Assembly (NCBI RefSeq): GCF_001014645.1
Contig: NZ_LASZ01000007.1
Span: 62,001-126,000 of the forward strand
Direction of reading: 5' to 3'
DNA: 64,000 nt
DNA from: Luteimonas sp. FCS-9
GTDB taxonomy: Bacteria; Pseudomonadota; Gammaproteobacteria; Xanthomonadales; Xanthomonadaceae
Shown here: piece after piece, positions 1-64,000 of the stretch
Layout of the letters: the number at the start of each line of letters is the position of its first letter
Position numbering within the stretch: position 1 is the stretch's first letter
The notes under the pieces: generated by a model
Told to the model about the DNA's origin: nothing
The model's database searches: none
Seen by the model: only the letters and a program-made list of their open reading frames with translations
Made by a program: the position numbers and the translations under genes

Positions 1-2
1 AT

Positions 3-219
3 CGGCACGGGCGTTTCCTGAAGTTGGGCCTTTATGTGCCACAGGGTTCTGACTTGGAGCGGAAGGAAATACGGTTTAGAAACGTTCTGATATGCCCCGC
101 CGCTCGTGGCGATGAGATTGACGCATGCGGGAGATGGTTTCGAGGAGGTCGTGCGCTCCGCCGCCAAGGCTATTCATGACTGCCTCCCCGGGTGGGGCCA
201 CATCAGGTGCCGTGCATGA
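3..219 (+). pseudogene. Possible decayed 3' end of an aminotransferase-like gene
   Basis: No intact frame covers this stretch, but protein-like pieces follow one another in different frames: KLGLYVPQGSDLERKEIRF in frame 3, YAPPLVA in frame 1 from about base 91, DEIDAC in frame 3, then GFEEVVRSAAKAIHDC in frame 1, ending at a TGA at 217-219. The order resembles the tail of fold-type I (class III-like) aminotransferases, where a PPL motif precedes a final helix. This is an inference from short motifs. Several indels would be needed, so the gene would be dead; its 5' part lies outside the window. Confidence 0.25.
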
Positions 220-498
220 AGACTCCCGCCGAGGCATACGCTTTAGCCACCTGAATTGTTCAGGAAGTGCTGGGTCGTCACCGCCATTTCAGTCGAGGTT
301 GCGCCTCGCAGGGCCGGTGATCCGGCGATACTGGTCGGGGCCAGCTATCAGGCACGCACGCAGTTGGGCGGCAGACTTGGTGGGCTGACATGTAGCAGAT
401 CATCGAGAGCGCCTGCCGCTGGCATCGCAGCCCGGCGTTTTGAGCGGCGGGCCGCCCCCAGCGCTTCAATAGCTCAAACCGCCGACTCAGGCTGGCCG
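220..498. other. Gene-free stretch
   Basis: No convincing gene, RNA or repeat was recognised. Open frames here are short and lack a ribosome site. It separates the decayed left-edge frame from the convergent DUF4411 gene. Confidence 0.4.
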
Positions 499-1023
499 TT
501 AAGGCTTGAAGACGAACGTAGGACGCGCGTGTGCGCGGAGCAGTTCGTAGATCGTGATCGTCTTCACATTGCCAATCTTGAGCGCCGCGTCGGGAATGGG
601 GACTTCCTTCCGCTTGTCCGGCTGCGACAGCTCTTGCGTCACTACAACATGGCCGTGGGCGCGCGCATAGGCCAACAGGAATGCATCTGCGCGCTTGGCC
701 TCAGCGAAGCGTGCCAGCGCAGCAGGCTGGTAGTGCTTGTCGGCTGCCGCCCAGCGCATGCAGTGGGCGTACTCATGCATCACGCCCGAATCGCCGACAT
801 CATCCAGGAAAAACCCGGCCGGCATGTCCTCGGCCCACTTGCGTGCTTCGTCGCCTTTTTTACCGGCAACCAGCTCTGCACGCACCTTACCGATGCTGTA
901 GATCACGCCTTTATCGAAGCCTTCGTGCACCCAATCCCAGAATCCTTCGCAGAACGCGAAGTGGTAGTGGAAATTCTTCCCCTGTATGAAGACGTTGGAA
1001 TCGATGATGTACTTGTCAGCCAT
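499..1023 (-). CDS. DUF4411 family PIN-like protein
   Basis: A 174-residue protein that opens with KYIIDSNVFIQGKN, the DUF4411 version of the PIN nuclease strand carrying the first catalytic Asp (D8). It continues with FCEGFWDWV and the GKVRAELVAG block typical of this family. PIN proteins are Mg-dependent RNases and often toxins. The start overlaps the end of the upstream ImmA/IrrE gene by 8 bases, so the two are translationally coupled. That pairing is frequent for DUF4411 and suggests a toxin-antitoxin or regulatory module. RNase activity is inferred from the family. Confidence 0.85.
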   Translation of the reverse strand: MADKYIIDSNVFIQGKNFHYHFAFCEGFWDWVHEGFDKGVIYSIGKVRAELVAGKKGDEARKWAEDMPAGFFLDDVGDSGVMHEYAHCMRWAAADKHYQPAALARFAEAKRADAFLLAYARAHGHVVVTQELSQPDKRKEVPIPDAALKIGNVKTITIYELLRAHARPTFVFKP

Positions 1024-2155
1024 TCTCGGCGCGTCCCTTTGCCAGCGTCACCACCGTGTCCGGCTTGACGTTCAATAGACTTGCAGCATCGCGCAGCAGC
1101 GTCTGACCGCTCATTGCACTCGCCACAATCGTTCGCGTGAACTTCTTGCTGTTCCGGATTGGAATCGTCACAAGCGCACTCGGTTTGCCCGTGGATTTGG
1201 CGCGCTGCGTATTGGCGGCGACTTCGTCGTAGAAGGCCTGGTCGACCAGCTTGCTGTCCAGCGCGCGCCGTGCAATGACAAGCTTGCTCACACGGAAGAA
1301 CTTGGCAATCTTGTCCACGTCTTGCGGGCCATTCCATCGCGCCAGGAAAGCATCCATCGGAACGAGCACGTCCGCCGCGATCCGATTGCAGAGGCGCTCG
1401 ACCGGACTTCCGAATTGTCCCGGCGCCACATCGGAAACGCCCGTCACCCCGAGCCAGATGTGGGCCAGCTCGTGCATGAGCGTGAAGACCGCGGCGACTT
1501 CGGCATCGCGACCATTGACGAAAACAAGCGGCACCAGCTTGTGCGCGATCGCAAAGCCACGAAATTCCTTTTCCGACAACGGACGACGCGTGTTGGATTT
1601 GACATAGCCCGTCTTGAACACCAGAACGCCTTTCGCCTCCGCCTTGGCGCTCAAGGCAGAGAAGTAGGAAGACGCGTCAGGACTTTTGCGGCGATCATCG
1701 TCCGTTATGCCAAGTTCGCGACGGATATCCGCCGCAATGTCGTCGGCGTTGCGTCTCTCTGCCGCTGCAAAGCGACCGACGAATGGAACCTCACCTGCAC
1801 CCGCGTCAGACAGGTACTCGGCCAACCAATTCTGCTTCGCCAACACATCCTCAAGCGTCTCGTGAAACGCTTCGCTCAGCGGTTCGGCATCCTGTACTTG
1901 GCGAAGATCGGGAATGCTGGGTCGCGCCACGACAGGCGGCTTCTCGAGGAACAAATAACCAAACGGAATACGCGCCTTCTTCGCAAGCTTCTCGGCCTGC
2001 GGGACAGTCAAATGTCCTTTGACGATGCGTTCGCGATCCCCGTCGCGTTTTGCGATGCTTTCGGCGAACCCGTGCAGGGACTCGCCCGCCTTATCGGCAG
2101 CCCAGTCCAGCACTTCACGGGAGAATTCCAGCGCCGCCACGTTCTTTTCCGCCAT
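1016..2155 (-). CDS. ImmA/IrrE family metallo-endopeptidase with N-terminal HTH-like region
   Basis: A 379-residue protein. Residues 1-75 look like the Xre-like helix-turn-helix seen in this family (LTVPQAEKLAKKARIPFGYLF). The zinc protease motif HELAH is at 228-232 (FTLMHELAHIWLG). The C-terminal 60 residues (SGQTLLRDAASLLNVKPDTV) look like another small DNA-binding segment. ImmA/IrrE proteins cleave partner repressors, as in ICEBs1 ImmA. Here the gene precedes and overlaps a DUF4411 PIN-like gene, so it is likely the antitoxin or regulator of that pair. Confidence 0.88.
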   Translation of the reverse strand: MAEKNVAALEFSREVLDWAADKAGESLHGFAESIAKRDGDRERIVKGHLTVPQAEKLAKKARIPFGYLFLEKPPVVARPSIPDLRQVQDAEPLSEAFHETLEDVLAKQNWLAEYLSDAGAGEVPFVGRFAAAERRNADDIAADIRRELGITDDDRRKSPDASSYFSALSAKAEAKGVLVFKTGYVKSNTRRPLSEKEFRGFAIAHKLVPLVFVNGRDAEVAAVFTLMHELAHIWLGVTGVSDVAPGQFGSPVERLCNRIAADVLVPMDAFLARWNGPQDVDKIAKFFRVSKLVIARRALDSKLVDQAFYDEVAANTQRAKSTGKPSALVTIPIRNSKKFTRTIVASAMSGQTLLRDAASLLNVKPDTVVTLAKGRAENG

Positions 2156-2673
2156 CCAACTTTGAACGGTTCATTAGAGCATACGCGCGTCGCACGAACG
2201 AAGAACGCAAGCATTCAAACCCGCTGCTGACTGCACAAGATCAGGGTAGAACGCGAAAGGAGCCGCCTTGCGCGCATCATCGAGCGCGTGTGGCGCTCTC
2301 ATCGGAACGCGGCGTTCCGATCGCAGTCGTCCAAGCCGTAGTGGCCTTGTTCCAACTTCGGAATTTCCCTACACAAGACCGCGGGCTTTCCTGACACAGT
2401 CGATCTTGACTCACAGCGCCATCCCATCGCAGACTCGGCGGCAAGGAGCGTAGAAACTCCTCAGGTAGCGGTCCCCACCTCCGTCAAACCGGTGGGTTTT
2501 TTGTGCCCGTGCACTTGCGGGCGCAGACCGACGCGATGCCTGCGTCGGGAGGGCGGCTAATACAACACCCCTCGGGGAAATACGCCCGCCGACTACCTGC
2601 GGTTTCTAACCTCCCGACTTCCCGTCCGCCGTCCCGCGGTGGGCGGGCCCTTCGATGGATTGAGGAGGTTGAG
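2156..2673. other. 518-bp gene-free region, with a terminator hairpin
   Basis: Contains the promoter side of the ImmA/IrrE gene and the leader of the XAC0095-like gene. A well-formed intrinsic terminator lies at 2474-2502, yet no protein gene on the + strand ends just before it. The 100 bases before it hold a short stem (GGAG..CTCC near 2445-2460). A small RNA ending at this terminator is possible but unproven. Confidence 0.4.
2474..2502 (+). terminator. Rho-independent terminator
   Basis: Stem CCCACC/GGTGGG (2474-2479 and 2491-2496) followed directly by six T residues. Such T-tracts are rare in this GC-rich window. It sits in a gene-free stretch, so it may end an unannotated small RNA. Confidence 0.7.
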
Positions 2674-3501
2674 ATGTCGAACCGAGAAGCGAACGATCGC
2701 GCCCTGCCGGGCTATGTGCTGAACGAGCCGGGGCAGTTGCGGCTCACGCAACTGCACGCCCATCTGGTGTTCCTGTCGCGGCTGGCACGGCCGCGCACGC
2801 TGGCGGAAGAACAGGACGATGTGCCCGAGGTGCGCATGGGCGAACTGGCGACCTGTCTTGGGTTGCTGGCGGAACAGGCGGCGTGGGTGCTTGAGGGGGT
2901 TTCGGGTGGCCTGGATGAGGAGCGCCCCCATCCCAACCTTCCCCCGCATGCGGGGGAAGGGGAAGGTCATGAGGGGGAGCGCGCCATCTCCGGGATGTCG
3001 CCGCAGGCGGGGCGGGGAGACGGCGACGAGGATGAGGCGCGCCCCCTCCCCAGCCCTCCCCCGCAGGCGGGGGAGGGAGCGGATCCCGGCGGCGGGAAGG
3101 GAGAGGGCCCCGGCGGCGGGGAGGGAGCGGATCCCGGTGCGGGGAAGGCAGCGGATCCCGGCACGGGGGAGGACGCCGGTGATGATGCGGGGGAGAACGC
3201 GCATCTCGCGCGCTTCGTCTACGGGGTGACGCTCGACCAGATGGATGCGCTGGATCGGTTGGTGCAGACGCTCACGGCGCATGGGGATGTGATCGCGTCG
3301 GGGAATGACGACCTGGCCGACGACACGCTGCCGGCGCTGGGGCAGGCGATCGTCGACGGCGCGGATGCGGTGCGGGCGATTCTCGAGCAGTTGGACGACC
3401 AGCGGCTCGCACAGGGTCGCAGGCCGCGCGGCGGTGTGCGGGAGGCGCGGCCGGCATATGGGGCCGTCTCGCAGCGCCCGTTGGGCGCCTCGCTGCACTG
3501 A
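2674..3501 (+). CDS. XAC0095-like protein with an in-frame repeat insertion
   Basis: A 275-residue protein starting at ATG 2674 behind GAGGAGG (2662-2668). Residues 13-78 (YVLNEPGQLRLTQLHAHLVFLSRLARP, PEVRMGELATCLGLLAEQ) and 177-245 (FVYGVTLDQMDALDRL, ADDTLPALGQAIVDGA; split here for length) resemble the Xanthomonadaceae XAC0095 family, whose function is unknown. Between them, residues about 84-176 are low-complexity PPHAGEG/ADPGGGKG sequence. This insert is encoded by a copy of the dispersed dyad repeats found elsewhere between genes. The two domain halves stay in frame, so the protein may still be made. The family call rests on recalled motifs. Confidence 0.75.
   Translation: MSNREANDRALPGYVLNEPGQLRLTQLHAHLVFLSRLARPRTLAEEQDDVPEVRMGELATCLGLLAEQAAWVLEGVSGGLDEERPHPNLPPHAGEGEGHEGERAISGMSPQAGRGDGDEDEARPLPSPPPQAGEGADPGGGKGEGPGGGEGADPGAGKAADPGTGEDAGDDAGENAHLARFVYGVTLDQMDALDRLVQTLTAHGDVIASGNDDLADDTLPALGQAIVDGADAVRAILEQLDDQRLAQGRRPRGGVREARPAYGAVSQRPLGASLH
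2923..3201 (+). repeat. Dispersed repeat expanded inside a coding sequence
   Basis: Begins with CCCCCATCCCAACCTTCCCC and its CCCCCGCATGCGGGGG dyad, the same element as at 48299-48338. It is followed by a second dyad CCCTCCCCCGCAGGCGGGGG and then by imperfect tandem units of GGGAGCGGATCCCGG. About 279 bp, a multiple of three, it keeps the host frame open. Confidence 0.75.
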
Positions 3502-3513
3502 TCGGTGCGACTG

Positions 3514-3539
3514 GCCGGGCACGCGCGCGCGTGCCCGGC
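3514..3539 (+). terminator. Strong GC hairpin after the XAC0095-like gene
   Basis: A perfect inverted repeat GCCGGGCACGCG/CGCGTGCCCGGC begins 12 bases after the stop codon and is followed by TCTT. The T-tract is short, so termination is plausible but not certain. Confidence 0.5.
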
Positions 3540-3743
3540 TCTTGCGATTGATGACGGTGCCCTTGGCGAGAAGTTCGTACCGGGGCCACCGAGGTGCCGC
3601 GATGCGCACGCTCGCGTCGTATGCATGCCCCACTGTCCGGCGGCACCGCGTCTGGTGCGCGGTGCGCCATGAAGGAGACTCTCCATGACCCTACGTCCGT
3701 TGGCTGCTGTCTGTTTCGCACACACGCGTCCGGAGGTTGCGCC

Positions 3744-4118
3744 ATGAGCAACGAGCTGCCGCCGCGCTACGCGCCGTTCGTGCGCCGCCCCAAGCCCTTG
3801 CCGCCCGAAGCCGAGCACGCGTTGAAGCGCTGGCGCTGCCGGGAGGCGCCCGGTCCCCTGTCTCACGTCGCCGACGATGCGGCCCTGGACGAGGCCGAGA
3901 CGATCAAGCCCCGCCGCGCGCGTCGGCCGCGGCGCTGTACGGTCGGGTCGGGCTCCTATCCCAGCCTTGATCGTTACCGGGGCGACGACGAGATTCCCAC
4001 GTTGCGTCTGCGAGGGCTGTGGCTGGAGGCACTGGGCTTCACCGTCGGCAGCCGGGTGCGGATCACGACCGAGGCGGGTGTGGTGACGTTGTCGGTGGAG
4101 GGGGAGTCGGAGGGATAG
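3744..4118 (+). CDS. SymE-like toxin-domain protein
   Basis: A 124-residue protein from ATG 3744, with CGGAGG 8 bases upstream. Residues about 85-120 (PTLRLRGLWLEALGFTVG, SRVRITTEAGVVTLSV) match the SymE_toxin domain: an AbrB-like swapped-hairpin fold that in E. coli SymE is an SOS-induced toxin acting on nucleic acids. The N-terminal 80 residues are Arg/Pro-rich and unlike E. coli SymE. An antisense RNA like SymR was not recognised. The setting is a cluster of toxin-antitoxin-like genes. Confidence 0.8.
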   Translation: MSNELPPRYAPFVRRPKPLPPEAEHALKRWRCREAPGPLSHVADDAALDEAETIKPRRARRPRRCTVGSGSYPSLDRYRGDDEIPTLRLRGLWLEALGFTVGSRVRITTEAGVVTLSVEGESEG

Positions 4119-4121
4119 GGA

Positions 4122-4218
4122 AAGCCCGTGCCCCCACCCGACACGCTGCGCGTGTCGACCATTCGTGCGTGCTCGCAGGGCAAAAGCGCCCGATCTTTCC
4201 CGCACGCGGGGGAGGTGA
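4122..4218 (+). repeat. Dispersed dyad element, split copy
   Basis: GCCCGTGCCCCCACCCGACA plus its short dyad ACACGCTGCGCGTGT at the left; the second dyad (CCCGCACGCGGGGGAGGT) is displaced about 40 bp to the right by foreign sequence. It starts just after the SymE-like stop codon. Confidence 0.7.
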
Positions 4219-4275
4219 TGTTCATGGCGCGACGGTTGTCGACAAGGCGCAGATGCGCGCGGCGCTTTCTCTCTG

Positions 4276-4728
4276 TTAAAGCGTCGCCGCATAGTCGAGC
4301 AATGCCTGTTCCTGCGCCTGCGTGGTGTCGTCAGCTGCGGCAACACAGCGCACCGCCGGCGCCAACAATGCAGCGGGCAATTGCATGACGATCGTCAGCG
4401 TACCGTTGCCGAGCAGACGCGCGCTCTCGACGCCGTCTGCGTCTTGAAGCCCGCGCAAATCGAGCCAGCTCTTCTTGCCCAGCCCACGGGCGGTGTCGAG
4501 CACGCCGAGATAGAAGCCCGGATAAGGTTCGCCGTGATCGCAAGGCGGTTGCTCACGACGCAGATTCGCATGGCGACTGGTCAACAGGCGTACGACATGA
4601 TCGCCGCCGCGCACCGGTGCGAGCACCAGGAGGAACTTGGGCTTGTACTCTCCGGTCGCTCTGTCGAGATAGAAGCGCGAATGACGCAGAACAGTCCCCG
4701 GCAGCAACCGCGCAGGCGCCCCGGACAC
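4276..4728 (-). CDS. Unknown protein partnered with a Panacea antitoxin; candidate toxin
   Basis: A 150-residue protein with a GTG start, 2 bases after the stop of the upstream Panacea-domain gene. The N-terminal half (PGTVLRHSRFYLDR, KPKFLLVLAPV, HVVRLLTSRHANLR) reads like a small beta-barrel, faintly reminiscent of PemK/MazF RNases, but no diagnostic motif was confirmed. A Gly-Lys-Lys-Ser-Trp-Leu-Asp-Leu stretch follows. Panacea proteins neutralise many unrelated toxins encoded next to them, so a toxin role is inferred from position only. Confidence 0.65.
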   Translation of the reverse strand: MSGAPARLLPGTVLRHSRFYLDRATGEYKPKFLLVLAPVRGGDHVVRLLTSRHANLRREQPPCDHGEPYPGFYLGVLDTARGLGKKSWLDLRGLQDADGVESARLLGNGTLTIVMQLPAALLAPAVRCVAAADDTTQAQEQALLDYAATL

Positions 4729-4730
4729 GC

Positions 4731-5291
4731 TTAGGCGCTCCGTGCCGCTTCGATGGCCTCGTAGTCGGCCGCCGCCTGCAAAACCGCTTCACGGTTCGGC
4801 GCATCGTCCGCGATTGCCAGCTCATACGGGATGGTGCGATCGCGCCCTTCACCCTCGGCCCACACCTTGGTCCACGCACCGTTCTCGGCGTGGGTGACGT
4901 CGATCATCTTCCCGGACAAGGTGCCGCGGTAACGGGCGGCCACCTGCTCCATCAAACGCAGCTCGCGCTTGCTGAAATGCGACGCGTCGAAGTCGATCCT
5001 CGGGACGACATTCTGTCGCTCGTAGTCGATGACCGGACGAGATTCGATGCGAATGGCAGCGGCCAGGTCGTCCTGCAACTCGTCCCATTCCTGCACGAGT
5101 TCGGAGGGCACCGGCCCCATTTTCCATGCCCGATACTCCAGGCCGGTCACACTACGGCCCGTCTGGCGGAAATGCTCGAAATCGAGCAGGTACAGCAGCT
5201 TGAACAGCTTGACCTTACCGAGCGCAACCGTGTTGTGGGCGAAATAGAGAATCGCCTGGATGAACTTTTCGCGGTTTCGGTTCTGCAACAT
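4731..5291 (-). CDS. Panacea (SocA/DUF4065-like) antitoxin
   Basis: A 186-residue protein. Residues 1-60 (REKFIQAILYFAHN, LGKVKLFKLLYLLDFEHF, GLEYRAWKMGPVPSEL) carry the Panacea/DUF4065 signature: an initial helix, the KLxKLLYLxD motif and the GPVP motif. The family includes the antitoxin SocA, which delivers its toxin SocB to ClpXP. The next gene follows after 2 bases on the same strand, the usual order for Panacea pairs. Confidence 0.88.
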   Translation of the reverse strand: MLQNRNREKFIQAILYFAHNTVALGKVKLFKLLYLLDFEHFRQTGRSVTGLEYRAWKMGPVPSELVQEWDELQDDLAAAIRIESRPVIDYERQNVVPRIDFDASHFSKRELRLMEQVAARYRGTLSGKMIDVTHAENGAWTKVWAEGEGRDRTIPYELAIADDAPNREAVLQAAADYEAIEAARSA

Positions 5292-5443
5292 ACGGGGCTC
5301 CCCGATGTGCCGGATGCGATGACGGCCGACATGACGTGGCCGGTGGATTTCAATGACCGGTTATTGTCCTGCGGCAGGCGGATTCCGGTCAAATACCGCT
5401 GTTCAGCGAGTGCGAGCCGTCGGGGCAAGGGTGCATGGGGGAA

Positions 5444-5502
5444 GGCCCGTGCCCCCACCCGACACGCTGTGCGTGTCGACCTCCCCCGCGTGCGGGGGAG
5501 GT
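5444..5502 (+). repeat. Dispersed dyad element, complete copy
   Basis: Clean example: GGCCCGTGCCCCCACCCG, then dyad ACACGCTGTGCGTGT, then CGA, then dyad CCTCCCCCGCGTGCGGGGGAGG. It lies just beyond the 3' end of the PAP2 gene. Confidence 0.85.
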
Positions 5503-5530
5503 GGGTTTTGAACCCAGATGAGGCGCCAGC

Positions 5531-6157
5531 TCAATCCCGCCAATGCCTGCGCGACTGCGGCTTCTCCGCGCCCGACAACGCAACACCGGCCTTCGCGAAC
5601 CAGCGTTCGGTGTTCGGCCTGGGAACGTCGCGCTCGGCGGCCAGCGCGACGAGGCCGGCCAGGCCGGCTGCGAGCGCGATGCCGCGGAAGTCGAGCGACA
5701 GGCCGCGCACCAGGCGCAGCGTGGCCAGGCAGGCGGCCAGGCCCAGCGCCACGCCGGCCATCACCTCGCTCGGCGGATGCGCGCCGGTCGGCACGCGCGA
5801 CCAGGCCACGAGCGCCGCGAGTCCGGCGCCAGCGAGCGTGGCCGCGAGGCGCAGGACGCGGTAGCGCGGGGGCACGAGCAATGCGAACAGCGCTGGCCAG
5901 GCGAGCCAGGCCAGCACGGCATGACCGCTGAAGCAGGTGAGGTTCCAGCGGCGGATGCCGGTGCCCCAGCCGTAGAACGCGATCTTGCTGGCGGCGACGA
6001 GCGCGAGACTGCCGGCGACGAGGGCGGCCCAGTGCAGCAGGCCGGCACCCGACAGCCGCGGGGCCCCGGGCCGGACCCGCAGCCAGAGGGCGACGGCGAC
6101 CAGCAGCGGCACGACGAGCACGGCGTCGCCGAGCAGGGTCAGGGCATTCCAGGGCAT
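5531..6157 (-). CDS. PAP2-superfamily membrane phosphatase
   Basis: A 208-residue inner-membrane protein with about five to six hydrophobic helices. The catalytic C2 motif SGH is at 77-79 (CFSGHAVLAW) and the C3 motif SRVPTGAHPPSE at 120-131, as in type 2 phosphatidic acid phosphatases. The C1 motif (KX6RP) is weak: K58 is present but no clear RP follows. Such enzymes dephosphorylate lipid phosphates such as undecaprenyl diphosphate or phosphatidate; the substrate here is unknown. Confidence 0.85.
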   Translation of the reverse strand: MPWNALTLLGDAVLVVPLLVAVALWLRVRPGAPRLSGAGLLHWAALVAGSLALVAASKIAFYGWGTGIRRWNLTCFSGHAVLAWLAWPALFALLVPPRYRVLRLAATLAGAGLAALVAWSRVPTGAHPPSEVMAGVALGLAACLATLRLVRGLSLDFRGIALAAGLAGLVALAAERDVPRPNTERWFAKAGVALSGAEKPQSRRHWRD

Positions 6158-6331
6158 GGGGATCCGGGTGGGGGAACCGGGCGCCGATCACGGTCGGAGC
6201 GGATCGATTGTAGGGACGCGCGATGGCGGCGGGCTGAAGGGCGGTCGCCAGCGGCCAGGTGCATCGCGGGCGTCGCTTTGGGCTACAATCATCGGCCGCC
6301 CTCCCCGCCTCGCGGTGGTCGGCCGGACGAC

Positions 6332-6408
6332 GCGCCTGTAGCTCAGCCGGATAGAGTAGTGGCTTCCGAAGCCATTGGTCGGGGGTTCGAATCCCTCCAG
6401 GCGCGCCA
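6332..6408 (+). tRNA. tRNA-Arg (anticodon CCG)
   Basis: A 77-nt cloverleaf: acceptor GCGCCTG (6332-6338) pairs with CAGGCGC (6398-6404), G discriminator and encoded CCA. The anticodon stem is GTGGC/GCCAT around loop TTCCGAA, giving anticodon CCG. The T arm is GGGGG-TTCGAAT-CCCTC. A truncated Fic gene starts 50 bp downstream, so this tRNA may have served as an integration site; no flanking direct repeat was identified. Confidence 0.97.
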
Positions 6409-6458
6409 ATTCGGTGACCTTCTGGTCGCACGATCAGCCCAAGTTGCGTGCGTCCGCT

Positions 6459-7181
6459 TTAGTCCACCAAGAGCTGCACGTAGCTCACATACAGGAAGCT
6501 TTGGTTGCGCGAGCGCCCTGTGGTCTCACGCAGCACATCGGCTGCCTGCAGGCCTTGGATGGCTTTCGCAGCGGTGGGGGGCGTGACTGACAGAAGCTGG
6601 GCCGCGCGATCGATCGTGATCCTCGGCATGGTGGGCAGCAGTTCGAACAGGCGGAGCGTGGCCAGCGTGCTGGTGCCGAGTTCCAGCACCCGTTTGCGAT
6701 CATCGGCGATGCGTGCGGCGATGGCGACGATGCTTCCCTGGGCCTCATCGGCCGCCGCTTCCACGGCCTCCAGGAAGAAGGACACCCATCCCTCCCAGTC
6801 GCCATCAAGGCGAATGGCGGAAAGGCGGTCGTAGTACGCACGCTGGTGCTTCTTCAGATAACCGGACACGTATAGCAGCGGCTCGGGCACGAATTCCCAC
6901 GCCTCCAGCAACATGGCGATGAGCAGGCGTCCAATACGACCGTTGCCGTCGAGGAATGGATGGATGGTCTCGAACTGGGCGTGCGCCAAGGCCACGCGCA
7001 CCAGGGGCGGCAACGTGTGCTCGGTATGATGGATGTATCGTTCCAGGTCGCCGAGGGCCGGACCGACGGCATTGGCCGGCGGCGGGACGAAGCGCGCATT
7101 GCCTGGCCGACTACCGCCAATCCAGTTTTGCGTGCGCGGCAATGACACGATCCTTGGATTGCGGCTGTACTGGCAAAGCAT
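6459..7181 (-). pseudogene. Fic/DOC family protein, N-terminally truncated
   Basis: A 240-residue frame with the catalytic Fic motif HPFLDGNGRIGR at 74-85, preceded by QNWIGGSRPGNARFVPPP, the usual flap segment. A C-terminal winged-helix region (RITIDRAAQLLSVTPPTAAKAI) follows. Related Fic proteins are near 370 residues. The first 130 or so residues, including the helices before the flap and any inhibitory motif, are missing; upstream sequence (7182-7300) does not encode them. The core could still bind ATP, but the gene is probably a remnant. Confidence 0.8.
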
Positions 7182-7300
7182 TCTTTACCAACGCGCCACG
7201 TTATTAAAGCATCCTTTCTTAACGGAGGAGCTACCGTCGCTTCAAGTCGGCTTCGCGCAACGTCATTGGTGAATGTCTCACCGGCCCGCCCCCCGCCCCG

Positions 7301-7498
7301 TCAGGCATCGAAGCGATACCCCACACCGTCGACAGAACGGATCCAGTCCTCTCCGCCGACCTCGGCGAGCTTGCGGCGCAGGTTCTTGACGCGGCTGTCG
7401 ACGGTGCGGCCGGTGACGATGCGGTGGTCCGCGTACAGCCGGTCCATCAGCTGGTCGCGCAACTGCACGCGGCCGGGAGATGCGGCCAGGCGATGCAT
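7301..7498 (-). pseudogene. Fragment of an OmpR/PhoB-type response regulator
   Basis: Sixty-five codons ending RTVDSRVKNLRRKLAEVGG and RSVDGVGYRFDA, the recognition helix and wing of OmpR-family DNA-binding domains. The receiver domain and the start of the effector domain are absent upstream (7499-7649). It is a decayed 3' end, like the neighbouring Fic remnant. The two suggest deletions or insertions between the tRNA and the ABC operon. Confidence 0.75.
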
Positions 7499-7649
7499 TT
7501 ACCGTCGGCCGAAGTAACAGCCGTGACCCGAAGGCATAAGCGGGCCTCCTCGCTTCATTGAGGGTTCGAATCAATGGGACGAGCGCATTCCAGGCAGGAC
7601 GGGACAGTTCCCTCGATCCAGCATCGCCGCGGCGTTCGCCGGGACGTCC

Positions 7650-8909
7650 TTACCGTGGATCGGGCGAGAACGCAGGCGCGCGCGCGTAGTCGTCCGCGGT
7701 GAACGGCCGATCCTCGAACAGGTACCCGTAATAGAAGTGCCGCAGCTGCGCGTGGTAGGCACGGACGCGATCCTGGTAGGCCAGATGCGCGCGCATGTCG
7801 GTCCGTGCCCAGCGGGTCAGCAGGGCCTGGACGCCGACCGGCGGCAGCAGCCAGCCCAGGCGCTCGGCGGCGGCCGAGCGGCGCTCGATGCCGTCGCGAT
7901 AGGCGGCCGCCATGTCGGCGACGCTGTCGTCGCCGTTCTGGTGGAAGGCCAGGTACCACTTGTAGTGGAAGGCCTCGCCCAGCGGCGCCGAATCGCGCCA
8001 TTGCGGATAGCGCGCATAGAAGGCGGTCATGGTGTCCTGGCGCGGGATGTCCCAGGCACGGTTGACGGCCTCGCGCTGGGCGCGGGCGATCTCGGCGCCC
8101 TGGTCGACACGGATCGTGCGTTCGATCGCCACGTGCGCCAGCGCCGGCAGCACCAGCGCGATCGCGACCCAGAGCGTGGCCAGCGACGCGGCATTGGTCG
8201 CCGAGGATCCGCCGAGCGCCGCGACCAGCCTGGCCAGCACGATCCAGAACGTGAGGTAGCCGGCCGCGAGTGCGACGACGGCCGCGATCAGCGGGCCGGG
8301 CACGCGTTGGTGCAACGCGAAGCCGACGAACGGCACGGCGACGCACAGCAGCAGCGCGCCGCCGCGGACGATGCTGCGGCGCAGGTACAGCCGCCCCACG
8401 CCATCCGGCAGCGCGCGCAACATGCGCGCGCGCCCCGATTCGACGTCGGACGAGCGCAGGTCGTGGAACAGCACGATCACGAACAGCGGCAGCAGGAAGG
8501 TCAGCAGGAAGGCGTAGTCGAAGCGCCCGGCGAGCGCGAGCTCGGGATTGAAGGTGTCGCCGTCGTGGATCTGCGCCTCCAGCCCCAGCGCGCGGATGCG
8601 CAGCATGAACGGCGCGACGTCGCGCATGCCCACCGCGGCGAACGCGAGCGGCGACGGCGGATGCCAGGTCGGATGGAACGTGCCATAGGCCGCGGTGCCG
8701 GCATCGGTGGAGGCACCGTGGGCGGCGACCGCGGCCGCCAGCTCCTGCTGCTGCAGCGCGGCGATGCGCGCGATCGCCTCACGCTGGCTCTCCACACGCT
8801 GCAGGCCCGACGCCAGGCTGACGATGGCCAGCGCGACGAGCAGCAGCAGGCCGGCGGCGGCCATGCGCGAACGCAGCATCAGCGCGAGTTCGTAGCGCCA
8901 CAGGGTCAT
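7650..8909 (-). CDS. DUF3526 ABC transporter permease (second subunit)
   Basis: A 419-residue membrane protein starting MTLWRYELALMLRSRMA, with an N-terminal helix, a long periplasmic loop (about residues 35-125), then five to six helices and a charged tail. It resembles DUF3526/ABC-2 permeases, which act with an ATPase of the CcmA type. Its start overlaps the stop of the first permease by 4 bases (ATGA). The operon sits behind an AT-rich palindrome shared with neighbouring zinc-type genes, so a role in metal limitation is possible; the substrate is unknown. Confidence 0.85.
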   Translation of the reverse strand: MTLWRYELALMLRSRMAAAGLLLLVALAIVSLASGLQRVESQREAIARIAALQQQELAAAVAAHGASTDAGTAAYGTFHPTWHPPSPLAFAAVGMRDVAPFMLRIRALGLEAQIHDGDTFNPELALAGRFDYAFLLTFLLPLFVIVLFHDLRSSDVESGRARMLRALPDGVGRLYLRRSIVRGGALLLCVAVPFVGFALHQRVPGPLIAAVVALAAGYLTFWIVLARLVAALGGSSATNAASLATLWVAIALVLPALAHVAIERTIRVDQGAEIARAQREAVNRAWDIPRQDTMTAFYARYPQWRDSAPLGEAFHYKWYLAFHQNGDDSVADMAAAYRDGIERRSAAAERLGWLLPPVGVQALLTRWARTDMRAHLAYQDRVRAYHAQLRHFYYGYLFEDRPFTADDYARAPAFSPDPR

Positions 8910-10345
8910 CGCGAGGCCTCCATCCGGCGTGCGGCCAGCGCCAGCACCGCCAGCGCGACCAGCAGCCAGCCCAGCAGCACCAGCGTGCCCGGCAGCATCG
9001 CCGCCAGCAGCATGGATGCCGGCTGCGGGCGGAACGCGAAGGGTGGAATGGCCTGCCAGTGCGCGCGATCCACGCGCTTGCGGCGATCGGCGCCGGCATC
9101 GGTGGCGGTGTCGTCGGCGTAGCGCACGCCGTCGGCCTGGAGCTGGTTGAGCTGCTGGACCATGCGGTAGCGGTGCGCCTCGGCCTGCTGCAGGAAGTGC
9201 AGGTGCGCGGCCAGGTCGGTCTGCGCGGCGGCCATCGAGAGCTGGCGCAGCGCGATCGCGGGGCTCAGCGTGGCGAACGTCGCCACGAGCGCGTTCTGGC
9301 GCTGCTGGAGCCCGGCGCTGCGCGCTGCGTAGCGGTCGAACAGTTCGGAGGTGAGTCGCTCGCCCTCCACCGCCACCAGGCCCTTGTAGTTCACCGGCAG
9401 ATCCTCGATCCGCTCGACGCCATAGCGTTCGAGCACGTCGCGCTTGAACGCCGAGAAGTACGGATCGTCGGCATCGTGGCTGTTGCCGATGCGGCGCAGG
9501 TCGGCGGCGATGGCGACGTCGGTCTGGAAGCGGTCGGGCAGCGGAAACGCGGCATGCGCGATGTCGGGCGCGATCCGCGGCACCAGCAGCGCGACGACCG
9601 CCCACAGGGCCACGAGCGCGAGCAGCGCGTCGCGGCGCCGGGGCACCAGGGCCGACACGGCCGCGACGAGCACGCACCACGTGACCAGGTACACCGCATA
9701 GGCCAGCATCAGCGCCAGGGCGACGGCGGACGAGGCCTCGGGCCTGGCCGCCAGGATCGCCAGGCCGACGAACGCCGGCAGCGCGAACGTACCGGCCACC
9801 AGGCACAGCGCGGCGAGCTTGCCGGCAACGATCGCGCAGGTCGAGGCGCCCTGCAGCATCAGCTGGCGCAGCGTGCCGCGCCCGCGCTCCTGCGCGAGCA
9901 CGCCGTAGCCAAGGAACACCAGCACCAGCGGCGCCAGCACCTGCAGCACGAACGCCGGCGTCAGCTGACCGAAGCGCACGAGCACCGAGCTCTGCATCAC
10001 GTCGCCGAAGTTGGCGGTGTTCTGGCGGTGGCCTTCCAGGAACATGCTGCTGCCGGTGAACGGATCGACGCCGGCGTCGAACGCCGCCAGCGCCGACGGC
10101 AGGCGGTAGACGAAGTGGCCGTAGTGCACGACGCGATGGGGATGGCGGTCGGGCTGGGCGTCGAATGCGGCCTGCGCCGCGGCCTGCTGCCGCGCGCGAT
10201 GCTCCTCGGCGCTGCGCATGTGGTGGTGCGAGACGAGCGTGGAGACCAGGGTCAGCATCGCCAGCAGCACGATGCCGGCCAGCGCGGTGCGGTTGCGCAG
10301 CATGGCGCGCAGTTCGCTGCACATCACCAGGACGACGGCGCTCAT
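8906..10345 (-). CDS. DUF3526 ABC transporter permease (first subunit)
   Basis: A 479-residue permease with the same layout as its downstream partner: a first helix at about 20-40, a long extracytoplasmic loop (AEEHRARQQAAAQAAF onward), a cluster of helices from about 125 to 265, a second soluble stretch (DRFQTDVAIAADLRRI onward) and a last helix near the C-terminus. It overlaps the ATPase gene by 4 bases and the second permease by 4 bases, so the three are one operon. The pair probably forms a heterodimeric ABC-2 membrane domain. Confidence 0.85.
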   Translation of the reverse strand: MSAVVLVMCSELRAMLRNRTALAGIVLLAMLTLVSTLVSHHHMRSAEEHRARQQAAAQAAFDAQPDRHPHRVVHYGHFVYRLPSALAAFDAGVDPFTGSSMFLEGHRQNTANFGDVMQSSVLVRFGQLTPAFVLQVLAPLVLVFLGYGVLAQERGRGTLRQLMLQGASTCAIVAGKLAALCLVAGTFALPAFVGLAILAARPEASSAVALALMLAYAVYLVTWCVLVAAVSALVPRRRDALLALVALWAVVALLVPRIAPDIAHAAFPLPDRFQTDVAIAADLRRIGNSHDADDPYFSAFKRDVLERYGVERIEDLPVNYKGLVAVEGERLTSELFDRYAARSAGLQQRQNALVATFATLSPAIALRQLSMAAAQTDLAAHLHFLQQAEAHRYRMVQQLNQLQADGVRYADDTATDAGADRRKRVDRAHWQAIPPFAFRPQPASMLLAAMLPGTLVLLGWLLVALAVLALAARRMEASR

Positions 10346-11070
10346 GCGGCGCGGGACCTGCCGGAGAAGTGGGCGTGCAGCGCGGCCAGGTCGAACCCGG
10401 CGCGGTCGGCCTCGTACGCGATGCGGCCCTGCTCGAGGACACCGATGCGATCGGCGACCTCGACCGCACCCAGCAGGTCGTGGGTGACCATCAGCACCGA
10501 GGTGCCGCGGGCGCGCACCGATGCGAGCAGACCGTGGAAATCAGCGCTGGCGCCCGGGTCGAGACCGGAGGTCGGCTCGTCGAGCAGCAGCAACGGCACC
10601 TCGCGCGTGAGCGCCACGGCGATCGCGACCTTCTGGCGCATGCCCTTGGAAAAGCCGCCCAGGCGCTGCGTCCAGGCCGCCTCCTGCAGGCCGGCCGCAC
10701 GAAACGCCTCGTGGATCGCCTCGCGGGGTGCGCGGCGCCCGGCCAGCGAGAGCAGGTAGTCGGCGTTCTCGAACGCGGACAGATGCTCGTAGAGCGCGAC
10801 GTTCTCCGGCAGGTAGGCGAGACGGCGGCGCGCCTGCGCAGGCGCGCGGACCGGGTCGATGCCGGCCACCCGCACCTGGCCCGCATCGGGGCGCAGGAAG
10901 CCGAGCAGCACCGAGAGCGTGGTCGACTTGCCGGTGCCGTTGCCGCCGAGCAGGGCATAGACGCTGCCTTCGCCGACATGGAGGTCCAGTCCGGACAGCA
11001 CCGGCCTGCCGCCGAACGCGACGCGCAGTTGCTGGACATCGACGATCGGGGCGTTCGGGGGTGCGGGCAT
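10342..11070 (-). CDS. ABC transporter ATP-binding protein of the DUF3526 system
   Basis: A 242-residue ATPase (start taken at ATG 11070). Walker A is GGNGTGKST, the signature region GGFSKGMRQK, Walker B LLLLDEPTSGLDP and the switch His is in VLMVTHD. It resembles CcmA/NatA-type subunits of ABC-2 exporters. An ATG at 11107-11109 is in frame but overlaps the proposed operator at 11110-11122, so the downstream start is preferred, giving a leader of about 40 nt. First gene of a three-gene operon. Confidence 0.9.
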   Translation of the reverse strand: MPAPPNAPIVDVQQLRVAFGGRPVLSGLDLHVGEGSVYALLGGNGTGKSTTLSVLLGFLRPDAGQVRVAGIDPVRAPAQARRRLAYLPENVALYEHLSAFENADYLLSLAGRRAPREAIHEAFRAAGLQEAAWTQRLGGFSKGMRQKVAIAVALTREVPLLLLDEPTSGLDPGASADFHGLLASVRARGTSVLMVTHDLLGAVEVADRIGVLEQGRIAYEADRAGFDLAALHAHFSGRSRAA

Positions 11071-11109
11071 CGACACGTGCCGGGCTGGATGGGCCGGGCA
11101 CTTTATCAT

Positions 11110-11122
11110 GTAATAACATTAC
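11110..11122 (-). promoter_or_regulatory. Zur-like operator (a), GTAATAACATTAC
   Basis: AT-rich inverted repeat GTAAT-AAC-ATTAC in very GC-rich surroundings, just upstream of the ABC ATPase start. In the direction of transcription it reads GTAATGTTATTACAT, 14 of 15 bases identical to the site at 27904-27918. It shares AATGTTAT with the two sites at 14459 and 21415. Confidence 0.6.
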
Positions 11123-11166
11123 GAATTCCGCGCCCCGGCGCGCACGGCAGGCTGCGGGCGGGGGCC

Positions 11167-12435
11167 TCAGCCGATACCGATGGTCGCGGTCCTGGTCGGC
11201 CAGGGGTCGTCGAACGCCTGGCCGGCCTGCCAGGCACGGATCTCCGCCTCGGTGCAGAAGCACGTGCGGAGCGCATCGACGAACACGTCGAGTTCGTCCT
11301 CCTGGCCGATCACCGTGAGCTCGCACCGGCGGTCGCCGAAAAGCGGTGGGTACGAAGCGAGCTTGTCGGCCATCGCCTGACGCTCTTCACGGGTCATCTT
11401 CAGCGCGCGGTCCTGCAGGGCGACGACGCGCCAGTAGCCCAGCGCCTCCAGACCGATGGCGCCGGCCGCCTGGTTCCAGAGCAGGACCAGTTCGTCGCGC
11501 GAGGGGAGCCAGAAGAACCCCTTGGAACGATGGATGCCGATGCCCAGAAACTGGTGGTAGACCTCCCACAGGCGCCGGGGGTGGAAGGGCCGGGGATCGG
11601 CAAGGACCCGGGTGCCGATGCGGTATGCGCTCGGTTCGGCGATCTGCGAAGACGCGGTGTCGCTGCGCGTCGCGGACAACGTCTTCGCCAGAGGCGCCAC
11701 GCGGCGATGATCGTAGGGCGGCATCCGCAGGACATCGTCCAGGCGCAGCCCGCCCCAGCTGACGCCGACGATGTCGGCGTACGGGTTGAGCGGATGGATG
11801 GCATGGCCGATCTCCTGCAACGTGCCGTCAGCGAGACGGTCCTTCTTGGTCAGCAGGATCCGGTTGGCGAACATGATCTGCTCCGCCAGCAGGTTTTCGA
11901 TCCCGCGCCGGCCGGCAGCGTGGTTGCGCCGGAGGCCGGCCGCGATGGCTTCGCCGCGTTCGTAATCGCGGTCCAGCATGGCGCCGTCGAGCAGTGCGAT
12001 GAAGCCATGCAACTCGACGCCCGGCAGATCCCGCAGCGCTTCGATCAGCGGCCAGGGATGGGTGCTGCCGGACGTCTCCACCAGCAGATGGCTGGGCCGG
12101 TAGTCCGACAGCAGCGTCTCCACCGCACGCTTGAACACCGGCAGCAAACGCTTGCTGGAGATGCTACCGGTGGCGATCGAGATGAAATTGCCCTGGCGCT
12201 CACCGACCAGGTCGGTCCCGGCGATGACGTCCCGGTCGACGTCCAGATCGCTCATGTCATTGGCGATGACGGCCAGGCGCCAGGGCGCACCCGGTTGCGC
12301 GGCCTGACGCAGCAGGCCCTTGAGCAGCGTGGTCTTGCCGGCTCCGAGAAAACCGCTGAGCACGGTGACCGGCGTGACATCCTGCCGTCGTGCACGCGGC
12401 GGGGACGGCGTCCGCGCACGCGCGGTCATGCGCAC
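11167..12435 (-). CDS. COG0523 (CobW/ZigA-like) GTPase, putative zinc metallochaperone
   Basis: A 422-residue G3E GTPase with P-loop GFLGAGKTT (28-36), VIANDMSDLDVD after switch I, VETSGST, a TKKD base-recognition motif and a C-terminal CobW domain (FHPRRLWEVYHQFLG, FFWLPSRDELV). Such proteins deliver zinc during starvation (ZigA, YeiR, ZagA). Oddly, the usual CXCC metal motif after switch II is replaced by SISS at 91-94. A CxC pair occurs near the end (TCFCTEAE). Start is GTG 12435; ATG 12429 is also possible. It lies downstream of the phosphatase on the same strand, within the zinc-type cluster. Confidence 0.88.
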   Translation of the reverse strand: MRMTARARTPSPPRARRQDVTPVTVLSGFLGAGKTTLLKGLLRQAAQPGAPWRLAVIANDMSDLDVDRDVIAGTDLVGERQGNFISIATGSISSKRLLPVFKRAVETLLSDYRPSHLLVETSGSTHPWPLIEALRDLPGVELHGFIALLDGAMLDRDYERGEAIAAGLRRNHAAGRRGIENLLAEQIMFANRILLTKKDRLADGTLQEIGHAIHPLNPYADIVGVSWGGLRLDDVLRMPPYDHRRVAPLAKTLSATRSDTASSQIAEPSAYRIGTRVLADPRPFHPRRLWEVYHQFLGIGIHRSKGFFWLPSRDELVLLWNQAAGAIGLEALGYWRVVALQDRALKMTREERQAMADKLASYPPLFGDRRCELTVIGQEDELDVFVDALRTCFCTEAEIRAWQAGQAFDDPWPTRTATIGIG

Positions 12436-12525
12436 GCCCGCATCGGCGCAGGCGGGGCAGCGGGGGAGCGCGCGGTGCGCGCCCGTGCAAGGGTGCGGAT
12501 CAATCGGGGTTTCATGCGAATGCGC

Positions 12526-12651
12526 TCAGGAATGCAGCGTGGGAACGGGCCGGGCGGCCACAGGCGGGCCGGCCGACGCGGCGACGCAGGCCGCGCATCG
12601 CCCGTGGATCTCGATGACGGCCATGCGCAGCACGAACCCCCTTCGTCTTGG
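12526..12651 (-). pseudogene. Possible 3' remnant of a Fur/Zur-family regulator gene
   Basis: After an in-frame stop (12652-12654) the frame reads PRRRGFVLRMAVIEIHGRCA and then ACVAA, ending at a TGA at 12526-12528. The block GF-LR-AVIEIHGRCAAC matches the C-terminal strand and CxxC of Fur/Zur proteins, e.g. a VEVxGxCxxC ending. The first 100 or more residues are missing; the alkaline phosphatase gene ends right upstream. The match covers about 19 residues, so chance is not excluded. The setting among zinc-type genes favours a zur remnant. A further 29-codon frame (12426-12515) before the COG0523 gene has no recognised identity. Confidence 0.45.
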
Positions 12652-12671
12652 TCAGGCGCTCGAGATCATCG

Positions 12672-14261
12672 TCAGGGCGACTGTGTCCGCTGCAGATGCA
12701 GGCCCTCGACGGGGCGGCTCTCGAGCAGCGCCCTGACCACGAACGCCACGTCCGTGTTGTCGATGTAGCGGCCGTCGTTCCAGCCGACGTGCCGGGCGTA
12801 GCCATCGTCGCGTCCGCGCACGCGGCGTTCGAAGAGGTCCGCGCCCGCACCCTTGGCCCACAGCGGCACCAGGGCGTTGGAATGGTTGCCGGTGGGTCTG
12901 AAGCTGATGCCGGGCGTCGCGCCCCGGCCGCGATTGACCACGGGCTGGTACGCAACGGTCTGCGCGTCGGGGCCCATCGGCATGCTGTTGTCGTGGTCGG
13001 TGGTCACGATCAGCAGCGTCTCGTCCCAGTTGCTGTGGGCGTCCACCCAGGCGACCACGGCAGCGACCGCCCGGTTGAAGTCGACCGTCTCTTCGATCAG
13101 GCGGCCGTACTCGGGTTCGGAGGTGCAGGCGCCGTACTGCCATTGGGTGCCGCACTTGCTGGTATGCGCGGCCCAGTCGGTGGCACCGCCCTCGACCATC
13201 AGGAAGAAGCCCTCGTCGCTCCGCGCGGACAGATGCGCGATCGCGCCGCGCGTCATCGTCGCCAGCGTCGGGACGCTGGGCACCAGGCGGTCGCCGGAGG
13301 CCGTGGCGGCGTCGGCACCGAGGATCCGGCGTTCGCGCGCCTGCTGCAGCGTCCGGGCGATCCGCGGCACGCCGAGCACCGGGGCATCGGTGCGCAGCGT
13401 GCCTTCGGCCAGGGCGGCGAACTCTTCGTTACTGCGGATCACCTTCCAGGGCGCGCGGGCGCCGGCAGGCACGTAGCGGGCGGCCTGGAGCGCTTGCCAG
13501 TCTTCGGTCGCGAGGAACTCGTCGGGCTGCCTGCAGCCGGCCTGCGACTCGTCCGCCGCCAGCGCATCGCACGCGGTGCCGTTGACGTTGTAGCCCGGCG
13601 CGCCGGTGCCCATGATCAGATCGAGCCGGCCCTGGGTGAGCATCTGCCGCCCGATCTCGTGATAGCGGTTGCGCGAGGCGTTCTGCGCAGCGAAGGCGGC
13701 CGGGGTGGCATGCGTGAACGGCACGCTGGTCACCACGCCGGTCGCCTTGCCGGCTGCCTTGGCGACGAACGTGACCGGCTCGACCGGACGGCCGAAATTG
13801 TCGTGGTTGATCGCGTTGTTGTAGGTCTTGATGCCGGATGCCAGCGCGGTTCCGGCCGCGGCGCTGTCGGTGGCCGCGCGGGCCAGTTCGCGGTAGCCGA
13901 CGAACGGCAGCGCCGGATCGTCGCTGGGTTCGGTGCTCCAGGCCAGCGCGGGGTCGTAATCCACGCGCGCGGTCGCGTCGTGTGTCGGGCTGCTGCTGGT
14001 ATTGAGCGGCGAGGTGCGCATCGCGTAGCGGGCAGGGAAGTCCGCATACGGCGCGCCGCGCCGATGCCCGTACTGCCAGTATGCCGCGGCGTCCCAGGCG
14101 CCCCAGCCGGCGCCGTCGTTGATCATGACGATGACGTTGCGCACATGCGGTGGCGCTTCCGCGTCCTCGAGGCTGCGGCATCCCCCCAGGGCGGCGGGAA
14201 ACAGCGCGCATACGACCAGGCGGACCCACAGGCGGGTGGGGAGCGGTCGGATCATCGTCAT
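12672..14261 (-). CDS. Alkaline phosphatase, predicted lipoprotein
   Basis: A 529-residue protein with a lipoprotein signal (hydrophobic stretch then AALGGC, lipobox Cys near residue 25). The fold markers of metal-dependent alkaline phosphatases are present: VMINDGAGWG (first metal Asp), ATDSAAAGTALASG with the nucleophile Ser, MVEGGATDWAAH, TTDHDNSMPMG and TGNHSNALVP (metal ligands). These enzymes need zinc. The start is ATG 14261 with AAGG upstream; frames extending to 14453 have an implausible Arg/Pro-rich N-terminus. It is divergent from the TonB receptor, with the Zur-like site in the shared 229-bp gap. Confidence 0.9.
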   Translation of the reverse strand: MTMIRPLPTRLWVRLVVCALFPAALGGCRSLEDAEAPPHVRNVIVMINDGAGWGAWDAAAYWQYGHRRGAPYADFPARYAMRTSPLNTSSSPTHDATARVDYDPALAWSTEPSDDPALPFVGYRELARAATDSAAAGTALASGIKTYNNAINHDNFGRPVEPVTFVAKAAGKATGVVTSVPFTHATPAAFAAQNASRNRYHEIGRQMLTQGRLDLIMGTGAPGYNVNGTACDALAADESQAGCRQPDEFLATEDWQALQAARYVPAGARAPWKVIRSNEEFAALAEGTLRTDAPVLGVPRIARTLQQARERRILGADAATASGDRLVPSVPTLATMTRGAIAHLSARSDEGFFLMVEGGATDWAAHTSKCGTQWQYGACTSEPEYGRLIEETVDFNRAVAAVVAWVDAHSNWDETLLIVTTDHDNSMPMGPDAQTVAYQPVVNRGRGATPGISFRPTGNHSNALVPLWAKGAGADLFERRVRGRDDGYARHVGWNDGRYIDNTDVAFVVRALLESRPVEGLHLQRTQSP

Positions 14262-14458
14262 TGGAATCGTTGCCTTCGTTGCAGGGGAATCGAGGGTGAG
14301 TCCGCCATGGACCGGCGGTGGCCCGCACCCGCGCGGCCGGTCTGCACCGCCCCGGGGCCTCGCCGGGATGGCAGTCGGGCGTCGCACGCCGACGACCGTG
14401 GCGACATGCGCTTTGCGAGACGTACAGACATGACTTCTGGGAGGCGCGACCACACCGC

Positions 14459-14474
14459 AATGTTATATTGTAAC
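14459..14474 (+). promoter_or_regulatory. Zur-like operator (b), AATGTTATATTGTAAC
   Basis: Core GTTATATTGTAAC matches the gammaproteobacterial Zur core GTTATANTATAAC at all but one defined position. It differs from the site at 21415-21430 by a single base. It ends 16 bp before the TonB receptor start and lies about 200 bp upstream of the divergent phosphatase. Confidence 0.75.
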
Positions 14475-14490
14475 TATTCGTTTTTGCCAG

Positions 14491-16695
14491 ATGCCTGGAA
14501 CCCCACCCATGGCCCATCGCCTCCCCTCCCCTCCTGCGCGCCCGCGTGCGGCGACCGGCCCCCTGCGGCCGCTTGCGCTCACGTTGGCCGCCATCCTGTT
14601 TCCCCATGCCGCGTCGGCCCAGGACGACCGCGCCGCGACCCGACTCGACGCGGTCGAAGTGCGCGTGAGCACCGCGACCCGGACCGAACGGCTGCTGGCC
14701 GACGTGCCGGTACGGACCGAGGTGCTGCGCCAGCAGGACATCGAATTGCGCGCGGCCACGAACTTCTCCCAGGCTGCCGAACTGATCAACGGCGTCCGCG
14801 TCGAGAGCAACTGCCAGAACTGCAATACGTCGGAAGTGCAGTTGCTGGGCCTGGGCGGCGCATACAACCAGTTGCTGTTCGACGGCATCCCGCTGCTGTC
14901 GACGCTGGGCGGCGTCTACGGCCTGGAGCAGGTGCCCGCGGCGTTCGTCAACCGGATCGAAGTGGTCAAGGGCGGCGGCTCGTCGCTGTACGGGCCGGGC
15001 GCGGTCGCCGGGGTGATCAATCTCGTCTCCGAACAGCCGCTTCGCAATGGCGGCTTCGTGCAGGCGAGCGTCGACGTGCAGAAGGGCGAGCCGGTCTGGT
15101 ACGGCGACGGCCGTCTGGATGCGGTGAGCGAGGACGGCCGGTTCGGGGCGTCGTTCGTGGCACAGGCTGCGCAGAACGATGCCATCGACTACAACGGCGA
15201 CGGCTACAGCGAGATCACCGAGAAGACACAGCGCGTCGGCGGCTTCCAGGCCTGGTTCGCGCCGACCGATCGCACGCGCCTGCGGGCGGACTACCAGTAC
15301 ACGTGGGAGGAGCGACGCGGCGGCAACCGGCTCGACCAGCCCGAATACCTGGCCAACATCGCCGAGGCGCTGAAGACGCGTTACCAGCGCGGCAGCCTGT
15401 CCTGGGAACAGATCGTCGACGACGACTTCGACTTCCGGGTCAGTTACGCCTTCGCCGACATCCGCCGCGACAGCTTCTACGGCGGACTGGGCGAGGTGGA
15501 GACCGATCCGGCCAGCCCCGACTACGATCCCGACGCGCTCGACCCAACCCTCCCGGGCAGCGCCGCCTCGACGTCGTTCAACCAGTACGGCTTCACGCAC
15601 AATCCGTTGCATTACCTCGACACGCAGTTCAACTACCGCGCCGGCGCGCATGCGCTGGCGTTCGGGGTGCAGTACAAGCGCGAGCAGATCAAGGACGACA
15701 ACCGCAACGCGAACGGCGTGGTCCTGCGGCGCGCCGAGAATGCGACCTTCTCCAACCTGGGCGTCTTCGTGCAGGACGAATGGGCGGTCGACGATGCGAC
15801 CGATCTCGTGCTGGGCGCGCGGGTGGACAAGAGCTCGGAACTCGACAGCGCGGTGTTCTCGCCACGTATCGCGCTGGCCTTCCAGGCCACCGACCAGCTG
15901 AAGCTGCGCGCAGGCGTATCCACCGGGTTCCGGGCGCCCGAGGTGTTCAGCGAGGACCTGCACGTCGATACGCTCGGCGCCGAGCCGGTCTCGATCCGCA
16001 ACATCGACGGGCTCACCGAAGAGAAGGCGCTCACCGGCATGCTCGGCTTCGACTGGCGGTCCGATGCGCTCGATCCGCGGGTGTCGGTCGATGTGACCGC
16101 CTCCTACACGCAGCTGCGCGACAGCTTCGTGCTCAGCGAGATCCAGAGCGACGTGTTCGACGGCGAGCTGTTCCAGGTGCGCAGCAACTCCTCGGGCTCG
16201 GGCGTGTCGGGCATCGAAGCCAATGTGGGGTGGCAGCCGCGCGATACGCTGCGTCTGACCGCGGGCGTGTCGTGGTACCGGTCGCGCTACGACGATGCGC
16301 AGGTGGTGTTCGACGACACGGGCGACGGTGGCGATACGGTGATCGCGACCCGCGACTATCTCAAGACGCCGCAGTGGAGCGGACTGTCGCAGCTGGTGTG
16401 GTCGCCGAACGATCGCTGGGACGCGTTCGTGGGTCTGCGTTACACCGGGCGCATGCATGTGCTCAACAACAACGCCGGCGAACTGCGCCACGTCGACGAC
16501 TTCTGGGTCGTGGACACCGGCGCGACGCGTCACTTCCACCTCGGCGAGCGTGCGGTCGACGTCTCGTTCGGCGTCCGCAACCTGTTCGACGACCGCCAGA
16601 AGGACCTCGAAAGCGGCGCCGGGCGCGACAGCGACTACGTCTACGGGCCGCGGTTCGCCCGATCGGTCTACGCCAGCATCCGTCATGCGTTCTGA
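14491..16695 (+). CDS. TonB-dependent outer-membrane receptor with a Cys pair in the plug, probable zinc-related import
   Basis: A 734-residue protein with signal peptide (cleavage near ASAQ44-DD), plug domain (about 60-190) and a beta-barrel ending in Phe (RHAF), the outer-membrane insertion signal. The plug contains NCQNC (Cys108, Cys111) just before the LGLGGAYNQLLFDGIP strand. A thiol pair there could bind a soft metal or be kept reduced by the exported thioredoxin encoded next. A later start at ATG 14509 is possible. The Zur-like site just upstream argues for induction in zinc starvation. The substrate is inferred. Confidence 0.9.
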   Translation: MPGTPPMAHRLPSPPARPRAATGPLRPLALTLAAILFPHAASAQDDRAATRLDAVEVRVSTATRTERLLADVPVRTEVLRQQDIELRAATNFSQAAELINGVRVESNCQNCNTSEVQLLGLGGAYNQLLFDGIPLLSTLGGVYGLEQVPAAFVNRIEVVKGGGSSLYGPGAVAGVINLVSEQPLRNGGFVQASVDVQKGEPVWYGDGRLDAVSEDGRFGASFVAQAAQNDAIDYNGDGYSEITEKTQRVGGFQAWFAPTDRTRLRADYQYTWEERRGGNRLDQPEYLANIAEALKTRYQRGSLSWEQIVDDDFDFRVSYAFADIRRDSFYGGLGEVETDPASPDYDPDALDPTLPGSAASTSFNQYGFTHNPLHYLDTQFNYRAGAHALAFGVQYKREQIKDDNRNANGVVLRRAENATFSNLGVFVQDEWAVDDATDLVLGARVDKSSELDSAVFSPRIALAFQATDQLKLRAGVSTGFRAPEVFSEDLHVDTLGAEPVSIRNIDGLTEEKALTGMLGFDWRSDALDPRVSVDVTASYTQLRDSFVLSEIQSDVFDGELFQVRSNSSGSGVSGIEANVGWQPRDTLRLTAGVSWYRSRYDDAQVVFDDTGDGGDTVIATRDYLKTPQWSGLSQLVWSPNDRWDAFVGLRYTGRMHVLNNNAGELRHVDDFWVVDTGATRHFHLGERAVDVSFGVRNLFDDRQKDLESGAGRDSDYVYGPRFARSVYASIRHAF

Positions 16696-17287
16696 GGCAG
16701 CGACGTGGCTGCTCGCAGCCGCGCTGCTGTCCTGCCTCGCGCCGTCCTCGGTGCAGGCGGCGGAGCCCGAACGGGTGCCGCCGGATTTCCGCGCGCAGGT
16801 CGGCGACGCCCTGGTCCGGCCGGGCGAGGCACGGATGGCGCGATGGCAATGGCAGCGTCCGCCGGCGCTGCTGGTGCTGTACTTCGGCGCCGGCTGGTGC
16901 GGTCCCTGCCACGCCTTCGTGCCGACCCTGCGCGACGTCTACGCCGAACTGCGCGCCGCGGGCGTGGATACCGAAGTGGTGTTCGTGAGCCTCGACGAAT
17001 CCGAGCGCGACATGCGCCGCTACATGCGCAGGCAGTCGATGCCCTGGCCGGCTATCGACCACCGTCGCCTGCAGGCGATGCCGGCCGTCCGGCGCCTGGG
17101 CGGCATCGCCCCGCCGAATCTGGTCGTGATCGCACCCGACGGCACGGTGCTCGCCAACGGCTGGGACGGCAACCGCTATGCCGGGCTCGCGCCCGTGCTC
17201 GAGACCTGGCTTGCGGCGGCGCGGTCGTCCACACGCGAGCCCATGCACCCGCCTCCTTCGGCCCGACCCGGACTCCATCCACGATGA
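16685..17287 (+). CDS. Exported thioredoxin-like protein
   Basis: A 200-residue protein with signal peptide (residues 1-26, ending VQAAEP), then a TlpA/nucleoredoxin-like thioredoxin fold with active site WCGPC (71-75) in YFGAGWCGPCHAF and a cis-Pro loop at IAPPNLVV. It starts inside the end of the TonB receptor gene (11-bp overlap) and ends in a 4-base overlap with the next small gene, so all three are one operon. It may reduce the receptor's plug cysteines or another periplasmic thiol in the metal pathway; that role is inferred. Confidence 0.88.
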   Translation: MRSEAATWLLAAALLSCLAPSSVQAAEPERVPPDFRAQVGDALVRPGEARMARWQWQRPPALLVLYFGAGWCGPCHAFVPTLRDVYAELRAAGVDTEVVFVSLDESERDMRRYMRRQSMPWPAIDHRRLQAMPAVRRLGGIAPPNLVVIAPDGTVLANGWDGNRYAGLAPVLETWLAAARSSTREPMHPPPSARPGLHPR

Positions 17288-17502
17288 GCTCTCCCGTTCC
17301 GCGCGACTTTTCCGAATGGCGCCGCTGCATCGAAATCGACTGCGGCCTGGCGCTGACGCCCGACTTCATCGACGCCCGGCTGCGGGCGCTGCGCGACCCC
17401 CGCGATTTCCACACCCAGCGCTTCGACGACGTCTGGGGTCGCGCGCATCGCGAGCAGGTCATCGCGTGGTTCGAACAGGCGCGGGCCGGCGCAACGGGCT
17501 GA
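17284..17502 (+). CDS. Small unknown protein in the TonB-thioredoxin operon
   Basis: A 72-residue soluble protein, start ATG overlapping the thioredoxin stop (ATGA). Sequence is Asp/Arg-rich (DFSEWRRCIEIDCGLALTPD) with two Cys at about 15 and 20 and a helical tail (REQVIAWFEQARAG). No family was recognised. The tight overlap with a zinc-type receptor and a thioredoxin suggests a linked role. Confidence 0.75.
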   Translation: MSSPVPRDFSEWRRCIEIDCGLALTPDFIDARLRALRDPRDFHTQRFDDVWGRAHREQVIAWFEQARAGATG

Positions 17503-17523
17503 GGGCATCGCCCTCTCTCCCCG

Positions 17524-18228
17524 TCAGCGCTTGACCAGCCGGAACATCACCTTCGAGCGCGTGTAGTACGCCAGCGCCTGGTAGAAGTCCGGACTCCAGC
17601 CGTCGGGCGCGTAGGGCACGAAACCGGGATACTCGAACAACCTGGCGGTGACCGCGAATCCAGCGCGCTCGAACGCCTGCGCATAATCGCTGACGGAGCG
17701 ATCCTGGACGTCGGTGTGGGTGCGCTCGGCCACGATCTGCCGCCAGCGCGGCCATTGCGGATTGTCGGTGTGGCAGCCGGTGATCGCGTAGTACACGCCG
17801 CCGGGCCGCAGGACATCGAACAGCGTCCGGGCATGGGCCTGGATGTCTTCGATCAGATAGATCACCTCGTGGCTGAAGGCGAGGTCGAAATGGTCCGTCC
17901 ACCCGGCCAGTCCGACATCGGTCGTGTGCTGGACCGGCAGTGCGCCCTTGAGCGCCTCGGCCCGTTGGACGGATTGTTCGGCGATGTCGACGCCCAGCGC
18001 CCTGCTGAACGGCCGCAAGGCGTGCAATTGGCGGAGGAAACCGCCCTGGTTGCATCCGAAGTCGAGCACGGTCCGGGTCGACAGGTCGCCTTCGGGCATC
18101 AGCGCGACGATGTGCCGCCAGATCGGGGCATGGCCTTCGGCCATGTGCTGCTCGTCGGCGGGATCGACGTACCACGTCGGGATCAGTTTCTGGCTTGTCG
18201 GAACGGGCTGCATCGTGTGGGCCTCCAA
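17524..18228 (-). CDS. Class I SAM-dependent methyltransferase
   Basis: A 234-residue protein with motif I VLDFGCNQGGFL, the acidic strand-2 residue in LGVDIAEQ, and HFDLAFSHEVIYLIED then LRPGGVYYAI. These are the standard motifs of Rossmann-fold methyltransferases such as UbiE/Tam. The substrate is not evident. ATG 18213 is an alternative start. It follows the ZrgA-type operon on the same strand after 63 bp, so it might share its transcript. Confidence 0.88.
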   Translation of the reverse strand: MEAHTMQPVPTSQKLIPTWYVDPADEQHMAEGHAPIWRHIVALMPEGDLSTRTVLDFGCNQGGFLRQLHALRPFSRALGVDIAEQSVQRAEALKGALPVQHTTDVGLAGWTDHFDLAFSHEVIYLIEDIQAHARTLFDVLRPGGVYYAITGCHTDNPQWPRWRQIVAERTHTDVQDRSVSDYAQAFERAGFAVTARLFEYPGFVPYAPDGWSPDFYQALAYYTRSKVMFRLVKR

Positions 18229-18291
18229 GAAGTGAATGTTCGGCGACGTCGATCGCGCTTGCGCGACGGCGGACGAGAAGCGTGGGCGGGG

Positions 18292-18900
18292 TCAATCCGT
18301 ATAGGCCGTCAGCCTGGCATCCTTCATCGAGTAGGCGGTGCCGGCCAGCGCGTTCTGCGTCGCCTGGTCGGTCAGCTCGCCCTCGACCCAGTAGGCCTCG
18401 TAGATGTCGTCCACCCGCGTCGGCACGGCGAGTTGCACGTGCACGATCTGGTTGGGCGGCGGCGGCGGCACGTGGATGCACGCGCCGTAGTACGGCACCA
18501 GAAACAGCTCGGACACGCGTCCCTGGCCATCCGTTTCCAGCGGCACGACGTAGCCGGGCAACCGCATCGCGATCCCGAGAACGGCGGGCACGATCCGGTC
18601 GCTTCCGTATTGCGCCATCCTGTCGGTGCCGGTGTGACTGACCGGCCGGGGCGACGACAGGGCATCGAGCTCGTCGGCCGGCAACAGCTGCAGCCAGTCG
18701 AGTTCGAGCACGCCGTCGTCGCCCAGATAGCGCCAGTCGATCGGCTCGGCGCCCTCGGGACCCGGCGCCTGGGCGACCCGGTCGCGGGCGGTGGCAACGG
18801 TCTCGTCCGGGGCCGTCGCGCGCGACGGCGATGGCGGCTCCGAACATCCCGACGCCCCCAGCAGCGCCGCGAAGAACAGGGACAGGACGGGCCGCTTCAC
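18292..18900 (-). CDS. DUF3299 lipoprotein of the ZrgA-type zinc uptake system
   Basis: A 202-residue lipoprotein: GTG start at 18900, hydrophobic stretch then LLGASGC lipobox, followed by the DUF3299 core (RLPGYVVPLE, ELFLVPYYGACIHVPPPPPN). DUF3299 proteins are encoded in the Vibrio cholerae zrg zinc-regulated operon. The GTG overlaps the permease stop by 4 bases (GTGA). Last gene of the transport operon; a periplasmic zinc-handling role is inferred from that context. Confidence 0.85.
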   Translation of the reverse strand: MKRPVLSLFFAALLGASGCSEPPSPSRATAPDETVATARDRVAQAPGPEGAEPIDWRYLGDDGVLELDWLQLLPADELDALSSPRPVSHTGTDRMAQYGSDRIVPAVLGIAMRLPGYVVPLETDGQGRVSELFLVPYYGACIHVPPPPPNQIVHVQLAVPTRVDDIYEAYWVEGELTDQATQNALAGTAYSMKDARLTAYTD

Positions 18901-20159
18901 AGGCGAGGCGTCAGGCCGTCGGCCAGCGTTCTGCGGTAGGCCATCGCGGCCGGAACGAGGCCCGCGCCAAGACCGGCTGCGAGGACCCATGCCAGCAGCC
19001 GCAGGTCGTCGATGCCGGGCCAGGCGACCGGGACGACGACGCCATAGCGGCCGAGCAGCCAGCTGCGTCCGGCGACCGTCGCGACCTGCAGCAGCACGGC
19101 GCCGGCGACGGCACCGACCACGGTCAGCACCGTCGATTCGAGCACCAGCAGACCGGCGATCTGCGCCGGCCTGGCCCCCAGCGCGCGCAGGATCGCCATC
19201 TCGCGCCGTCGCTCCTCCAGCGTGGCGGTCAACGCCGTGGTCATGCCGATCAGCCCCACCGCCAGCACCGCCATGCTGACGACCGCCAGCACGCGCTCGA
19301 ATCCGCCGACGAGCCGCCACAGCTGCTGCAGGGCCACGCCCGGCAGGATCGCCAGCAAAGGCTCGCCGGGGTCGTCGTTGATCGCACGCTGCAGTTGGAA
19401 GCTCGCGGCCCGGCGCTCGAGGCCGACCAGCACGGCGGTGATCGACCGGGGCTGGAGCGTCGCCTCGTCGCGAACCGTCGGCCGTGCCCCGGGGATGCGG
19501 GTGCCGGTCTGCCAGTCCGCATGGATCGCCTCGATGCTTTCCAGGCTGGTGAGCACGCTCGCGTCCACCGGCGTTCCGGTCGGCGCGAGGATGCCGACGA
19601 CGGTGAACGGGGCGTCGTCATGCTGGTGGAGGTTGTGACGGGCGGTGCCATGGGCGAGGACGATGCGCTGGCCCACGGGGTAGCCGAGTACGCGCGCGAC
19701 CTCGGCCCCGATCACCGCTTCGTGCACGCCGTCGAAGGCGACCCCTTCGGCCAGCGCAAGCGGTTGGCGCCCGGCGTACCGGTAGTGCCGCAGGAAATCC
19801 CGACTGGTGCCGACCACCCGGTAGCCGCGGTGCGAATCGCCGAGCGACAGCGGCACTGCCCACGCCACCCCGGGCATCGCGCGGATGCGCTGGTAGCTGT
19901 CCCAGGACACGTTGCTGGTGGGCTCACCGATATGGAAGACCGAGTACAGCAGCAGGCCCACCGGGCTGGTGCGTGCACCCACGATCAGGTCGGTGCCCGA
20001 CACCGCGCTGGAAAAGCTCTCCCTGGCCTGCGCGCGCATCCGCTCCACGCCCAGCAACAGGCACGCGCCCAGCATGATGGTGGACAACGTCAGCACCGCC
20101 GCGACACGCCGGTCGAGCAGGCTCCGGATCGCGAGCGTCGTCCACCAGCGCGCGTTCAT
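18897..20159 (-). CDS. FtsX/MacB-like ABC transporter permease of the ZrgA-type system
   Basis: A 420-residue permease with one N-terminal helix (about 18-38), a MacB-like periplasmic domain (about 45-280) and three C-terminal helices. The FtsX-domain cytoplasmic loop LEERRREMAILRALGARPAQI is present. It overlaps the ATPase gene and the DUF3299 gene by 4 bases each. Members of this fold usually work as mechanotransmitters rather than channels; with ZrgA it is thought to serve zinc uptake. Confidence 0.88.
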   Translation of the reverse strand: MNARWWTTLAIRSLLDRRVAAVLTLSTIMLGACLLLGVERMRAQARESFSSAVSGTDLIVGARTSPVGLLLYSVFHIGEPTSNVSWDSYQRIRAMPGVAWAVPLSLGDSHRGYRVVGTSRDFLRHYRYAGRQPLALAEGVAFDGVHEAVIGAEVARVLGYPVGQRIVLAHGTARHNLHQHDDAPFTVVGILAPTGTPVDASVLTSLESIEAIHADWQTGTRIPGARPTVRDEATLQPRSITAVLVGLERRAASFQLQRAINDDPGEPLLAILPGVALQQLWRLVGGFERVLAVVSMAVLAVGLIGMTTALTATLEERRREMAILRALGARPAQIAGLLVLESTVLTVVGAVAGAVLLQVATVAGRSWLLGRYGVVVPVAWPGIDDLRLLAWVLAAGLGAGLVPAAMAYRRTLADGLTPRL

Positions 20160-20863
20160 GCCGGGATTCCCGAAACGCGATTGATGCGCGCCAGGTCGAT
20201 CTCGCGGTCGAAGTGTCGCGCCAGCCGGCGATCGTGGCTGGCCAGCAGCAGGGTCGCGCCACTGCGCCGGACTTCGGCCATCAGCAGGGCCATGAACGCC
20301 GCGGCGCTGTCGTCGTCGAGCGCCGAAGTCGGCTCGTCGGCCACCACCAGCGCCGGGCGCCCGATCAGCGCGCGCGCGGCGGCCACGCGCTGCTGCTGGC
20401 CCACGCTCAACGCACTGGCCGGTACCGGCCCCAGCGCGGCCGGGTCCAGCCCGAGCCGTTCGAGCAACCGGTCGGCCTCCTCGTCCAGGGGACGGTCGGC
20501 AGCGGCCCGCGCACGGCGCGCCGACGAAAGCCGGCACCCCATCAGCACGTTGTCGCGCACCGACAGGAACGGCATCAGGTTGAACATCTGGAAGACGATG
20601 CCGATCTGCGCCGCACGCAGCGCGTCGCGCCGCGACGACCGCATCGCCTCGAGCGCGTTGCCCAGGACCTGCACCCGGCCCGAGACCGGCGCGACGATGC
20701 CGGCCACGAGCGCCAGCAGCGTGCTCTTGCCGCTGCCGCTGCGGCCATGCAGGAAGATGCGCTCGCCCCGGGCGATCCGCAGGCGGTCGATGTCGAGGAC
20801 GGCGCGGTCGGGCGTCCAGCCGAAAGCCACGTGCTCCAGGGCGATCGCGTCGGCGTCGCTCAT
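20156..20863 (-). CDS. LolD/MacB-type ABC ATPase of the ZrgA-type system
   Basis: A 235-residue ATPase with Walker A GRSGSGKST, Q-loop FQMFNLMPFLS, signature LSVGQQQR, Walker B ALVVADEPTSALD and switch LLASHD. It groups with LolD/MacB-type ATPases that pair with FtsX-like permeases, as here. It starts in a 4-base overlap with the DUF2796 gene and ends in a 4-base overlap with the permease gene. Confidence 0.9.
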   Translation of the reverse strand: MSDADAIALEHVAFGWTPDRAVLDIDRLRIARGERIFLHGRSGSGKSTLLALVAGIVAPVSGRVQVLGNALEAMRSSRRDALRAAQIGIVFQMFNLMPFLSVRDNVLMGCRLSSARRARAAADRPLDEEADRLLERLGLDPAALGPVPASALSVGQQQRVAAARALIGRPALVVADEPTSALDDDSAAAFMALLMAEVRRSGATLLLASHDRRLARHFDREIDLARINRVSGIPA

Positions 20864-21399
20864 GGCCGCAGCCGCGCGACGGGGGTCCGCGGGCTCAGCA
20901 CCTGTTCGCCCTGCATGTCGTCGACGATGTATTCCACACGCACGCGCTCGAGTGCGGGAAAGCGCTGGAACAGGTCCAGACGCAACTCCGTCAGACGGGC
21001 CGGCCGGGCACAGACGAAGCGGTAGCTGGCCGCGAGATCCGCATGCCCGGGCGTGGCGTGCGAGCCGGATGCGAACGCACCGGCGTCGACGGTGCGGTCC
21101 TGCAGCCGACAGCCGGCCGCGGCGCTGGGCGTCAACCAGGCCGACGGCGCTTCGAAATGGGCCGCCACCTGCTCCACCTGCCGGGATTCCGCAGGGTCGC
21201 GCGCCCGCCGCTCGAAGCCCACCACGCTCGCGCCGGGCGCCTGCAGCGTCACCGTCAGCGTCCGGGACTCGAGCACGAGTTGGGCCTGCGCCTGGCCATG
21301 GACGTGCGGGCCGTGCCCGGGACCGTGCGCCTGCGCGAGGCCGACGGCCAGCAGCGCGAGCGCCGCGACAGGCAGGGATCGATGAAGGACGGGGAACAT
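20860..21399 (-). CDS. zrgA: ZrgA-like (DUF2796) zinc uptake protein
   Basis: A 179-residue exported protein: signal peptide (1-24) then a His-rich start (AHGPGHGPHVHGQAQ) and the DUF2796 core (VTLQAPGASVVGFERRARDP, AAGCRL, ADLAASYRFVCARP, LFQRFPALERVRV). DUF2796 is now called ZrgA after the zinc-regulated operon of Vibrio cholerae, where it aids growth in low zinc. The start at ATG 21399 lies 16 bp from a Zur-like site. It leads a four-gene operon with ATPase, permease and DUF3299. Confidence 0.88.
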   Translation of the reverse strand: MFPVLHRSLPVAALALLAVGLAQAHGPGHGPHVHGQAQAQLVLESRTLTVTLQAPGASVVGFERRARDPAESRQVEQVAAHFEAPSAWLTPSAAAGCRLQDRTVDAGAFASGSHATPGHADLAASYRFVCARPARLTELRLDLFQRFPALERVRVEYIVDDMQGEQVLSPRTPVARLRP

Positions 21400-21414
21400 G
21401 GCGACTCCGGGCTT

Positions 21415-21430
21415 AATGTTATATAGTAAC
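21415..21430. promoter_or_regulatory. Zur-like operator (c), AATGTTATATAGTAAC
   Basis: One base different from operator (b). It sits in a 34-bp gap between the divergent zrgA and merC-like genes and would control both. It ends 3 bp before the MerC start, so the + strand transcript would have almost no leader. Confidence 0.75.
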
Positions 21431-21433
21431 AAT

Positions 21434-21910
21434 ATGAGCCGATCGACGCACGCGCTCCGCGACCCGCCCTTCAGCGCGCGCTGGGCCGACCTGTTCGGCA
21501 TGGCGTGGTCCGGGCTGTGCGCGGTCCATTGCCTGGCGATGCCGCTGGCGTTCGTCCTGGCGCCTTCGCTGCTGATCGCCCTGCATTCCCATCGCCATCC
21601 CGACCACGCGCTGGCATTGGTGTTGGTGACGATGACGCGCTGGGAGTGGCTGATCGCGTCGTCCGCGGTCGTGGTCGCGCTGGTGGCCAGCGTCTACGGG
21701 CTGCGGCGGCACCGGGCGTATGCGCCGCTGGCCGTGACGCTGGCCGGCGCGGGGTCGCTGGCGATCGCCCTGCTGGTGCCGTCCGTGACGCACCACGCGA
21801 TCTGGCATTCGGTTCTGGGCGTCGCCGGAGGCGGCTGTCTGGTCGCCGCCCATGCCGTCAATCTGCGCGCGCATGCGGCGTCGCGCCGGGCGCAGCGCGG
21901 CTTCTCGTAG
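21434..21910 (+). CDS. MerC-domain membrane protein
   Basis: A 158-residue inner-membrane protein with four hydrophobic helices. The MerC-type thiol motif CAVHC (29-33) is in the first helix, and there are His-rich loops (LHSHRHPDHA). MerC proteins move soft metals such as mercury. Homologues near zur-controlled genes suggest zinc handling. No Shine-Dalgarno is visible before ATG 21434, because the Zur-like site occupies that space, so translation may be leaderless. Confidence 0.82.
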   Translation: MSRSTHALRDPPFSARWADLFGMAWSGLCAVHCLAMPLAFVLAPSLLIALHSHRHPDHALALVLVTMTRWEWLIASSAVVVALVASVYGLRRHRAYAPLAVTLAGAGSLAIALLVPSVTHHAIWHSVLGVAGGGCLVAAHAVNLRAHAASRRAQRGFS

Positions 21911-22573
21911 ATGCGCGCGGCCCGACGTCTCCCCGCGCCGCCCACGGGGGACCGCTATCTGTTCGACGTGCGTCCGGAGATCCTGCTCCGGATCCGGGAA
22001 CCACAGACGTCGCTGGCGGTCTGGCAGCGGCGGCCAGCGTCGGACGTGCTGGCGCAGGCGCGCATGGTGTCGCCGGCTGAAGGCACCGTGCGGCGATCCG
22101 TTGCGGTCGATACCGGATTCGCGCGCGATCTGGACCTCGCACTCGAGGCGGCGCTGGCGCCGGGTACCGGCGTCGACGAGGTCGCAGCGCTGCGTAGCGA
22201 CCTTGCGCTGCTGTTGCACTGGGCCCGACGCATCGCGCCGGACTGCCGGGCGCTGCCGTTGCGTATCGCACGCGTGGAGGGCGACGGGTGCCGCCTGTTC
22301 CATTCCGACCAGGTCGCCCTGCGGATGATCTGCACCTATGCGGGGGCCGGAACCCAGTGGCTGCGCGAGAGCGCGGTCGATCGCGCGGCGTTGGGGCAAG
22401 GCAACAACGATGGCGTGCTGGACTGGGCGGCCGTGCGCCAGCTCGCGACCGGCGAGGTGGCGGTCATGAAGGGCGCACGGTTCGCCGGCCCTGGCCCGGG
22501 GGGCCTCATCCACCGCTCTCCGCCGAAGTCCGACACGTCGCGATGCACGGTCGTGATCGATATCGACGGATGA
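21911..22573 (+). CDS. DUF1826 protein
   Basis: A 220-residue soluble protein beginning at the base after the MerC stop codon. The core CRLFHSDQVALRMICTYAGA followed by GTQWL, and the LATGEVAVMKGARF segment, match DUF1826, whose conserved His and Cys suggest metal binding. DUF1826 genes recur beside COG0523 and other Zur-controlled genes in proteobacteria. The molecular function is unknown; the context argues for zinc starvation. Confidence 0.82.
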   Translation: MRAARRLPAPPTGDRYLFDVRPEILLRIREPQTSLAVWQRRPASDVLAQARMVSPAEGTVRRSVAVDTGFARDLDLALEAALAPGTGVDEVAALRSDLALLLHWARRIAPDCRALPLRIARVEGDGCRLFHSDQVALRMICTYAGAGTQWLRESAVDRAALGQGNNDGVLDWAAVRQLATGEVAVMKGARFAGPGPGGLIHRSPPKSDTSRCTVVIDIDG

Positions 22574-22709
22574 CCGACGTCCGCCCGCCAGACACGGATT
22601 GCGCAAGCGCGGCGGCGCGCCACACGGCGCGACGGGGGCCCCATCGCGCGCCGCGCCGGTCCGCCCTGCGCCCGTCTCCCACCGACCTCTTCCAACGAAG
22701 GAGCACATC

Positions 22710-23405
22710 ATGTCCCGACTCGTGGTTTGCCTGCTCGCACTGCTCGCCTGCACAGCGTCTGCGTTCGCCTCGTCCGGCCTCGAGCAACAGACGGCGCCGT
22801 TCTCGCTGCCGGCGCTGCCCTATGCCGACGACGCCCTTGCGCCCGCCATCGACGCCGAGACGATGCGACTGCACCATGGCCGGCACCACAAAGCCTATGT
22901 CGACAATCTCAACACCGCGCTCGAGGCCGCGTCCCGGCATGGCGGGGCCGATCTGGGGGCAGTGCTGGCCAAGGTATCGAGCTACGACGGCGCCGTGCGC
23001 AACAACGCGGGCGGGCACTACAACCACAGCCTGTTCTGGACGCTGATGGCGCCGGCCGGCCAGGGCGGCGCGCCGTCGGCACGGCTCGCGGCGCGTATCG
23101 CACAGGATTTCGGCAGTCACGAGGCGTTCGTCTCCCGGTTCGAGGCGGCGGCGCGCGGGGTCTTCGGATCGGGATGGGTGTGGCTGATCGCCCGACCCGA
23201 CGGCTCGCTGGCGATCACCACCACCGCCAACCAGGACAATCCGTTGATGGACGTGGTTGCCGAACGCGGCACGCCGCTGCTGGCGCTCGACGTCTGGGAG
23301 CACGGGTACTACCTGCAGTACCGCAATCGGCGGGCCGACTACATCGCGGCCTGGTGGACGGTCGTCAACTGGGCGCAGGTCAACCGGCGCTACGCGGCAC
23401 TGTGA
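22710..23405 (+). CDS. Exported Mn-type superoxide dismutase
   Basis: A 231-residue Fe/Mn SOD preceded by a clear signal peptide (MSRLVVCLLALLACTASAFA), so it is probably periplasmic. Metal ligands are in LHHGRHHKAYV, HYNHSLFW and DVWEHGYYLQY. The second-sphere pattern, a Gly-Gly-His before the second ligand and ANQDNPLM later, is that of Mn rather than Fe enzymes. Start ATG 22710 has AAGGAG 7 bp upstream. It follows DUF1826 and is probably in the same zinc-starvation transcript, where it could replace a Cu,Zn enzyme. Confidence 0.88.
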   Translation: MSRLVVCLLALLACTASAFASSGLEQQTAPFSLPALPYADDALAPAIDAETMRLHHGRHHKAYVDNLNTALEAASRHGGADLGAVLAKVSSYDGAVRNNAGGHYNHSLFWTLMAPAGQGGAPSARLAARIAQDFGSHEAFVSRFEAAARGVFGSGWVWLIARPDGSLAITTTANQDNPLMDVVAERGTPLLALDVWEHGYYLQYRNRRADYIAAWWTVVNWAQVNRRYAAL

Positions 23406-23426
23406 CGTTCCTGGCCGCGCCCGGCG

Positions 23427-25543
23427 TCACCAACGCAGGGCGTAGCGCAGTTCGGCATGCCGGGGGCTTCCGTAGAAGGCACGGATGTTGGGCGCGGCGA
23501 CATAGGCGCGGTCGAACAGATTGGTGACGTGCAGCGCAAGCTCGCCCCTGCGCGCCAGCGGCATCGCCACACGCAGGTCGACGACGGTGTAACCGGGCTG
23601 GCGGGCCGTGAAGACGAAGGGCGCCGCGACCGCGAGCCGGCTCTCACTGAATGCGCGCAGCCCCAGCCCGGCCGACCAGCCCGGCAGCGGCCCGCCGGCG
23701 GCGAACGTGTAGGTGCTCCATAGCTTGAACGTGTGCCGCGGCGAGAAGGCGTTGAAGTCGCTGCCGTCCTCGGCGCCGTAGCCAGAGGCGAACCGGGTGC
23801 GCGTCTGGGTGTAGCCGACCGTCGCATGCCAGCGCTCGGCCAGTTCGCCCGACAGTTCGATCTCCGCCCCGCGGCTCTCGACCTCGCCGGCGGCGACCCA
23901 GGCCTCGGGGTCGGCCGGGTCCCGGATCGCGCGGTTGGTGTCGCGTGCGTCGAACAGCGCCAGGTTGAGCAGGAGGCGATCGTCGCCGAACCCGGCCTTG
24001 GCGCCCAGCTCGACCTGGCGGCCGACCAGCGGCGGCAGCAGCGCCCCGGTGCCGTCCTCGGTCCCCCAGCTCTGCGGACGGAAGATGTCGGCATAGCTGG
24101 CGTAGGCGTTCCAGCGCGGCGAGACCCGCCACACCAGCGCGCCGTACGGGGTGAAGACGCCGGCCTCGTCGTAGTTCGGCGTCGTGGTCCCGCCGCTCGT
24201 GCTGTGCGAGCGATAGCGGCTCAACCGGCTCCCCAGATGCAGCTGCAGCCGGTCGGCGATGGCGAAGCGGCCTTGCGCGTAGAGGCCCGCCTGGACGATG
24301 CGGGTGCTGCGCGGTTCCGGCCGGTCGAGCTCGACATAAGGCACGTCCGCATCGCCGAACGCCCAGAGTCCCACCGACGGCGCGTTGCGGGTCCAGTTCT
24401 GGAACTCGAACTGTTCGACATTGCCGCCGATGACGACCACATGCTCGCGGCCTGCCGCCTGGAAGCGGCCCAGCAGGTGCACGTCGCCGGTCCACTGGTC
24501 GCCCTCGAACCAGGTGGCGCGATTGATCAGCGCCGAACGGCCGGTCTGGGCGAAGTCCGGGTGGGGGTTGTGGAAGGCGAAGCGCTTGCGGTCGTCGTAG
24601 CGGCGGTAATCCACAGCGGCCTTGAGCGTCAGCGCGTCGCCGAAGCCGTGCGTCAGGTCCATGCCCGCGTCGGTGCGATGCAGATCGAAGCGGCTCCAGC
24701 GCGCGCCGCCGTACTGGCCGCGCGGCGTGTAGCGCGTCCCGTCGTAGAGCGCGCCGAAGTTGGGCTGGACGCTGCTCGACTGCGCCTGCGCGTGGAACGC
24801 CAGCGTGGTCGTCTGGCCAAGATCGGCTTCGACGATCGCATAGCCCTGGCGCTTGTTGCTGCCGACATGGGGCAGCCACGCGTTGCGCGTCTCGCCCGTC
24901 AGTACCGCGCGGCCACGCACCCGGCCATCGGCCCGCAACGGACGCGACAGGTCGATCGAGCCACGCAGCGCGTCCCACTGTCCCAGCGTGACCTGGGCCT
25001 CGTTCAGTGGCGTGGCCGTCGGGCGTTTGCGGACCAGGTTCACGGTCCCGCCGAGCTGGCCTTGCCCCTGCATCAGCCCGTCGGGGCCGCGCAGGATCTC
25101 CACGCGCTCGTACAGCGCCGTGTCGAGGCCGGCACCGTAGTACGCGGTGTCGAAGGGAATGCCGTTTTCCGAGACCGACATCGCGAAGCCCCGCGAATAG
25201 AACATCGGGCCGTCGTCCATGTCGCCCTGATCGCGCACGTAGACACCGGTGGCGCGCTCAACGGCCCGTGCGATGGACGTGACGTGTTCCTCATCGAGAC
25301 GTGCGCGGTCGATCGTCGAGATCGACCGCGGCGTGTCCTTCGCGTCGATCGGCAGCTTGCCGCCGATCGTGACCGGACCGTCCACGGGGCGCTGGCCGAC
25401 GACCAGACGGGCGACAGGCTGCTGGCGTCCCCCACAGGCGAACCCGAAGCGCGCGCGTCCTCGGGATGGACGTCGGCCGCGACCGGCAACGGCGCAGCAA
25501 GGATCAGCGACAGGCAGGCGGACGGTCGCAGGAACATCGGCAT
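23427..25543 (-). CDS. TonB-dependent siderophore-type receptor, frameshifted after the signal peptide
   Basis: The plug and barrel (LVVGQRPVDGPVTIGGKLP to the C-terminal ALRW) are complete. The signal peptide (MPMFLRPSACLSLILAA) is in another frame starting at ATG 25543. The frames would join if the G5 run at 25429-25433 (minus strand) held six G, or by a -1 slip there. The body has the plug motifs of siderophore receptors (RGPDGLMQGQGQLGG, ending ELRYALRW). It lies 50 bp downstream of another receptor of the same type, so it shares that promoter. It is either a decayed gene, a phase-variable gene or a sequencing error. Confidence 0.8.
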
Positions 25544-25593
25544 CGGAAGGACTCGAACAGGAAAGGGGAGCGCAAATGCAGACGGCGGCGCGC

Positions 25594-27792
25594 TCAGAAC
25601 CGCGCCCGCAGCGTGGCCATGACATTGCGTGGCTCGCCGGGCATGTTGTAGCTGTTGAGCCCGCCCACGCGTGCCCAGTAGTGCCGGTCGAACAGGTTGT
25701 TGACCGCGACCGAGACGCGCAGCGCGGGCGAGATCGCATAGCCGGCATGCAGGCTGGCCACGGCGTGACCACCCTGCTCGCGCACGCCGGCAACGCCGGT
25801 GCCCAGGAGGCCGCTGGACACGTGCGCGCCGCCGCCAATCGACAGGCCGTCGAGCGCACCGCGGTCGATCCGGTAGTGCGCGAACAGCTTGAAGGCGTGG
25901 CGCGGCTCGAACAGGCTGAACGGTTCGCCTGCGTCGAAGCTCTGGTGCGCAACGTAGCGCGTGCGCAGCTGGGTGTAGCCGGCCGTCAGGTCGAGGTTGC
26001 GCAGCGGGCTGCCGCCGGCCTCGACCTCCCAGCCCTCGATCTCCACTTCGCCGGCCTGCAGGAAGAAGCCGGGATGGGCGGTGTCGGGATAGGCGCGGTT
26101 GACGTCGCGTGTCCGGAAGGCGGCCGCGCTCAGCTGCAGGCCGCCGCCGAACACGCGGGCCTTCGCGCCGATCTCCAACTGCTTGCCCACGCGCGGGTCG
26201 ATCGCCTCACCGGTGACCCTGCGCTGCGTCTGCGGCAGGAAGGTATCGGCGTGGCTGGCATAGACGGTGACGTCGTCGGCGATGCGATGGACGAGGCCGA
26301 CATAAGGCGTGAATTCATCGTCGGACTTCGCGCCATCCGTCCAGGGCGTGAGCGGCTGCGGCGCGACGGTCCGGCTCCTGACCGAGAAGTCGCTCCAGCG
26401 ACCGCCCACCACGCCGGTGAGCCGCTCGCTCAGCGCCCAGCGCAGCTGGCCGTAGAGGCCGGCCTGCCAGGTGCGCGAGCGATAGCCGCTGGTGTGGGGA
26501 ATCGGCACGTCCTCGACGACACGCGGATCGAGCACCGGCACGTCGCGGACCGGCGCGCCCTGCCCCCACAGCGTGGTGCTCTCGTAGTCCTCGAGGCTCA
26601 TGCCCGCCAGCACCTGATGCTCCCGGCCAAGCAGGCGGAACGGGCCGGCGACGAATGCGTCGAGCGCGGTACGCGTCTCGGCGTTGTCGCTGCGCCGGCG
26701 CGCATAGCTGGCGACGGTGCCGGTGTCGCGGTCGACGCCACCGGTGGGATAGCTGTCGCGGTAGTCCCAGTCCAGCGTCTGGCGGCCCAGCCGGACCCGG
26801 CCGAGCCAGCCGCCGTCGAACGCGTGCTCGAGGTCCAGCGACAGCGCGGTCTTGTCCCACTTCTGGATCACCCAGTCGGGATAGACGTAGGTCGAGCGCG
26901 GCACGTCTAGGAATCCCTGGTCGGTGTAGGCCGGCAGGCCGGCGTACGGCATCACGGCGTCGCGCTGGCGCGTGGCCGACAGCGACACGGTGGTGCGCTC
27001 GCCCAGGTCGTAGTCCAGCGTGCCGTAGACCAAGTGCTTGCGCGACTCGGCGGTGTCGTAGAAATAGCCGCGGTCTTGGGTCGAGGCGACGAGCCGGCTG
27101 CGCAGCGCGCCGTCCGCGGTGAGCGGCCCGCCGACGTCGAGTTCGGCGCGTGCGTTGGACCAGGACCCGACCGAAAGCACGGCCGATCCGCCGAAGGTGT
27201 CGCGCCCGCGCTTGCGCACGAAGTTGGCGACGCCGCCCGGCTGGCTGGAGCCTTGGAACAGACCGCCGGGGCCGCGCAGCACCTCGATACGATCGTAGAT
27301 CGCCAGGTCGAACTGCTGGAACGCCGACAGCGCGCCGTAGGCCGGGATGCCGTCGTAGGCCGCCTCCAGGTTGTAGCCGCGCGAACGGATCTGGCTGGTC
27401 GCGCCGTCCCACGGCGTCACGGTCACACCGGTGACCTCGCGCAAGGCGCTCTCCACATCGACCAGATCCTGATCCTCGATGCGCTGGCGCGTGACCACGC
27501 TGACCGAGTTGGGCACGTCCAGCACGTCGACGGCGACCTTGCCGCCGGGCGCGACCGAGGGCGCGGCATAGGACCCGCTGCCCTCGGTCGCCAGCCGGCG
27601 CGCGCGCACTTCGATGGGGGAGAACTCCCTGGCCTCGTCGCCCGTGGCCGTGCCTGCGGGCGTCTGGGCGGAGGCGCCGGCAGCCACGCCCAGTGCGCTG
27701 GCCAGCAGGACGCCTGCGAGGGCAGGCTTGGCACGGGAGGACGCGGCATCGGGCGCCAGCGGGACGGCACGGCAGGGCGCGCGGCGACGCAC
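25594..27792 (-). CDS. TonB-dependent siderophore-type receptor
   Basis: A 732-residue receptor with signal peptide (about residues 1-43, ending GASAQ), plug (QRIEDQDLVDVESALREVTG, IEVLRGPGGLFQGSSQPGG) and barrel ending RARF. The plug motifs match FhuE/FpvA-like siderophore receptors. The promoter carries palindrome (d), 111 bp upstream, which is nearly identical to the site before the ABC operon. Control by zinc would make it a candidate importer of zinc bound to a metallophore rather than of iron. Confidence 0.9.
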   Translation of the reverse strand: MRRRAPCRAVPLAPDAASSRAKPALAGVLLASALGVAAGASAQTPAGTATGDEAREFSPIEVRARRLATEGSGSYAAPSVAPGGKVAVDVLDVPNSVSVVTRQRIEDQDLVDVESALREVTGVTVTPWDGATSQIRSRGYNLEAAYDGIPAYGALSAFQQFDLAIYDRIEVLRGPGGLFQGSSQPGGVANFVRKRGRDTFGGSAVLSVGSWSNARAELDVGGPLTADGALRSRLVASTQDRGYFYDTAESRKHLVYGTLDYDLGERTTVSLSATRQRDAVMPYAGLPAYTDQGFLDVPRSTYVYPDWVIQKWDKTALSLDLEHAFDGGWLGRVRLGRQTLDWDYRDSYPTGGVDRDTGTVASYARRRSDNAETRTALDAFVAGPFRLLGREHQVLAGMSLEDYESTTLWGQGAPVRDVPVLDPRVVEDVPIPHTSGYRSRTWQAGLYGQLRWALSERLTGVVGGRWSDFSVRSRTVAPQPLTPWTDGAKSDDEFTPYVGLVHRIADDVTVYASHADTFLPQTQRRVTGEAIDPRVGKQLEIGAKARVFGGGLQLSAAAFRTRDVNRAYPDTAHPGFFLQAGEVEIEGWEVEAGGSPLRNLDLTAGYTQLRTRYVAHQSFDAGEPFSLFEPRHAFKLFAHYRIDRGALDGLSIGGGAHVSSGLLGTGVAGVREQGGHAVASLHAGYAISPALRVSVAVNNLFDRHYWARVGGLNSYNMPGEPRNVMATLRARF

Positions 27793-28136
27793 GCCGCACG
27801 AGAGAAGTGAGATGTCGATGGTCGTGACTCGGCAGGAGGACGCGCATGGGCGGGCCGGGCGCTGCGCACTGCTCCCGCCTCCGGAACCGGAGCCCGGCGT
27901 TATTGTAACGTTATTACATATCTAGTTGGCGCTGTCGCCTTGGCTTGGCACTTGGCGCGACATCTTCGACGCCTGCAGCGTGTCCGACCGGGACAGCGAT
28001 GCAGTGGCCGGCGCCTTTCGGCGGGCATCCGACATCGGCCTGCGCGACGTGGAACGCGTGTAGGCGCCCTCCCGGACCGACACGTGCAGCAGGCGAGACA
28101 GCCCCGAGGCGGTCCCGCGGCCGACACGGAAGGTTG
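27793..28136. other. Gene-free region, with operator and a short orphan frame
   Basis: Holds operator (d) and, at 27926-28063 on the + strand, a 45-codon frame with a protein-like composition (TWRDIFDACSVSDRDSDAVA then GAFRRASDIGL). It has only a TTG start and no ribosome site, so it may be a gene remnant. Nothing else was seen. Confidence 0.4.
27904..27918 (-). promoter_or_regulatory. Zur-like operator (d), TGTAACGTTATTACA
   Basis: Inverted repeat TGTAA-CGTTA-TTACA upstream of the receptor gene at 25594-27792. GTAACGTTATTACAT is 14 of 15 identical to the reverse of site (a). The overlapping GTTATTGTAAC (27899-27909) also resembles the core of sites (b) and (c). Confidence 0.6.
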
Positions 28137-29579
28137 TCAGCGTTCGGCAGGCGCCGCGGCCGGGGTCTCGGGCGGCGGGACCGTCGGGGTCCAGGGCTTC
28201 TTGAGCTCGGCCAGCGCCGCGGCGATCGGCGCGTCGCCGGGCAAGGCCTCGCCGCCGGTACTGCCGTCCTCCTCGTCGCCGCGCAGATGGCCGGGCAGCG
28301 CGGCCTCGGTATAGGCGCTGGCCGCGCGCGGGGCGTCGGCATCGGGATTGGCGTCCTCGGGGCGCAGCACGAGGTCCGGATCGATGCCGCGGGCCTGGAT
28401 CGAGCGGCCGCTGGGGGTGAAGTAGCGCGCGGTCGTCAGCTTGACCGAATCGCCGTTGTCGAGCGGCAGCACGGTCTGCACCGAGCCCTTGCCGAAGGTG
28501 CGGCTGCCGACCACGCGGGCGCGGCCGTTGTCGCGCAGCGCGCCGGCGAGCACCTCCGAGGCGCTGGCCGACCCGACGTCGACGAGCACGACGACCGGGG
28601 CGCCCTCGAGGATGTCGCCGGGCGTGGCGCTGAACTGCGCGTCGCTGATCGGGATGCGGCCGCGCGTACTGACGATGGGACCGCTCTCGAGCAGGTCGTC
28701 TGCGATCTGCACCGCCGAGGTCAGCAGGCCGCCGGGGTTGCTGCGCAGGTCGATGACCAGCCCGCGCAGGCGGCCGCCGCTCTGGCCGGCGAGTTCGCCG
28801 ACGGTGCGGCTGAAGTCGGCGGCGGTGTCGACCTGGAACTGGCTCACGCGCACGTAGCCATAGCCCGGCTCGAGCATGCGGCCGCGCACGCTGACCACGC
28901 GGATGGTCTCGCGCTGTACGCGGATCTCCAGCGGCGCGCGCTCGCCGTCGCGCAGCACGCCCAGCACGACCGCCGTGCCCGACTCGCCCCGCAACGGACC
29001 GTGGCCTTCGTTGTCGGCGGGCGTGAGCGTGCGGCCGTCGACGCTGACGATGACGTCGCCGGCGCGGATGCCGGCCTTCTCGGCCGGGGTGCCGTCGATC
29101 GGCGCGATCACGCGCATGCTGCCGTCGGGCAGGTACATGACCTCGACGCCGATGCCTTCGTAGGCGCCGGTGGTGCCTTCGTCGAAGGCCTCGGCGTCGT
29201 CCTTCTCCATGTAGACGCTGTGCGGATCAAGGTCGAGCAGCAGGCCCCGGATCGCCGACGCCATCAACTTGCGGTCCTCGACCGGCTCGACGTAGGCCTG
29301 GCGAACCGCGTTGAACACGCCGACGTAGCGGCGGATCTCCTCGAGCGGGACGCGGTTGGAAGCGTGCTCGATCGCATCGGGATCGTCGCTGGCGGCGACC
29401 TCGCGGGCAGCCTGGGCTTCGTCGGGTGCGGCCTCGCGGTCCTGCGGCGCCGGGGCGTCGGCAGGCACGTCCTGGGGCTGGGCGGGCGCGTCGTCCGTCG
29501 GCGGCGGCGCGGCCTCCTGCGCGAACACCGCCGGCGACAGCAGCAGCGACAGGGCCAGCGTCAGGGAACGAACGCGCAT
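28137..29579 (-). CDS. S41 carboxy-terminal processing peptidase
   Basis: A 480-residue periplasmic protease: signal peptide (MRVRSLTLALSLLLSPAVFA), an acidic Pro/Ala-rich linker, a helical cap (EEIRRYVGVFNAVRQAYVEP), a PDZ domain (IAPIDGTPAEKAGIRAGDVI) and the S41 core with catalytic Ser in GSASASE and Lys in RTFGKGSVQ. It belongs to the CtpA group that trims or degrades envelope proteins from the C-terminus. Start ATG 29579 has GGAG upstream. The C-terminal tail is Pro-rich and disordered. Confidence 0.92.
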   Translation of the reverse strand: MRVRSLTLALSLLLSPAVFAQEAAPPPTDDAPAQPQDVPADAPAPQDREAAPDEAQAAREVAASDDPDAIEHASNRVPLEEIRRYVGVFNAVRQAYVEPVEDRKLMASAIRGLLLDLDPHSVYMEKDDAEAFDEGTTGAYEGIGVEVMYLPDGSMRVIAPIDGTPAEKAGIRAGDVIVSVDGRTLTPADNEGHGPLRGESGTAVVLGVLRDGERAPLEIRVQRETIRVVSVRGRMLEPGYGYVRVSQFQVDTAADFSRTVGELAGQSGGRLRGLVIDLRSNPGGLLTSAVQIADDLLESGPIVSTRGRIPISDAQFSATPGDILEGAPVVVLVDVGSASASEVLAGALRDNGRARVVGSRTFGKGSVQTVLPLDNGDSVKLTTARYFTPSGRSIQARGIDPDLVLRPEDANPDADAPRAASAYTEAALPGHLRGDEEDGSTGGEALPGDAPIAAALAELKKPWTPTVPPPETPAAAPAER

Positions 29580-29720
29580 GCAGGACTCCGGGCAACGAAA
29601 ACGGACGAGACGACGCGCAGGCCTGCGCGCGCAACGATTATGCGGGCAGGCCATGTGAATGCGTTAAGCATCCGCGCGGCGATTCAGTTCCGTGCGCCGG
29701 GCCCGGCGCGTCCTGCGGTG

Positions 29721-30260
29721 CTATCGCGCCGGGTGCTCGGCGAACGGGCGATGCGTGCCGTCGGCCTCGACCAGTTCGACGGTGTAGGCCTGGCTCCGGC
29801 CGTCGGGCATCTCCATGCCGGGCGAGCCCATCGGCATGCCGGGCGCCGCGATGCCGCGTGCGGCCGGGCGCTCGGCCAGCAGCCGGCGCACGTCCTGCGC
29901 CGGGACGTGGCCTTCGACGAAGTAGCCGCCGATCTCGGCGGTGTGGCAGGAGGCCATCGCGTCGGGCACGCCGAGGCGGGTCTTGACCGCGGCGAGGTCG
30001 TCGACGTCCACGGTCTCGACCTCGAAGCCGTCCTGCCGCATGTGATCGACCCACTTGCCGCAGCAGCCGCAGGTCGCGGTCTTGTGCACGAGCATGCGCG
30101 GCAGCGCCTGGTCGACACCGGCCTGCGCGACCGGCGCGCCCCCCGCGTCGGCGGCGGGTAAGACGGCTGCGGTGTCGGCGGCCGCGGATGGCGCCGCGCC
30201 GGTACAGCCGGCGACGGGCAGCAGCAACGACAGCGCCAGGACGAGGGGATGGATACGCAT
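29721..30260 (-). CDS. DUF411 metal-binding lipoprotein
   Basis: A 179-residue protein with lipobox PVAGC and a DUF411 domain: HKTATCGCCGKWVDHM, then SCHTAEIGGYFVEGHVPAQD and GMPMGSPGMEM. DUF411 proteins (including Vibrio CopG) bind copper through the Cys and Met motifs and occur in copper resistance. No other copper gene adjoins it here. ATG 30260 follows GGAG; longer frames upstream are repeat-derived. Confidence 0.88.
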   Translation of the reverse strand: MRIHPLVLALSLLLPVAGCTGAAPSAAADTAAVLPAADAGGAPVAQAGVDQALPRMLVHKTATCGCCGKWVDHMRQDGFEVETVDVDDLAAVKTRLGVPDAMASCHTAEIGGYFVEGHVPAQDVRRLLAERPAARGIAAPGMPMGSPGMEMPDGRSQAYTVELVEADGTHRPFAEHPAR

Positions 30261-30328
30261 GCGGCAACTCCGGGAAAAAGCGCGGGACGGCCCGATTATG
30301 CGCGCCGCGAAAGCGGGCCGCGCGCCCT

Positions 30329-30387
30329 CACCTCCCTGCCCGCGGGGGAGGTCGACGCGCACCGCGCGTCGGGTGGGGGCACGGGCC
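30329..30387 (-). repeat. Dispersed dyad element
   Basis: Reverse copy: CCCGCGGGGGAGGTCGACGC, ACGCGCACCGCGCGT and GTGGGGGCACGGGCC. It lies in the gap between DUF411 and the YihY-type gene. Confidence 0.8.
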
Positions 30388-30508
30388 TTCGCAAGAGACC
30401 ATTACCTGCCGCATCGTCACGCCTCCGTACGGACGCGCGCCTAAGGTGACGGCAACGCCGGAAAGGACGCTTCGCCGACCGCTCCCGGCCTCGACCACGA
30501 CAGACCGC

Positions 30509-31495
30509 ATGAACACACCCGCCCCGCCCCCGACTTCGACCGACACCGCCGACACCGCGCCCGCCGCCCACACGCGCTGGTCGCGGACGCGGCGACGGCT
30601 GGACCGGACGATCGAACGCGTCGAGGACAGCCTGCCGGCGACGCTGGTCAAGCGCTTCGTCGATGCGGACCTGCTGACCCAGGCCGCGTCGCTGTCGTTC
30701 TACATGCTGATCTCGCTGGCACCGCTGCTCGTGCTGGTGCTGTGGATCACCGCGTCGCTGTACCCGGCCGCGCAGGACGCGCTGCTCGAACAGATCGGCG
30801 AGCTCGCCGGCGATGGCGCGCAGACGGTCGCCGGCACGGTGATCCAGAATGCCAAGGAGCAGCCCGATATCGGCTCGTTCGCCGGCGTGTGGAGCACGCT
30901 GCTGCTGTTCGTCGGCGCGACGGTGGTGTTCGCGCAGTTGCAGGGCACGCTGAACCTGATCTTCAGGACCGACGGCGACCGGATCCCGGGCGGCCTGAAG
31001 GCGTTCCTGCGCAAGCGCGTGTTCTCGGCCGGCGTGGTGTTCGCGCTCGGCTTCCTCGTGCTGGCGTCGACGCTGCTCACGACGGCGGTGGAGGTGATCT
31101 TCGCCAATGTGCCGACGGTGCTGCCGCTGGTCGGCAACACGCTGATGCTGGTGATCTACTCACTGGCCTTCGCGCTGCTCTACCACTACCTGCCCGACCG
31201 CCGCGTGCGCTGGCGCCAGGCGCTGTTCGGCGGCGTGATCACGTCGGTGCTGTTCGTGGTCGGGCGCTGGGCGATCGGGCTCTATATCGCCCATGCCGCA
31301 CCCGGCAGCGCGTACGGCTCGTTCGGCACGCTGGTGATCCTGCTGATCTGGATGTACTACGCGGCGACGATCTTCTTCGTCGGCGCGCTGATCACCGCGG
31401 TCGTCGACGAGCGCCTGCGCCGGGCGTCGGTCGACCGCGCGCTGCGCAAGCGCGCCGAGCGGCAGGCGGCTGGAACAGGCGCAAGCGCCGGCTGA
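30509..31495 (+). CDS. YihY/BrkB family inner-membrane protein
   Basis: A 328-residue protein with six predicted helices. Family motifs are present: AASLSFYMLISLAPLLVLVL in the first helix, YHYLPDRRVRWRQALFGG, and the end GTLVILLIWMYYAATIFFVG. The family was once linked to RNase BN in error; its true role is unknown. The charged N-terminal 45 residues before the first helix are cytoplasmic. The start was placed at ATG 30509 because upstream frame is repeat-derived. Confidence 0.9.
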   Translation: MNTPAPPPTSTDTADTAPAAHTRWSRTRRRLDRTIERVEDSLPATLVKRFVDADLLTQAASLSFYMLISLAPLLVLVLWITASLYPAAQDALLEQIGELAGDGAQTVAGTVIQNAKEQPDIGSFAGVWSTLLLFVGATVVFAQLQGTLNLIFRTDGDRIPGGLKAFLRKRVFSAGVVFALGFLVLASTLLTTAVEVIFANVPTVLPLVGNTLMLVIYSLAFALLYHYLPDRRVRWRQALFGGVITSVLFVVGRWAIGLYIAHAAPGSAYGSFGTLVILLIWMYYAATIFFVGALITAVVDERLRRASVDRALRKRAERQAAGTGASAG

Positions 31496-31565
31496 AGGCC
31501 GCACGCCCGACAAGACGCGATCGGACTATACTTGGACCAAATTCAGTCCTTGGGGGACGATCGCC

Positions 31566-31841
31566 GTGACCGAATCCGTCATCAGCCTGAGCGACTTCAA
31601 GTCCGAGGCCAGCCAGTGGCTCAAGCAGTTGCAGGAGGACCGGCAGGCCGTGATCCTGACGCAGAACGGGCGCGGTGCCGCCGTGGTGCAGAGCTACGAG
31701 AGCTACCAGCGCCAGCAGCAGAGCCTGCTGATGATGAAGCTGGTCGCGCAGGGCGAGGCCGATGTCCGCACAGGGCGTACCCAGCCGCAGGACGAGGTCT
31801 TCGCCGAGCTACGCGCCCGGCTGGACGCCCGGCATGGCTGA
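31566..31841 (+). CDS. Phd/YefM-like antitoxin
   Basis: A 91-residue protein, GTG start with GGGGGA upstream. The N-terminus (VISLSDFKSEASQWLKQLQE, AVILTQNGRGAAVVQSYESY) is the Phd/YefM DNA-binding fold; the C-terminal third should wrap the toxin. Its last 8 bases overlap the toxin gene. The gene probably autoregulates its operon. dnaG follows the pair directly. Confidence 0.88.
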   Translation: MTESVISLSDFKSEASQWLKQLQEDRQAVILTQNGRGAAVVQSYESYQRQQQSLLMMKLVAQGEADVRTGRTQPQDEVFAELRARLDARHG

Positions 31842-32160
31842 ACGTGTGGTCCACTGGACGCAGACCGCCAAACACGATCTGTCCGCCATCATCGACTACA
31901 TCGCTGCCGAGAACCCGCATGCGGCGCTGGCGACGCTGGACACACTGCAGCAGCGTACCGCCACGCTGGAAAGCCACAGCGAGCGGGGTCGCATCGTGCC
32001 CGAACTCGGCGACGCCGGTCTCTCGCAATACCGGGAGCTGGTCGTCAAACCGTGGCGGATTCTTTATCTGTCGGGCACCGATGCGGTGCATGTCGTCGCG
32101 GTCTTGGACAGCCGCCGCGACCTGCAGACGCTGCTGCTCGAACGCTTGATGCGCTCCTGA
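31834..32160 (+). CDS. ParE/RelE superfamily toxin
   Basis: A 108-residue protein with the ParE-like fold: VHWTQTAKHDLSAIIDYIAA, ALATLDTLQQRT, GRIVPEL and YRELVVKPWRILYL. It is the toxin of the upstream Phd-like antitoxin (8-base overlap). The RxxxxxPWRIxY pattern is typical of plasmid-stabilisation toxins that inhibit gyrase or translation; the target is unknown. Confidence 0.9.
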   Translation: MAERVVHWTQTAKHDLSAIIDYIAAENPHAALATLDTLQQRTATLESHSERGRIVPELGDAGLSQYRELVVKPWRILYLSGTDAVHVVAVLDSRRDLQTLLLERLMRS

Positions 32161-32161
32161 C

Positions 32162-33889
32162 ATGGCCCGCATCCCCGACGCCTTCATCGACGACCTGCTC
32201 GCCCGGACGGACATCGTCGAGGTGATCAATGCGCGCGTGCCGCTCAAGCGGCAGGGCAAGGAGTACGCGGCGCGCTGTCCGTTCCACGACGAGCGCTCGG
32301 CCAGCTTCACCGTCTCGCCGACCAAGCAGTTCTACCACTGCTTCGGGTGCGGGGCGCACGGCACGGCGATCTCGTTCCTGATGAACTACGACCGCCTCGA
32401 GTTCCTCGATGCGGTGGACGAGCTGGCCAAGCGCGCCGGCATGGAGATCCCGCGCGAGACGGCGCAGCGCGAAGCGCGTCCCGACAGCGCGCCGATGTAC
32501 GAGGCGCTCGAGGCCGCGACCCGGTTCTTCCGGCGTCAGCTGGCCGGCAGCGACAAGGCGCGCGACTACCTCGACCGCCGCGGCGTCGACGATGCGGTGC
32601 GCGAGCAGTTCGCGATCGGCTACGCGCCCGAGGGCTTCTCGGCGCTCAAGGACGCGCTGGGCAAGGACGACGCGCGCCGCATCGCGGTGCTGGAGAAGGT
32701 CGGGCTGCTGTCGAAGAACGAGCGCGGCCACAGCTACGACAAGTTTCGCGACCGGGTGATCTTCCCGATCCACGATCGCCGCGGCCGCCCGATCGCGTTC
32801 GGCGGCCGGGTGCTCGCGGCCGAGGATTCGCCCAAGTACCTCAACTCGCCCGAGACGCCCCTGTTCCACAAGGGCCGCGAGCTCTACGGCCTGTGGCAGG
32901 TGCGCCAGGCCAACCAGAAGATCGAGCGGCTGGTGGTCGTCGAGGGCTACATGGACGTCGTGGCGCTGTTCCAGCACGGCCTGCCGCAGGCGGTCGCAAC
33001 CTTGGGCACGGCGACCACGCCCGACCACGCCGAGCTGCTGTTCCGCAACGCGGCCGACGTGTACTTCTGCTTCGACGGCGACGCTGCCGGCCGGCGCGCG
33101 GCCACGCGCGCGATGGAATCGGTGCTGCCGCGCATGCGCGACGGGCGCCAGGCGTTCTTCCTGTTCCTGCCCGACGGCGAGGATCCGGATACGATCGTGC
33201 GCCAGGAGGGCGTGCAGGGCTTCGAGGCGCGGCTGGCCGAGGCCACGCCGCTGTCGACGTTCTTCTTCGACACCGTCGGCGACGGCATCGCGCTGTCCAC
33301 GCTCGACGGCAAGGCGCGGCTGGCCGAGCGCGCCAGGCCGATGCTGGCGCAGATCCCCGACGGCGCGTTCGCCGACCTGATGCGCCAGCGGCTGACCGAG
33401 CTGACCGGCCTGGGCCGGCCCACGGCATCCACGCCCGCGCCGCCGACGCGCATGCCCCGCGGCGGCCGCGCGGTACCGGCGCCGCGGCGCAGCCTGGTGC
33501 GCCACGCGATCGCGCTGCTGCTGCAGAAACCGGCGATGGCCGCGGCGCTGCCGCCGCCCTACCCGTTCGTCGCGCTGCAGCAGCCGGGCATCGACCTGCT
33601 GACCGAGCTGATCGCCGTCGCCAGCGTGCGTCCCGACATCAGCACCGGCTCCCTGCTCGCCCACTTCGACGGCCGCGACGAGGCGACGGCGCTGCAGAAG
33701 CTCGCCAGCCAGTCGCTGCCGGGCGACGAGGCGACGTGGGAGATCGAACTGCGCGACGTGGTCGCCCAGCTCGACCGGCAGGTGCTGCAGCAGCGCATCG
33801 ACGACCTGCTGACCCGCCAGCGCGAAGGCGCGCTCGATGCCGCCGGCAAGCAGGCGCTGCGCGAACTGCTGAACCAGCGCGCGGGATAG
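32162..33889 (+). CDS. dnaG: DNA primase DnaG
   Basis: A 575-residue primase. The CHC2 zinc ribbon has Cys39, His42, Cys60, Cys63 (RCPFHDERS, YHCFGCGAHG). The TOPRIM catalytic core (VVVEGYMDVVALF, FCFDGDAAGRRAA) and the C-terminal DnaB-interacting region follow. It makes RNA primers at the fork. Its ATG begins one base after the stop of the ParE-like toxin, so it may be read from the toxin-antitoxin promoter. The usual upstream rpsU of the macromolecular synthesis operon is absent, and no rpoD follows in the window. Confidence 0.97.
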   Translation: MARIPDAFIDDLLARTDIVEVINARVPLKRQGKEYAARCPFHDERSASFTVSPTKQFYHCFGCGAHGTAISFLMNYDRLEFLDAVDELAKRAGMEIPRETAQREARPDSAPMYEALEAATRFFRRQLAGSDKARDYLDRRGVDDAVREQFAIGYAPEGFSALKDALGKDDARRIAVLEKVGLLSKNERGHSYDKFRDRVIFPIHDRRGRPIAFGGRVLAAEDSPKYLNSPETPLFHKGRELYGLWQVRQANQKIERLVVVEGYMDVVALFQHGLPQAVATLGTATTPDHAELLFRNAADVYFCFDGDAAGRRAATRAMESVLPRMRDGRQAFFLFLPDGEDPDTIVRQEGVQGFEARLAEATPLSTFFFDTVGDGIALSTLDGKARLAERARPMLAQIPDGAFADLMRQRLTELTGLGRPTASTPAPPTRMPRGGRAVPAPRRSLVRHAIALLLQKPAMAAALPPPYPFVALQQPGIDLLTELIAVASVRPDISTGSLLAHFDGRDEATALQKLASQSLPGDEATWEIELRDVVAQLDRQVLQQRIDDLLTRQREGALDAAGKQALRELLNQRAG

Positions 33890-34116
33890 GCCGCGACCAA
33901 GCCGGAAATGGAAGCGGTTACAGGCAGTTGCGCCAACGCTGCGTCGACGCGACCTTAACTTCGGCGCTGGTCTGATCCGGCGCGGGGGACCCTCGGCATG
34001 GCCATCGCAGGCGCACCGCGCGACCCGCGCCGGCCGACGACGCCTCGACGCCCAAGACCCGCACAGACGGGTCCGGCACGGTCCCTCCGCCTCCCCCTCC
34101 GCGACAGGATTCCGCT

Positions 34117-34773
34117 ATGTGTTCGACCCCTGCACTCCTTTCCCGGCGCGGCTTGCGCCATGGCGCCAACGCGCTGCTCGTCGCCGGCCTGCTGGCCGTT
34201 GGCGCCTGCGCGAAGATCGAGTCGCCGCCTGCGCTGGTCAAGCCGCTGCACATCGACCTGTCGGCGCCGGTCGCCGAGCAGGTGGACCTGGCCTGGCCGC
34301 AGCGCGACGGCGTGCTCGCCGCCGAACACACGATCGCCCAGGCACGCCACGTCACGCTGCGCCTGCCCGACGGCCGGCTGCTGACCGTACCTGCCGAGCG
34401 GGTCGCGTTCCGCCAGCAGGACGGCCTGCTCGCCGGCGTCGACATCGAGCCCAGCGGCATCGGCGGCGAACACACCGTCGCGCTGGACCAGGTGCGCGGC
34501 CTGCTCGAGGACAACCGCCTGCTCGATCCGACGCTCGCGCTCGAGCTCGATGGCTGGGCGGTCGCCGGCGGGGCGCCGCAGACCGCGCGCGTGAAGATCC
34601 GCGACGTGGACGTGCAGGTCGGCCTGCGCCCGGACCGCAAGCCCGGCTGGCAGAGCACGCTCGAGTTCGCGCCGCGCGCCTGCAACATGCCGGCCGGCCT
34701 AGACGGCGATCCGGATGCCTGCCTGCACGCGGCGCCTGCGACCGAGGCCGCGCTCGCCGACGTGCAGGGCTGA
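34117..34773 (+). CDS. Predicted lipoprotein of unknown function
   Basis: A 218-residue protein with signal peptide and lipobox LLAVGAC (Cys near 31). The mature part is beta-rich (HVTLRLPDGRLLTVPAERVA, TARVKIRDVDVQVGLRPD) and holds two late Cys (RACNMPAG, DACLHA) that could form a disulfide. No family was recognised. It stands alone between dnaG and the convergent ampG-like gene. Confidence 0.75.
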   Translation: MCSTPALLSRRGLRHGANALLVAGLLAVGACAKIESPPALVKPLHIDLSAPVAEQVDLAWPQRDGVLAAEHTIAQARHVTLRLPDGRLLTVPAERVAFRQQDGLLAGVDIEPSGIGGEHTVALDQVRGLLEDNRLLDPTLALELDGWAVAGGAPQTARVKIRDVDVQVGLRPDRKPGWQSTLEFAPRACNMPAGLDGDPDACLHAAPATEAALADVQG

Positions 34774-34898
34774 CGCCTTCGCATTCGTCGCTCAATCCGC
34801 GCCCATCGGCGGACGTGCTCCCGGCGCTTCCGCACGAGGCCATCGCACGCACCACGCGGTGACGGCGGGCACCCGGCCCGCCTGCGGAACGCGCCGGA

Positions 34899-36221
34899 CT
34901 ACGGCGCGGCGTCGACCTGCGCCATGGCGGGCGCGTCCTCGCCCAGCCGCACCCGGGGCTTGAGCCAGAAGAACAGCAGCAGCGCCGGCACCGCGACGAC
35001 GGCGGTGATGACGAAGTAGACCGTGTAGCCCTCGGTGACCTCGACGATCCAGCCGGAGAAGAAGCCGAGCAGCTTGCCCGGCAGCATGATCAACGACGAG
35101 AACAGCGCGTACTGCGTGGCGGTATAGCGCTGGTTGACCAATGCGGACATGTACGCGACCGCGACCGTGCCGAGGAAACCCTGCGCCAGGTTTTCGCCCG
35201 AGATCACGATCGTGAGCCGGGTCAGGTCGCCGTCGGCACCGATCAGCGCCAGATACAGCAGGTTGCTCGCCGCGCCCAGCACGATCGCCGCGAACAGCGG
35301 CCACTGCACGCCCCAGCGCGCGACCGCGATGCCGCCCAGGAACGCGCCGGCGATGCCGATCCAGATGCCGTAGACCTTGGTGACCGCGGCGATCTCGGTC
35401 TTGCTGAAGCCCTGATCGAGATAGAACGGGCCGATGATGCCGCCGATCAGCGCCTGGTCGGAGATCTTCATCGCCAGGATGAAGAGCAGGATCGCCATCG
35501 CGACCTTGCCGCCGAAGCGGCGGAAGAAATCGGCGAACGGCTCGACCACGCCCTCGCGCAGGCCCTGCACCCAGTTCTGCGCGCGCGTACGCACGATGTC
35601 CGGTTCGCGTGCCAGCAGGCAGGCGACGATCGGCACCAGCATGCAGGCGGCCATGGCGCGGTAGACCATCGGCCAGGCAACGTGGTCGGCGAGCACCAGC
35701 GCCAGTGCGCCGGTCACGATCAACGCGATGCGATAGCCCAGCGAATAGGTCGCCACCAGCGCGCCCTGCGCGTTGGCCGGCGCGATCTCGACGCGGTAGG
35801 CGTCGACCGCGATATCGAGCGTGGCGCCGGAGAACGCGACCAGCAGCGTCAACGCGACGAACAGCGCCAGCGGCCCGGTGCCCACCGACGCCATGCCCAG
35901 CAGCCCGCCCATGACCGCGCCCATCGCCAGCAGCAGCCAGCCGCGGCGCTGGCCCAGCCGTCCGAGCAGCGGGAGGCGCCAGCGGTCGACCAGCGGCGCC
36001 CACAGGAACTTGAACGAGTAGGCCATGCCGGCGCTGGCGATCATCGTGATGTCGCGCAGTTCCATGCCGCCTTCGCGCAGCCAGTAGGCCAGCGTGCCGG
36101 CGACGAGCAGGAACGGCAGGCCGGACGCGAAGCCGAAGAAGAACATCGTCCACGCCGCGGGCTGGGTGAAGGCCCGCCAGATCGAAGGCTTGCCGGAGCT
36201 CGCCGGCGCGGCGGCACTCAC
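34899..36221 (-). CDS. ampG: AmpG-like muropeptide permease (MFS)
   Basis: A 440-residue major-facilitator protein with about 12 helices. AmpG features include FGFASGLPFLLVAGTLAYWL, MAYSFKFLWAPLVDRW, SGATLDIAVDAYRVE and the late SGENLAQGFLGTVAVAYMSA. AmpG imports anhydro-muropeptides for cell-wall recycling and beta-lactamase signalling. GTG start at 36221 overlaps the exonuclease III stop by 4 bases (GTGA). The last two residues are Ala-Pro. Confidence 0.88.
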   Translation of the reverse strand: MSAAAPASSGKPSIWRAFTQPAAWTMFFFGFASGLPFLLVAGTLAYWLREGGMELRDITMIASAGMAYSFKFLWAPLVDRWRLPLLGRLGQRRGWLLLAMGAVMGGLLGMASVGTGPLALFVALTLLVAFSGATLDIAVDAYRVEIAPANAQGALVATYSLGYRIALIVTGALALVLADHVAWPMVYRAMAACMLVPIVACLLAREPDIVRTRAQNWVQGLREGVVEPFADFFRRFGGKVAMAILLFILAMKISDQALIGGIIGPFYLDQGFSKTEIAAVTKVYGIWIGIAGAFLGGIAVARWGVQWPLFAAIVLGAASNLLYLALIGADGDLTRLTIVISGENLAQGFLGTVAVAYMSALVNQRYTATQYALFSSLIMLPGKLLGFFSGWIVEVTEGYTVYFVITAVVAVPALLLFFWLKPRVRLGEDAPAMAQVDAAP

Positions 36222-37021
36222 GCGCGGTAGTCCACGACCAGCGGCGCGTGATCGGAGAAGCGCGGCTCGGCGTGGACGGCGGCGGCCTGCACGCGGTCGC
36301 GCAGCGAGGGCGTGACGAACTGGTAGTCGATGCGCCACCCCACGTTGTTGGCGCGTGCCGCGCCGCGATTGCTCCACCACGTGTACTCGGCGGCCTCGGG
36401 CCGCAGCACGCGCAGCGCGTCGAGCCAGCCGGTGTCGGGCGCGTCGCACAGGCCGTCGCCACAGGCATCGGCGATCAGGCCGTTGAGCCAGGCGCGCTCG
36501 GGCGGCGTGCAGCCGGAATTCTTCTGGTTGCTCGACCAGTTGCGGATGTCGTTGCGGCTGCGCACGATGTTCCAGTCGCCGCACAGCACGTAGTCGCGGC
36601 CGCTGGCGAGCCATGTATCGAGGATCGGGCGCAGCCAGGCCATGACCTCGAACTTGAAGCCCTGGCGCAGTTCGCCCGACGAGCCGGACGGGATGTAGAA
36701 CGACACCACGCTCAGGTTGCCGAAACGCGCCTCGATGTAGCGGCCTTCCTCGTCGAACGGCGCCCAGCCCAGCGCGGTGCGGACCTCGTCGGGCTCGCGC
36801 CGGGCGTAGATCGCCACGCCGCTGTAGCCCTTCTTGGTCGTCGCATCGCGGAACCAGGCCTTGTAGCCAGCGGGCAGGAACTCGGGGCCGGCGAGCTGAT
36901 GTTCCTGGGCCTTGGTCTCCTGCACGCACAGCACGTCGGCGTTTTGCGCCGCGAACCAGTCGAAGAAGCCCTTGCGGGCGGCCGAGCGCAGGCCGTTGGC
37001 GTTGAAGCTGATGATTCTCAT
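36218..37021 (-). CDS. xth: Exodeoxyribonuclease III / AP endonuclease
   Basis: A 267-residue enzyme with all ExoIII motifs: FNANGLRSA, CVQETKAQE, YSGVAIYARR, CGDWNIVRS, GWRIDYQFV and the catalytic SDHAPLVVDY. It repairs abasic sites and trims 3' ends. Start ATG 37021; in-frame sequence upstream is repeat-derived. It is coupled to the ampG-like gene downstream by a 4-base overlap. Confidence 0.93.
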   Translation of the reverse strand: MRIISFNANGLRSAARKGFFDWFAAQNADVLCVQETKAQEHQLAGPEFLPAGYKAWFRDATTKKGYSGVAIYARREPDEVRTALGWAPFDEEGRYIEARFGNLSVVSFYIPSGSSGELRQGFKFEVMAWLRPILDTWLASGRDYVLCGDWNIVRSRNDIRNWSSNQKNSGCTPPERAWLNGLIADACGDGLCDAPDTGWLDALRVLRPEAAEYTWWSNRGAARANNVGWRIDYQFVTPSLRDRVQAAAVHAEPRFSDHAPLVVDYRA

Positions 37022-37343
37022 GGCGCGAAGGGTAACCGACGCACGGCCGCCGGTCCGCACGATCGTCGCTTTGCGGGATCTATCTCCCCCGCGCACGGGA
37101 AGAGGTCGGTGAAGTTGAACCCTGCGGCGTAGTTCGGTGCCACCTCCCCCGCGCGCGGGGGAGGTCGACGCGCGCAGCGCGTCGGGTGGGGGCACGGGCC
37201 CTGCGCAGCCAACCTGCCCCCATCCCAGCCTTCCACCCGTGAAGGGCGCAATGCCCCGCACGCGGGGGAAGGAGCAAAACATCGCTATCCGCACGCGGAC
37301 GAAGACGCAAAACGCGTCGCTGCGCCCTGCATGCGACGCGCGC
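37022..37343. repeat. Intergenic region built mostly of dispersed dyad elements
   Basis: A reverse copy of the main element lies at 37142-37200 (dyads CCTCCCCCGCGCGCGGGGGAGG and GACGCGCGCAGCGCGTC). A second element type follows at 37216-37273: CCCCCATCCCAGCCTTCCAC, then GGCGCAATGCCCCGCACGCG. Parts of this second type recur at 44909 and 48403. No gene was seen. Confidence 0.75.
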
Positions 37344-38399
37344 CTACTCCGGCCGGGGCGTCGTCGCCGTGCTTGGGGGCAGCAGCGGATAGCCGACGTC
37401 GGGCTGGCGGCCGGTCAGCGTGCGCAGGAACGCCGCGATCGCGGCCGCCTCGGTCGCGTCGAGCTCGCGGCCGAGCTGGCTGTTGCCCATGATCGCGACC
37501 GCCTGCTCCAGATCCCAGACCTGGCCGCTGTGGAAGTACGGCGCGGTCAGTTCGACATTGCGCAGCGGCGCGGCACGGAACACGTACTCGTCGCTGGCGG
37601 TCTGGGTGACCGCGAAGCGGCCCTTGTCGGCCTCGGGCAGGATCTCCGAGCCCGGACGCGCGATGACACCGAACGGGAAGTACGCCTGGCCGCCGAAGTT
37701 GGCGCCGTTGTGGCAGGCCGCGCAGCCGCTGTCGACGAACAGCCGCAGGCCGCGGCGCTCGGTCGCATCGAGCGCGCCGTCGTCGCCCTCCAGCCAGCGG
37801 TCGAAGCGCGCGTGCGGGGTCACCAGCGTGGTCTCGAACGCCTCCAGCGCCAGCGCCATGTTGTCGAAGCTCACTGGCGCGGTGTCGCCGGGGAACGCGG
37901 CGGCGAACAGTTCGACGTAGCGCGGCAGGCTCAGCAACGTCTCGACCACGCGCTCGGGCGTGCTGTTCATCTCCACGCTCGCCTGCACCGGTCCCTTGGC
38001 CTGCTCGGCGAGGTCGGCGGCGCGCCCGTCCCAGAACTGCGCGGCGTTGAACACCGCGTTGAACACCGTCGGCGAGTTGCGCGGCCCGCGCTGCCAGCCG
38101 TGGCCGATCGAGACCGGCACGTTGTCCGCGCCGCCGGTGCCGATGTTGTGACAGGTGTTGCAGCTGATGATGTGGCTGCGCGAGAGCCGCGGCTCGAAGA
38201 ACAGCATCCGGCCGAGCTCGACCCGCTCGGCGCTGACCGCGACGCCACGGATCTGCGACGGCGCGTCGCCGACCGCGCCGAACAGCGCCGTGGCGATCGC
38301 GCGCAGGCCGTCGTCGTCGCGCTGCGCGAGTGCCGCGCCGCCGGCGCCCAATGCGAGGGCGACCGCGGCCGCCAGTCCAAGTGTCCACGTCGTGCGCAT
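37344..38399 (-). CDS. Di-haem cytochrome c peroxidase family protein
   Basis: A 351-residue exported protein: signal peptide (MRTTWTLGLAAAVALALG), then two c-type haem motifs, SCNTCHNIG (with the preceding FEPRLSRSH) and GCAACHNGANFGG. The MauG/CcpA features VELGRMLFFEPRLS and RNVELTAPYFHSGQVWDLE are present. The enzyme reduces peroxide in the periplasm using cytochrome c. A Met-rich distal ligand was not assigned. Confidence 0.92.
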   Translation of the reverse strand: MRTTWTLGLAAAVALALGAGGAALAQRDDDGLRAIATALFGAVGDAPSQIRGVAVSAERVELGRMLFFEPRLSRSHIISCNTCHNIGTGGADNVPVSIGHGWQRGPRNSPTVFNAVFNAAQFWDGRAADLAEQAKGPVQASVEMNSTPERVVETLLSLPRYVELFAAAFPGDTAPVSFDNMALALEAFETTLVTPHARFDRWLEGDDGALDATERRGLRLFVDSGCAACHNGANFGGQAYFPFGVIARPGSEILPEADKGRFAVTQTASDEYVFRAAPLRNVELTAPYFHSGQVWDLEQAVAIMGNSQLGRELDATEAAAIAAFLRTLTGRQPDVGYPLLPPSTATTPRPE

Positions 38400-38547
38400 C
38401 GCGCCGCTCCCCAGCAGTCCGAATGACGATCCGAGGATGCGCGACGCGACGACGGGCGGCATTGATCGAGCGCAATCGCACGCCGGCGCGGCCCGCCGGG
38501 CGCGTTGCCTTACCATTTCCGCTTTCCGTCTCCATCCCAGGCCGCCG

Positions 38548-39207
38548 ATGTCCGACCACCGCACCCGCTTCCTGCAGCTCGCCCTCGACGTGCAGGCGCT
38601 GCGCTTCGGCGAATTCACGCTCAAGTCCGGCCGCGTCAGCCCGTACTTCTTCAACGCCGGGCGTTTCGATTCGGGTGCGGCGCTGGCGACGCTGGCGCGT
38701 TGCTACGCCGACGCGCTCGACGCGGCCGCACTGGACTTCGACCTGCTGTTCGGCCCGGCTTACAAGGGCATCCCGCTGGCGAGCGCGCTGGGCGTGGAGT
38801 ACGCGCGGCGCGGCCGCGACCTGCCGGTCGCGTTCAATCGCAAGGAAGCCAAGACCCATGGCGAGGGCGGCACGCTGATCGGCGCGCCGCTCGACGGGCG
38901 CCGGGTGCTGATCGTCGACGACGTGATCACCGCCGGCACTGCGATCCGCGAGGCGCTCGGGCTGATCGACGCGGCCGGCGGCCGGGTGGCCGGCATCGCG
39001 ATCGCGCTCGACCGCCAGGAGCGCGTGGCCGACGCCGACCCGCGCTCGGCCGCGCAGCGCGTGGCCGACGAACAGGGCGTGCCGGTCGTCGCGATCGCCG
39101 GGCTCTCGGACCTGCTTGCGTTCGCGGGCGGAAACGCGACACTGGATGCCGAACGCGATCGCCTGCTCGCCTACCGGGCCCGATACGGGAGCGGCCCGGC
39201 GCGCTGA
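38548..39207 (+). CDS. pyrE: Orotate phosphoribosyltransferase
   Basis: A 219-residue enzyme of pyrimidine synthesis. Motifs: FTLKSGRVSPYFFNAG, LLFGPAYKGIPLA, VAFNRKEAKTHGEGG (flexible catalytic loop) and the PRPP-binding VLIVDDVITAGTAIREA. Start ATG 38548 is preceded by no strong ribosome site. It is divergent from the cytochrome c peroxidase gene. Confidence 0.95.
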   Translation: MSDHRTRFLQLALDVQALRFGEFTLKSGRVSPYFFNAGRFDSGAALATLARCYADALDAAALDFDLLFGPAYKGIPLASALGVEYARRGRDLPVAFNRKEAKTHGEGGTLIGAPLDGRRVLIVDDVITAGTAIREALGLIDAAGGRVAGIAIALDRQERVADADPRSAAQRVADEQGVPVVAIAGLSDLLAFAGGNATLDAERDRLLAYRARYGSGPAR

Positions 39208-39239
39208 TCGCGCCAGAGCGACCGGGGGAGGGGGACACG

Positions 39240-39887
39240 ATGACATCGCAGGCACGTCCGGTCGCCGTCGCGCTGCTGTTGGCCGCCACCGTGGCCGGCG
39301 CGCAGGCGCCCGCGCCCGAGCGCAAGGTGTACTGCTGGGACGAAGACGGCCGCCGGGTCTGCGGCGACGCCCTGCCCGCCTCGGCGGTCAATGCCGCCCG
39401 CACCGAGATCGACGCGCGCAGCGGGCTGCGCACTGCCGAGATCGCGCGCGCGCCCACGCCCGAGGAGCGCAGCGCGGCCGATGCCGCCGCGGCGCAGGCG
39501 CAGCGCGAGGCCGAGGCCCGGGGCGCGCTGCAGCGCCGGGAGCTGGCGATGGTCGAGTCCTACGCCACCGAGGCCGACCTGCGCCGCGCCTACGGCGAGC
39601 GCATCGTGCTGGTCGACGAGGCGATCAAGACCTCGCACCTGGGCATCGCCAATCTGCGCACCAGCCTGGTGTCGCTGCTGCGCCAGGCCGCCGAGCTCGA
39701 ACTGCAGGACAAGCCGGTGGGCGCCACGCTCGTCGCGGGCATCCGCGCCCAGCGCGCCGACCTGCAACGGCAGGCCGCGGTGCTCGAGCAGCAGCTCGGC
39801 GAACAAGCCGCGCTCGGCGGCGACCTGCGCGCGGCGCTGGCGCGCTATCGCGAACTCAAGCAGCCTGCGGCGGCGGTGCGCGACTAG
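39240..39887 (+). CDS. Exported coiled-coil protein with a DUF4124-like start
   Basis: A 215-residue protein with signal peptide (ending AGAQA) and a short segment KVYCWDEDGRRVCGDALP like the start of DUF4124 proteins, with a likely disulfide. The remainder is long charged helix (ERSAADAAAAQAQREAEARG, LEQQLGEQAALGGD). GGGGGAGGGGG upstream serves as ribosome site. The function is unknown. Confidence 0.8.
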   Translation: MTSQARPVAVALLLAATVAGAQAPAPERKVYCWDEDGRRVCGDALPASAVNAARTEIDARSGLRTAEIARAPTPEERSAADAAAAQAQREAEARGALQRRELAMVESYATEADLRRAYGERIVLVDEAIKTSHLGIANLRTSLVSLLRQAAELELQDKPVGATLVAGIRAQRADLQRQAAVLEQQLGEQAALGGDLRAALARYRELKQPAAAVRD

Positions 39888-39891
39888 CAGC

Positions 39892-39950
39892 GCGGGCCGG
39901 CCCCCACCCGGCGCGCTGCGCGCGCCGACCTCCCTCGCGAGCGGGGGAGG
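39892..39950 (+). repeat. Dispersed dyad element
   Basis: GCCGGCCCCCACCCGGCG, then GCGCGCTGCGCGCGC dyad, then CCTCCCTCGCGAGCGGGGGAGG. It starts 5 bases after the previous stop codon. Confidence 0.85.
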
Positions 39951-40036
39951 CGAGCAAGTCCGCACTGCGCGGGTTTGGTCCCGTCGGGACCGGGCGCGTA
40001 TGCTTGCCCGCCCCCACCGCTGCACCGCGAGCCCCT

Positions 40037-40831
40037 GTGTCCGACCCGATTTCCGCCCTGCTGCTCGGCATCATCGAGGGGCTCACCGAGTTCCTGCCCG
40101 TCTCCAGCACCGGCCACCTGCTGATCGCCCAGCACTGGCTCGGCGCCCGTTCCGACTTCTTCAACATCGTCATCCAGGCCGGCGCGATCGTCGCGATCAC
40201 GCTGGTGTTCCGCCAGCGGATCTGGAGCCTGACGACCGGCCTGCGCGAGCGCGCCAACCGCGACTACGCGATGAAGCTGGCGCTCGCGTTCCTGGTCACC
40301 GCGCTGGTCGGCCTGCCGGTGCGCATGGCCGGCTGGGAACTGCCCGAGACGGTGACGCCGGTGGCCTGGGCGCTGGTGATCGGCGGCGTGTGGATGATCG
40401 TCGCCGAGCGCCTGGCCGAGCGCCGGCCCGACCGCACCGACGTGACCTGGACGGTCGCGGTGCTCGTAGGCCTGGCGCAGGTCGTGGCCGGCGTGTTCCC
40501 CGGCACCTCGCGCTCGGCGGCGGCGATCTTCATCGCGATGCTCGCAGGGCTGAGCCGGCGCTCGGCGGCGACCGAGTTCGTGTTCCTGGTCGGCATCCCG
40601 ACGATGTTCGCGGCCAGCGCCTACGCGTTCCTGGAGCTGTGGCTCGACCAGGGCCTGGGCGAGGAGGCCTGGGGCGACGTCGCGATCGCGTTCGTCGCGG
40701 CGATGGTGACCGGCTTCGTCGTCGTCAAATGGCTGCTGGGGTACATCAAGGGCCACCGCTTCACCGGGTTCGCGGTCTACCGCATCGCGCTGGGCATCGG
40801 GCTGCTGCTGTTGATGCCGTCGGGGGGCTGA
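40037..40831 (+). CDS. uppP: Undecaprenyl-diphosphatase (BacA type)
   Basis: A 264-residue membrane enzyme, GTG start. The catalytic motifs GLTEFLPVSSTGH (near residues 14-26) and PGTSRSAA (near 155) are both present. It removes one phosphate from undecaprenyl diphosphate so that the lipid carrier can be reused in cell-wall synthesis. About eight helices. Confidence 0.95.
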   Translation: MSDPISALLLGIIEGLTEFLPVSSTGHLLIAQHWLGARSDFFNIVIQAGAIVAITLVFRQRIWSLTTGLRERANRDYAMKLALAFLVTALVGLPVRMAGWELPETVTPVAWALVIGGVWMIVAERLAERRPDRTDVTWTVAVLVGLAQVVAGVFPGTSRSAAAIFIAMLAGLSRRSAATEFVFLVGIPTMFAASAYAFLELWLDQGLGEEAWGDVAIAFVAAMVTGFVVVKWLLGYIKGHRFTGFAVYRIALGIGLLLLMPSGG

Positions 40832-40846
40832 GGCGGCTATCGGGAG

Positions 40847-40903
40847 GGCCCGTGCCCCCACCCGGCGCCTGTCGGCGCCGACCTCCCCCGCGAGCGGGGG
40901 AGG
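40847..40903 (+). repeat. Dispersed dyad element
   Basis: GGCCCGTGCCCCCACCCGGC, then GGCGCCTGTCGGCGCC and CCTCCCCCGCGAGCGGGGGAGG, just after uppP. The 200 bases after it (40904-41111) hold no recognised gene. Confidence 0.85.
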
Positions 40904-41111
40904 TGTGAGATCTGTGCGGTGCACGCGAGGGGCGCGCGCCGCAGGCGTGGGAGGTGGTACGTGCGACCTGGCGTGGAGGACACCGCAGGCTGGGAAGTGA
41001 TGCGCGAGCCTGTAGTGACGGACACCGCCGGCGCAGACCGGCGTCCACGGGCGCATGCGGGCGGGGCGGTTAAGCTCGCGGCATCCGTCCGATCCGATTG
41101 AGGAGCCCCCG

Positions 41112-41942
41112 ATGCGCCGTGCGCTGCCCCTGCTGCTGCCGTTCGCCCTGATCGCCTGCTCGCCGACCACCACGCCGCCGGACGGGGCCTCGACGCCGGA
41201 CGCGCAGAGCGCCGCGGCCGCGCTGCCCGACGCCGCGCCGGCCGACCACACCGCCACGCTCGGCGCCTACCACTGGCGATTGGTGGATGCGCGCTCGGGC
41301 ACCGGCGCGGCGATCGACGGGCTGCTGGCCGAGGGCGGCGAGCCGCTGCAGCTCGATTTCCGCGACGGCGGCGTGCAGGTCCGCAATGCCTGCAACCGCA
41401 TGAGCGCCAACGTCGCGCTCGACGACGACCGCATGACCGTCGACCAGGTGATCTCGACGCTGATGGCCTGCCCCGACGAGCGGCTGGCGACGCTCGAGCG
41501 CGAGATCGGCCAGCGCCTGCCGGGCACCCATCGCCTGGCGATCGCGGCGGGCGAGCCGCCGCGGCTGACGCTGCAGCTCGACGACGGCGACGTGCTGACG
41601 TTCGACGGCGCGCCGACGCCCGCCACGCGCTATGGCAGCGAGGGCGAGCAGGTGTTCCTGGAGATCGCGCCCGAGCGCGTAGCCTGCAGCCATCCGCTCA
41701 TCCCCGACCAGCGCTGCCTGCAGACGCGCGAGGTGCGCTACGACGCCGACGGCGTGCGCGTGCCCGACGACGACGCGCCATGGACGCCCCTGTACCAGGA
41801 GATCGAGGGCTTCACCCACGAGGACGGCGTGCGCAACGTGGCGCGCGTGCAGCGCTTCGACCTGCGCGACCCGCCAGCCGACGCGCCGGCGCAGGCCTAT
41901 GTGCTGGACATGGTGGTCGAGTCGGAGACCGTCGCGCGCTGA
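41112..41942 (+). CDS. META-domain lipoprotein (with DUF4377-like C-terminus)
   Basis: A 276-residue lipoprotein (lipobox near LIACSP). Residues about 50-165 form a META domain, as in HslJ (YHWRLVDARSG, VRNACNRMSANVAL, MACPDERLATLE). The C-terminal part (VFLEIAPERVACSHPLIPDQ, LYQEIEGFTHEDGV) resembles DUF4377. META proteins are envelope-stress or heat-shock linked. Start ATG 41112 has AGGAG upstream. Confidence 0.85.
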   Translation: MRRALPLLLPFALIACSPTTTPPDGASTPDAQSAAAALPDAAPADHTATLGAYHWRLVDARSGTGAAIDGLLAEGGEPLQLDFRDGGVQVRNACNRMSANVALDDDRMTVDQVISTLMACPDERLATLEREIGQRLPGTHRLAIAAGEPPRLTLQLDDGDVLTFDGAPTPATRYGSEGEQVFLEIAPERVACSHPLIPDQRCLQTREVRYDADGVRVPDDDAPWTPLYQEIEGFTHEDGVRNVARVQRFDLRDPPADAPAQAYVLDMVVESETVAR

Positions 41943-42026
41943 CGGCGCGACCTCGATCCGGGTGCGCCGGCCGACGCGCCCGGCGCCCCGATCATCGATC
42001 AGACCCGACGCCGCGGTGCGCTGGCC

Positions 42027-42644
42027 TCAGGCCGGGGGCGCGCCCGGATGCAGCGCATAGCTGCCCCACACCGTCGCCTCGGCCAGCACGTGGCCCTGCA
42101 TCGCGCGCTGCACGTCGGCGGCGGTGAAGCGGTCGGGCACGTCGAGGCGCGCGACGTCGAGCGCGAACAGGCGGAAGAAGTAGCGGTGCGTGCGCAGGTC
42201 GTTGGGCGGCGGATACGGACCGTCGTAGCCGAACCAGTCGCCGGCCATGTCCGGATCGCCGGCGAACCAGCCGGTGTAGTCGTTCAGGCCCTGGCGCGCG
42301 CCGTCCGGGCCGGGCGGCTGTCGCTTGCCGCCGCGGGTCACGCCGTCGCTGGCGCTGCCCTCGGCGATCGTGCGCAGCCCGGCCGGCAGGTCGACGACCG
42401 CCCAGTGCACGAAGCTGCCGCGCGGGTGCTCGACCGGGATCTCGACGTCGTCGCGGCCGGCCAGCGCGGGGTCGGTCGGTGCGTCGGGATCCAGGCACAG
42501 CAGCGCGAACGAGCGGGTGCCCTCGGGCACCTCGTCCCAGGCCAGGTGCGGGTTGCGGTTGCCGCCGAAGCCGTCGGGCGCGCCGGCGGCGAAGGCGGCC
42601 GGGATCGGCTGGCCGGGTGCGAAGCTGTCGCTGTGGATGCGCAT
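42027..42644 (-). CDS. YbhB/YbcL family (PEBP-like) protein
   Basis: A 205-residue cytoplasmic protein with PEBP features: NPHLAWDEVPEGTRSFALLC, DPDAPT, FVHWAVVDLP and the later PPPNDLRTHRYFFRLFAL motif. The fold binds phosphate-like ligands; bacterial members lack a clear function. It is preceded by the TPR gene on the same strand (34-bp gap). Confidence 0.92.
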   Translation of the reverse strand: MRIHSDSFAPGQPIPAAFAAGAPDGFGGNRNPHLAWDEVPEGTRSFALLCLDPDAPTDPALAGRDDVEIPVEHPRGSFVHWAVVDLPAGLRTIAEGSASDGVTRGGKRQPPGPDGARQGLNDYTGWFAGDPDMAGDWFGYDGPYPPPNDLRTHRYFFRLFALDVARLDVPDRFTAADVQRAMQGHVLAEATVWGSYALHPGAPPA

Positions 42645-42678
42645 GATGTCGTCTCCTGCGTGGCGGGAATCGGGGCGG

Positions 42679-44748
42679 TCAGGCCTGCGGGTAGCCCAGG
42701 CGCACCGCGACCGGGGTCAGCGCGGCGATCGGCCCGCCCAGTGCCTGCGCATACGCGCGCCAGCGCCCGGCGGGCAGACGGTCGGGGCCGAAGGCCTGCG
42801 GCGGCGGCACCGGGAAGCCCTCGACGCCCAATGCCTCGCCGAGCGCGGCGGCGAACGCCATCGGGTCGGCCGCCGGGGCGTCGATGCGCACGACGGTGAC
42901 CGGCAGCAGTTGCTGCTCGAGCAGGTCGGCCAGCTGCGCCAGGTGGCGCGCCAGCCAGTCGGCGGCGGCCTGGGCATCGTCGACGCGCATCGTCAGCGCG
43001 GTGCCGAATGCCAGCCATTCGATCAGCATGTCGCGCGGATCGCGCAGCGCCAGCAGCAGCCGCGCCTGCGGCAGCTCGGGCCGCAGCGCCAGCAGCCAGG
43101 CGTTGTCCCACCACGGCAGCCAGTCGACGATCGCGCCGTCGCCGGCGTCGCGTGCCGGCAGCTGGGTGCGCCAGCTGTCGACGATCTGGCGGGCGGTGAA
43201 CTCGCCGGCCGCGAGCCTGGCCGGCACGCCGGTGTCCTGGAACGCATCGGCGACCGGGCCGGCGAAGCGGTCGGCACGGAACTGGCGCACGACGTTGCGC
43301 AGGATGCCGGCGACGCGGTCGACCTGGGCGCCGGGCGGGCCGTAGAGGAACACCGCCGGCGGCTGCGGCGCCAGCGGCTCGGCGACCGGCGGCCACTGCG
43401 CGGGAGCGGCGGTCGGCTCGGGCGGCGCGCTCGCCGCGGCGCTGGCGTCGGCGCTGACTGCCGTCCAGGTCGCGACGGCGTCGGCGTGGCGGCCGGCGGC
43501 GTCCTGGGCCAGGCCGACCCAGCGGCGCAGCATCAGGCGCGCAGCGTCGTGCGCGGTCGCCTGCAGGCCTTGCGCGAACGTCACCGCCGCGGCCGGATCG
43601 CGCGCGAGCAGCTGGTTGAACAGGAATTCGTTGGCCGCGCCATGGCCCGGCTGCAGCGCGGTGACCGCGCGCGCCACCGCTTCGGCCGCCTCCATGTCGC
43701 CGGCGCCGGTCTCCAGCGACAGCCGCGCCTGCAGCGCCGGCAGGTGGTCGGGACGGCGCGCGTTCCAGCGCTCGACGATGCCGCGCGCGGCCTCGCCCGC
43801 GAACGGCTCGAACGCCAGCCGCGCCAGCCACAGGTGGTCGTGTTCGGGCGCGGCGGCAAGCGCGGCGTCGAGCGTGCCGCGGGCCTCGTCCGCCGCATCG
43901 GTCGCGCCCCACAGCTGGACCAGCGCGTTGGTCGCGCGTCGCGACTCGGGATGCGCGGCGAATGCGGCATGCAGCAGCGGCGCGGCGCGCTCGGGGCGCC
44001 CGGCCTGCAGCTCGAGTTCGCCACCGAGCGTCTGCCAGGCCGGCGTGACCTGCGCCGGATCGGCGAGGAGTTCGGCGATCACGTCGGCGGCATCGGCCGG
44101 ACGGCCCTGCTGCAGCACGATCTGCGCCAGCAGCCCGCGCAGCGGCGCCTGGCCGGTCTTCTCGATCACGCGGCGGAACGCCTGCTCGGCGAACGCCAGG
44201 TGCCCGGCTGCGAGATAGCCGAAGGCGAGCGCATGCAGCACCTGCAGGTCCTCGGGCGCCTGGCCGGAGGCGTGCGACAGCAGGCCCAGCGCGCGGTCGT
44301 GGTCGCCGCGGCGCGAGGCGATCGCGCCGGCGAGCATCGTCGTCCACGGGTGTTCGGGCGCCACGCGCTCGGCCAGCTTCTGCTGCTGCTCGGCCTCGTC
44401 GAGATCGCCGCGGCCGATCGCCATCTGCGCGCGCATCACGTAGGCGCCGAACTGGTTGGGATCGAGCGAAACGGTCTGCGACAGCGCCGCCTGCGCGGCC
44501 TCGATGTCGCGCGCGTCGAGCAGCATGCCGGCGCGCAGGAAGTGCAGCTCGGCCTCGTCGGGCGCATCGGCGATCGCGGCATCGATCGCCGCCAACGCGC
44601 CGTCGCGGTCGCCGGCCGTGCGCAGCGCGAGCGCGGCAGCGCGCAGCAGGCCGGCGTCGCGGGGCGCATCGGCCAGCGCCTGGCGCGCGAGGGCCGCGGC
44701 TTCGTCGTGGGCGCCGCGGCGCAGGGCATCGAGGATCTGTTGCTGCAT
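42679..44748 (-). CDS. TPR protein with C-terminal sulfotransferase-like domain
   Basis: A 689-residue protein. Residues 1-430 are some ten TPR-like repeats (e.g. DAPDEAELHFLRAGMLLDAR). The C-terminal 200 or so residues resemble a sulfotransferase fold: AVFLYGPPGAQVDRVAGIL in place of a PAPS loop, LLALRDPRDMLIEWLAFG, and VRIDAPAAD. The canonical PAPS-loop Lys is not evident, so the domain may be inactive or use another substrate. Related TPR-sulfotransferase fusions exist in Xanthomonadaceae. Confidence 0.8.
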   Translation of the reverse strand: MQQQILDALRRGAHDEAAALARQALADAPRDAGLLRAAALALRTAGDRDGALAAIDAAIADAPDEAELHFLRAGMLLDARDIEAAQAALSQTVSLDPNQFGAYVMRAQMAIGRGDLDEAEQQQKLAERVAPEHPWTTMLAGAIASRRGDHDRALGLLSHASGQAPEDLQVLHALAFGYLAAGHLAFAEQAFRRVIEKTGQAPLRGLLAQIVLQQGRPADAADVIAELLADPAQVTPAWQTLGGELELQAGRPERAAPLLHAAFAAHPESRRATNALVQLWGATDAADEARGTLDAALAAAPEHDHLWLARLAFEPFAGEAARGIVERWNARRPDHLPALQARLSLETGAGDMEAAEAVARAVTALQPGHGAANEFLFNQLLARDPAAAVTFAQGLQATAHDAARLMLRRWVGLAQDAAGRHADAVATWTAVSADASAAASAPPEPTAAPAQWPPVAEPLAPQPPAVFLYGPPGAQVDRVAGILRNVVRQFRADRFAGPVADAFQDTGVPARLAAGEFTARQIVDSWRTQLPARDAGDGAIVDWLPWWDNAWLLALRPELPQARLLLALRDPRDMLIEWLAFGTALTMRVDDAQAAADWLARHLAQLADLLEQQLLPVTVVRIDAPAADPMAFAAALGEALGVEGFPVPPPQAFGPDRLPAGRWRAYAQALGGPIAALTPVAVRLGYPQA

Positions 44749-45048
44749 GCTGGTGCCGGCGCGAAGCCGTCCGTCTGGCTGGGCCGGGCATTGTAGCGGG
44801 CCGTCTGCCGACGGCCGGCGCCCGTGCCCCCACCTGTCGCGCTGCGCGCGCCGACCTCCCCCGCGATGCGGAGGAGGTGATCTTTACAGCGACGATGCGC
44901 GTCTCCTGCCCCGCTCCGCAGGGCATTGCGGCCTTCACAGGAAGGTGGGGATGGGGGGCGCTTGGTCGGGAAGGTCCATGCCCCCACCCGTCGCGCTGCG
45001 CGCGCCGACCTCCCCGCGACGCGGGGGAGGCGATCCGCGCGGCGACGC
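44749..45048. repeat. Intergenic region filled with dispersed dyad elements
   Basis: Two + strand copies of the main element: 44820-44879 and 44972-45030, each with a GCGCTGCGCGCGC dyad and a CCTCCCC..GGGGAGG dyad. Between them (44909-44958, reverse) is a copy of the second type seen at 37216-37273. No gene was seen. Confidence 0.75.
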
Positions 45049-46170
45049 TCAGCCGGCGCCGGACGCCATGTCGGCGCCGATCGCGCTCGCCAGCCGCGTC
45101 CGCGTGCCGGCTTCGCGCGCGGCCGCGGCATGCGCCTCGAGGCGTGCGGCGACCCAGCGTTCGGCGAAGCCGTCGAGGCGGGCGTCGAGCAGAAAGCCGC
45201 AGTGCCCGCCCCAGCGGCTGAGCTCGATGCGCGCATGCGCCGGCAGCGCCAGCGTGTGGAACGCGTCGAGCGGGATCACCGGATCGTCGGCCGCCATCAA
45301 GATGTCGGTCGGCACCTGCAGGCCGGCCAGGCGGTCGCCGGCGACCGAGTAGCCGTCGAAGTAGTTGTCGAGCGTGCCGAAGTCGGTGTGTGTCTGCACC
45401 AGCCATTCGGTCAGCTCGCGCATGCCCAGCCGCAGCGTCGCATCGTCGAAGACGTGGCGCTCGGGGAACAGGTCGCGCTTGCGCCGCAAAGAGGCGCGCC
45501 ACGTGCGCTCGAAATGGCGCAGGTACAGGCGATGCCCGCGCTCCATGTAGGCCATCGTGCGCGCCGGGTCGACCACCGGGCACACCGACGCCACGCCGGC
45601 CAGCTGCAGGCCGGCGGCCGGCGCGCGCAACGCCAGGCGCAGCACGAAGTTGCCGCCCAGCGAATAGCCGGCCGCGAGCATCGGCCGCGCCGGGAAGCGC
45701 CGCGCCACGTCGAGCGCGGCGTGCACGACCTCGTCGATGCGGTTGGAGTGGAAGATCGCCTCGTTGAGGTGGTGGCTGCCGCCGTGGTCGCGGAAATTCA
45801 GCCGGAACACCTCGTAGCCGCGCTCGAGCATCTTCGCGGCGGTCAGGCGCATATAGCTCGATTCGGTGCTGCCCTCCCAGCCGTGCAGCAGCAGCGCCAG
45901 GCCGCGCGGTTCGCGCCTGGGTACCACCGAGTGCAGACCGTGCAGGCGCACGCCGTCGCCGCCGTCGACCAGGTGCTCGGTGGTGACGGCGCCGGTCGCG
46001 GCCAGCAGCCGCGCGCCGTGGCGGCGGCGCCACGGACTGCTGCCGAGCACGGTCTGCAGGTGCGGACTGCGCAGCCAGGCCGGCGGCACGTAGTCGCTGC
46101 CGCGCAGGCGGCCGTCGGGGCCCGGCGGCCGGTCCGCATCCGCCGTCGACGACGGATGCGCCGCGGTCAT
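45049..46170 (-). CDS. YheT-like alpha/beta hydrolase
   Basis: A 373-residue hydrolase of the YheT group: LALLLHGWEGSTESSYM (oxyanion strand), the nucleophile elbow AAGYSLGGNFVL, and late Asp/His in AADDPVIPL and SRWGGHCGFL. The family acts on esters or lipids; the substrate is unknown. ATG 46170 overlaps the acyltransferase stop by 4 bases. Confidence 0.9.
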   Translation of the reverse strand: MTAAHPSSTADADRPPGPDGRLRGSDYVPPAWLRSPHLQTVLGSSPWRRRHGARLLAATGAVTTEHLVDGGDGVRLHGLHSVVPRREPRGLALLLHGWEGSTESSYMRLTAAKMLERGYEVFRLNFRDHGGSHHLNEAIFHSNRIDEVVHAALDVARRFPARPMLAAGYSLGGNFVLRLALRAPAAGLQLAGVASVCPVVDPARTMAYMERGHRLYLRHFERTWRASLRRKRDLFPERHVFDDATLRLGMRELTEWLVQTHTDFGTLDNYFDGYSVAGDRLAGLQVPTDILMAADDPVIPLDAFHTLALPAHARIELSRWGGHCGFLLDARLDGFAERWVAARLEAHAAAAREAGTRTRLASAIGADMASGAG

Positions 46171-46970
46171 CCCGCCGCCCCGAGCGCGGCGACGATGCGC
46201 TCGCGCGAGACCTCGGCGATCCGCCGTCTGCCCTCGCCTTCGCCAGGCAGGATCGGCTCGAGAAACATCACGTCGGCCTGCCGCGGCGGTTCGCCGAGCA
46301 ACCGCAGGAAGTTGGCGAAGAACGACTCGCGCTCGCCGAACGCCACGACCGTCTGCGCCGAGCCGCCGGCGCCGTAGCGCAGCGCGACCGGCTGCACCGC
46401 CACGTTGGCCTCGACCGCGGCCAGGAAGATGCGCGCATGGAACGGCCCGACGTGCGTACCGCCGCGCGTGCGGCCTTCGGGGAACACCGCGACCGGGCGC
46501 CCGGCACGCAGCCGCGCGAGCATCTCCTGCAGCACGCCGCCCAGCGATTCCTGGCTGCCGCGCTGGTGGAAGATCGTCTCCCCGCGCGCGGCCAGCCAGC
46601 CCACGACCGGCCAGCCGGCGATCTCGCGCTTGGCGACGAAGCCCATCATCCGCTGGCTGTGCAGCGCGACGATGTCGACCCAGCTCACGTGGTTGGCGAC
46701 GAACAGCGTGGCGCCGGGCAGCGGCGTGCCGATCCGGCGCATGCGGAAGCCGAATACCCGCATCAGCCCGCCCTGCCACCAGCGGATCATGCGGTGGTCG
46801 ACCCGCTCGCCGTCGCGCAGCGTGCGCGCGCCGATCGGCGGCAGCATCGACAGCAGCACGAACGGCAGGTGCACGAAAACGTGCCACAGCAGCATCGGCA
46901 CGCGATACGCGTAGCGCAGCGCGCGCGCGGACGTGCCGCCGGCACCGGCATGAACGGGGGAGGTCGTCAT
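46167..46970 (-). CDS. 1-acyl-sn-glycerol-3-phosphate acyltransferase-like (PlsC family)
   Basis: A 267-residue membrane-linked enzyme with the acyltransferase motifs NHVSWVD (HX4D catalytic dyad), RGSQESLGG, and VAVFPEGRTRGG. An N-terminal hydrophobic helix anchors it. PlsC enzymes acylate lysophosphatidate; this may be a paralogue acting on another acceptor. It precedes and overlaps the YheT-like hydrolase gene, so lipid turnover may be shared. Confidence 0.88.
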   Translation of the reverse strand: MTTSPVHAGAGGTSARALRYAYRVPMLLWHVFVHLPFVLLSMLPPIGARTLRDGERVDHRMIRWWQGGLMRVFGFRMRRIGTPLPGATLFVANHVSWVDIVALHSQRMMGFVAKREIAGWPVVGWLAARGETIFHQRGSQESLGGVLQEMLARLRAGRPVAVFPEGRTRGGTHVGPFHARIFLAAVEANVAVQPVALRYGAGGSAQTVVAFGERESFFANFLRLLGEPPRQADVMFLEPILPGEGEGRRRIAEVSRERIVAALGAAG

Positions 46971-47025
46971 GCGCGCACCATACCCAAACGCGGCGCGCGC
47001 CCGCCACTGCCGGTCGGCCCCGCGC

Positions 47026-47442
47026 TCACGGCTTGGGGATCACCGCCAGCGTCAGCCGCGAGGCGCAGACCAGTCGGCCGTCGGCGTCCTCGATGCGGAT
47101 GTCCCACACCTGGGTGCTGCGGCCCACGTGCAGCGCGCGCGCGGTGCCGGTGACCGTGCCGCTGCGCACGCCTCGCAGGTGGTTGGCATTGATCTCGATG
47201 CCGACGACGCCGCAGCCCTGCGGCGCGGCCAGGCCACCGGCGGTGCTGCCGATCGTCTCGGCCAGCAGCGCGGAGGCGCCGCCGTGCAGCAGCCCGTAGG
47301 GCTGGTGGGTCCGCGCATCGACAGGCATCGTCGCGCGCAGGAAATCGGGGCCGATCTCGGTGAAGACGATGCCGAGCGTGGCGATCGCGGTGTTGGCCGA
47401 CAGCGCATTGAGCTGCTCGACCGTGGTGTCGCTGCGGAACAT
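47026..47442 (-). CDS. PaaI-family hotdog thioesterase
   Basis: A 138-residue hotdog protein of the PaaI/MenI-like group. The active-site region GLLHGGASALLAETIGSTAG carries the HGG and the Glu catalytic residue. VGIEINANHLRGVRSG follows. Such enzymes release acyl-CoA, for example 1,4-dihydroxy-2-naphthoyl-CoA; the substrate here is open. Confidence 0.92.
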   Translation of the reverse strand: MFRSDTTVEQLNALSANTAIATLGIVFTEIGPDFLRATMPVDARTHQPYGLLHGGASALLAETIGSTAGGLAAPQGCGVVGIEINANHLRGVRSGTVTGTARALHVGRSTQVWDIRIEDADGRLVCASRLTLAVIPKP

Positions 47443-47579
47443 GCGGCGCGGAACTCCGGACGGGAACGCGCCAGCTTAGGCCGTTCCGCGGCGCGGCGCA
47501 TGCACCGGAGCGTTGCGGCGCGCCGGGCTCGACGCAGGGCCGGATCGCGGCCTGCCGTGCGCGCCGCGGCCGTAGCAAC

Positions 47580-47744
47580 TCAGGCGAAGCGGAAGCGCGT
47601 CGGCAGCGATCCGGCGTCGCGCCCGCGCAGGCCGGCGCCGGTGCGACGGGAGGCGCCCTCGGGGCGGGCATCGCCGCGGGGCAGCGCGGACATCGGGGCG
47701 AGACGGGCGGCGGCGGCGTGGACGATGGCGTGCATGCGGGTCAT
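47580..47744 (-). CDS. Small peptide A (54 residues)
   Basis: ATG 47744 to TGA 47580. The Ala/Arg-rich chain (MHAIVHAAAARLAPMSALPR) ends GSLPTRFRFA. The tail is nearly the same as that of the next small gene upstream (SSVPSRFRVA). No family was recognised, but this shared C-terminus and close tandem order suggest real, related genes. The ribosome site (AGGA) is weak. No modification enzyme is adjacent. Confidence 0.45.
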   Translation of the reverse strand: MTRMHAIVHAAAARLAPMSALPRGDARPEGASRRTGAGLRGRDAGSLPTRFRFA

Positions 47745-47797
47745 GGGGGGATCCTGTTCGACGGCAGGTGGAAGGTGGGCAGTCGGGCGATCGGGGG

Positions 47798-47947
47798 TCA
47801 GGCGACGCGGAAGCGGCTGGGCACCGAAGACGACTGGTTGTAGCTGCGCGGCGTGCCGTAACTGCTGCTGCGGCCGTAGCCGACGCCGAACGGACGGGCA
47901 TAGGCGGCGGCGTCGGCGGTACGGGCGGGGGCGGTCTGGGTCTGCAT
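47798..47947 (-). CDS. Small peptide B (49 residues)
   Basis: ATG 47947 (with GGAG 8 bases upstream) to TGA 47798. Rich in Ser, Tyr and Gly (GVGYGRSSSYGTPRSYNQSS) and ending SSVPSRFRVA. It is the first of two tandem tiny frames with the same tail, 53 bp apart, transcribed away from the gene-free region that carries a GTAGACTAC palindrome. No function is assigned. Confidence 0.5.
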   Translation of the reverse strand: MQTQTAPARTADAAAYARPFGVGYGRSSSYGTPRSYNQSSSVPSRFRVA

Positions 47948-48469
47948 GGCGTGCTCCGGTTCTGGTGTGATTTGGTGTGTTGGTAGACTACAACACCACC
48001 GTTCGATAACACCATGTGCCGGAGGTCATAGCGGGTCCACCGCCCTCGACTGTTCAGTATTTGTTCATTTTAAATTAGGCCGATGTGCCCTGCCCGGCCC
48101 GCACTTCGCGCAATCGCCGATGGCCGGATCGGATCTTGGGCCCGCAGAGTGAAAAAGGCCGACGCGGAGAACGCGCCAGATCCGACGCCGGACGCGACCA
48201 ACCAACTCGCGCCAGTTCCCTCCCCCGACCCGCGGGGGAGGTCGGCGCGCACCGCGCACCGCGCGCCGGGTGGGGGCACGGGCTTCGCGCAGAAAAGCCG
48301 CCCCCATCCCAACCTTCCCCCGTTTCACGGGGGAAGGGGCCTAAGGCCATCACCGCACGCAGTCACCTCCCGCGTGCGCGGGGGGAAGGGGCCGAAAGCG
48401 CGCATCCCAACCTTCCACACGTAAAAGGCGCAATGCCCCGCAAGCGGGGAAGGGCTCACCAGCGACCCG
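47948..48469. repeat. 522-bp gene-free region with several repeat elements
   Basis: The left part (47948-48080) has the palindrome and low GC (near 48060: TATTTGTTCATTTTAAATTA), suggesting a promoter. Then come a reverse main element (48216-48283), the CCCCCATCCCAACCTTCCCC element with its GTTTCAC loop (48299-48338), and a second-type element (48403-48454, CATCCCAACCTTCCACAC, GGCGCAATGCCCCGC). No gene was seen. Confidence 0.7.
47979..47994 (-). promoter_or_regulatory. Palindrome upstream of the tandem small peptides
   Basis: GTTGGTAGACTACAAC: a GTAG-A-CTAC core with GTTG/CAAC arms (one unpaired G), about 32 bp before peptide B. The neighbourhood is AT-richer than the rest of the window and also repeats GGTGTG and ACACCA. 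It looks like a regulator site, of unknown kind. Confidence 0.35.
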
Positions 48470-50416
48470 CTACAGGATCGGCACCAGTCCCGCGCCGAAG
48501 GCGGTCGAGATCCGGGTCAGGATGCTGCGCCAGCCCAGGCTGACCTCGGGAAAGTCGCCGACCGGGGTGTAGCAGGCGCGAAAGCCCGGCGCGTCGGGCG
48601 GCAGAGGCGCCGGGCATCCGGGCCCGGGCTGGAACTCGTAGCTGGTCGCGTAGCGCGTGGGCCACAGGTCGAACACCGGCAGCCGCTCGGACACCTTGGC
48701 CATCGTGTAGTCGATGCCGGAGAAGAACGGCGGCTTGTCGCGCCGGGCGATGGTCCACGAGTTCGCCGGGGCGATGTCGCGCCGGATGCTCGCCGCCAGC
48801 CGCCGCGCGAACGCGGCGTCCTCGATGACGATCGCGCTCTCGGTGTTGAGGGTGTCGCCGCGCGGGTCGAAGTTGTGCGTGCCGACGACACCGACCCGGT
48901 CGTCGACGACCATCGACTTGGCGTGCAGCCCGACGCGCACGCCGGCGCGGTTGAGCGGCACGCGCCGGTTCACGCCGATGCCGGCGTAGCGCAGCGCCGA
49001 GTATTCGCGCGTCAGCGGCGGCGCGCTCTCGGGCCGCGTCGCCAGCGCCTCGGCGCGCGTCGTCGCCGCGCCCTCGGCGCCGCTCTCCTCGATGTTGACG
49101 CTGCCATCGGCATTCCATGAAATGCCGACCGCGCCGGTGGCCTCCAGGTCGATCGGCGCGTCCTCGGGGAACGGCTTGTACTCGTAGATGTGGAAACCGA
49201 AGTCGCGCAGGTGCCGGCGCTTGTACTTGTACGACAGCGCGTAGGTGATGAAGGAATCGGTCGCCGCCAGGCTGTTGGTGGAGACCGTGACCTGCGGCGG
49301 GTCGGGCCGCTCGCGCAAGGTCTCGAAGACCTGCTCGGCCGGTTTGGACAGCACCAGGTACGGGGTCTGCAGCAGCACGCTCTCCTCGGCCGATTCGATC
49401 AGCGCGCGCAGCCGCGGCGTCGCGGCGATCGCGGCCTGCGCGCGCTCGCGGTCGCGCCGGTGCTTGGTGGGCAGGTCGCCGATGAACTCGACCTCGCCCA
49501 CCTCGAGCGCGGCAGCGGCCAGGCGCTGCTGCACGAGCACCGCGTCGGCGGCATCGGCCGACACCGAGGCGACCCGCTCGGGGCGCGCGTAGTCGAGGAA
49601 CGAGACCTCCGGCACGCCGCCGCGCAGCAGCTGCCGGCCGACGTCGGTCAGCTGCTCGACCGGCATGCTCAGCGGCGCCTGCCAGAACGCCTCGAAGTTC
49701 TCGGCCATGTCGGCCACGACCGGGCCGGCGATGAGGATGTCGCGATCGCGGAAGTTGAAGCTGTCGTTCCAGTCGAAGTAGTCGTCCTGGTAGTTGCGCC
49801 CGCCGGTGATGCCGACCACGCCGTCGACCAGCAGCGCCTTGCTGTGCATGCGCTGGTTGAGGCGGCGCCAGCAGCAGGCCGCGGCCAGGGCGTAGCGCGG
49901 ATAGCTGATGCGCGCGCGGCCGAGCACGGGGTTGTAGATACGCAGCTCGAAGCCGGCGTGCGCACCGGCCAGCGCCGAGAGCGTCTCGACCGTGCGCAGC
50001 GCCGAGAGCTGGTCGACGAGCAGGCGCACGCGCACGCCGCGGCGGGCGGCGGCGAGCAGTTCCTCGAGCACGAGATGGCCCGAGTCGTCCTCGTCGAAGA
50101 TGTAGGTCTGCACGTCGAGCGTGCGCTGCGCGCCGCGGATCAGGTCCAGCCGCGCGATCAGCGCGTCCTGTCCGTACTCGAGCAGCAGCGCGGCGTGGCG
50201 CGGCGCCTCGGGCGCGCTGCGCGCGAACGCGCGCACGCCCAGTTCGCGCAGCGGCGACGGCGTCGCGCAGGCGTCCTCGCGCTCGCACACGATCGTGGTG
50301 TCGCGCGCCTCGACCGCGATCTGCGCCGCGCGCTCGCGCTGCGCGGGCGTGAGCGTCGCGCAGGCCGCGGTGGCCAGCGTCGCGGCCAGCAGCAGGGCAC
50401 GTCCGGCCAGGCGCAT
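48470..50416 (-). CDS. Phospholipase D-like lipoprotein
   Basis: A 648-residue lipoprotein (lipobox near LATAACATL) with two HKD motifs: RMHSKALLVDG (near residue 190) and GLHAKSMVVDDRVG (near 500), each followed by a GRNYQ or GTHNFD strand. It is of the cardiolipin synthase/PLD superfamily, probably transferring or hydrolysing phosphatidyl groups in the envelope. ATG 50416 shares its A with the YceI stop codon. Confidence 0.9.
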   Translation of the reverse strand: MRLAGRALLLAATLATAACATLTPAQRERAAQIAVEARDTTIVCEREDACATPSPLRELGVRAFARSAPEAPRHAALLLEYGQDALIARLDLIRGAQRTLDVQTYIFDEDDSGHLVLEELLAAARRGVRVRLLVDQLSALRTVETLSALAGAHAGFELRIYNPVLGRARISYPRYALAAACCWRRLNQRMHSKALLVDGVVGITGGRNYQDDYFDWNDSFNFRDRDILIAGPVVADMAENFEAFWQAPLSMPVEQLTDVGRQLLRGGVPEVSFLDYARPERVASVSADAADAVLVQQRLAAAALEVGEVEFIGDLPTKHRRDRERAQAAIAATPRLRALIESAEESVLLQTPYLVLSKPAEQVFETLRERPDPPQVTVSTNSLAATDSFITYALSYKYKRRHLRDFGFHIYEYKPFPEDAPIDLEATGAVGISWNADGSVNIEESGAEGAATTRAEALATRPESAPPLTREYSALRYAGIGVNRRVPLNRAGVRVGLHAKSMVVDDRVGVVGTHNFDPRGDTLNTESAIVIEDAAFARRLAASIRRDIAPANSWTIARRDKPPFFSGIDYTMAKVSERLPVFDLWPTRYATSYEFQPGPGCPAPLPPDAPGFRACYTPVGDFPEVSLGWRSILTRISTAFGAGLVPIL

Positions 50417-51048
50417 CAGGGTCGATCCACCGCCCGGATCCGCAGCGTGAAGCGGACCTGGTCGGACAGCGCGTAGCCCCAGCGATCCATCGCGTAGCGG
50501 CTGCGGCGCACGTCGCCCTGCCCGACCACGTCGCAGTCGACGGCCGGACGCGCGCAGGCGGCCGGCGCGATCCGGAACGTCTCGCGCTGGGCGATGCCGC
50601 GGATGCTCAGCACGCCGGTCAGCTCGCCGCCGTCGCGCACGAGCTCGGGCGGATAGGGGTCGGACACGAAGCGGACCTCGGGATGGCGCTCGACATCGAA
50701 GAAGCCGGCGCCGCGGGTGATGCGGGTGTAGCTGCGGCTGCCGACGATCTCCACGCCGCCGGTGGGCAGCGTCAGCCGCACCTGGTGGCGGCCGTCGGGC
50801 AGCACCGCGATCTCGCCGCGCCAGTCGTCGAAACGACCGTCGAGCTGCTGGCCCCAGCGCGTGCGCAGGTGGAAGCCGATGTCCGACCGCGTCGTGTCGA
50901 GGACCAGCGCGCGATCGTCGTCGGCGAGCGCCGGCGCGGCCGCCAGCGCCGAGAGCCAGAACCCGGCGGGCGCGAGCATCCGCAACCACGGGCCGACCGG
51001 CGATGTCGCCCCGCCGCTGCGCGCCCCGCGTCCCCGTGCCGACGGCAT
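50416..51048 (-). CDS. YceI family periplasmic protein
   Basis: A 210-residue protein with signal peptide (start at ATG 51048 gives an Arg-rich n-region; ATG 50979 is a shorter choice) and the lipocalin-like YceI domain: LDTTRSDIGFHLRT, GEIAVLPDGRHQVRLTLP, FDVERHPEVRFVSD and IRGIAQRETF. YceI proteins bind isoprenoid lipids in their barrel. The end overlaps the phospholipase D gene by one base. Confidence 0.88.
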   Translation of the reverse strand: MPSARGRGARSGGATSPVGPWLRMLAPAGFWLSALAAAPALADDDRALVLDTTRSDIGFHLRTRWGQQLDGRFDDWRGEIAVLPDGRHQVRLTLPTGGVEIVGSRSYTRITRGAGFFDVERHPEVRFVSDPYPPELVRDGGELTGVLSIRGIAQRETFRIAPAACARPAVDCDVVGQGDVRRSRYAMDRWGYALSDQVRFTLRIRAVDRP

Positions 51049-51065
51049 CGCCCGCGACGCGGCGG

Positions 51066-51542
51066 CTACGGCCACCAGAACGCCGACAGGTCGGCGACGC
51101 CGGGCTCGACCGCGGCATCGTCGCGCAGGCTCAGCACCGCGATGCCGGCCGGCGGCATGCCGCGGTAGTCGCCCGACTGGCCGCTGTGCAGCAGCGCCGC
51201 GAGCCGTTCGAGGCCGGGGTTGTGGCCGACCAGCAGCAGCCGCCCGACCTCGCGGTGGTCGTCGACCAGGCCGGCCAGCGTGCCGGGCGTGGCCTCGTAG
51301 ATCGCCGGCTCCAGGCGCTGGTCGACGTAGCCGACGACCCCCAGCACCGCCTCGAGCGTCTCGCGCGTGCGCCTGGCCGGCGAGCAAAGCACGCAATCGG
51401 GCACCAGCGCCTTGTCGCGCAGCCAGCGCCCGGCGGCCTCGGCCTCGGCCAGCCCCTCGGCCGACAGCGGGCGGTCGATGTCCGCCTGTCCCGGCAGCGC
51501 GGGGTCGGCGTGGGCGTGGCGGAGCAGGATCAGTTCGCGCAT
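51066..51542 (-). CDS. sixA: SixA-like phosphohistidine phosphatase
   Basis: A 158-residue histidine phosphatase with LILLRHAHAD (RHG-type active site), the LSAEGLAEAEAAGRWL stretch, CSPARRTRETLEAV and VGHNPGLERLAALL carrying the second His. It dephosphorylates phosphohistidine as SixA does on ArcB or the PTS-Ntr. The YceI gene follows after 17 bases. Confidence 0.9.
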   Translation of the reverse strand: MRELILLRHAHADPALPGQADIDRPLSAEGLAEAEAAGRWLRDKALVPDCVLCSPARRTRETLEAVLGVVGYVDQRLEPAIYEATPGTLAGLVDDHREVGRLLLVGHNPGLERLAALLHSGQSGDYRGMPPAGIAVLSLRDDAAVEPGVADLSAFWWP

Positions 51543-51587
51543 GGGCGTGGGCGGTCTCTTGGGTCGGGGTCGGCGATCGGCGCGCGG

Positions 51588-52220
51588 CTACTTCTTCAGC
51601 CACTTCAGCAGCGGCGCCCAGTCGGCCTGATGCTCGCGCACCTGCGCCGAATGGTAGTCGAACAGGCTGCGCCCCAGCCCCGCGAGCATCACGTAGGCCT
51701 GGCTGTCGCGCAGCTGCGCGACCACGGGGTAGGGCCACTGCGCGAGCAGCTCGACGGCCTGCTGCGACGCGTTGGTCCAGGGCCGCAGGCGGTTGGCGAC
51801 CAGGCCCACACGCGTGCTGCCGCGGCGCACGCCCGGGTGCCGGGCCAGCGTGTTGAGGAAGCCCACCGTCGCGTCGATGTCGAGCGCAGACGGCAGCACC
51901 GGCACGACCACCGCGTCGGCGGCCTCCAGGTAGGCGTCGAGGTCGTCGGCCATCGCGCCGGCCGCGGCGTCGACGACCACCCGCGTCGTGCCCTCGGGGA
52001 TCGCCGCCAGCACCTTGCGGTGCCGCGCGCTGCCGTCGATCGGCAGCACCGCGCTGTCGAGCCCGGCACGGCGCTCCGCCCAGCGCGTGGACGAGTGCTG
52101 CGGGTCGGCATCGATCAGCACGGTCGATTCGCCGGCCAGCGCGGCGTGCGCCGCCAGATGCGTGGCGATCGTGGTCTTGCCGACACCGCCCTTGGAACTG
52201 GCCACCAGCACGGTCTTCAT
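51588..52220 (-). CDS. ParA-family ATPase
   Basis: A 210-residue ParA/MinD-like ATPase with deviant Walker A KGGVGKTT (residues 10-17), ADPQHSSTRW and VVVDAAAGAMADDLDAYL as Walker B. No parB is nearby, so it is an orphan of the type that positions a protein complex rather than chromosome DNA. ATG 52220 is divergent from the blaI-like gene. Confidence 0.92.
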   Translation of the reverse strand: MKTVLVASSKGGVGKTTIATHLAAHAALAGESTVLIDADPQHSSTRWAERRAGLDSAVLPIDGSARHRKVLAAIPEGTTRVVVDAAAGAMADDLDAYLEAADAVVVPVLPSALDIDATVGFLNTLARHPGVRRGSTRVGLVANRLRPWTNASQQAVELLAQWPYPVVAQLRDSQAYVMLAGLGRSLFDYHSAQVREHQADWAPLLKWLKK

Positions 52221-52335
52221 CGACGTCTTCCGCAGGTCCGCTCGACGTCCAGCGTACACCGGGGCGCGGACACGCGTGCGGCAGGCACCACGACCGATGC
52301 CGAAGTCCGGCGCCGCCCCTGCCATCGGTCATGCT

Positions 52336-52353
52336 TGACGACAGCTGTCGTCA
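52336..52353 (+). promoter_or_regulatory. BlaI-type operator, distal
   Basis: Perfect 18-bp palindrome TGACGACAGCTGTCGTCA, 43 bp before the blaI-like start. The ACA-nn-TGT centre is that of BlaI/MecI operators. Confidence 0.65.
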
Positions 52354-52362
52354 CACCTAGCC

Positions 52363-52380
52363 TGGCGACATCTGTAGTCA
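52363..52380 (+). promoter_or_regulatory. BlaI-type operator, proximal
   Basis: TGGCGACATCTGTAGTCA has the same ACAnnTGT-like core as the distal site and imperfect arms. It ends 15 bp before the blaI-like start. Confidence 0.5.
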
Positions 52381-52395
52381 AGCCGGGAGCGGACG

Positions 52396-52782
52396 ATGGC
52401 CAGAGCGACGATCGGGGACCAGGAGCTCGCGCTGCTCCAGTCGATCGGGCAGCAGGGGGAGGCGACGGTCGGCGAGGTGGCCGCCGGCTTCGGCGAGGCG
52501 CGCGGCCTGGCGCGCTCGACGGTGCTCACGATGATGGAGCGGCTGCGCGCCAAGGGCTACCTGCGCCGGCACCGCGTCGACGGCGTGTACCGCTACGCGG
52601 CCACCCGCGGCGAGGACGACGTGGTGCAGGGCGCGGTCGCGTCCTTCGTGGAGAAGACCCTGCAGGGCTCGGTGAGTCCGTTCGTGGCCTTCATGTCCAG
52701 GCGCGGCAAGGTCAGCGACGACGAGCTGGCCGAGCTCGAGGCGCTGGTCGCGCAGCTGCAGTCCGGCCGCGGAGAGGACTGA
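52396..52782 (+). CDS. BlaI/MecI/CopY family repressor
   Basis: A 128-residue winged-helix repressor: EATVGEVAAGFGEARGLARS and TVLTMMERLRAKGYLRRHRV, then the dimerisation helix (ELAELEALVAQLQS). It is followed after 3 bases by an M56 (BlaR1-like) protease gene, the standard pairing. Two palindromes in front of it indicate autoregulation. GGAG lies ahead of ATG 52396. Confidence 0.93.
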   Translation: MARATIGDQELALLQSIGQQGEATVGEVAAGFGEARGLARSTVLTMMERLRAKGYLRRHRVDGVYRYAATRGEDDVVQGAVASFVEKTLQGSVSPFVAFMSRRGKVSDDELAELEALVAQLQSGRGED

Positions 52783-52785
52783 CCC

Positions 52786-54654
52786 ATGGACGCGACGATC
52801 ATGCTGCTGCTCGAACGCCTGGCCTCGACCGGCCTGCACACATTGCTGTTGGCCGGCCTGGTCTGGGCCCGGTGCCGGTGGCTGCCGCGGCTGTCGGCGG
52901 CGACCCAGTGCTGGCTGTGGTGGCTGGTCGGCCTGCAGGCCGTGCTCGGCCTGGCCGTGGGACCGCTGGCGCTGCCGTGGCTGCCGGCCGCGCCGGCGAT
53001 GGGGCCGGCGATGACGGCCCCTGGCCTGCCCGCTGCCGGCGTGCTCGTCGTCGCACCGATGCCCGAAGCGACCGTGCCCACGTGGCCGGCAGCGGTCGCG
53101 GCGCTGTGGGCCGCCGGCGTGCTGGTCACGGCCCTGGGGACGCTGCGCGGCTGGCGCGACGTCCGCGCGACGGTGCGGGCATCGCAGGCCTGTACCGACG
53201 CGTCGCTGGCCCAGGCGCTGGCACTGGCCTGCGAGGCCCATGGCCTGCGCCGCGTCCCCGCGCTGCGGATCTCCACGCGCATCGATTCCCCGCAACTGGT
53301 CGGCGCGCTGCGCCCGGTTCTGCTGCTGCCCGCACCGGCGGCACTCGATGGCGACGAACTGGACATGGCGCTGACCCACGAGCTGGTGCACCTGCGCCGC
53401 GGCGACCTGTGGCTGGGCTGGATCCCGGCGCTGGCGCGCCACCTGCTGTTCTTCCATCCCCTGGTGCATCTGGCCGTGCGCGAGTACGGCATCGCCCGCG
53501 AGGCCGCATGCGACGCGGCGGTAGTCGCCGGCGACGGCCGCTGCCGGCACGGCTACGGCCGCCTGCTGGTGCGCCTGGGCGTCTCGCCCGGCCGGCCGGC
53601 GTGCCTGGCCAGCGCATCGCCGACCTTCCTGAGCCTCAAGCGGAGACTGACCATGCTGCAGAACACGTCCAGTTCCTCGCGCCTCGGCGCATCGCTGTTG
53701 TTGATCGCGGTCGCCGTCGCCGGCGTGCTGCCGCTGCGGCTGGTCGCGGCGCCGGCCGTGCCCGCGGCACCCGCGGTCCCGGTCCCCCCCGCCCTGCCGG
53801 CGCCGCCGGCCGCGCCGGGCCGTCCCGTCATCCCGACGACGCCTGCAGTACCGCCGGCGCCTGCGCATCCGGCGACGGCGGCGACGATCCCCGCGGCGCT
53901 CGATCCGGCGGAGATCGCCGACATCGCCGCGTCGGCGGCAGAAGCGGCGGAAGCGGCGCTCGCTTCGGTCGACATCGCCGAGATCACGGCCGCCGCCACG
54001 ACCGAGGCACTGGCCGCCGCCGCGCCGGCGATCGCGTCTTCGATCGCCTCGGCGACCACGGTCACCACCGGCCGGATCCACCTCTCGGACCGGACGTCGC
54101 AGGCCTATGTGCGGACCCGCGGTGGCGCCGATTACGTCATGAGCGGTTCGACGGCCGATTTCGAGGAGGCCAAGGCCCGGACCGGCGGCGGCGACGCGCT
54201 GTGGCTGCGCCGCGGCGACGATCGCTACCTGATCCGCGACCCCGCGACGCTGCGCCGTTTCGACGCGCTGTTCGAGCCGGTGTCCCGCCTCGGCCGCGAG
54301 CAGGGGGAACTGGGCGCGCAGCAGGGACGCCTGGGCACCGAGCAGGGCCGCATCGGCGCCGAACAGGGCGCGCTGGGCCAGCGGCAGGCGCGGCTGGCCG
54401 TCGCCGCCGCGCAACGCGCCCGGGCCGGCCCGGACGCCGTGCCGGCGTCCGAGCGCCGCGAGCAGGACGAGATCGCCGCCCGCCAGCGCGCGCTCGGCGA
54501 ACGCCAGCGGGCGCTGGGCCAGCAGCAGGCCGAACTGGGCCGCCGCCAAGGTGCGCTTGGGGAACGCCAGGCAGAAGCCAGCCGGCAGATCGAAGCGGCG
54601 CTGCCGCGTCTGGTCGACGACGCGCTCGCGGCCGGCAAGGCGCAGCGGCTGTAG
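52786..54654 (+). CDS. M56 (BlaR1-like) membrane metallopeptidase with a repeat-rich extracytoplasmic tail
   Basis: A 622-residue protein. Residues 1-250 are the BlaR1-type membrane protease with zinc motif HELVH (198-202) and the downstream REAACD. A further helix lies near 300. The C-terminus lacks the penicillin-binding sensor of BlaR1. Instead it has an Ala/Pro-rich stretch (about 320-365), a small domain (about 420-490) and tandem QG units (EQGELGAQQGRLGTEQGRI, ALGERQRALGQQQAELG). It probably senses another envelope signal and cleaves the BlaI-like repressor. Confidence 0.88.
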   Translation: MDATIMLLLERLASTGLHTLLLAGLVWARCRWLPRLSAATQCWLWWLVGLQAVLGLAVGPLALPWLPAAPAMGPAMTAPGLPAAGVLVVAPMPEATVPTWPAAVAALWAAGVLVTALGTLRGWRDVRATVRASQACTDASLAQALALACEAHGLRRVPALRISTRIDSPQLVGALRPVLLLPAPAALDGDELDMALTHELVHLRRGDLWLGWIPALARHLLFFHPLVHLAVREYGIAREAACDAAVVAGDGRCRHGYGRLLVRLGVSPGRPACLASASPTFLSLKRRLTMLQNTSSSSRLGASLLLIAVAVAGVLPLRLVAAPAVPAAPAVPVPPALPAPPAAPGRPVIPTTPAVPPAPAHPATAATIPAALDPAEIADIAASAAEAAEAALASVDIAEITAAATTEALAAAAPAIASSIASATTVTTGRIHLSDRTSQAYVRTRGGADYVMSGSTADFEEAKARTGGGDALWLRRGDDRYLIRDPATLRRFDALFEPVSRLGREQGELGAQQGRLGTEQGRIGAEQGALGQRQARLAVAAAQRARAGPDAVPASERREQDEIAARQRALGERQRALGQQQAELGRRQGALGERQAEASRQIEAALPRLVDDALAAGKAQRL

Positions 54655-54691
54655 CGGAGACGGCCCCGCCCCCGGCCGGCCGCGACGCCGT

Positions 54692-55735
54692 TCACTGCCG
54701 CGGAGGCTGCCAGCCCGCCGGCGGCGTCGGCGACACGCCGGCCTCCTGCAGCACGCGCTCGACCAGCGCGGCCTCGGTGCGGATCGACGGGTCGGCGAGC
54801 AGGCGCACGAACTGCGCGGCGCCGTCGCGCGGCTGCGACGCGGCGATGCGGCCCCACTCGAGCATCTGCCAGTCGAGCGTGCGCCGGCGCGACTGCGCCT
54901 CGGCGCCTTCGGCCGGCGTGGCGGCGGTGCGCGCGAGCAGGTCGAGGCCGACCATGCGGCCGAGCTGGGTGTCGGCGGTGTCGGCCATCAGCGCGCCGAC
55001 ATGGCGGCAGTCGCGCACGCGGGCGGCGTCGCCGCGCAGCGCGGCCGGGTCGCAGCCCTGCAGCAGCGGCGCCAGGCCCGGCGGCGCGACCGCGGCCCAC
55101 AGCGACATCGCGATCGTCGCGGCGTGCTCGTCCGGCACGTAGTCGCCCGCGTCGGCCAGCGCGGCGCGTTCGGCCGCGGTCGGCGGGTGGCGCAGCAGCG
55201 CCGCCTGGATCCAGCGCACCTGGTCGAGCATGTGCAGGTCGAAGCGGCGGGCGCCACGCGCATCGGCCAGCAGCGCCGCGACGCCGCCGCCGCGGTAGAG
55301 CAGCGGCGCGAGGTTTTCCGGGTCGCCGCCGAGCCAGCGTTGCGCGGCACGCAGGCGAAGCTGGGTGTCGCCACCGGCCATCAGCAGCGCATTGGCGAGC
55401 GCGTCGTCGCCGGCCTTGTCCGCGGCGCTGCGGCGCCAGGCCTCGACCTGGGCGTCGGCCGGGACCGGCACCGACGGCGTGTCGCCGTCGAGCGGGGCGT
55501 CGACCGGTGTCGAGGCTGCCGAGCGCAACATGGCCGCCAGGGCGAGTTCGCGCGGTTGCCCGCGCTCGGCGAGTGCGGCGGCGCTGCGCTGCAGCCAGTC
55601 GGTCCAGGCACGCTGCTCGGCGGCCGACGTGCCATCGTCCTGCGGCGCCTCGTCGAACCGCGCGTACGGCGCCTGGGCCTGTGCCGCGGGGACGGCGAGG
55701 GTCGCGAGCAGAGCCGCGATCAGCAAGGGTCGCAT
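54692..55735 (-). CDS. Exported protein of unknown function
   Basis: A 347-residue protein with signal peptide (MRPLLIAALLATLAVPAAQA). The body is Ala/Arg-rich and helical (GRMVGLDLLARTAATPAEGA, WQMLEWGRIAASQ), perhaps TPR-like. Two Cys (QGCDPA, RDCRHV) may be bridged. No family was recognised. Start ATG 55735 fits the signal peptide; longer frames are repeat-derived. Confidence 0.75.
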   Translation of the reverse strand: MRPLLIAALLATLAVPAAQAQAPYARFDEAPQDDGTSAAEQRAWTDWLQRSAAALAERGQPRELALAAMLRSAASTPVDAPLDGDTPSVPVPADAQVEAWRRSAADKAGDDALANALLMAGGDTQLRLRAAQRWLGGDPENLAPLLYRGGGVAALLADARGARRFDLHMLDQVRWIQAALLRHPPTAAERAALADAGDYVPDEHAATIAMSLWAAVAPPGLAPLLQGCDPAALRGDAARVRDCRHVGALMADTADTQLGRMVGLDLLARTAATPAEGAEAQSRRRTLDWQMLEWGRIAASQPRDGAAQFVRLLADPSIRTEAALVERVLQEAGVSPTPPAGWQPPRQ

Positions 55736-55826
55736 CGGGGACTTCCGGGTTCCGGGCATCGGGGGAGGATACGCGGTGCGGTGCCCTGGGAAGGGCCGTG
55801 CCTTTGGGAGGCCTGTGGACTGGGAA

Positions 55827-55886
55827 GGCCCGCGCCCCCACCCGGCGCGCTGCGCGCGCCGACCTCCCCCGCGGTGCGGGGGAGGT
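55827..55886 (+). repeat. Dispersed dyad element
   Basis: GGCCCGCGCCCCCACCCGGC, then GCGCGCTGCGCGCGC, then CCTCCCCCGCGGTGCGGGGGAGG. A further partial GGGGCGGGGGAGGTGG follows to 55911. Confidence 0.85.
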
Positions 55887-55967
55887 AAGGGTCGCGCGGG
55901 GCGGGGGAGGTGGTGTCGCGCGTTGTGGGCGAGCGGGCGTAGTGCCGCTCGCCGACCTGCGGATGAC

Positions 55968-56021
55968 GGTCCGAGGTCCGAGGTCCGAGGTCCGACGCCG
56001 GACGCCGGACGCCGGACGCCG
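55968..56021. repeat. Two abutting heptamer tandem repeats
   Basis: Four exact GGTCCGA units (55968-55995) are followed at once by three CGCCGGA units and a partial fourth (55996-56021). They end at the stop codon of the gamma-glutamyltransferase gene. Such short tandem tracts can vary in copy number. Confidence 0.85.
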
Positions 56022-57722
56022 TCAGTAGCCCGCGGCCTGGCCGTCCTTGCGCGATTCGCTGGCGCCGATCCAGCCACCGTGGGGGTTCTTCATGATCGCC
56101 TGGTAGCCGCCGTAGGGGCCGTGCGAGAAGCGCACCGAGTGGCCCTTCATCATCAGCGCGCGGACGGTCTCGTAGGAGAAGCCGCTTTCCAGGTCGAGTT
56201 CGCCGCCATCGGTCATCGCGGTGTTCTGGCCGGTCGGCTCGGTCGAGCCGTCGTGCTGGATGCGCGGCGCGTCGCCGGCCTCCTGCAGGTTCATGCCGAA
56301 GTCGAGCATGTTGATCAGGATCTGCACGTGGCCCTGCGGCTGCATCGCGCCGCCCATCACGCCGAAGCTCAGCCACGGTTCGCCGTCCTTCGTCGCGAAC
56401 GCGGGGATGATGGTGTGGAACGGCCGCTTGCCCGGCGCATAGCCGTTGGGATGGTCGGCCTTGAGCACGAACTGCTCGCCGCGGTCCTGCAGGATGAAGC
56501 CCAGGCCCGGCGGCGCCATGCCACTGCCCATGCCGCGGTAGTTGGACTGGATCAGCGAGACCATCATGCCGTCGGCATCGGCGGTGGTCAGGTAGATCGT
56601 GTCGCCCTCGTCGAGCTGCCGGGGCGTGCCCGGCTGCACCTCGCGCAGCGCGCGGTCCATCGAGATCAGCTGCCCGCGCTCGCGCGCATAGTCCTTGGAG
56701 ATCAGCCGCTCCACCGGCGCGGGGTGGAAAGCAGGGTCGGCGTACCAGCGCGCGCGGTCGGCGAAGGCCAGCTTCTTGGCCTCGGTGAACAGGTGCACGT
56801 GCTCGGGGCTGCCGAAGCCGTAGGACGCCAGGTCGTAGGGCTCGAGCAGGTTGAGGATCTGCAGCGCGGCGATGCCCTGCCCGCTGGGCGGCAGCTCCCA
56901 GACGTCGACACCGCGGTAGTTCGTCGAGACCGGCTCGACCCAGTTGCCGGTGTGGGCGGCGAGGTCCTCGTAGGACAGGAAGCCGTCGTTGGCGGCGAAG
57001 TAGTCGCCGATGGTCCGCGCGATCGCGCCCTTGTAGAACGCGTCCCGGCCGCCGTCGGCGATCGCCTGCAGCGTGTTCGCCAGGTTCGGGTTGCGCCAGG
57101 TCTCGCCCTTGCGCGGCGCGCGGCCGTCGATCGTGAACTGCTCGGTGAAGCCCGGCCACTGCGACAGCCGCGGCACCGAACGGTCCCAGTAGTACGCGAT
57201 GACCTCGTGCACCGGATGGCCCTCGCGGGCATAGCGGATCGCCGGTGCGAGGTTGTCGGCCATCGTGCGCCGGCCGAAGCGGCCGTGCAGCGCGAACCAG
57301 CCGTCGACCGCACCCGGCACGGTGACCGGCAACGGACCGTGCGAGGGGATGTCGGTCAGGCCGCGGCGCTCGAACTCGGCGAGCGTCAGCGAACGCGGCG
57401 ACCGGCCCGAGCCGTCGTAGCCGTACAGGCGTCGCGTCTTCGGGTCCCAGACGATCGCGAACAGGTCGCCGCCGATGCCGTTGCCGGTCGGCTCCATCAA
57501 CCCGAGCGCGGCGTTGGCGGCGATCGCGGCATCGACCGCCGTGCCGCCGGCGCGCATCGTGTCGAGTGCGACCTGGGTCGCCAGCGGGTGGGAGGTCGCG
57601 GCCATCGCATGCGGCGCGAGGACCTCGCTGCGGGTCGCGAACGCCTTGCCGGTGATGCGGTCGGCGGCGGCGGTGGGCAGTGCGATGGCCAGGGCGGCGC
57701 AGGCGGCCAGGACGGGGCGCAT
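56022..57722 (-). CDS. ggt: Gamma-glutamyltransferase
   Basis: A 566-residue periplasmic enzyme: signal peptide (MRPVLAACAALAIALPTAAA), then the Ntn-hydrolase core. Autocleavage is expected before Thr375 in GDTIYLTTADADG, giving two subunits. Other motifs are MEPTGNGIGGD, YDGSGRSP and LPPSGQGIAAL. It hydrolyses or transpeptidates gamma-glutamyl peptides such as glutathione. The stop codon abuts the heptamer repeats. Confidence 0.93.
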   Translation of the reverse strand: MRPVLAACAALAIALPTAAADRITGKAFATRSEVLAPHAMAATSHPLATQVALDTMRAGGTAVDAAIAANAALGLMEPTGNGIGGDLFAIVWDPKTRRLYGYDGSGRSPRSLTLAEFERRGLTDIPSHGPLPVTVPGAVDGWFALHGRFGRRTMADNLAPAIRYAREGHPVHEVIAYYWDRSVPRLSQWPGFTEQFTIDGRAPRKGETWRNPNLANTLQAIADGGRDAFYKGAIARTIGDYFAANDGFLSYEDLAAHTGNWVEPVSTNYRGVDVWELPPSGQGIAALQILNLLEPYDLASYGFGSPEHVHLFTEAKKLAFADRARWYADPAFHPAPVERLISKDYARERGQLISMDRALREVQPGTPRQLDEGDTIYLTTADADGMMVSLIQSNYRGMGSGMAPPGLGFILQDRGEQFVLKADHPNGYAPGKRPFHTIIPAFATKDGEPWLSFGVMGGAMQPQGHVQILINMLDFGMNLQEAGDAPRIQHDGSTEPTGQNTAMTDGGELDLESGFSYETVRALMMKGHSVRFSHGPYGGYQAIMKNPHGGWIGASESRKDGQAAGY

Positions 57723-57789
57723 GGCGGGATTCCTTCGGGTGGCTGGCGACAGTAACGCATCGCGCGCCTGCCGCGCAGCGACGCGCGGC

Positions 57790-58491
57790 TCAATCCTCGG
57801 CGTCGCCGTAGAACTGCACGCCGATGCGGATGCGCTCGCGGCCCTGGGCGCGGCGGTGGCGGTTGGTGTCGCGCAGCGAGTACACGCAGCCGCAGTATTC
57901 CTGCTGGTAGAAGCGCTCGCGCTTGCTGATGTCGATCATCCGCGACGACCCGCCGCCCTTGCGCCAGTTGTAGTCCCAGTAGGACAGGCCGTCGTAGGGC
58001 GCGGCCGCGCGGTGGCCGCAGTCGTTGATCTGCGCCATGTTCTTCCAGCGCGAGATGCCCAGCGAGCTGGTGATCAGCGGGAAGCCGTGCTCGTGGGCGT
58101 ACAGCGCGGTGCGCTCGAAGCGCATGTCGAAGCACATCGTGCAGCGGATGCCGCGTTCGGGCTCGTTCTCCATGCCCTTGGCGCGGGCGAACCAGTTGTC
58201 GGTGTCGTAGTCGGCATCGACGAACGGCACGCCATGCGTCTGCGCGAAGCGGATGTTCTCCTCCTTGCGCAGCAGGTATTCCTTCACCGGATGGATGTTG
58301 GGGTTGTAGAAGAACACGGTGTAGTCGATGCCGGCCTCGACGAACGCCTCCATCAGCTCGCCCGAGCACGGCGCGCAGCACGAGTGCAGCAGCAGCCGGT
58401 CGGTCCTCGGGTCGAAGCCCTCGGGCGTCGGGAGCGGCGGGCGGGCGGGAGCGGACATGGCGGTCGGGCGAAGGTCGAAGGGGCCGTCCAT
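57790..58491 (-). CDS. queH: Epoxyqueuosine reductase QueH
   Basis: A protein of 233 residues from ATG 58491 (starts at 58518 and 58458 are also in frame). Cysteine motifs of QueH are present: [24 protein letters not shown] and YCGCVYSL, which bind an iron-sulfur cluster and metal. [13 protein letters not shown] is the family mark. It makes queuosine in tRNA from epoxyqueuosine, replacing QueG. Confidence 0.92.
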
Positions 58492-58545
58492 GGTAGCCGG
58501 CCCCCCGCGCGCCGCCACCGCAGCGCGTCCGCGACGACGGTTCGC

Positions 58546-59433
58546 TCAGCCGCGCTGCAGCAGCTTGACCACGCTCGAGAAATCCAGCGCGCCATTGCCG
58601 GCCTGACTGTTCATCGCGTACAGGTTGCGCGCCAGTTCGCCCAGCGGCACCGCCGCGCCGGCGCCCATCGCGGCCTCGGCGGCCAGGCCCAGGTCCTTGA
58701 GCATCAGGTCGTTGCCGAAGCCCCCGGTGTAGCCGCGGCCGGCCGGAGCGTTCTCCAGCACGCCGGGCCACGGATTGCAGACCTCGGTGGCCCAGCTGCG
58801 GCTGGTGCTAACGGCCATCATCTGCGACAGCACCTTCGGGTCCAGGCCGTGCGCGACGCCGAGCGCGATCGCCTCGCCGGTCGCGGCCATGATCACGCCC
58901 AGCGCCATGTTGTTGCACAGCTTGGCGACCTGGCCCGCGCCGGTGTCGCCCATGTGGAAGATGTTTTTGCCCATCGCCTCGAGCACCGGACGGGCGCGGG
59001 CGAGCGCATCCGCGCTGCCGCCGACGATGAAGGTCAGCGTGCCGGCCTGCGCGCCGGCGGTGCCGCCGGAGACCGGCGCGTCGATCATCTGCAGGCCGCG
59101 CGCCTGCGCCGCGGCGGCGACCTTCTGCGCCGAGGCCGGTGCGATCGTGCTGCAGTCGATCACCAGCGCGCCGTCCGGGATCTTCGCCATCAGGCCCTCG
59201 TCGCCGAGGTACAGGCCCTCGACGTGGCGGCTGGCCGGCAGCATCGAGAGTACGACCTCGGCGTCGGCCAGCGTGTCGGCGGCATCGACCGCCGCGGTGA
59301 CGCCGGCGCTCGACGCGGCGGCGAGCGCGTCGGCACTCAGGTCGAAGGCGCGCACGGCATGGCCTGCCTTCGCAAGGTTGGCGGCCATCGGCCCGCCCAT
59401 GTTGCCCAGTCCGATGAAGGCGATGCGTGTCAT
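58546..59433 (-). CDS. mmsB: 3-hydroxyisobutyrate dehydrogenase
   Basis: A 295-residue dehydrogenase with Rossmann motif FIGLGNMGGPMAANL, substrate motif DAPVSGGTAGA, and the catalytic Lys region QVAKLCNNM. It oxidises 3-hydroxyisobutyrate to methylmalonate semialdehyde in valine breakdown. It is the last gene of the valine operon, 73 bp after the hydrolase-like gene. Confidence 0.93.
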   Translation of the reverse strand: MTRIAFIGLGNMGGPMAANLAKAGHAVRAFDLSADALAAASSAGVTAAVDAADTLADAEVVLSMLPASRHVEGLYLGDEGLMAKIPDGALVIDCSTIAPASAQKVAAAAQARGLQMIDAPVSGGTAGAQAGTLTFIVGGSADALARARPVLEAMGKNIFHMGDTGAGQVAKLCNNMALGVIMAATGEAIALGVAHGLDPKVLSQMMAVSTSRSWATEVCNPWPGVLENAPAGRGYTGGFGNDLMLKDLGLAAEAAMGAGAAVPLGELARNLYAMNSQAGNGALDFSSVVKLLQRG

Positions 59434-59506
59434 GTGAGTCTCCGGGTCGCGATGCGCGTGCGCGCGATGGGGGGTGGGCGTGCCCGCCACTGCAGGCAAC
59501 GCCGGT

Positions 59507-60667
59507 CTATCCGGCGCGCGAAGCGCCCAGGTCGGCCAGCGGGTGCGTACCGCCCGGCCACTGCGGCTCGGCGAAGAACGCCTGTGCCCAGGCCGGCGTG
59601 GTGGCCGCCAGGGTGGCGGGCTCCCACTTCGGCGTGCGGTCCTTGTCGATCAACAGCGCGCGGATGCCCTCGGCGAAATCGCCGTGCGCGGCGCAATGCA
59701 ACGCGGTGATGTACTCGAGCCGGAACGTGTCGGCAAGCGACAGGTCCGCGGCGCGCGCCTGCAGCTCGAAGCCCAGCCGCGCCGAGCCCGGCGAGCCGGC
59801 CGCGAGGGTCTTCTGCGCCGCCGCCAGCCAGGCATCGTCGCCGGCCTCGAGCGAGGCGATCGCCTCGACGATGTCCTCCAGGCGCTCATGCGCGCAGAGC
59901 GCGGCCACGGTCTGCGCATGCAGCTGCAGCGGGCCGACCTCGACCGGCGCGACGAAGCGCTGCAGCAGCGCGCCCAGGCGCGCGTGGTTGTCGCGGTCGT
60001 CGCGCGTCCAGTCTTCCGCGGCCAGCGCGTCGAACACCGCCTCGCGATCGGCCTCCGCCAGGTGCACGTCGGCCAACTGCGCGTGGATCGCATCGCCCGG
60101 CCCCAGCAGCGCACCGGTCAGCGCGAGGAACAGGCCGGCGCGGTCGGGAACGCGGGCGAGCAGCCAGCTGCCGCCCACGTCCGGGAACAGGCCCACGGTG
60201 ATTTCCGGGAACGCCAGCTTCGAGCGCTCGGTCACGACGCGATGGCTGCCGCCCGCCATCAACCCGATCCCGCCGCCCATGACGATGCCGTGGCCCCAGA
60301 CCAGCACCGGCTTGGCGTAGGTGTGGATGCGGTGGTCGAGACGGTACTCGACCTCGAAGAACTCGGCGGCATAGCGGTTGTCGCACACGTCGTCCGCGCC
60401 CGCCGCGCGGTAGGCGACCATGCTTTCGTGCAGCGCATGCAGGTCGCCGCCGGCGCAGAACGCCTTCTCCCCGGCGCCCTGCAGCACGACCAGCGCAATC
60501 GTGTCGTCCTGCGCCCACGCGACCAACTGCGCGTCGAGCAGCCGCGCCATCTCCAGCGACAGGCCGTTGAGGGTCTTGGGCCGATTGAGCGTGGCGATGC
60601 CGACGCGACGGCCGCCGGCGGCGGCGCGCGTCTCGAACAGCACCGCGGCGGGGTCGGCCGCGCTCAC
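59507..60667 (-). CDS. 3-hydroxyisobutyryl-CoA hydrolase-like enoyl-CoA hydratase family protein
   Basis: A 386-residue crotonase-fold enzyme of the longer HIBCH class. Motifs: LNRPKTLNGLSLEMARLL, KAFCAGGDLHALHES, VMGGGIGLMAGGSHRVVTE, FPEITVGLFPDVGGSWLL, and the C-terminal cap (LGFELQARAAD). The enzyme makes free 3-hydroxyisobutyrate in valine breakdown. GTG start at 60667 overlaps the previous stop by 4 bases (GTGA). Confidence 0.9.
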   Translation of the reverse strand: MSAADPAAVLFETRAAAGGRRVGIATLNRPKTLNGLSLEMARLLDAQLVAWAQDDTIALVVLQGAGEKAFCAGGDLHALHESMVAYRAAGADDVCDNRYAAEFFEVEYRLDHRIHTYAKPVLVWGHGIVMGGGIGLMAGGSHRVVTERSKLAFPEITVGLFPDVGGSWLLARVPDRAGLFLALTGALLGPGDAIHAQLADVHLAEADREAVFDALAAEDWTRDDRDNHARLGALLQRFVAPVEVGPLQLHAQTVAALCAHERLEDIVEAIASLEAGDDAWLAAAQKTLAAGSPGSARLGFELQARAADLSLADTFRLEYITALHCAAHGDFAEGIRALLIDKDRTPKWEPATLAATTPAWAQAFFAEPQWPGGTHPLADLGASRAG

Positions 60668-61473
60668 GCGTTGGTCCACGCGGGGCTGCGCTTCTCCAGG
60701 AACGCGGCGACGCCTTCCTTCTGGTCGGCGGTGTCGAACAGGTCGACGAACAGTTCGCGCTCGGCGATCAGGCCGGCGCTCGCCGGCTGGCTGCGCGTGG
60801 TCTGCACCAGGCGCTTGCACGCCGCGACGCTGGTCGGCGACTGCTTCGCGGCCTTGGCCGCCCAGTCCAGCGCGCGCGCCCTGGCCTCGCCGCGGCCCAC
60901 GACCTCCTCGACCACGCCGATGCGCAGCGCGGTCGCCGCGTCGATGCGCTCGCCGAGCAGGATCATGCGCTTGGCCCAGCCCTCGCCGGCCAGTCGCGTG
61001 AGGTTCTGGGTGCCGCCGCCGCACGGCAACAGGCCCACGGTCGCCTCGGGCAGCGCCATCTGCGCCTGGTCCTCGGCAATACGCAGGTCGCAGGCCAGCG
61101 CGCATTCGAGCCCGCCGCCCATCGCGTAGCCGTTGATCGCCGCGATCGACACGCCGCGGAACGCGCTCAGCGCCTCGAATGCCTCGCCGAAGCGCTCGGC
61201 GGCGGCGTGCGCATGGGCCTTGTCGCCCGACGCGAACTGCTTGAGATCGGCGCCGGCCGAGAAGAACTTCTCGCCCTCGCCGGTGACCACCAGCGCGTAG
61301 ATGTCGCGATCGCCGTCGAGCGCGGCGACCAGGTCGCGCAGCGCGGACAGACTGTCCACGGTCCAGGTGTTGGCCGGCGGATTGCGCAGCGTGACGATCG
61401 CCGTGTGGCCGTCGATCTCCAGGCCCAGCCCGGTCCAGTCGCGCGTGCGGTAGTCGTGGGCGGCGTGGGTCAT
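60664..61473 (-). CDS. Enoyl-CoA hydratase
   Basis: A 269-residue crotonase: NPPANTWTVDSLSALRDLVA, EKFFSAGADLKQF, AMGGGLECALACDLRIA and PEATVGLLPCGGGTQNL carry the oxyanion hole and the two catalytic Glu residues. It hydrates methacrylyl-CoA in valine breakdown, judging from its neighbours. ATG 61473 overlaps the dehydrogenase stop by 4 bases. Confidence 0.92.
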   Translation of the reverse strand: MTHAAHDYRTRDWTGLGLEIDGHTAIVTLRNPPANTWTVDSLSALRDLVAALDGDRDIYALVVTGEGEKFFSAGADLKQFASGDKAHAHAAAERFGEAFEALSAFRGVSIAAINGYAMGGGLECALACDLRIAEDQAQMALPEATVGLLPCGGGTQNLTRLAGEGWAKRMILLGERIDAATALRIGVVEEVVGRGEARARALDWAAKAAKQSPTSVAACKRLVQTTRSQPASAGLIAERELFVDLFDTADQKEGVAAFLEKRSPAWTNA

Positions 61474-62648
61474 CGCAGGTCCTCCTCGGTGTTGAGCAGA
61501 TGGCGCGCGACGATCACGCGCATGATCTCGTTGGTGCCTTCCAGGATCTGGTGCACGCGGCTGTCGCGCAACAGGCGCTCGATCGGGTACTCGCGGATGT
61601 AGCCGTAGCCGCCGTGCAGCTGCAGCGCATCGTTGCACACCGAGAAGCCGGCATCGGTCGCGAACCGCTTGGCCATCGCGCACCACACGGTCGCATCGGC
61701 GCTGCCGGCGTCGAGCTTGCGCGCCGCGGTATGCACCATCTGGCGCGCGGCGACGAGCTGCGTGGCCATGTCGGCGAGCTTGAACTGCAGCGCCTGGAAC
61801 TCGCCGATCGCCTTGCCGAACTGCTTGCGCTCGCGCAGGTAGCCGCGGGCGGCGTCGAGCGCGCCCTGTGCCGCGCCCAGCGAGCACGCGGCGATGTTGA
61901 TGCGGCCGCCGTCCAGGCCCTTCATCGCGATGCGGAAACCTTCGCCCTCCGCGCCGAGCAGGTGGTCGGCCGGCACGCGCACGCCGGTGAAGCTGATCGT
62001 GCGGGTGGGCTGGCTGTTCCAGCCCATCTTCTCTTCCTTCTTGCCGTACTCGATGCCCGGCAGGTCGGCCGGCACCGCGAACGCGCTGATCCCGCGCGCG
62101 CCCTCGCCGCCGGTGCGGGCCATGACGATCAGCATGTCGGTGGCGCCGGCGCCGGAGATGAAGGCCTTGCTGCCGTCGATGACGTAGTCGTCGCCATCGC
62201 GCACCGCGCGGGTCTTGAGCGAGGCGGCATCCGACCCCGCCCCCGGCTCGGTCAGGCAATAGGAGCCGAGCCTGTCGCCGCTGGCCATCGCCGCCGCCCA
62301 TTCGCCGCGCACGCGCGGCCCGGCCCAGGTCGCGAGCATCCAGGTCGCCATGTTGTGGATGCTGATGTAGGCGGCGGTCGAGGGATCGGCCGCCGACAGT
62401 TCCTCGAAGATCAGCGCCGCATCCAGGCGCGAGAGCCCGATGCCGCCGGCGTCCTCGGGCGTGTAGATGCCGCAGAAGCCGAGCGCACCGGCGTCGGCGA
62501 TCACCTCGCGCGGGAAGATGCCCTCCGCGTCCCAGTGCGCGGCCTGCGGCGCGAGCTGCGCGGCGGCGAAATCGCGCGCCGCCTCCCGGAACGCGGCCTG
62601 CTCCTCGGTCAGGCCGAAGTCGGCGCCGGCGGTCGTGGTGGCGTCCAT
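61470..62648 (-). CDS. Acyl-CoA dehydrogenase (isobutyryl-CoA type)
   Basis: A 392-residue flavoprotein: CLTEPGAGSDAASLKTRA, VDGSKAFISG-like VIDGSKAFISGAGAT, MGWNSQPTRTISF and the C-terminal catalytic stretch HQILEGTNEIMRVIV. It oxidises isobutyryl-CoA to methacrylyl-CoA, from its position between mmsA and the hydratase genes. The gap to mmsA is 2 bases. Confidence 0.92.
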   Translation of the reverse strand: MDATTTAGADFGLTEEQAAFREAARDFAAAQLAPQAAHWDAEGIFPREVIADAGALGFCGIYTPEDAGGIGLSRLDAALIFEELSAADPSTAAYISIHNMATWMLATWAGPRVRGEWAAAMASGDRLGSYCLTEPGAGSDAASLKTRAVRDGDDYVIDGSKAFISGAGATDMLIVMARTGGEGARGISAFAVPADLPGIEYGKKEEKMGWNSQPTRTISFTGVRVPADHLLGAEGEGFRIAMKGLDGGRINIAACSLGAAQGALDAARGYLRERKQFGKAIGEFQALQFKLADMATQLVAARQMVHTAARKLDAGSADATVWCAMAKRFATDAGFSVCNDALQLHGGYGYIREYPIERLLRDSRVHQILEGTNEIMRVIVARHLLNTEEDLR

Positions 62649-62650
62649 CG

Positions 62651-64000
62651 TCACTTCAGGCTGATCGTGGTGTTGACGCCGTGGCCCAGCGTCTCGTCGT
62701 CGAACCAGCGCGCGGTCACGGTCTTGGTCTGCGTGTAGAACGTCACGACCTGCTTGCCGTACGGGCCGAGGTCGCCGAGCTTGGACGCGCGCGAGCCGGT
62801 GAACGAGAACAACGGCACCGGCACCGGGATCGGCACGTTGATGCCGACCTGGCCGACGTCGATCTCTTCTTGGAACCTGCGCGCGGCCGCGCCCGACTGG
62901 GTGAACACCGCGACGCCGTTGCCGTTCGGGTTCGCGTTGACGATCGCGATCGCCTCGTCCAGCGACTCGGCGGCCAGGATGACCAGCACCGGCCCGAAGA
63001 TCTCCTCGTCGTAGATGCGCATGCCGGGCTTGACCCCGGAGAAGATCGTCGGGCCGACGAAGTTGCCCTTGGCGTAGTCGCCGCCCAGCTTGGGATTGCG
63101 ACCGTCGAGTTCGAGCGTCGCGCCGTCCTCGACGCCCGAGGCGATCAGCGCCTCGATCCGCTCGCGCGCCGCGCAGGAGATCACAGGCCCGACGTCGGTG
63201 CCGGCCTCGGTGCCGCCGCCGACCTTGAGCGTCTTGGCCTTGGCGACGAGCTCGGGGATCCAGGCCTGCGCCTCGCCGACCAGCACCGCGGTGCTGGCGG
63301 CCATGCAGCGCTGGCCGGCCGCGCCGAACGCGGCGCCGGCCATCGCGTTGAGGGTCTGCTCCTTGTTGGCGTCGGGCAGCAGGATCGCGTGGTTCTTGGC
63401 GCCCATCATGCACTGCACGCGCTTGCCGGCGAGCGAGGCGCGGTTGTAGACGTGGGTGCCGACCTTGGTCGAACCGACGAACGAGACCGCCTTGATGTCG
63501 GCATGGTCGCAGATCGCGTTGACCACGTCCGGCCCGCCGTGCACGACGTTGAGCACGCCCTTGGGGATGCCGGCCTCGAGCGCGAGCTCGACCAGGCGCA
63601 TCGTCACCAGCGGATCCTGCTCGGAGGGCTTGAGGACGAAGGTATTACCGGTGGCGATCGCCATCGGGAACATCCACAGCGGGATCATCGCCGGGAAGTT
63701 GAACGGGGTGATGCCGGCGCACACGCCCAGCGGCTGCAGCAGCGTGTAGGTGTCCACGCCGTTGGCGACGTTGTTGGCCAGCTCGCCCAGTTGCAGGTTG
63801 CCGATCGCCGCGGCGTGTTCGACGACCTCCAGGCCGCGGAAGACATCGCCCTCGGCATCGGGCAGGGTCTTGCCCTGCTCGCTGGTCAGGATCGCGGCCA
63901 GTTCGCTCATGTGTTCGCGGATCAGCTGCTGGTACTTGAGGAAGATCCGCGCGCGCGTGCCGATCGGGGTCCGGCGCCAGGTCTTGAACGCGTCCTGCGC
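62651..64000 (-). CDS. mmsA: Methylmalonate-semialdehyde dehydrogenase (5' end outside window)
   Basis: An aldehyde dehydrogenase of the MmsA class that needs CoA. The frame is open to the right edge ([20 protein letters not shown] and on), so the start is missing. Motifs: [34 protein letters not shown], and the catalytic Cys in [12 protein letters not shown]. It converts methylmalonate semialdehyde to propionyl-CoA. First of the five-gene valine operon, which reads mmsA, acyl-CoA dehydrogenase, hydratase, hydrolase, mmsB. Confidence 0.95.

Follow-up and report, generated by a model that had tools for sequence, protein, structure and literature searches.

In Luteimonas sp. FCS-9, a single 20-kb block groups many presumed zinc-starvation genes behind four look-alike putative zinc-repressor boxes. 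The block lies in a window of 64,000 nucleotides, the whole stretch of DNA analysed, to which all positions refer, and is very probably a cluster of Zur-repressed operons with four predicted operators. Most of its parts resemble known systems, and the block suggests a tie to zinc for several unstudied families. The less expected features are a widespread, boxed ABC/DUF3526 trio, a COG0523 GTPase with GSISS in place of GCICC, and a recurrent 72-aa protein. No paper mentioning Luteimonas was among the best 12 of 53 literature matches for the genus together with Zur.

A preliminary description had placed a zinc-starvation island at 11070..27918. Profile matches identified every family that it named, from the DUF3526 pair through the Fe/Mn superoxide dismutase, and the genes lie in that range, except that the DUF3526 trio is mostly to the left of it (7650-11109). 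The features, with box scores from the matrix described below, are as follows.

7650..8909, minus strand: DUF3526 permease b, ZnuI-like by gene content (PF12040, E 6e-35)
8906..10345, minus strand: DUF3526 permease a, ZnuH-like by gene content (PF12040, E 4e-36)
10342..11070, minus strand: ABC ATPase, ZnuG-like by gene content (PF00005)
11106..11126: site (a), Zur-type box before the ABC/DUF3526 operon (palindrome 11110-11122; 20.4 bits)
11167..12429, minus strand: COG0523 GTPase, GSISS for GCICC, Walker A intact (PF02492, PF07683)
12672..14261, minus strand: alkaline phosphatase, PhoA-like, weak member (PF00245)
14458..14478: site (b), Zur-type box in the alkaline phosphatase/TonB1 gap (palindrome 14462-14474; 29.3 bits)
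14509..16695, plus strand: TonB1 receptor (PF00593, PF07715)
16685..17287, plus strand: thioredoxin-like protein, export-type N-terminus by eye (PF13905)
17284..17502, plus strand: 72-aa protein, two invariant Cys (no Pfam or NCBIfam model)
17524..18213, minus strand: SAM methyltransferase, membership uncertain (PF13489)
18292..18900, minus strand: DUF3299 protein, ZrgE (PF11736)
18897..20159, minus strand: FtsX/MacB-type permease, ZrgB (PF02687, PF12704)
20156..20863, minus strand: ABC ATPase, ZrgC (PF00005)
20860..21399, minus strand: ZrgA (PF10986, E 9e-42)
21414..21434: site (c), Zur-type box in the zrgA/merC gap (palindrome 21418-21430; 34.5 bits)
21434..21910, plus strand: MerC-family membrane protein (PF03203)
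21911..22573, plus strand: DUF1826 protein (PF08856)
22710..23405, plus strand: Fe/Mn superoxide dismutase, export-type N-terminus by eye (PF02777, PF00081)
23427..25543, minus strand: TonB2 receptor (PF00593, PF07715)
25594..27792, minus strand: TonB3 receptor, FauA/FhuE-like (NF049960, E 3e-106, below its cut-off)
27901..27921: site (d), Zur-type box before TonB3 (palindrome 27905-27917; 24.7 bits)

Zur-type boxes

All four palindromes claimed in the preliminary description were present. A single base separates site (b) from site (c), as had been stated, and they have 1 and 2 mismatches to GTTATANTATAAC; sites (a) and (d) represent a sister form, GTAAYGTTATTAC. Boxes were scored with a matrix trained on 25 zrgA and zigA promoter sites from related genomes (designated G) and from the strain's own zigA on another contig; the window was never used. 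For zrgA, 600 bp of upstream sequence was examined, and for zigA 300 bp; zrgA training covered 16 of the 18 relatives' loci, omitting G085 and G101, where zrgA lies with DUF3526. A site at two mismatches or fewer was present in 11 of the 16 zrgA promoters and absent from five; 14 of 16 zigA promoters had a site and two did not.

At a threshold of at least 12 bits, this window-independent matrix marked exactly the four sites in 64 kb (six matches at four places), compared with 0.045 matches expected per shuffled window, which speaks against random occurrence of the sites. At three mismatches or fewer, GTTATANTATAAC was found at six places in the 64 kb against 0.46 expected. As pattern and matrix matches exceed expectation, chance palindromes were rejected, and it is scarcely credible that the boxes are accidental AT-rich sequence or terminators. 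The one point in favour of that explanation is that the simple consensus GTTATANTATAAC at two mismatches or fewer occurs at eight places genome-wide (seven distinct) and its reversed control at four; by itself this pattern is not very specific across the genome, and the trained matrix is far more so. Against it stands also a footprint at site (a), whose exact 13-mer is kept at the same position before the trio in four congeners (G001, G009, G022 and G045). The sister form GTAAYGTTATTAC at one mismatch or fewer was found at three places genome-wide, and its reversed control at none. A Paracoccus Zur site from PMC5387054, GTAATGTAATAACAT, is identical to site (a) at 13 of 15 bases. One genomic GTTATANTATAAC place falls within a frame that looks argS-like by eye.

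Four of the ten distinct places in the genome lie within 17 kb (p 7e-8, uniform placement), a value that is partly circular because the pattern for (a) and (d) was derived from the window. With GTTATANTATAAC places alone, two of seven fall in 17 kb (p 4e-4). Independent promoter training, the whole-genome scan and the relatives agree with the proposed zinc-starvation cluster under four Zur-type operators.

Two FUR-family genes were found in the genome, on contigs C16 and C1. The best model for the C16 gene was Zur (133.7 bits, E 5e-39, below the curated cut-off of 167), and the C1 gene scored above the cut-off of the Fur model. The receptor adjoining the C16 gene matched ZnuD best (699.7 bits, below the curated cut-off of 950). 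Zur-type boxes were also located before ZigA on C2, before MerC and the ZnuD-like gene on C16, and before a TonB receptor at C7:179626. A ZnuA-type binding protein gave no match in the genome, and 11 of 14 control genomes had one.

The zrg operon and its divergent neighbour

The genes for ZrgA, an ATPase, a MacB/FtsX permease and a DUF3299 protein follow one another as expected of a Zrg operon and correspond to the known one. Vibrio ZrgABCDE and Pseudomonas PA4063-4066, as described in PMC9817125 and PMC11481552, likewise combine ZrgA, an ATPase, an FtsX/MacB permease, a DUF3299-type gene and a Zur-type box. In Vibrio, however, zrgD lies between zrgA and the box (PMC9817125), whereas no gene is found between zrgA and site (c) here, and no DUF2607 (ZrgD) protein was found among those scanned; the same paper describes zrgD as not universal in Vibrionaceae. 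The Luteimonas operon differs from both described systems in that its ZrgA lacks a long His run, which most aligned relatives have, and in that its operator is common to a divergent merC-DUF1826-sod operon. Among the best 10 of 12 literature matches for MerC together with Zur, none was related by its title.

The same gene order had been expected in relatives. Separate modules do recur, but the order of the whole island was absent from the relatives read, and a single conserved island was therefore rejected. Nor was the suggestion of a new zinc acquisition system supported: both the zrg operon and the ABC/DUF3526 trio have counterparts, either described or probable, in Vibrio, Pseudomonas and Caulobacter.

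The ABC/DUF3526 trio

Caulobacter was the sole DUF3526 positive among the 14 control genomes. According to PMC4176598, Caulobacter znuGHI encodes an 'ABC-2 type' ATPase and two permeases, mutation of zur raises znuGHI and znuK 11.6-41.3-fold, and Zur binds to the promoter region of these genes. The trio is probably the counterpart of ZnuGHI (CC1518-1520), as judged by gene content: both sets comprise an ATPase with two ABC-2-type permeases, a TonB receptor and a Zur-type box. They differ in that znuK and znuG share a common promoter region in Caulobacter crescentus (PMC4176598), whereas the receptor gene lies behind the trio in five Luteimonas congeners and the likely receptor in FCS-9 is 107 kb away, at C7:179626, under its own Zur-type box. 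No paper naming the DUF3526 family was found in the literature search. The ATPase frame has an alternative start at 11109.

NosDFY is a copper-maturation ABC system. The predicted structure of DUF3526a (AF2, pLDDT 84) had NosY as its best PDB match (7o0y_D, Foldseek E 4.7e-5), with superpositions of large rmsd (16-26 A). For DUF3526b the top ten matches were all NosDFY chains, the best E being only 0.057 and none below 0.05. Unlike NosFY, the trio has two distinct permeases, and DUF3526a is nearly twice as long as NosY (479 vs 267 residues); no NosD-like gene was noticed in the cluster. DUF3526a has conserved His/Glu in the loop following the first long helix, and H70, E104 and H106 are invariant in a 19-sequence alignment; conservation of H70, H74 and H106 among 80 named loci is circular because the search patterns contained these residues.

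The trio is widespread (542 stretches). Of 23 operons from relatives, 20 carried a Zur-type box in the tested stretch, which was 300 bp upstream (600 bp for G093 and G074); G005b, G101b and G105 had none there, and the G006 operon was left out (short locus). Among the named loci, 65 of 78 (80 minus 2 dropped beforehand) had a box, and 13 had none in the tested stretch. When dyads were sought without bias in the upstream regions of 73 non-redundant named operons, the search recovered TGATA-N3-TATCA in 17, ATGAT-N7-ATCAT in 11, ATGTT-N2-AACAT in 8 and GTAAT-N3-ATTAC in 7, each expected at 0.05 or less, the Xanthomonas sites (17 of 73 in this count) being mutually non-independent. Boxes of these kinds precede ZigA/MerC, DUF1826 or ZnuD-like genes in six of ten alphaproteobacterial loci read. 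A TonB-receptor match lay within 1.5 kb of the trio in 51 of 80 named loci and was absent from 29, a count that would miss receptors unlike the queries. G085 and G101 have the trio flanked by MerC on one side and zrgA on the other, and in G085 MerC is accompanied by a FUR-family gene.

Another zinc-set gene was near DUF3526 in only four of the 80 named loci, within the stretch examined, so the zinc link in those loci rests mainly on the box. This count, the sequence difference of (a) and (d) from (b) and (c), and the resemblance of TonB3 to FauA/FhuE siderophore receptors would fit a cluster in which Zur governs only zrg, MerC, DUF1826, SOD and TonB1, the siderophore-type TonB2 and TonB3 and the trio serving iron or another metal under a different FUR-family regulator at (a) and (d). 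We consider this improbable, since the zrgA/zigA-promoter matrix scores (a) at 20.4 and (d) at 24.7 bits, DUF3526 operons are also preceded by hybrid forms such as GTAATGTTATAAC, TonB3-like genes lead DUF3526 operons that carry a Zur-type box in G022 and G045, and Zur binds the znuGHI promoter of Caulobacter, as cited above. The signal-like N-terminus of TonB2 sits in another frame.

With Zur at all four sites, Zn-Zur would occupy the operators and shut the promoters when zinc is plentiful, and would release them when zinc is scarce. TonB receptors would then carry zinc, as such or as a chelate, through the outer membrane, and ZrgA would bind the metal in the periplasm. At the inner membrane two ABC machines would act, one being the MacB-like Zrg pair and the other the NosFY-like trio; we infer the substrate and direction of both. 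The COG0523 GTPase, DUF1826, MerC, and the exported Fe/Mn-SOD and thioredoxin may help the cell to cope with little zinc. A bolder proposal, which we hold only tentatively and doubt as a whole, is that in this lineage, as in many other members of the Xanthomonadaceae and in many Sphingomonadaceae, exporter-fold ABC machines replace ZnuABC in the response to zinc starvation, that the NosFY-like trio energises or reshapes periplasmic zinc hand-over from TonB receptors via conserved histidines, without a classical binding protein, and that the Cys-free COG0523 protein is a zinc-sparing twin of ZigA, in the way that C-minus ribosomal proteins stand in for their zinc-binding copies. The cluster also sharpens the question of how zinc acquisition could be served by a NosY-like transporter of the ABC-2 type that has no known binding protein.

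Genes of less certain membership

The COG0523 GTPase has the G3E Walker A motif and lacks the CXCC metal motif, which is replaced by GSISS. As GCICC was present in 16 of 16 ZigA-type loci read, and the protein scored 193.5 against the ZigA model (cut-off 600), it is regarded as a COG0523-like paralogue and not classed as ZigA; a separate true ZigA is encoded on C2 (684.5 bits, above the model cut-off). The paralogue is like the ZigA/COG0523 metallochaperone GTPases (PMC2770081) in being a G3E GTPase with a CobW_C domain in a zinc cluster, and differs from them in the metal motif. The trained matrix found no box upstream of a COG0523 relative on an E. coli plasmid.

The D/H motifs of PhoA-type enzymes, which we take to be the metal-ligand positions, are retained by eye in the alkaline phosphatase. 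A metal-free enzyme had been considered, but the phosphatase probably needs zinc itself. It was rejected as a general Zur target, as its loci in three close relatives lack a strong box: within the stretch examined, G014 and G069 had no match of at least 10 bits, and the match in G042 reached 13.2 bits at roughly 450 bp upstream.

These loci add weight to a possibility that we take seriously while leaning against it, namely that the alkaline phosphatase, COG0523 and methyltransferase genes, and perhaps that for thioredoxin, are passengers between Zur operons. The matrix scan found no box in the gap before the COG0523 gene, and the methyltransferase lies outside the zrg operons of relatives, with one 33% match in their 18 zrgA loci. 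On the other side, two Paracoccus plasmids carry relatives of the COG0523 protein next to genes of the ZigA type and for DUF1826, and TonB1, thioredoxin, the small ORF, SOD and MerC recur together in G069. The cluster makes zinc roles testable for the little-studied DUF3526 family, the Cys-free COG0523 branch and the 72-aa protein, which has no family model and recurs near zinc genes. Relatives of TonB1 are found close to zigA in G004, G014, G015, G025 and G069.

Zur-type boxes in and beyond the window

The four palindromes that the preliminary description took for Zur-like operators comprise two sister forms, one at sites (b) and (c) and the other at sites (a) and (d).

Predicted Zur-type boxes in the window, with matrix scores
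Site (a), before the ABC/DUF3526 operon: GTAATGTTATTAC; 20.4 bits
Site (b), alkaline phosphatase/TonB1 gap: GTTATATTGTAAC; 29.3 bits
Site (c), zrgA/merC gap: GTTATATAGTAAC; 34.5 bits
Site (d), before the third TonB receptor gene: GTAACGTTATTAC; 24.7 bits

To avoid circularity, the 21-bp Zur-type matrix was built from 25 sites upstream of zrgA and zigA, none within the window. Sites were obtained from 11 of 16 zrgA promoters and 14 of 16 zigA promoters, the latter including that of the genome's own zigA on another contig. In the 64-kb window, which spans bases 62001-126000 of contig 7 of this Luteimonas (Xanthomonadaceae) genome, the independent matrix reached at least 12 bits at the four palindromes only, with two overlapping side matches. 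A chance origin was examined with 200 dinucleotide shuffles of the window, which gave a mean of 0.045 matches. Site (a) is identical at 13 of 15 bases to one Paracoccus Zur motif, GTAATGTAATAACAT, whose promoter had been assayed by gel shift (PMC5387054). We hold the Zur reading of the block with high confidence. The regulatory principle is ordinary; the arrangement is unusually compact, and several of the partners are unstudied.

Elsewhere in the 3.95-Mb genome, boxes precede a ZigA gene whose product passes the ZigA model cut-off (C2:18152), a TonB receptor gene (C7:179626) and, on contig 16, a MerC gene and the gene for a ZnuD-like receptor adjoining a probable zur. The stretch tested upstream of this zur gene contained no box (best score -9.8 bits). 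Of 120 genomes, 15 contain the exact 13-mer of site (a), with 17 places in all (reversed control, 2). Two places are in the present genome, four lie before a DUF3526 trio (ABC ATPase and two DUF3526 permeases), five before orthologues of the C7:179626 receptor, two at ZnuD-like matches (one weak, 27%), one before a MerC gene and one near a weak ABC match; the last two, both in G078, are without a zinc gene. Further Zur-type boxes were seen before a Peptidase_M3 gene (G000:C2:14503, 26.5 bits) and near a DUF305 gene (L014:1707, 24.0 bits).

Extent of the block and the zrg operon

Every gene named in the preliminary description was recovered by Pfam. That inventory had overlooked the gene for a 72-aa protein (17284-17502, + strand), and the island, placed at 11070..27918, excluded most of the ABC/DUF3526 operon (7650-11109). 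A DUF411 protein is encoded just beyond its edge (29721-30362). In TonB2 (23427-25952) a start resembling an export signal (ATG 25543) is out of frame with the plug and barrel, through either a natural frameshift or an assembly error. Membership of the methyltransferase in the zinc block found no support. Orthologues of the alkaline phosphatase gene showed no strong box in the matrix scan, and its link therefore rests on the gap shared with site (b). A ZnuA search gave no match in the genome, a result limited to this one protein type, from which absence of a classical importer (ZnuB, ZIP and NRAMP included) does not follow.

The ZrgA model cut-off was passed in 19 of 120 genomes. ZrgA is rare in the genus, with matches in only 2 of 51 other Luteimonas genomes sampled, both weak and below the cut-off. 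At relatives' zrgA loci the Zrg permease and DUF3299 genes adjoin zrgA in 16 of 18 cases, and a MerC match lies on the opposite side in 6 of 18. There are two published readings of this operon: one study reports a contribution of ZrgA to the acquisition of zinc in Vibrio parahaemolyticus (PMC9817125), and another describes the homologous PA4063-4066 of Pseudomonas as an exporter of the MacB type with a tie to pyochelin-cobalt (PMC11481552).

The ABC/DUF3526 trio

Relatives of the larger DUF3526 permease were found in 19 of 120 genomes, the present one included, and are encoded on 542 stretches of the GTDB collection, 80 of which were kept and read as named loci. The matrix gave a significant box at 20 of 23 relatives' DUF3526 operons, and none in the stretch examined at those of G005b, G101b and G105. 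A box lay within 430 bp in 65 of 78 named operons; all 80 named loci contained 134 matches in 1.60 Mb. A TonB-receptor match was present at most about 1.5 kb from the trio in 51 of the 80, and a second zinc-set gene (ZigA/COG0523, DUF1826, MerC, Zur or Zrg) on only 4.

In five other Luteimonas genomes (G001, G009, G022, G039 and G045) a C7:179626-type receptor (81-83% identical) lies downstream of the trio and co-directional with it; the G029 receptor, 63% identical to this type, is divergent from the trio. About 107 kb separate trio and receptor in the present genome, and each of them has a copy of the box to itself. The trio stands between MerC and zrgA in G085 and G101, and in G085 a FUR-family gene separates MerC from the trio. 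In gene content the trio fits the Caulobacter znuGHI report (PMC4176598), a likeness drawn from the published description. DUF3526 was present in Caulobacter and absent from the other 13 control genomes. The predicted structure of the larger permease (pLDDT 84) was closest to NosY (7o0y_D, E 4.7e-5), and the ten best structure matches of the second were all NosDFY chains, with weak scores. Any transport mechanism proposed for the block is held with low confidence.

COG0523 GTPase, 72-aa protein and TonB1

The COG0523 protein of the window (11167-12429, - strand) has GSISS in place of GCICC, the motif in all 16 ZigA-type loci read. Its closest relatives found come from two Paracoccus plasmids and share 55 and 53% identity with it (motifs GSISD and GSISG). 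On both plasmids the gene adjoins DUF1826 and a gene for a ZigA-type GTPase, which scores 601.5 and 597.8 bits against a cut-off of 600. On one plasmid a relative of the 72-aa protein, itself 72 aa, is encoded directly upstream. Across the 120 relatives, the strongest of the remaining matches shared 30-38% identity. A relative in G413 (37%) is also without the metal motif, and a 32-bit box lies about 1.2 kb upstream on its locus; the matrix scan found no box in the gap directly before the window gene. At E<=1e-60 the window protein matched 1245 plasmid records, mostly from Klebsiella (657) and Escherichia (551). A Cys-free relative with the motif DSISS was seen on an E. coli plasmid (L246:5899-7092).

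The 72-aa protein, without a Pfam or NCBIfam model, occurs in 11 of 120 genomes, the present one included, and two cysteines are invariant in 8 aligned sequences. In 10 of the 11, at the loci read, its gene is near at least one other zinc-set gene (ZigA, DUF1826, zrgA, ZnuD-like, DUF3526 or TonB1/SOD/MerC); in G068 it is accompanied by a 32-bit box alone. The Fe/Mn-SOD could act as a stand-in for a periplasmic Cu/Zn enzyme. TonB1 is near zigA in five relatives, and in G069 TonB1, thioredoxin, a small ORF, SOD and MerC were found as a set.
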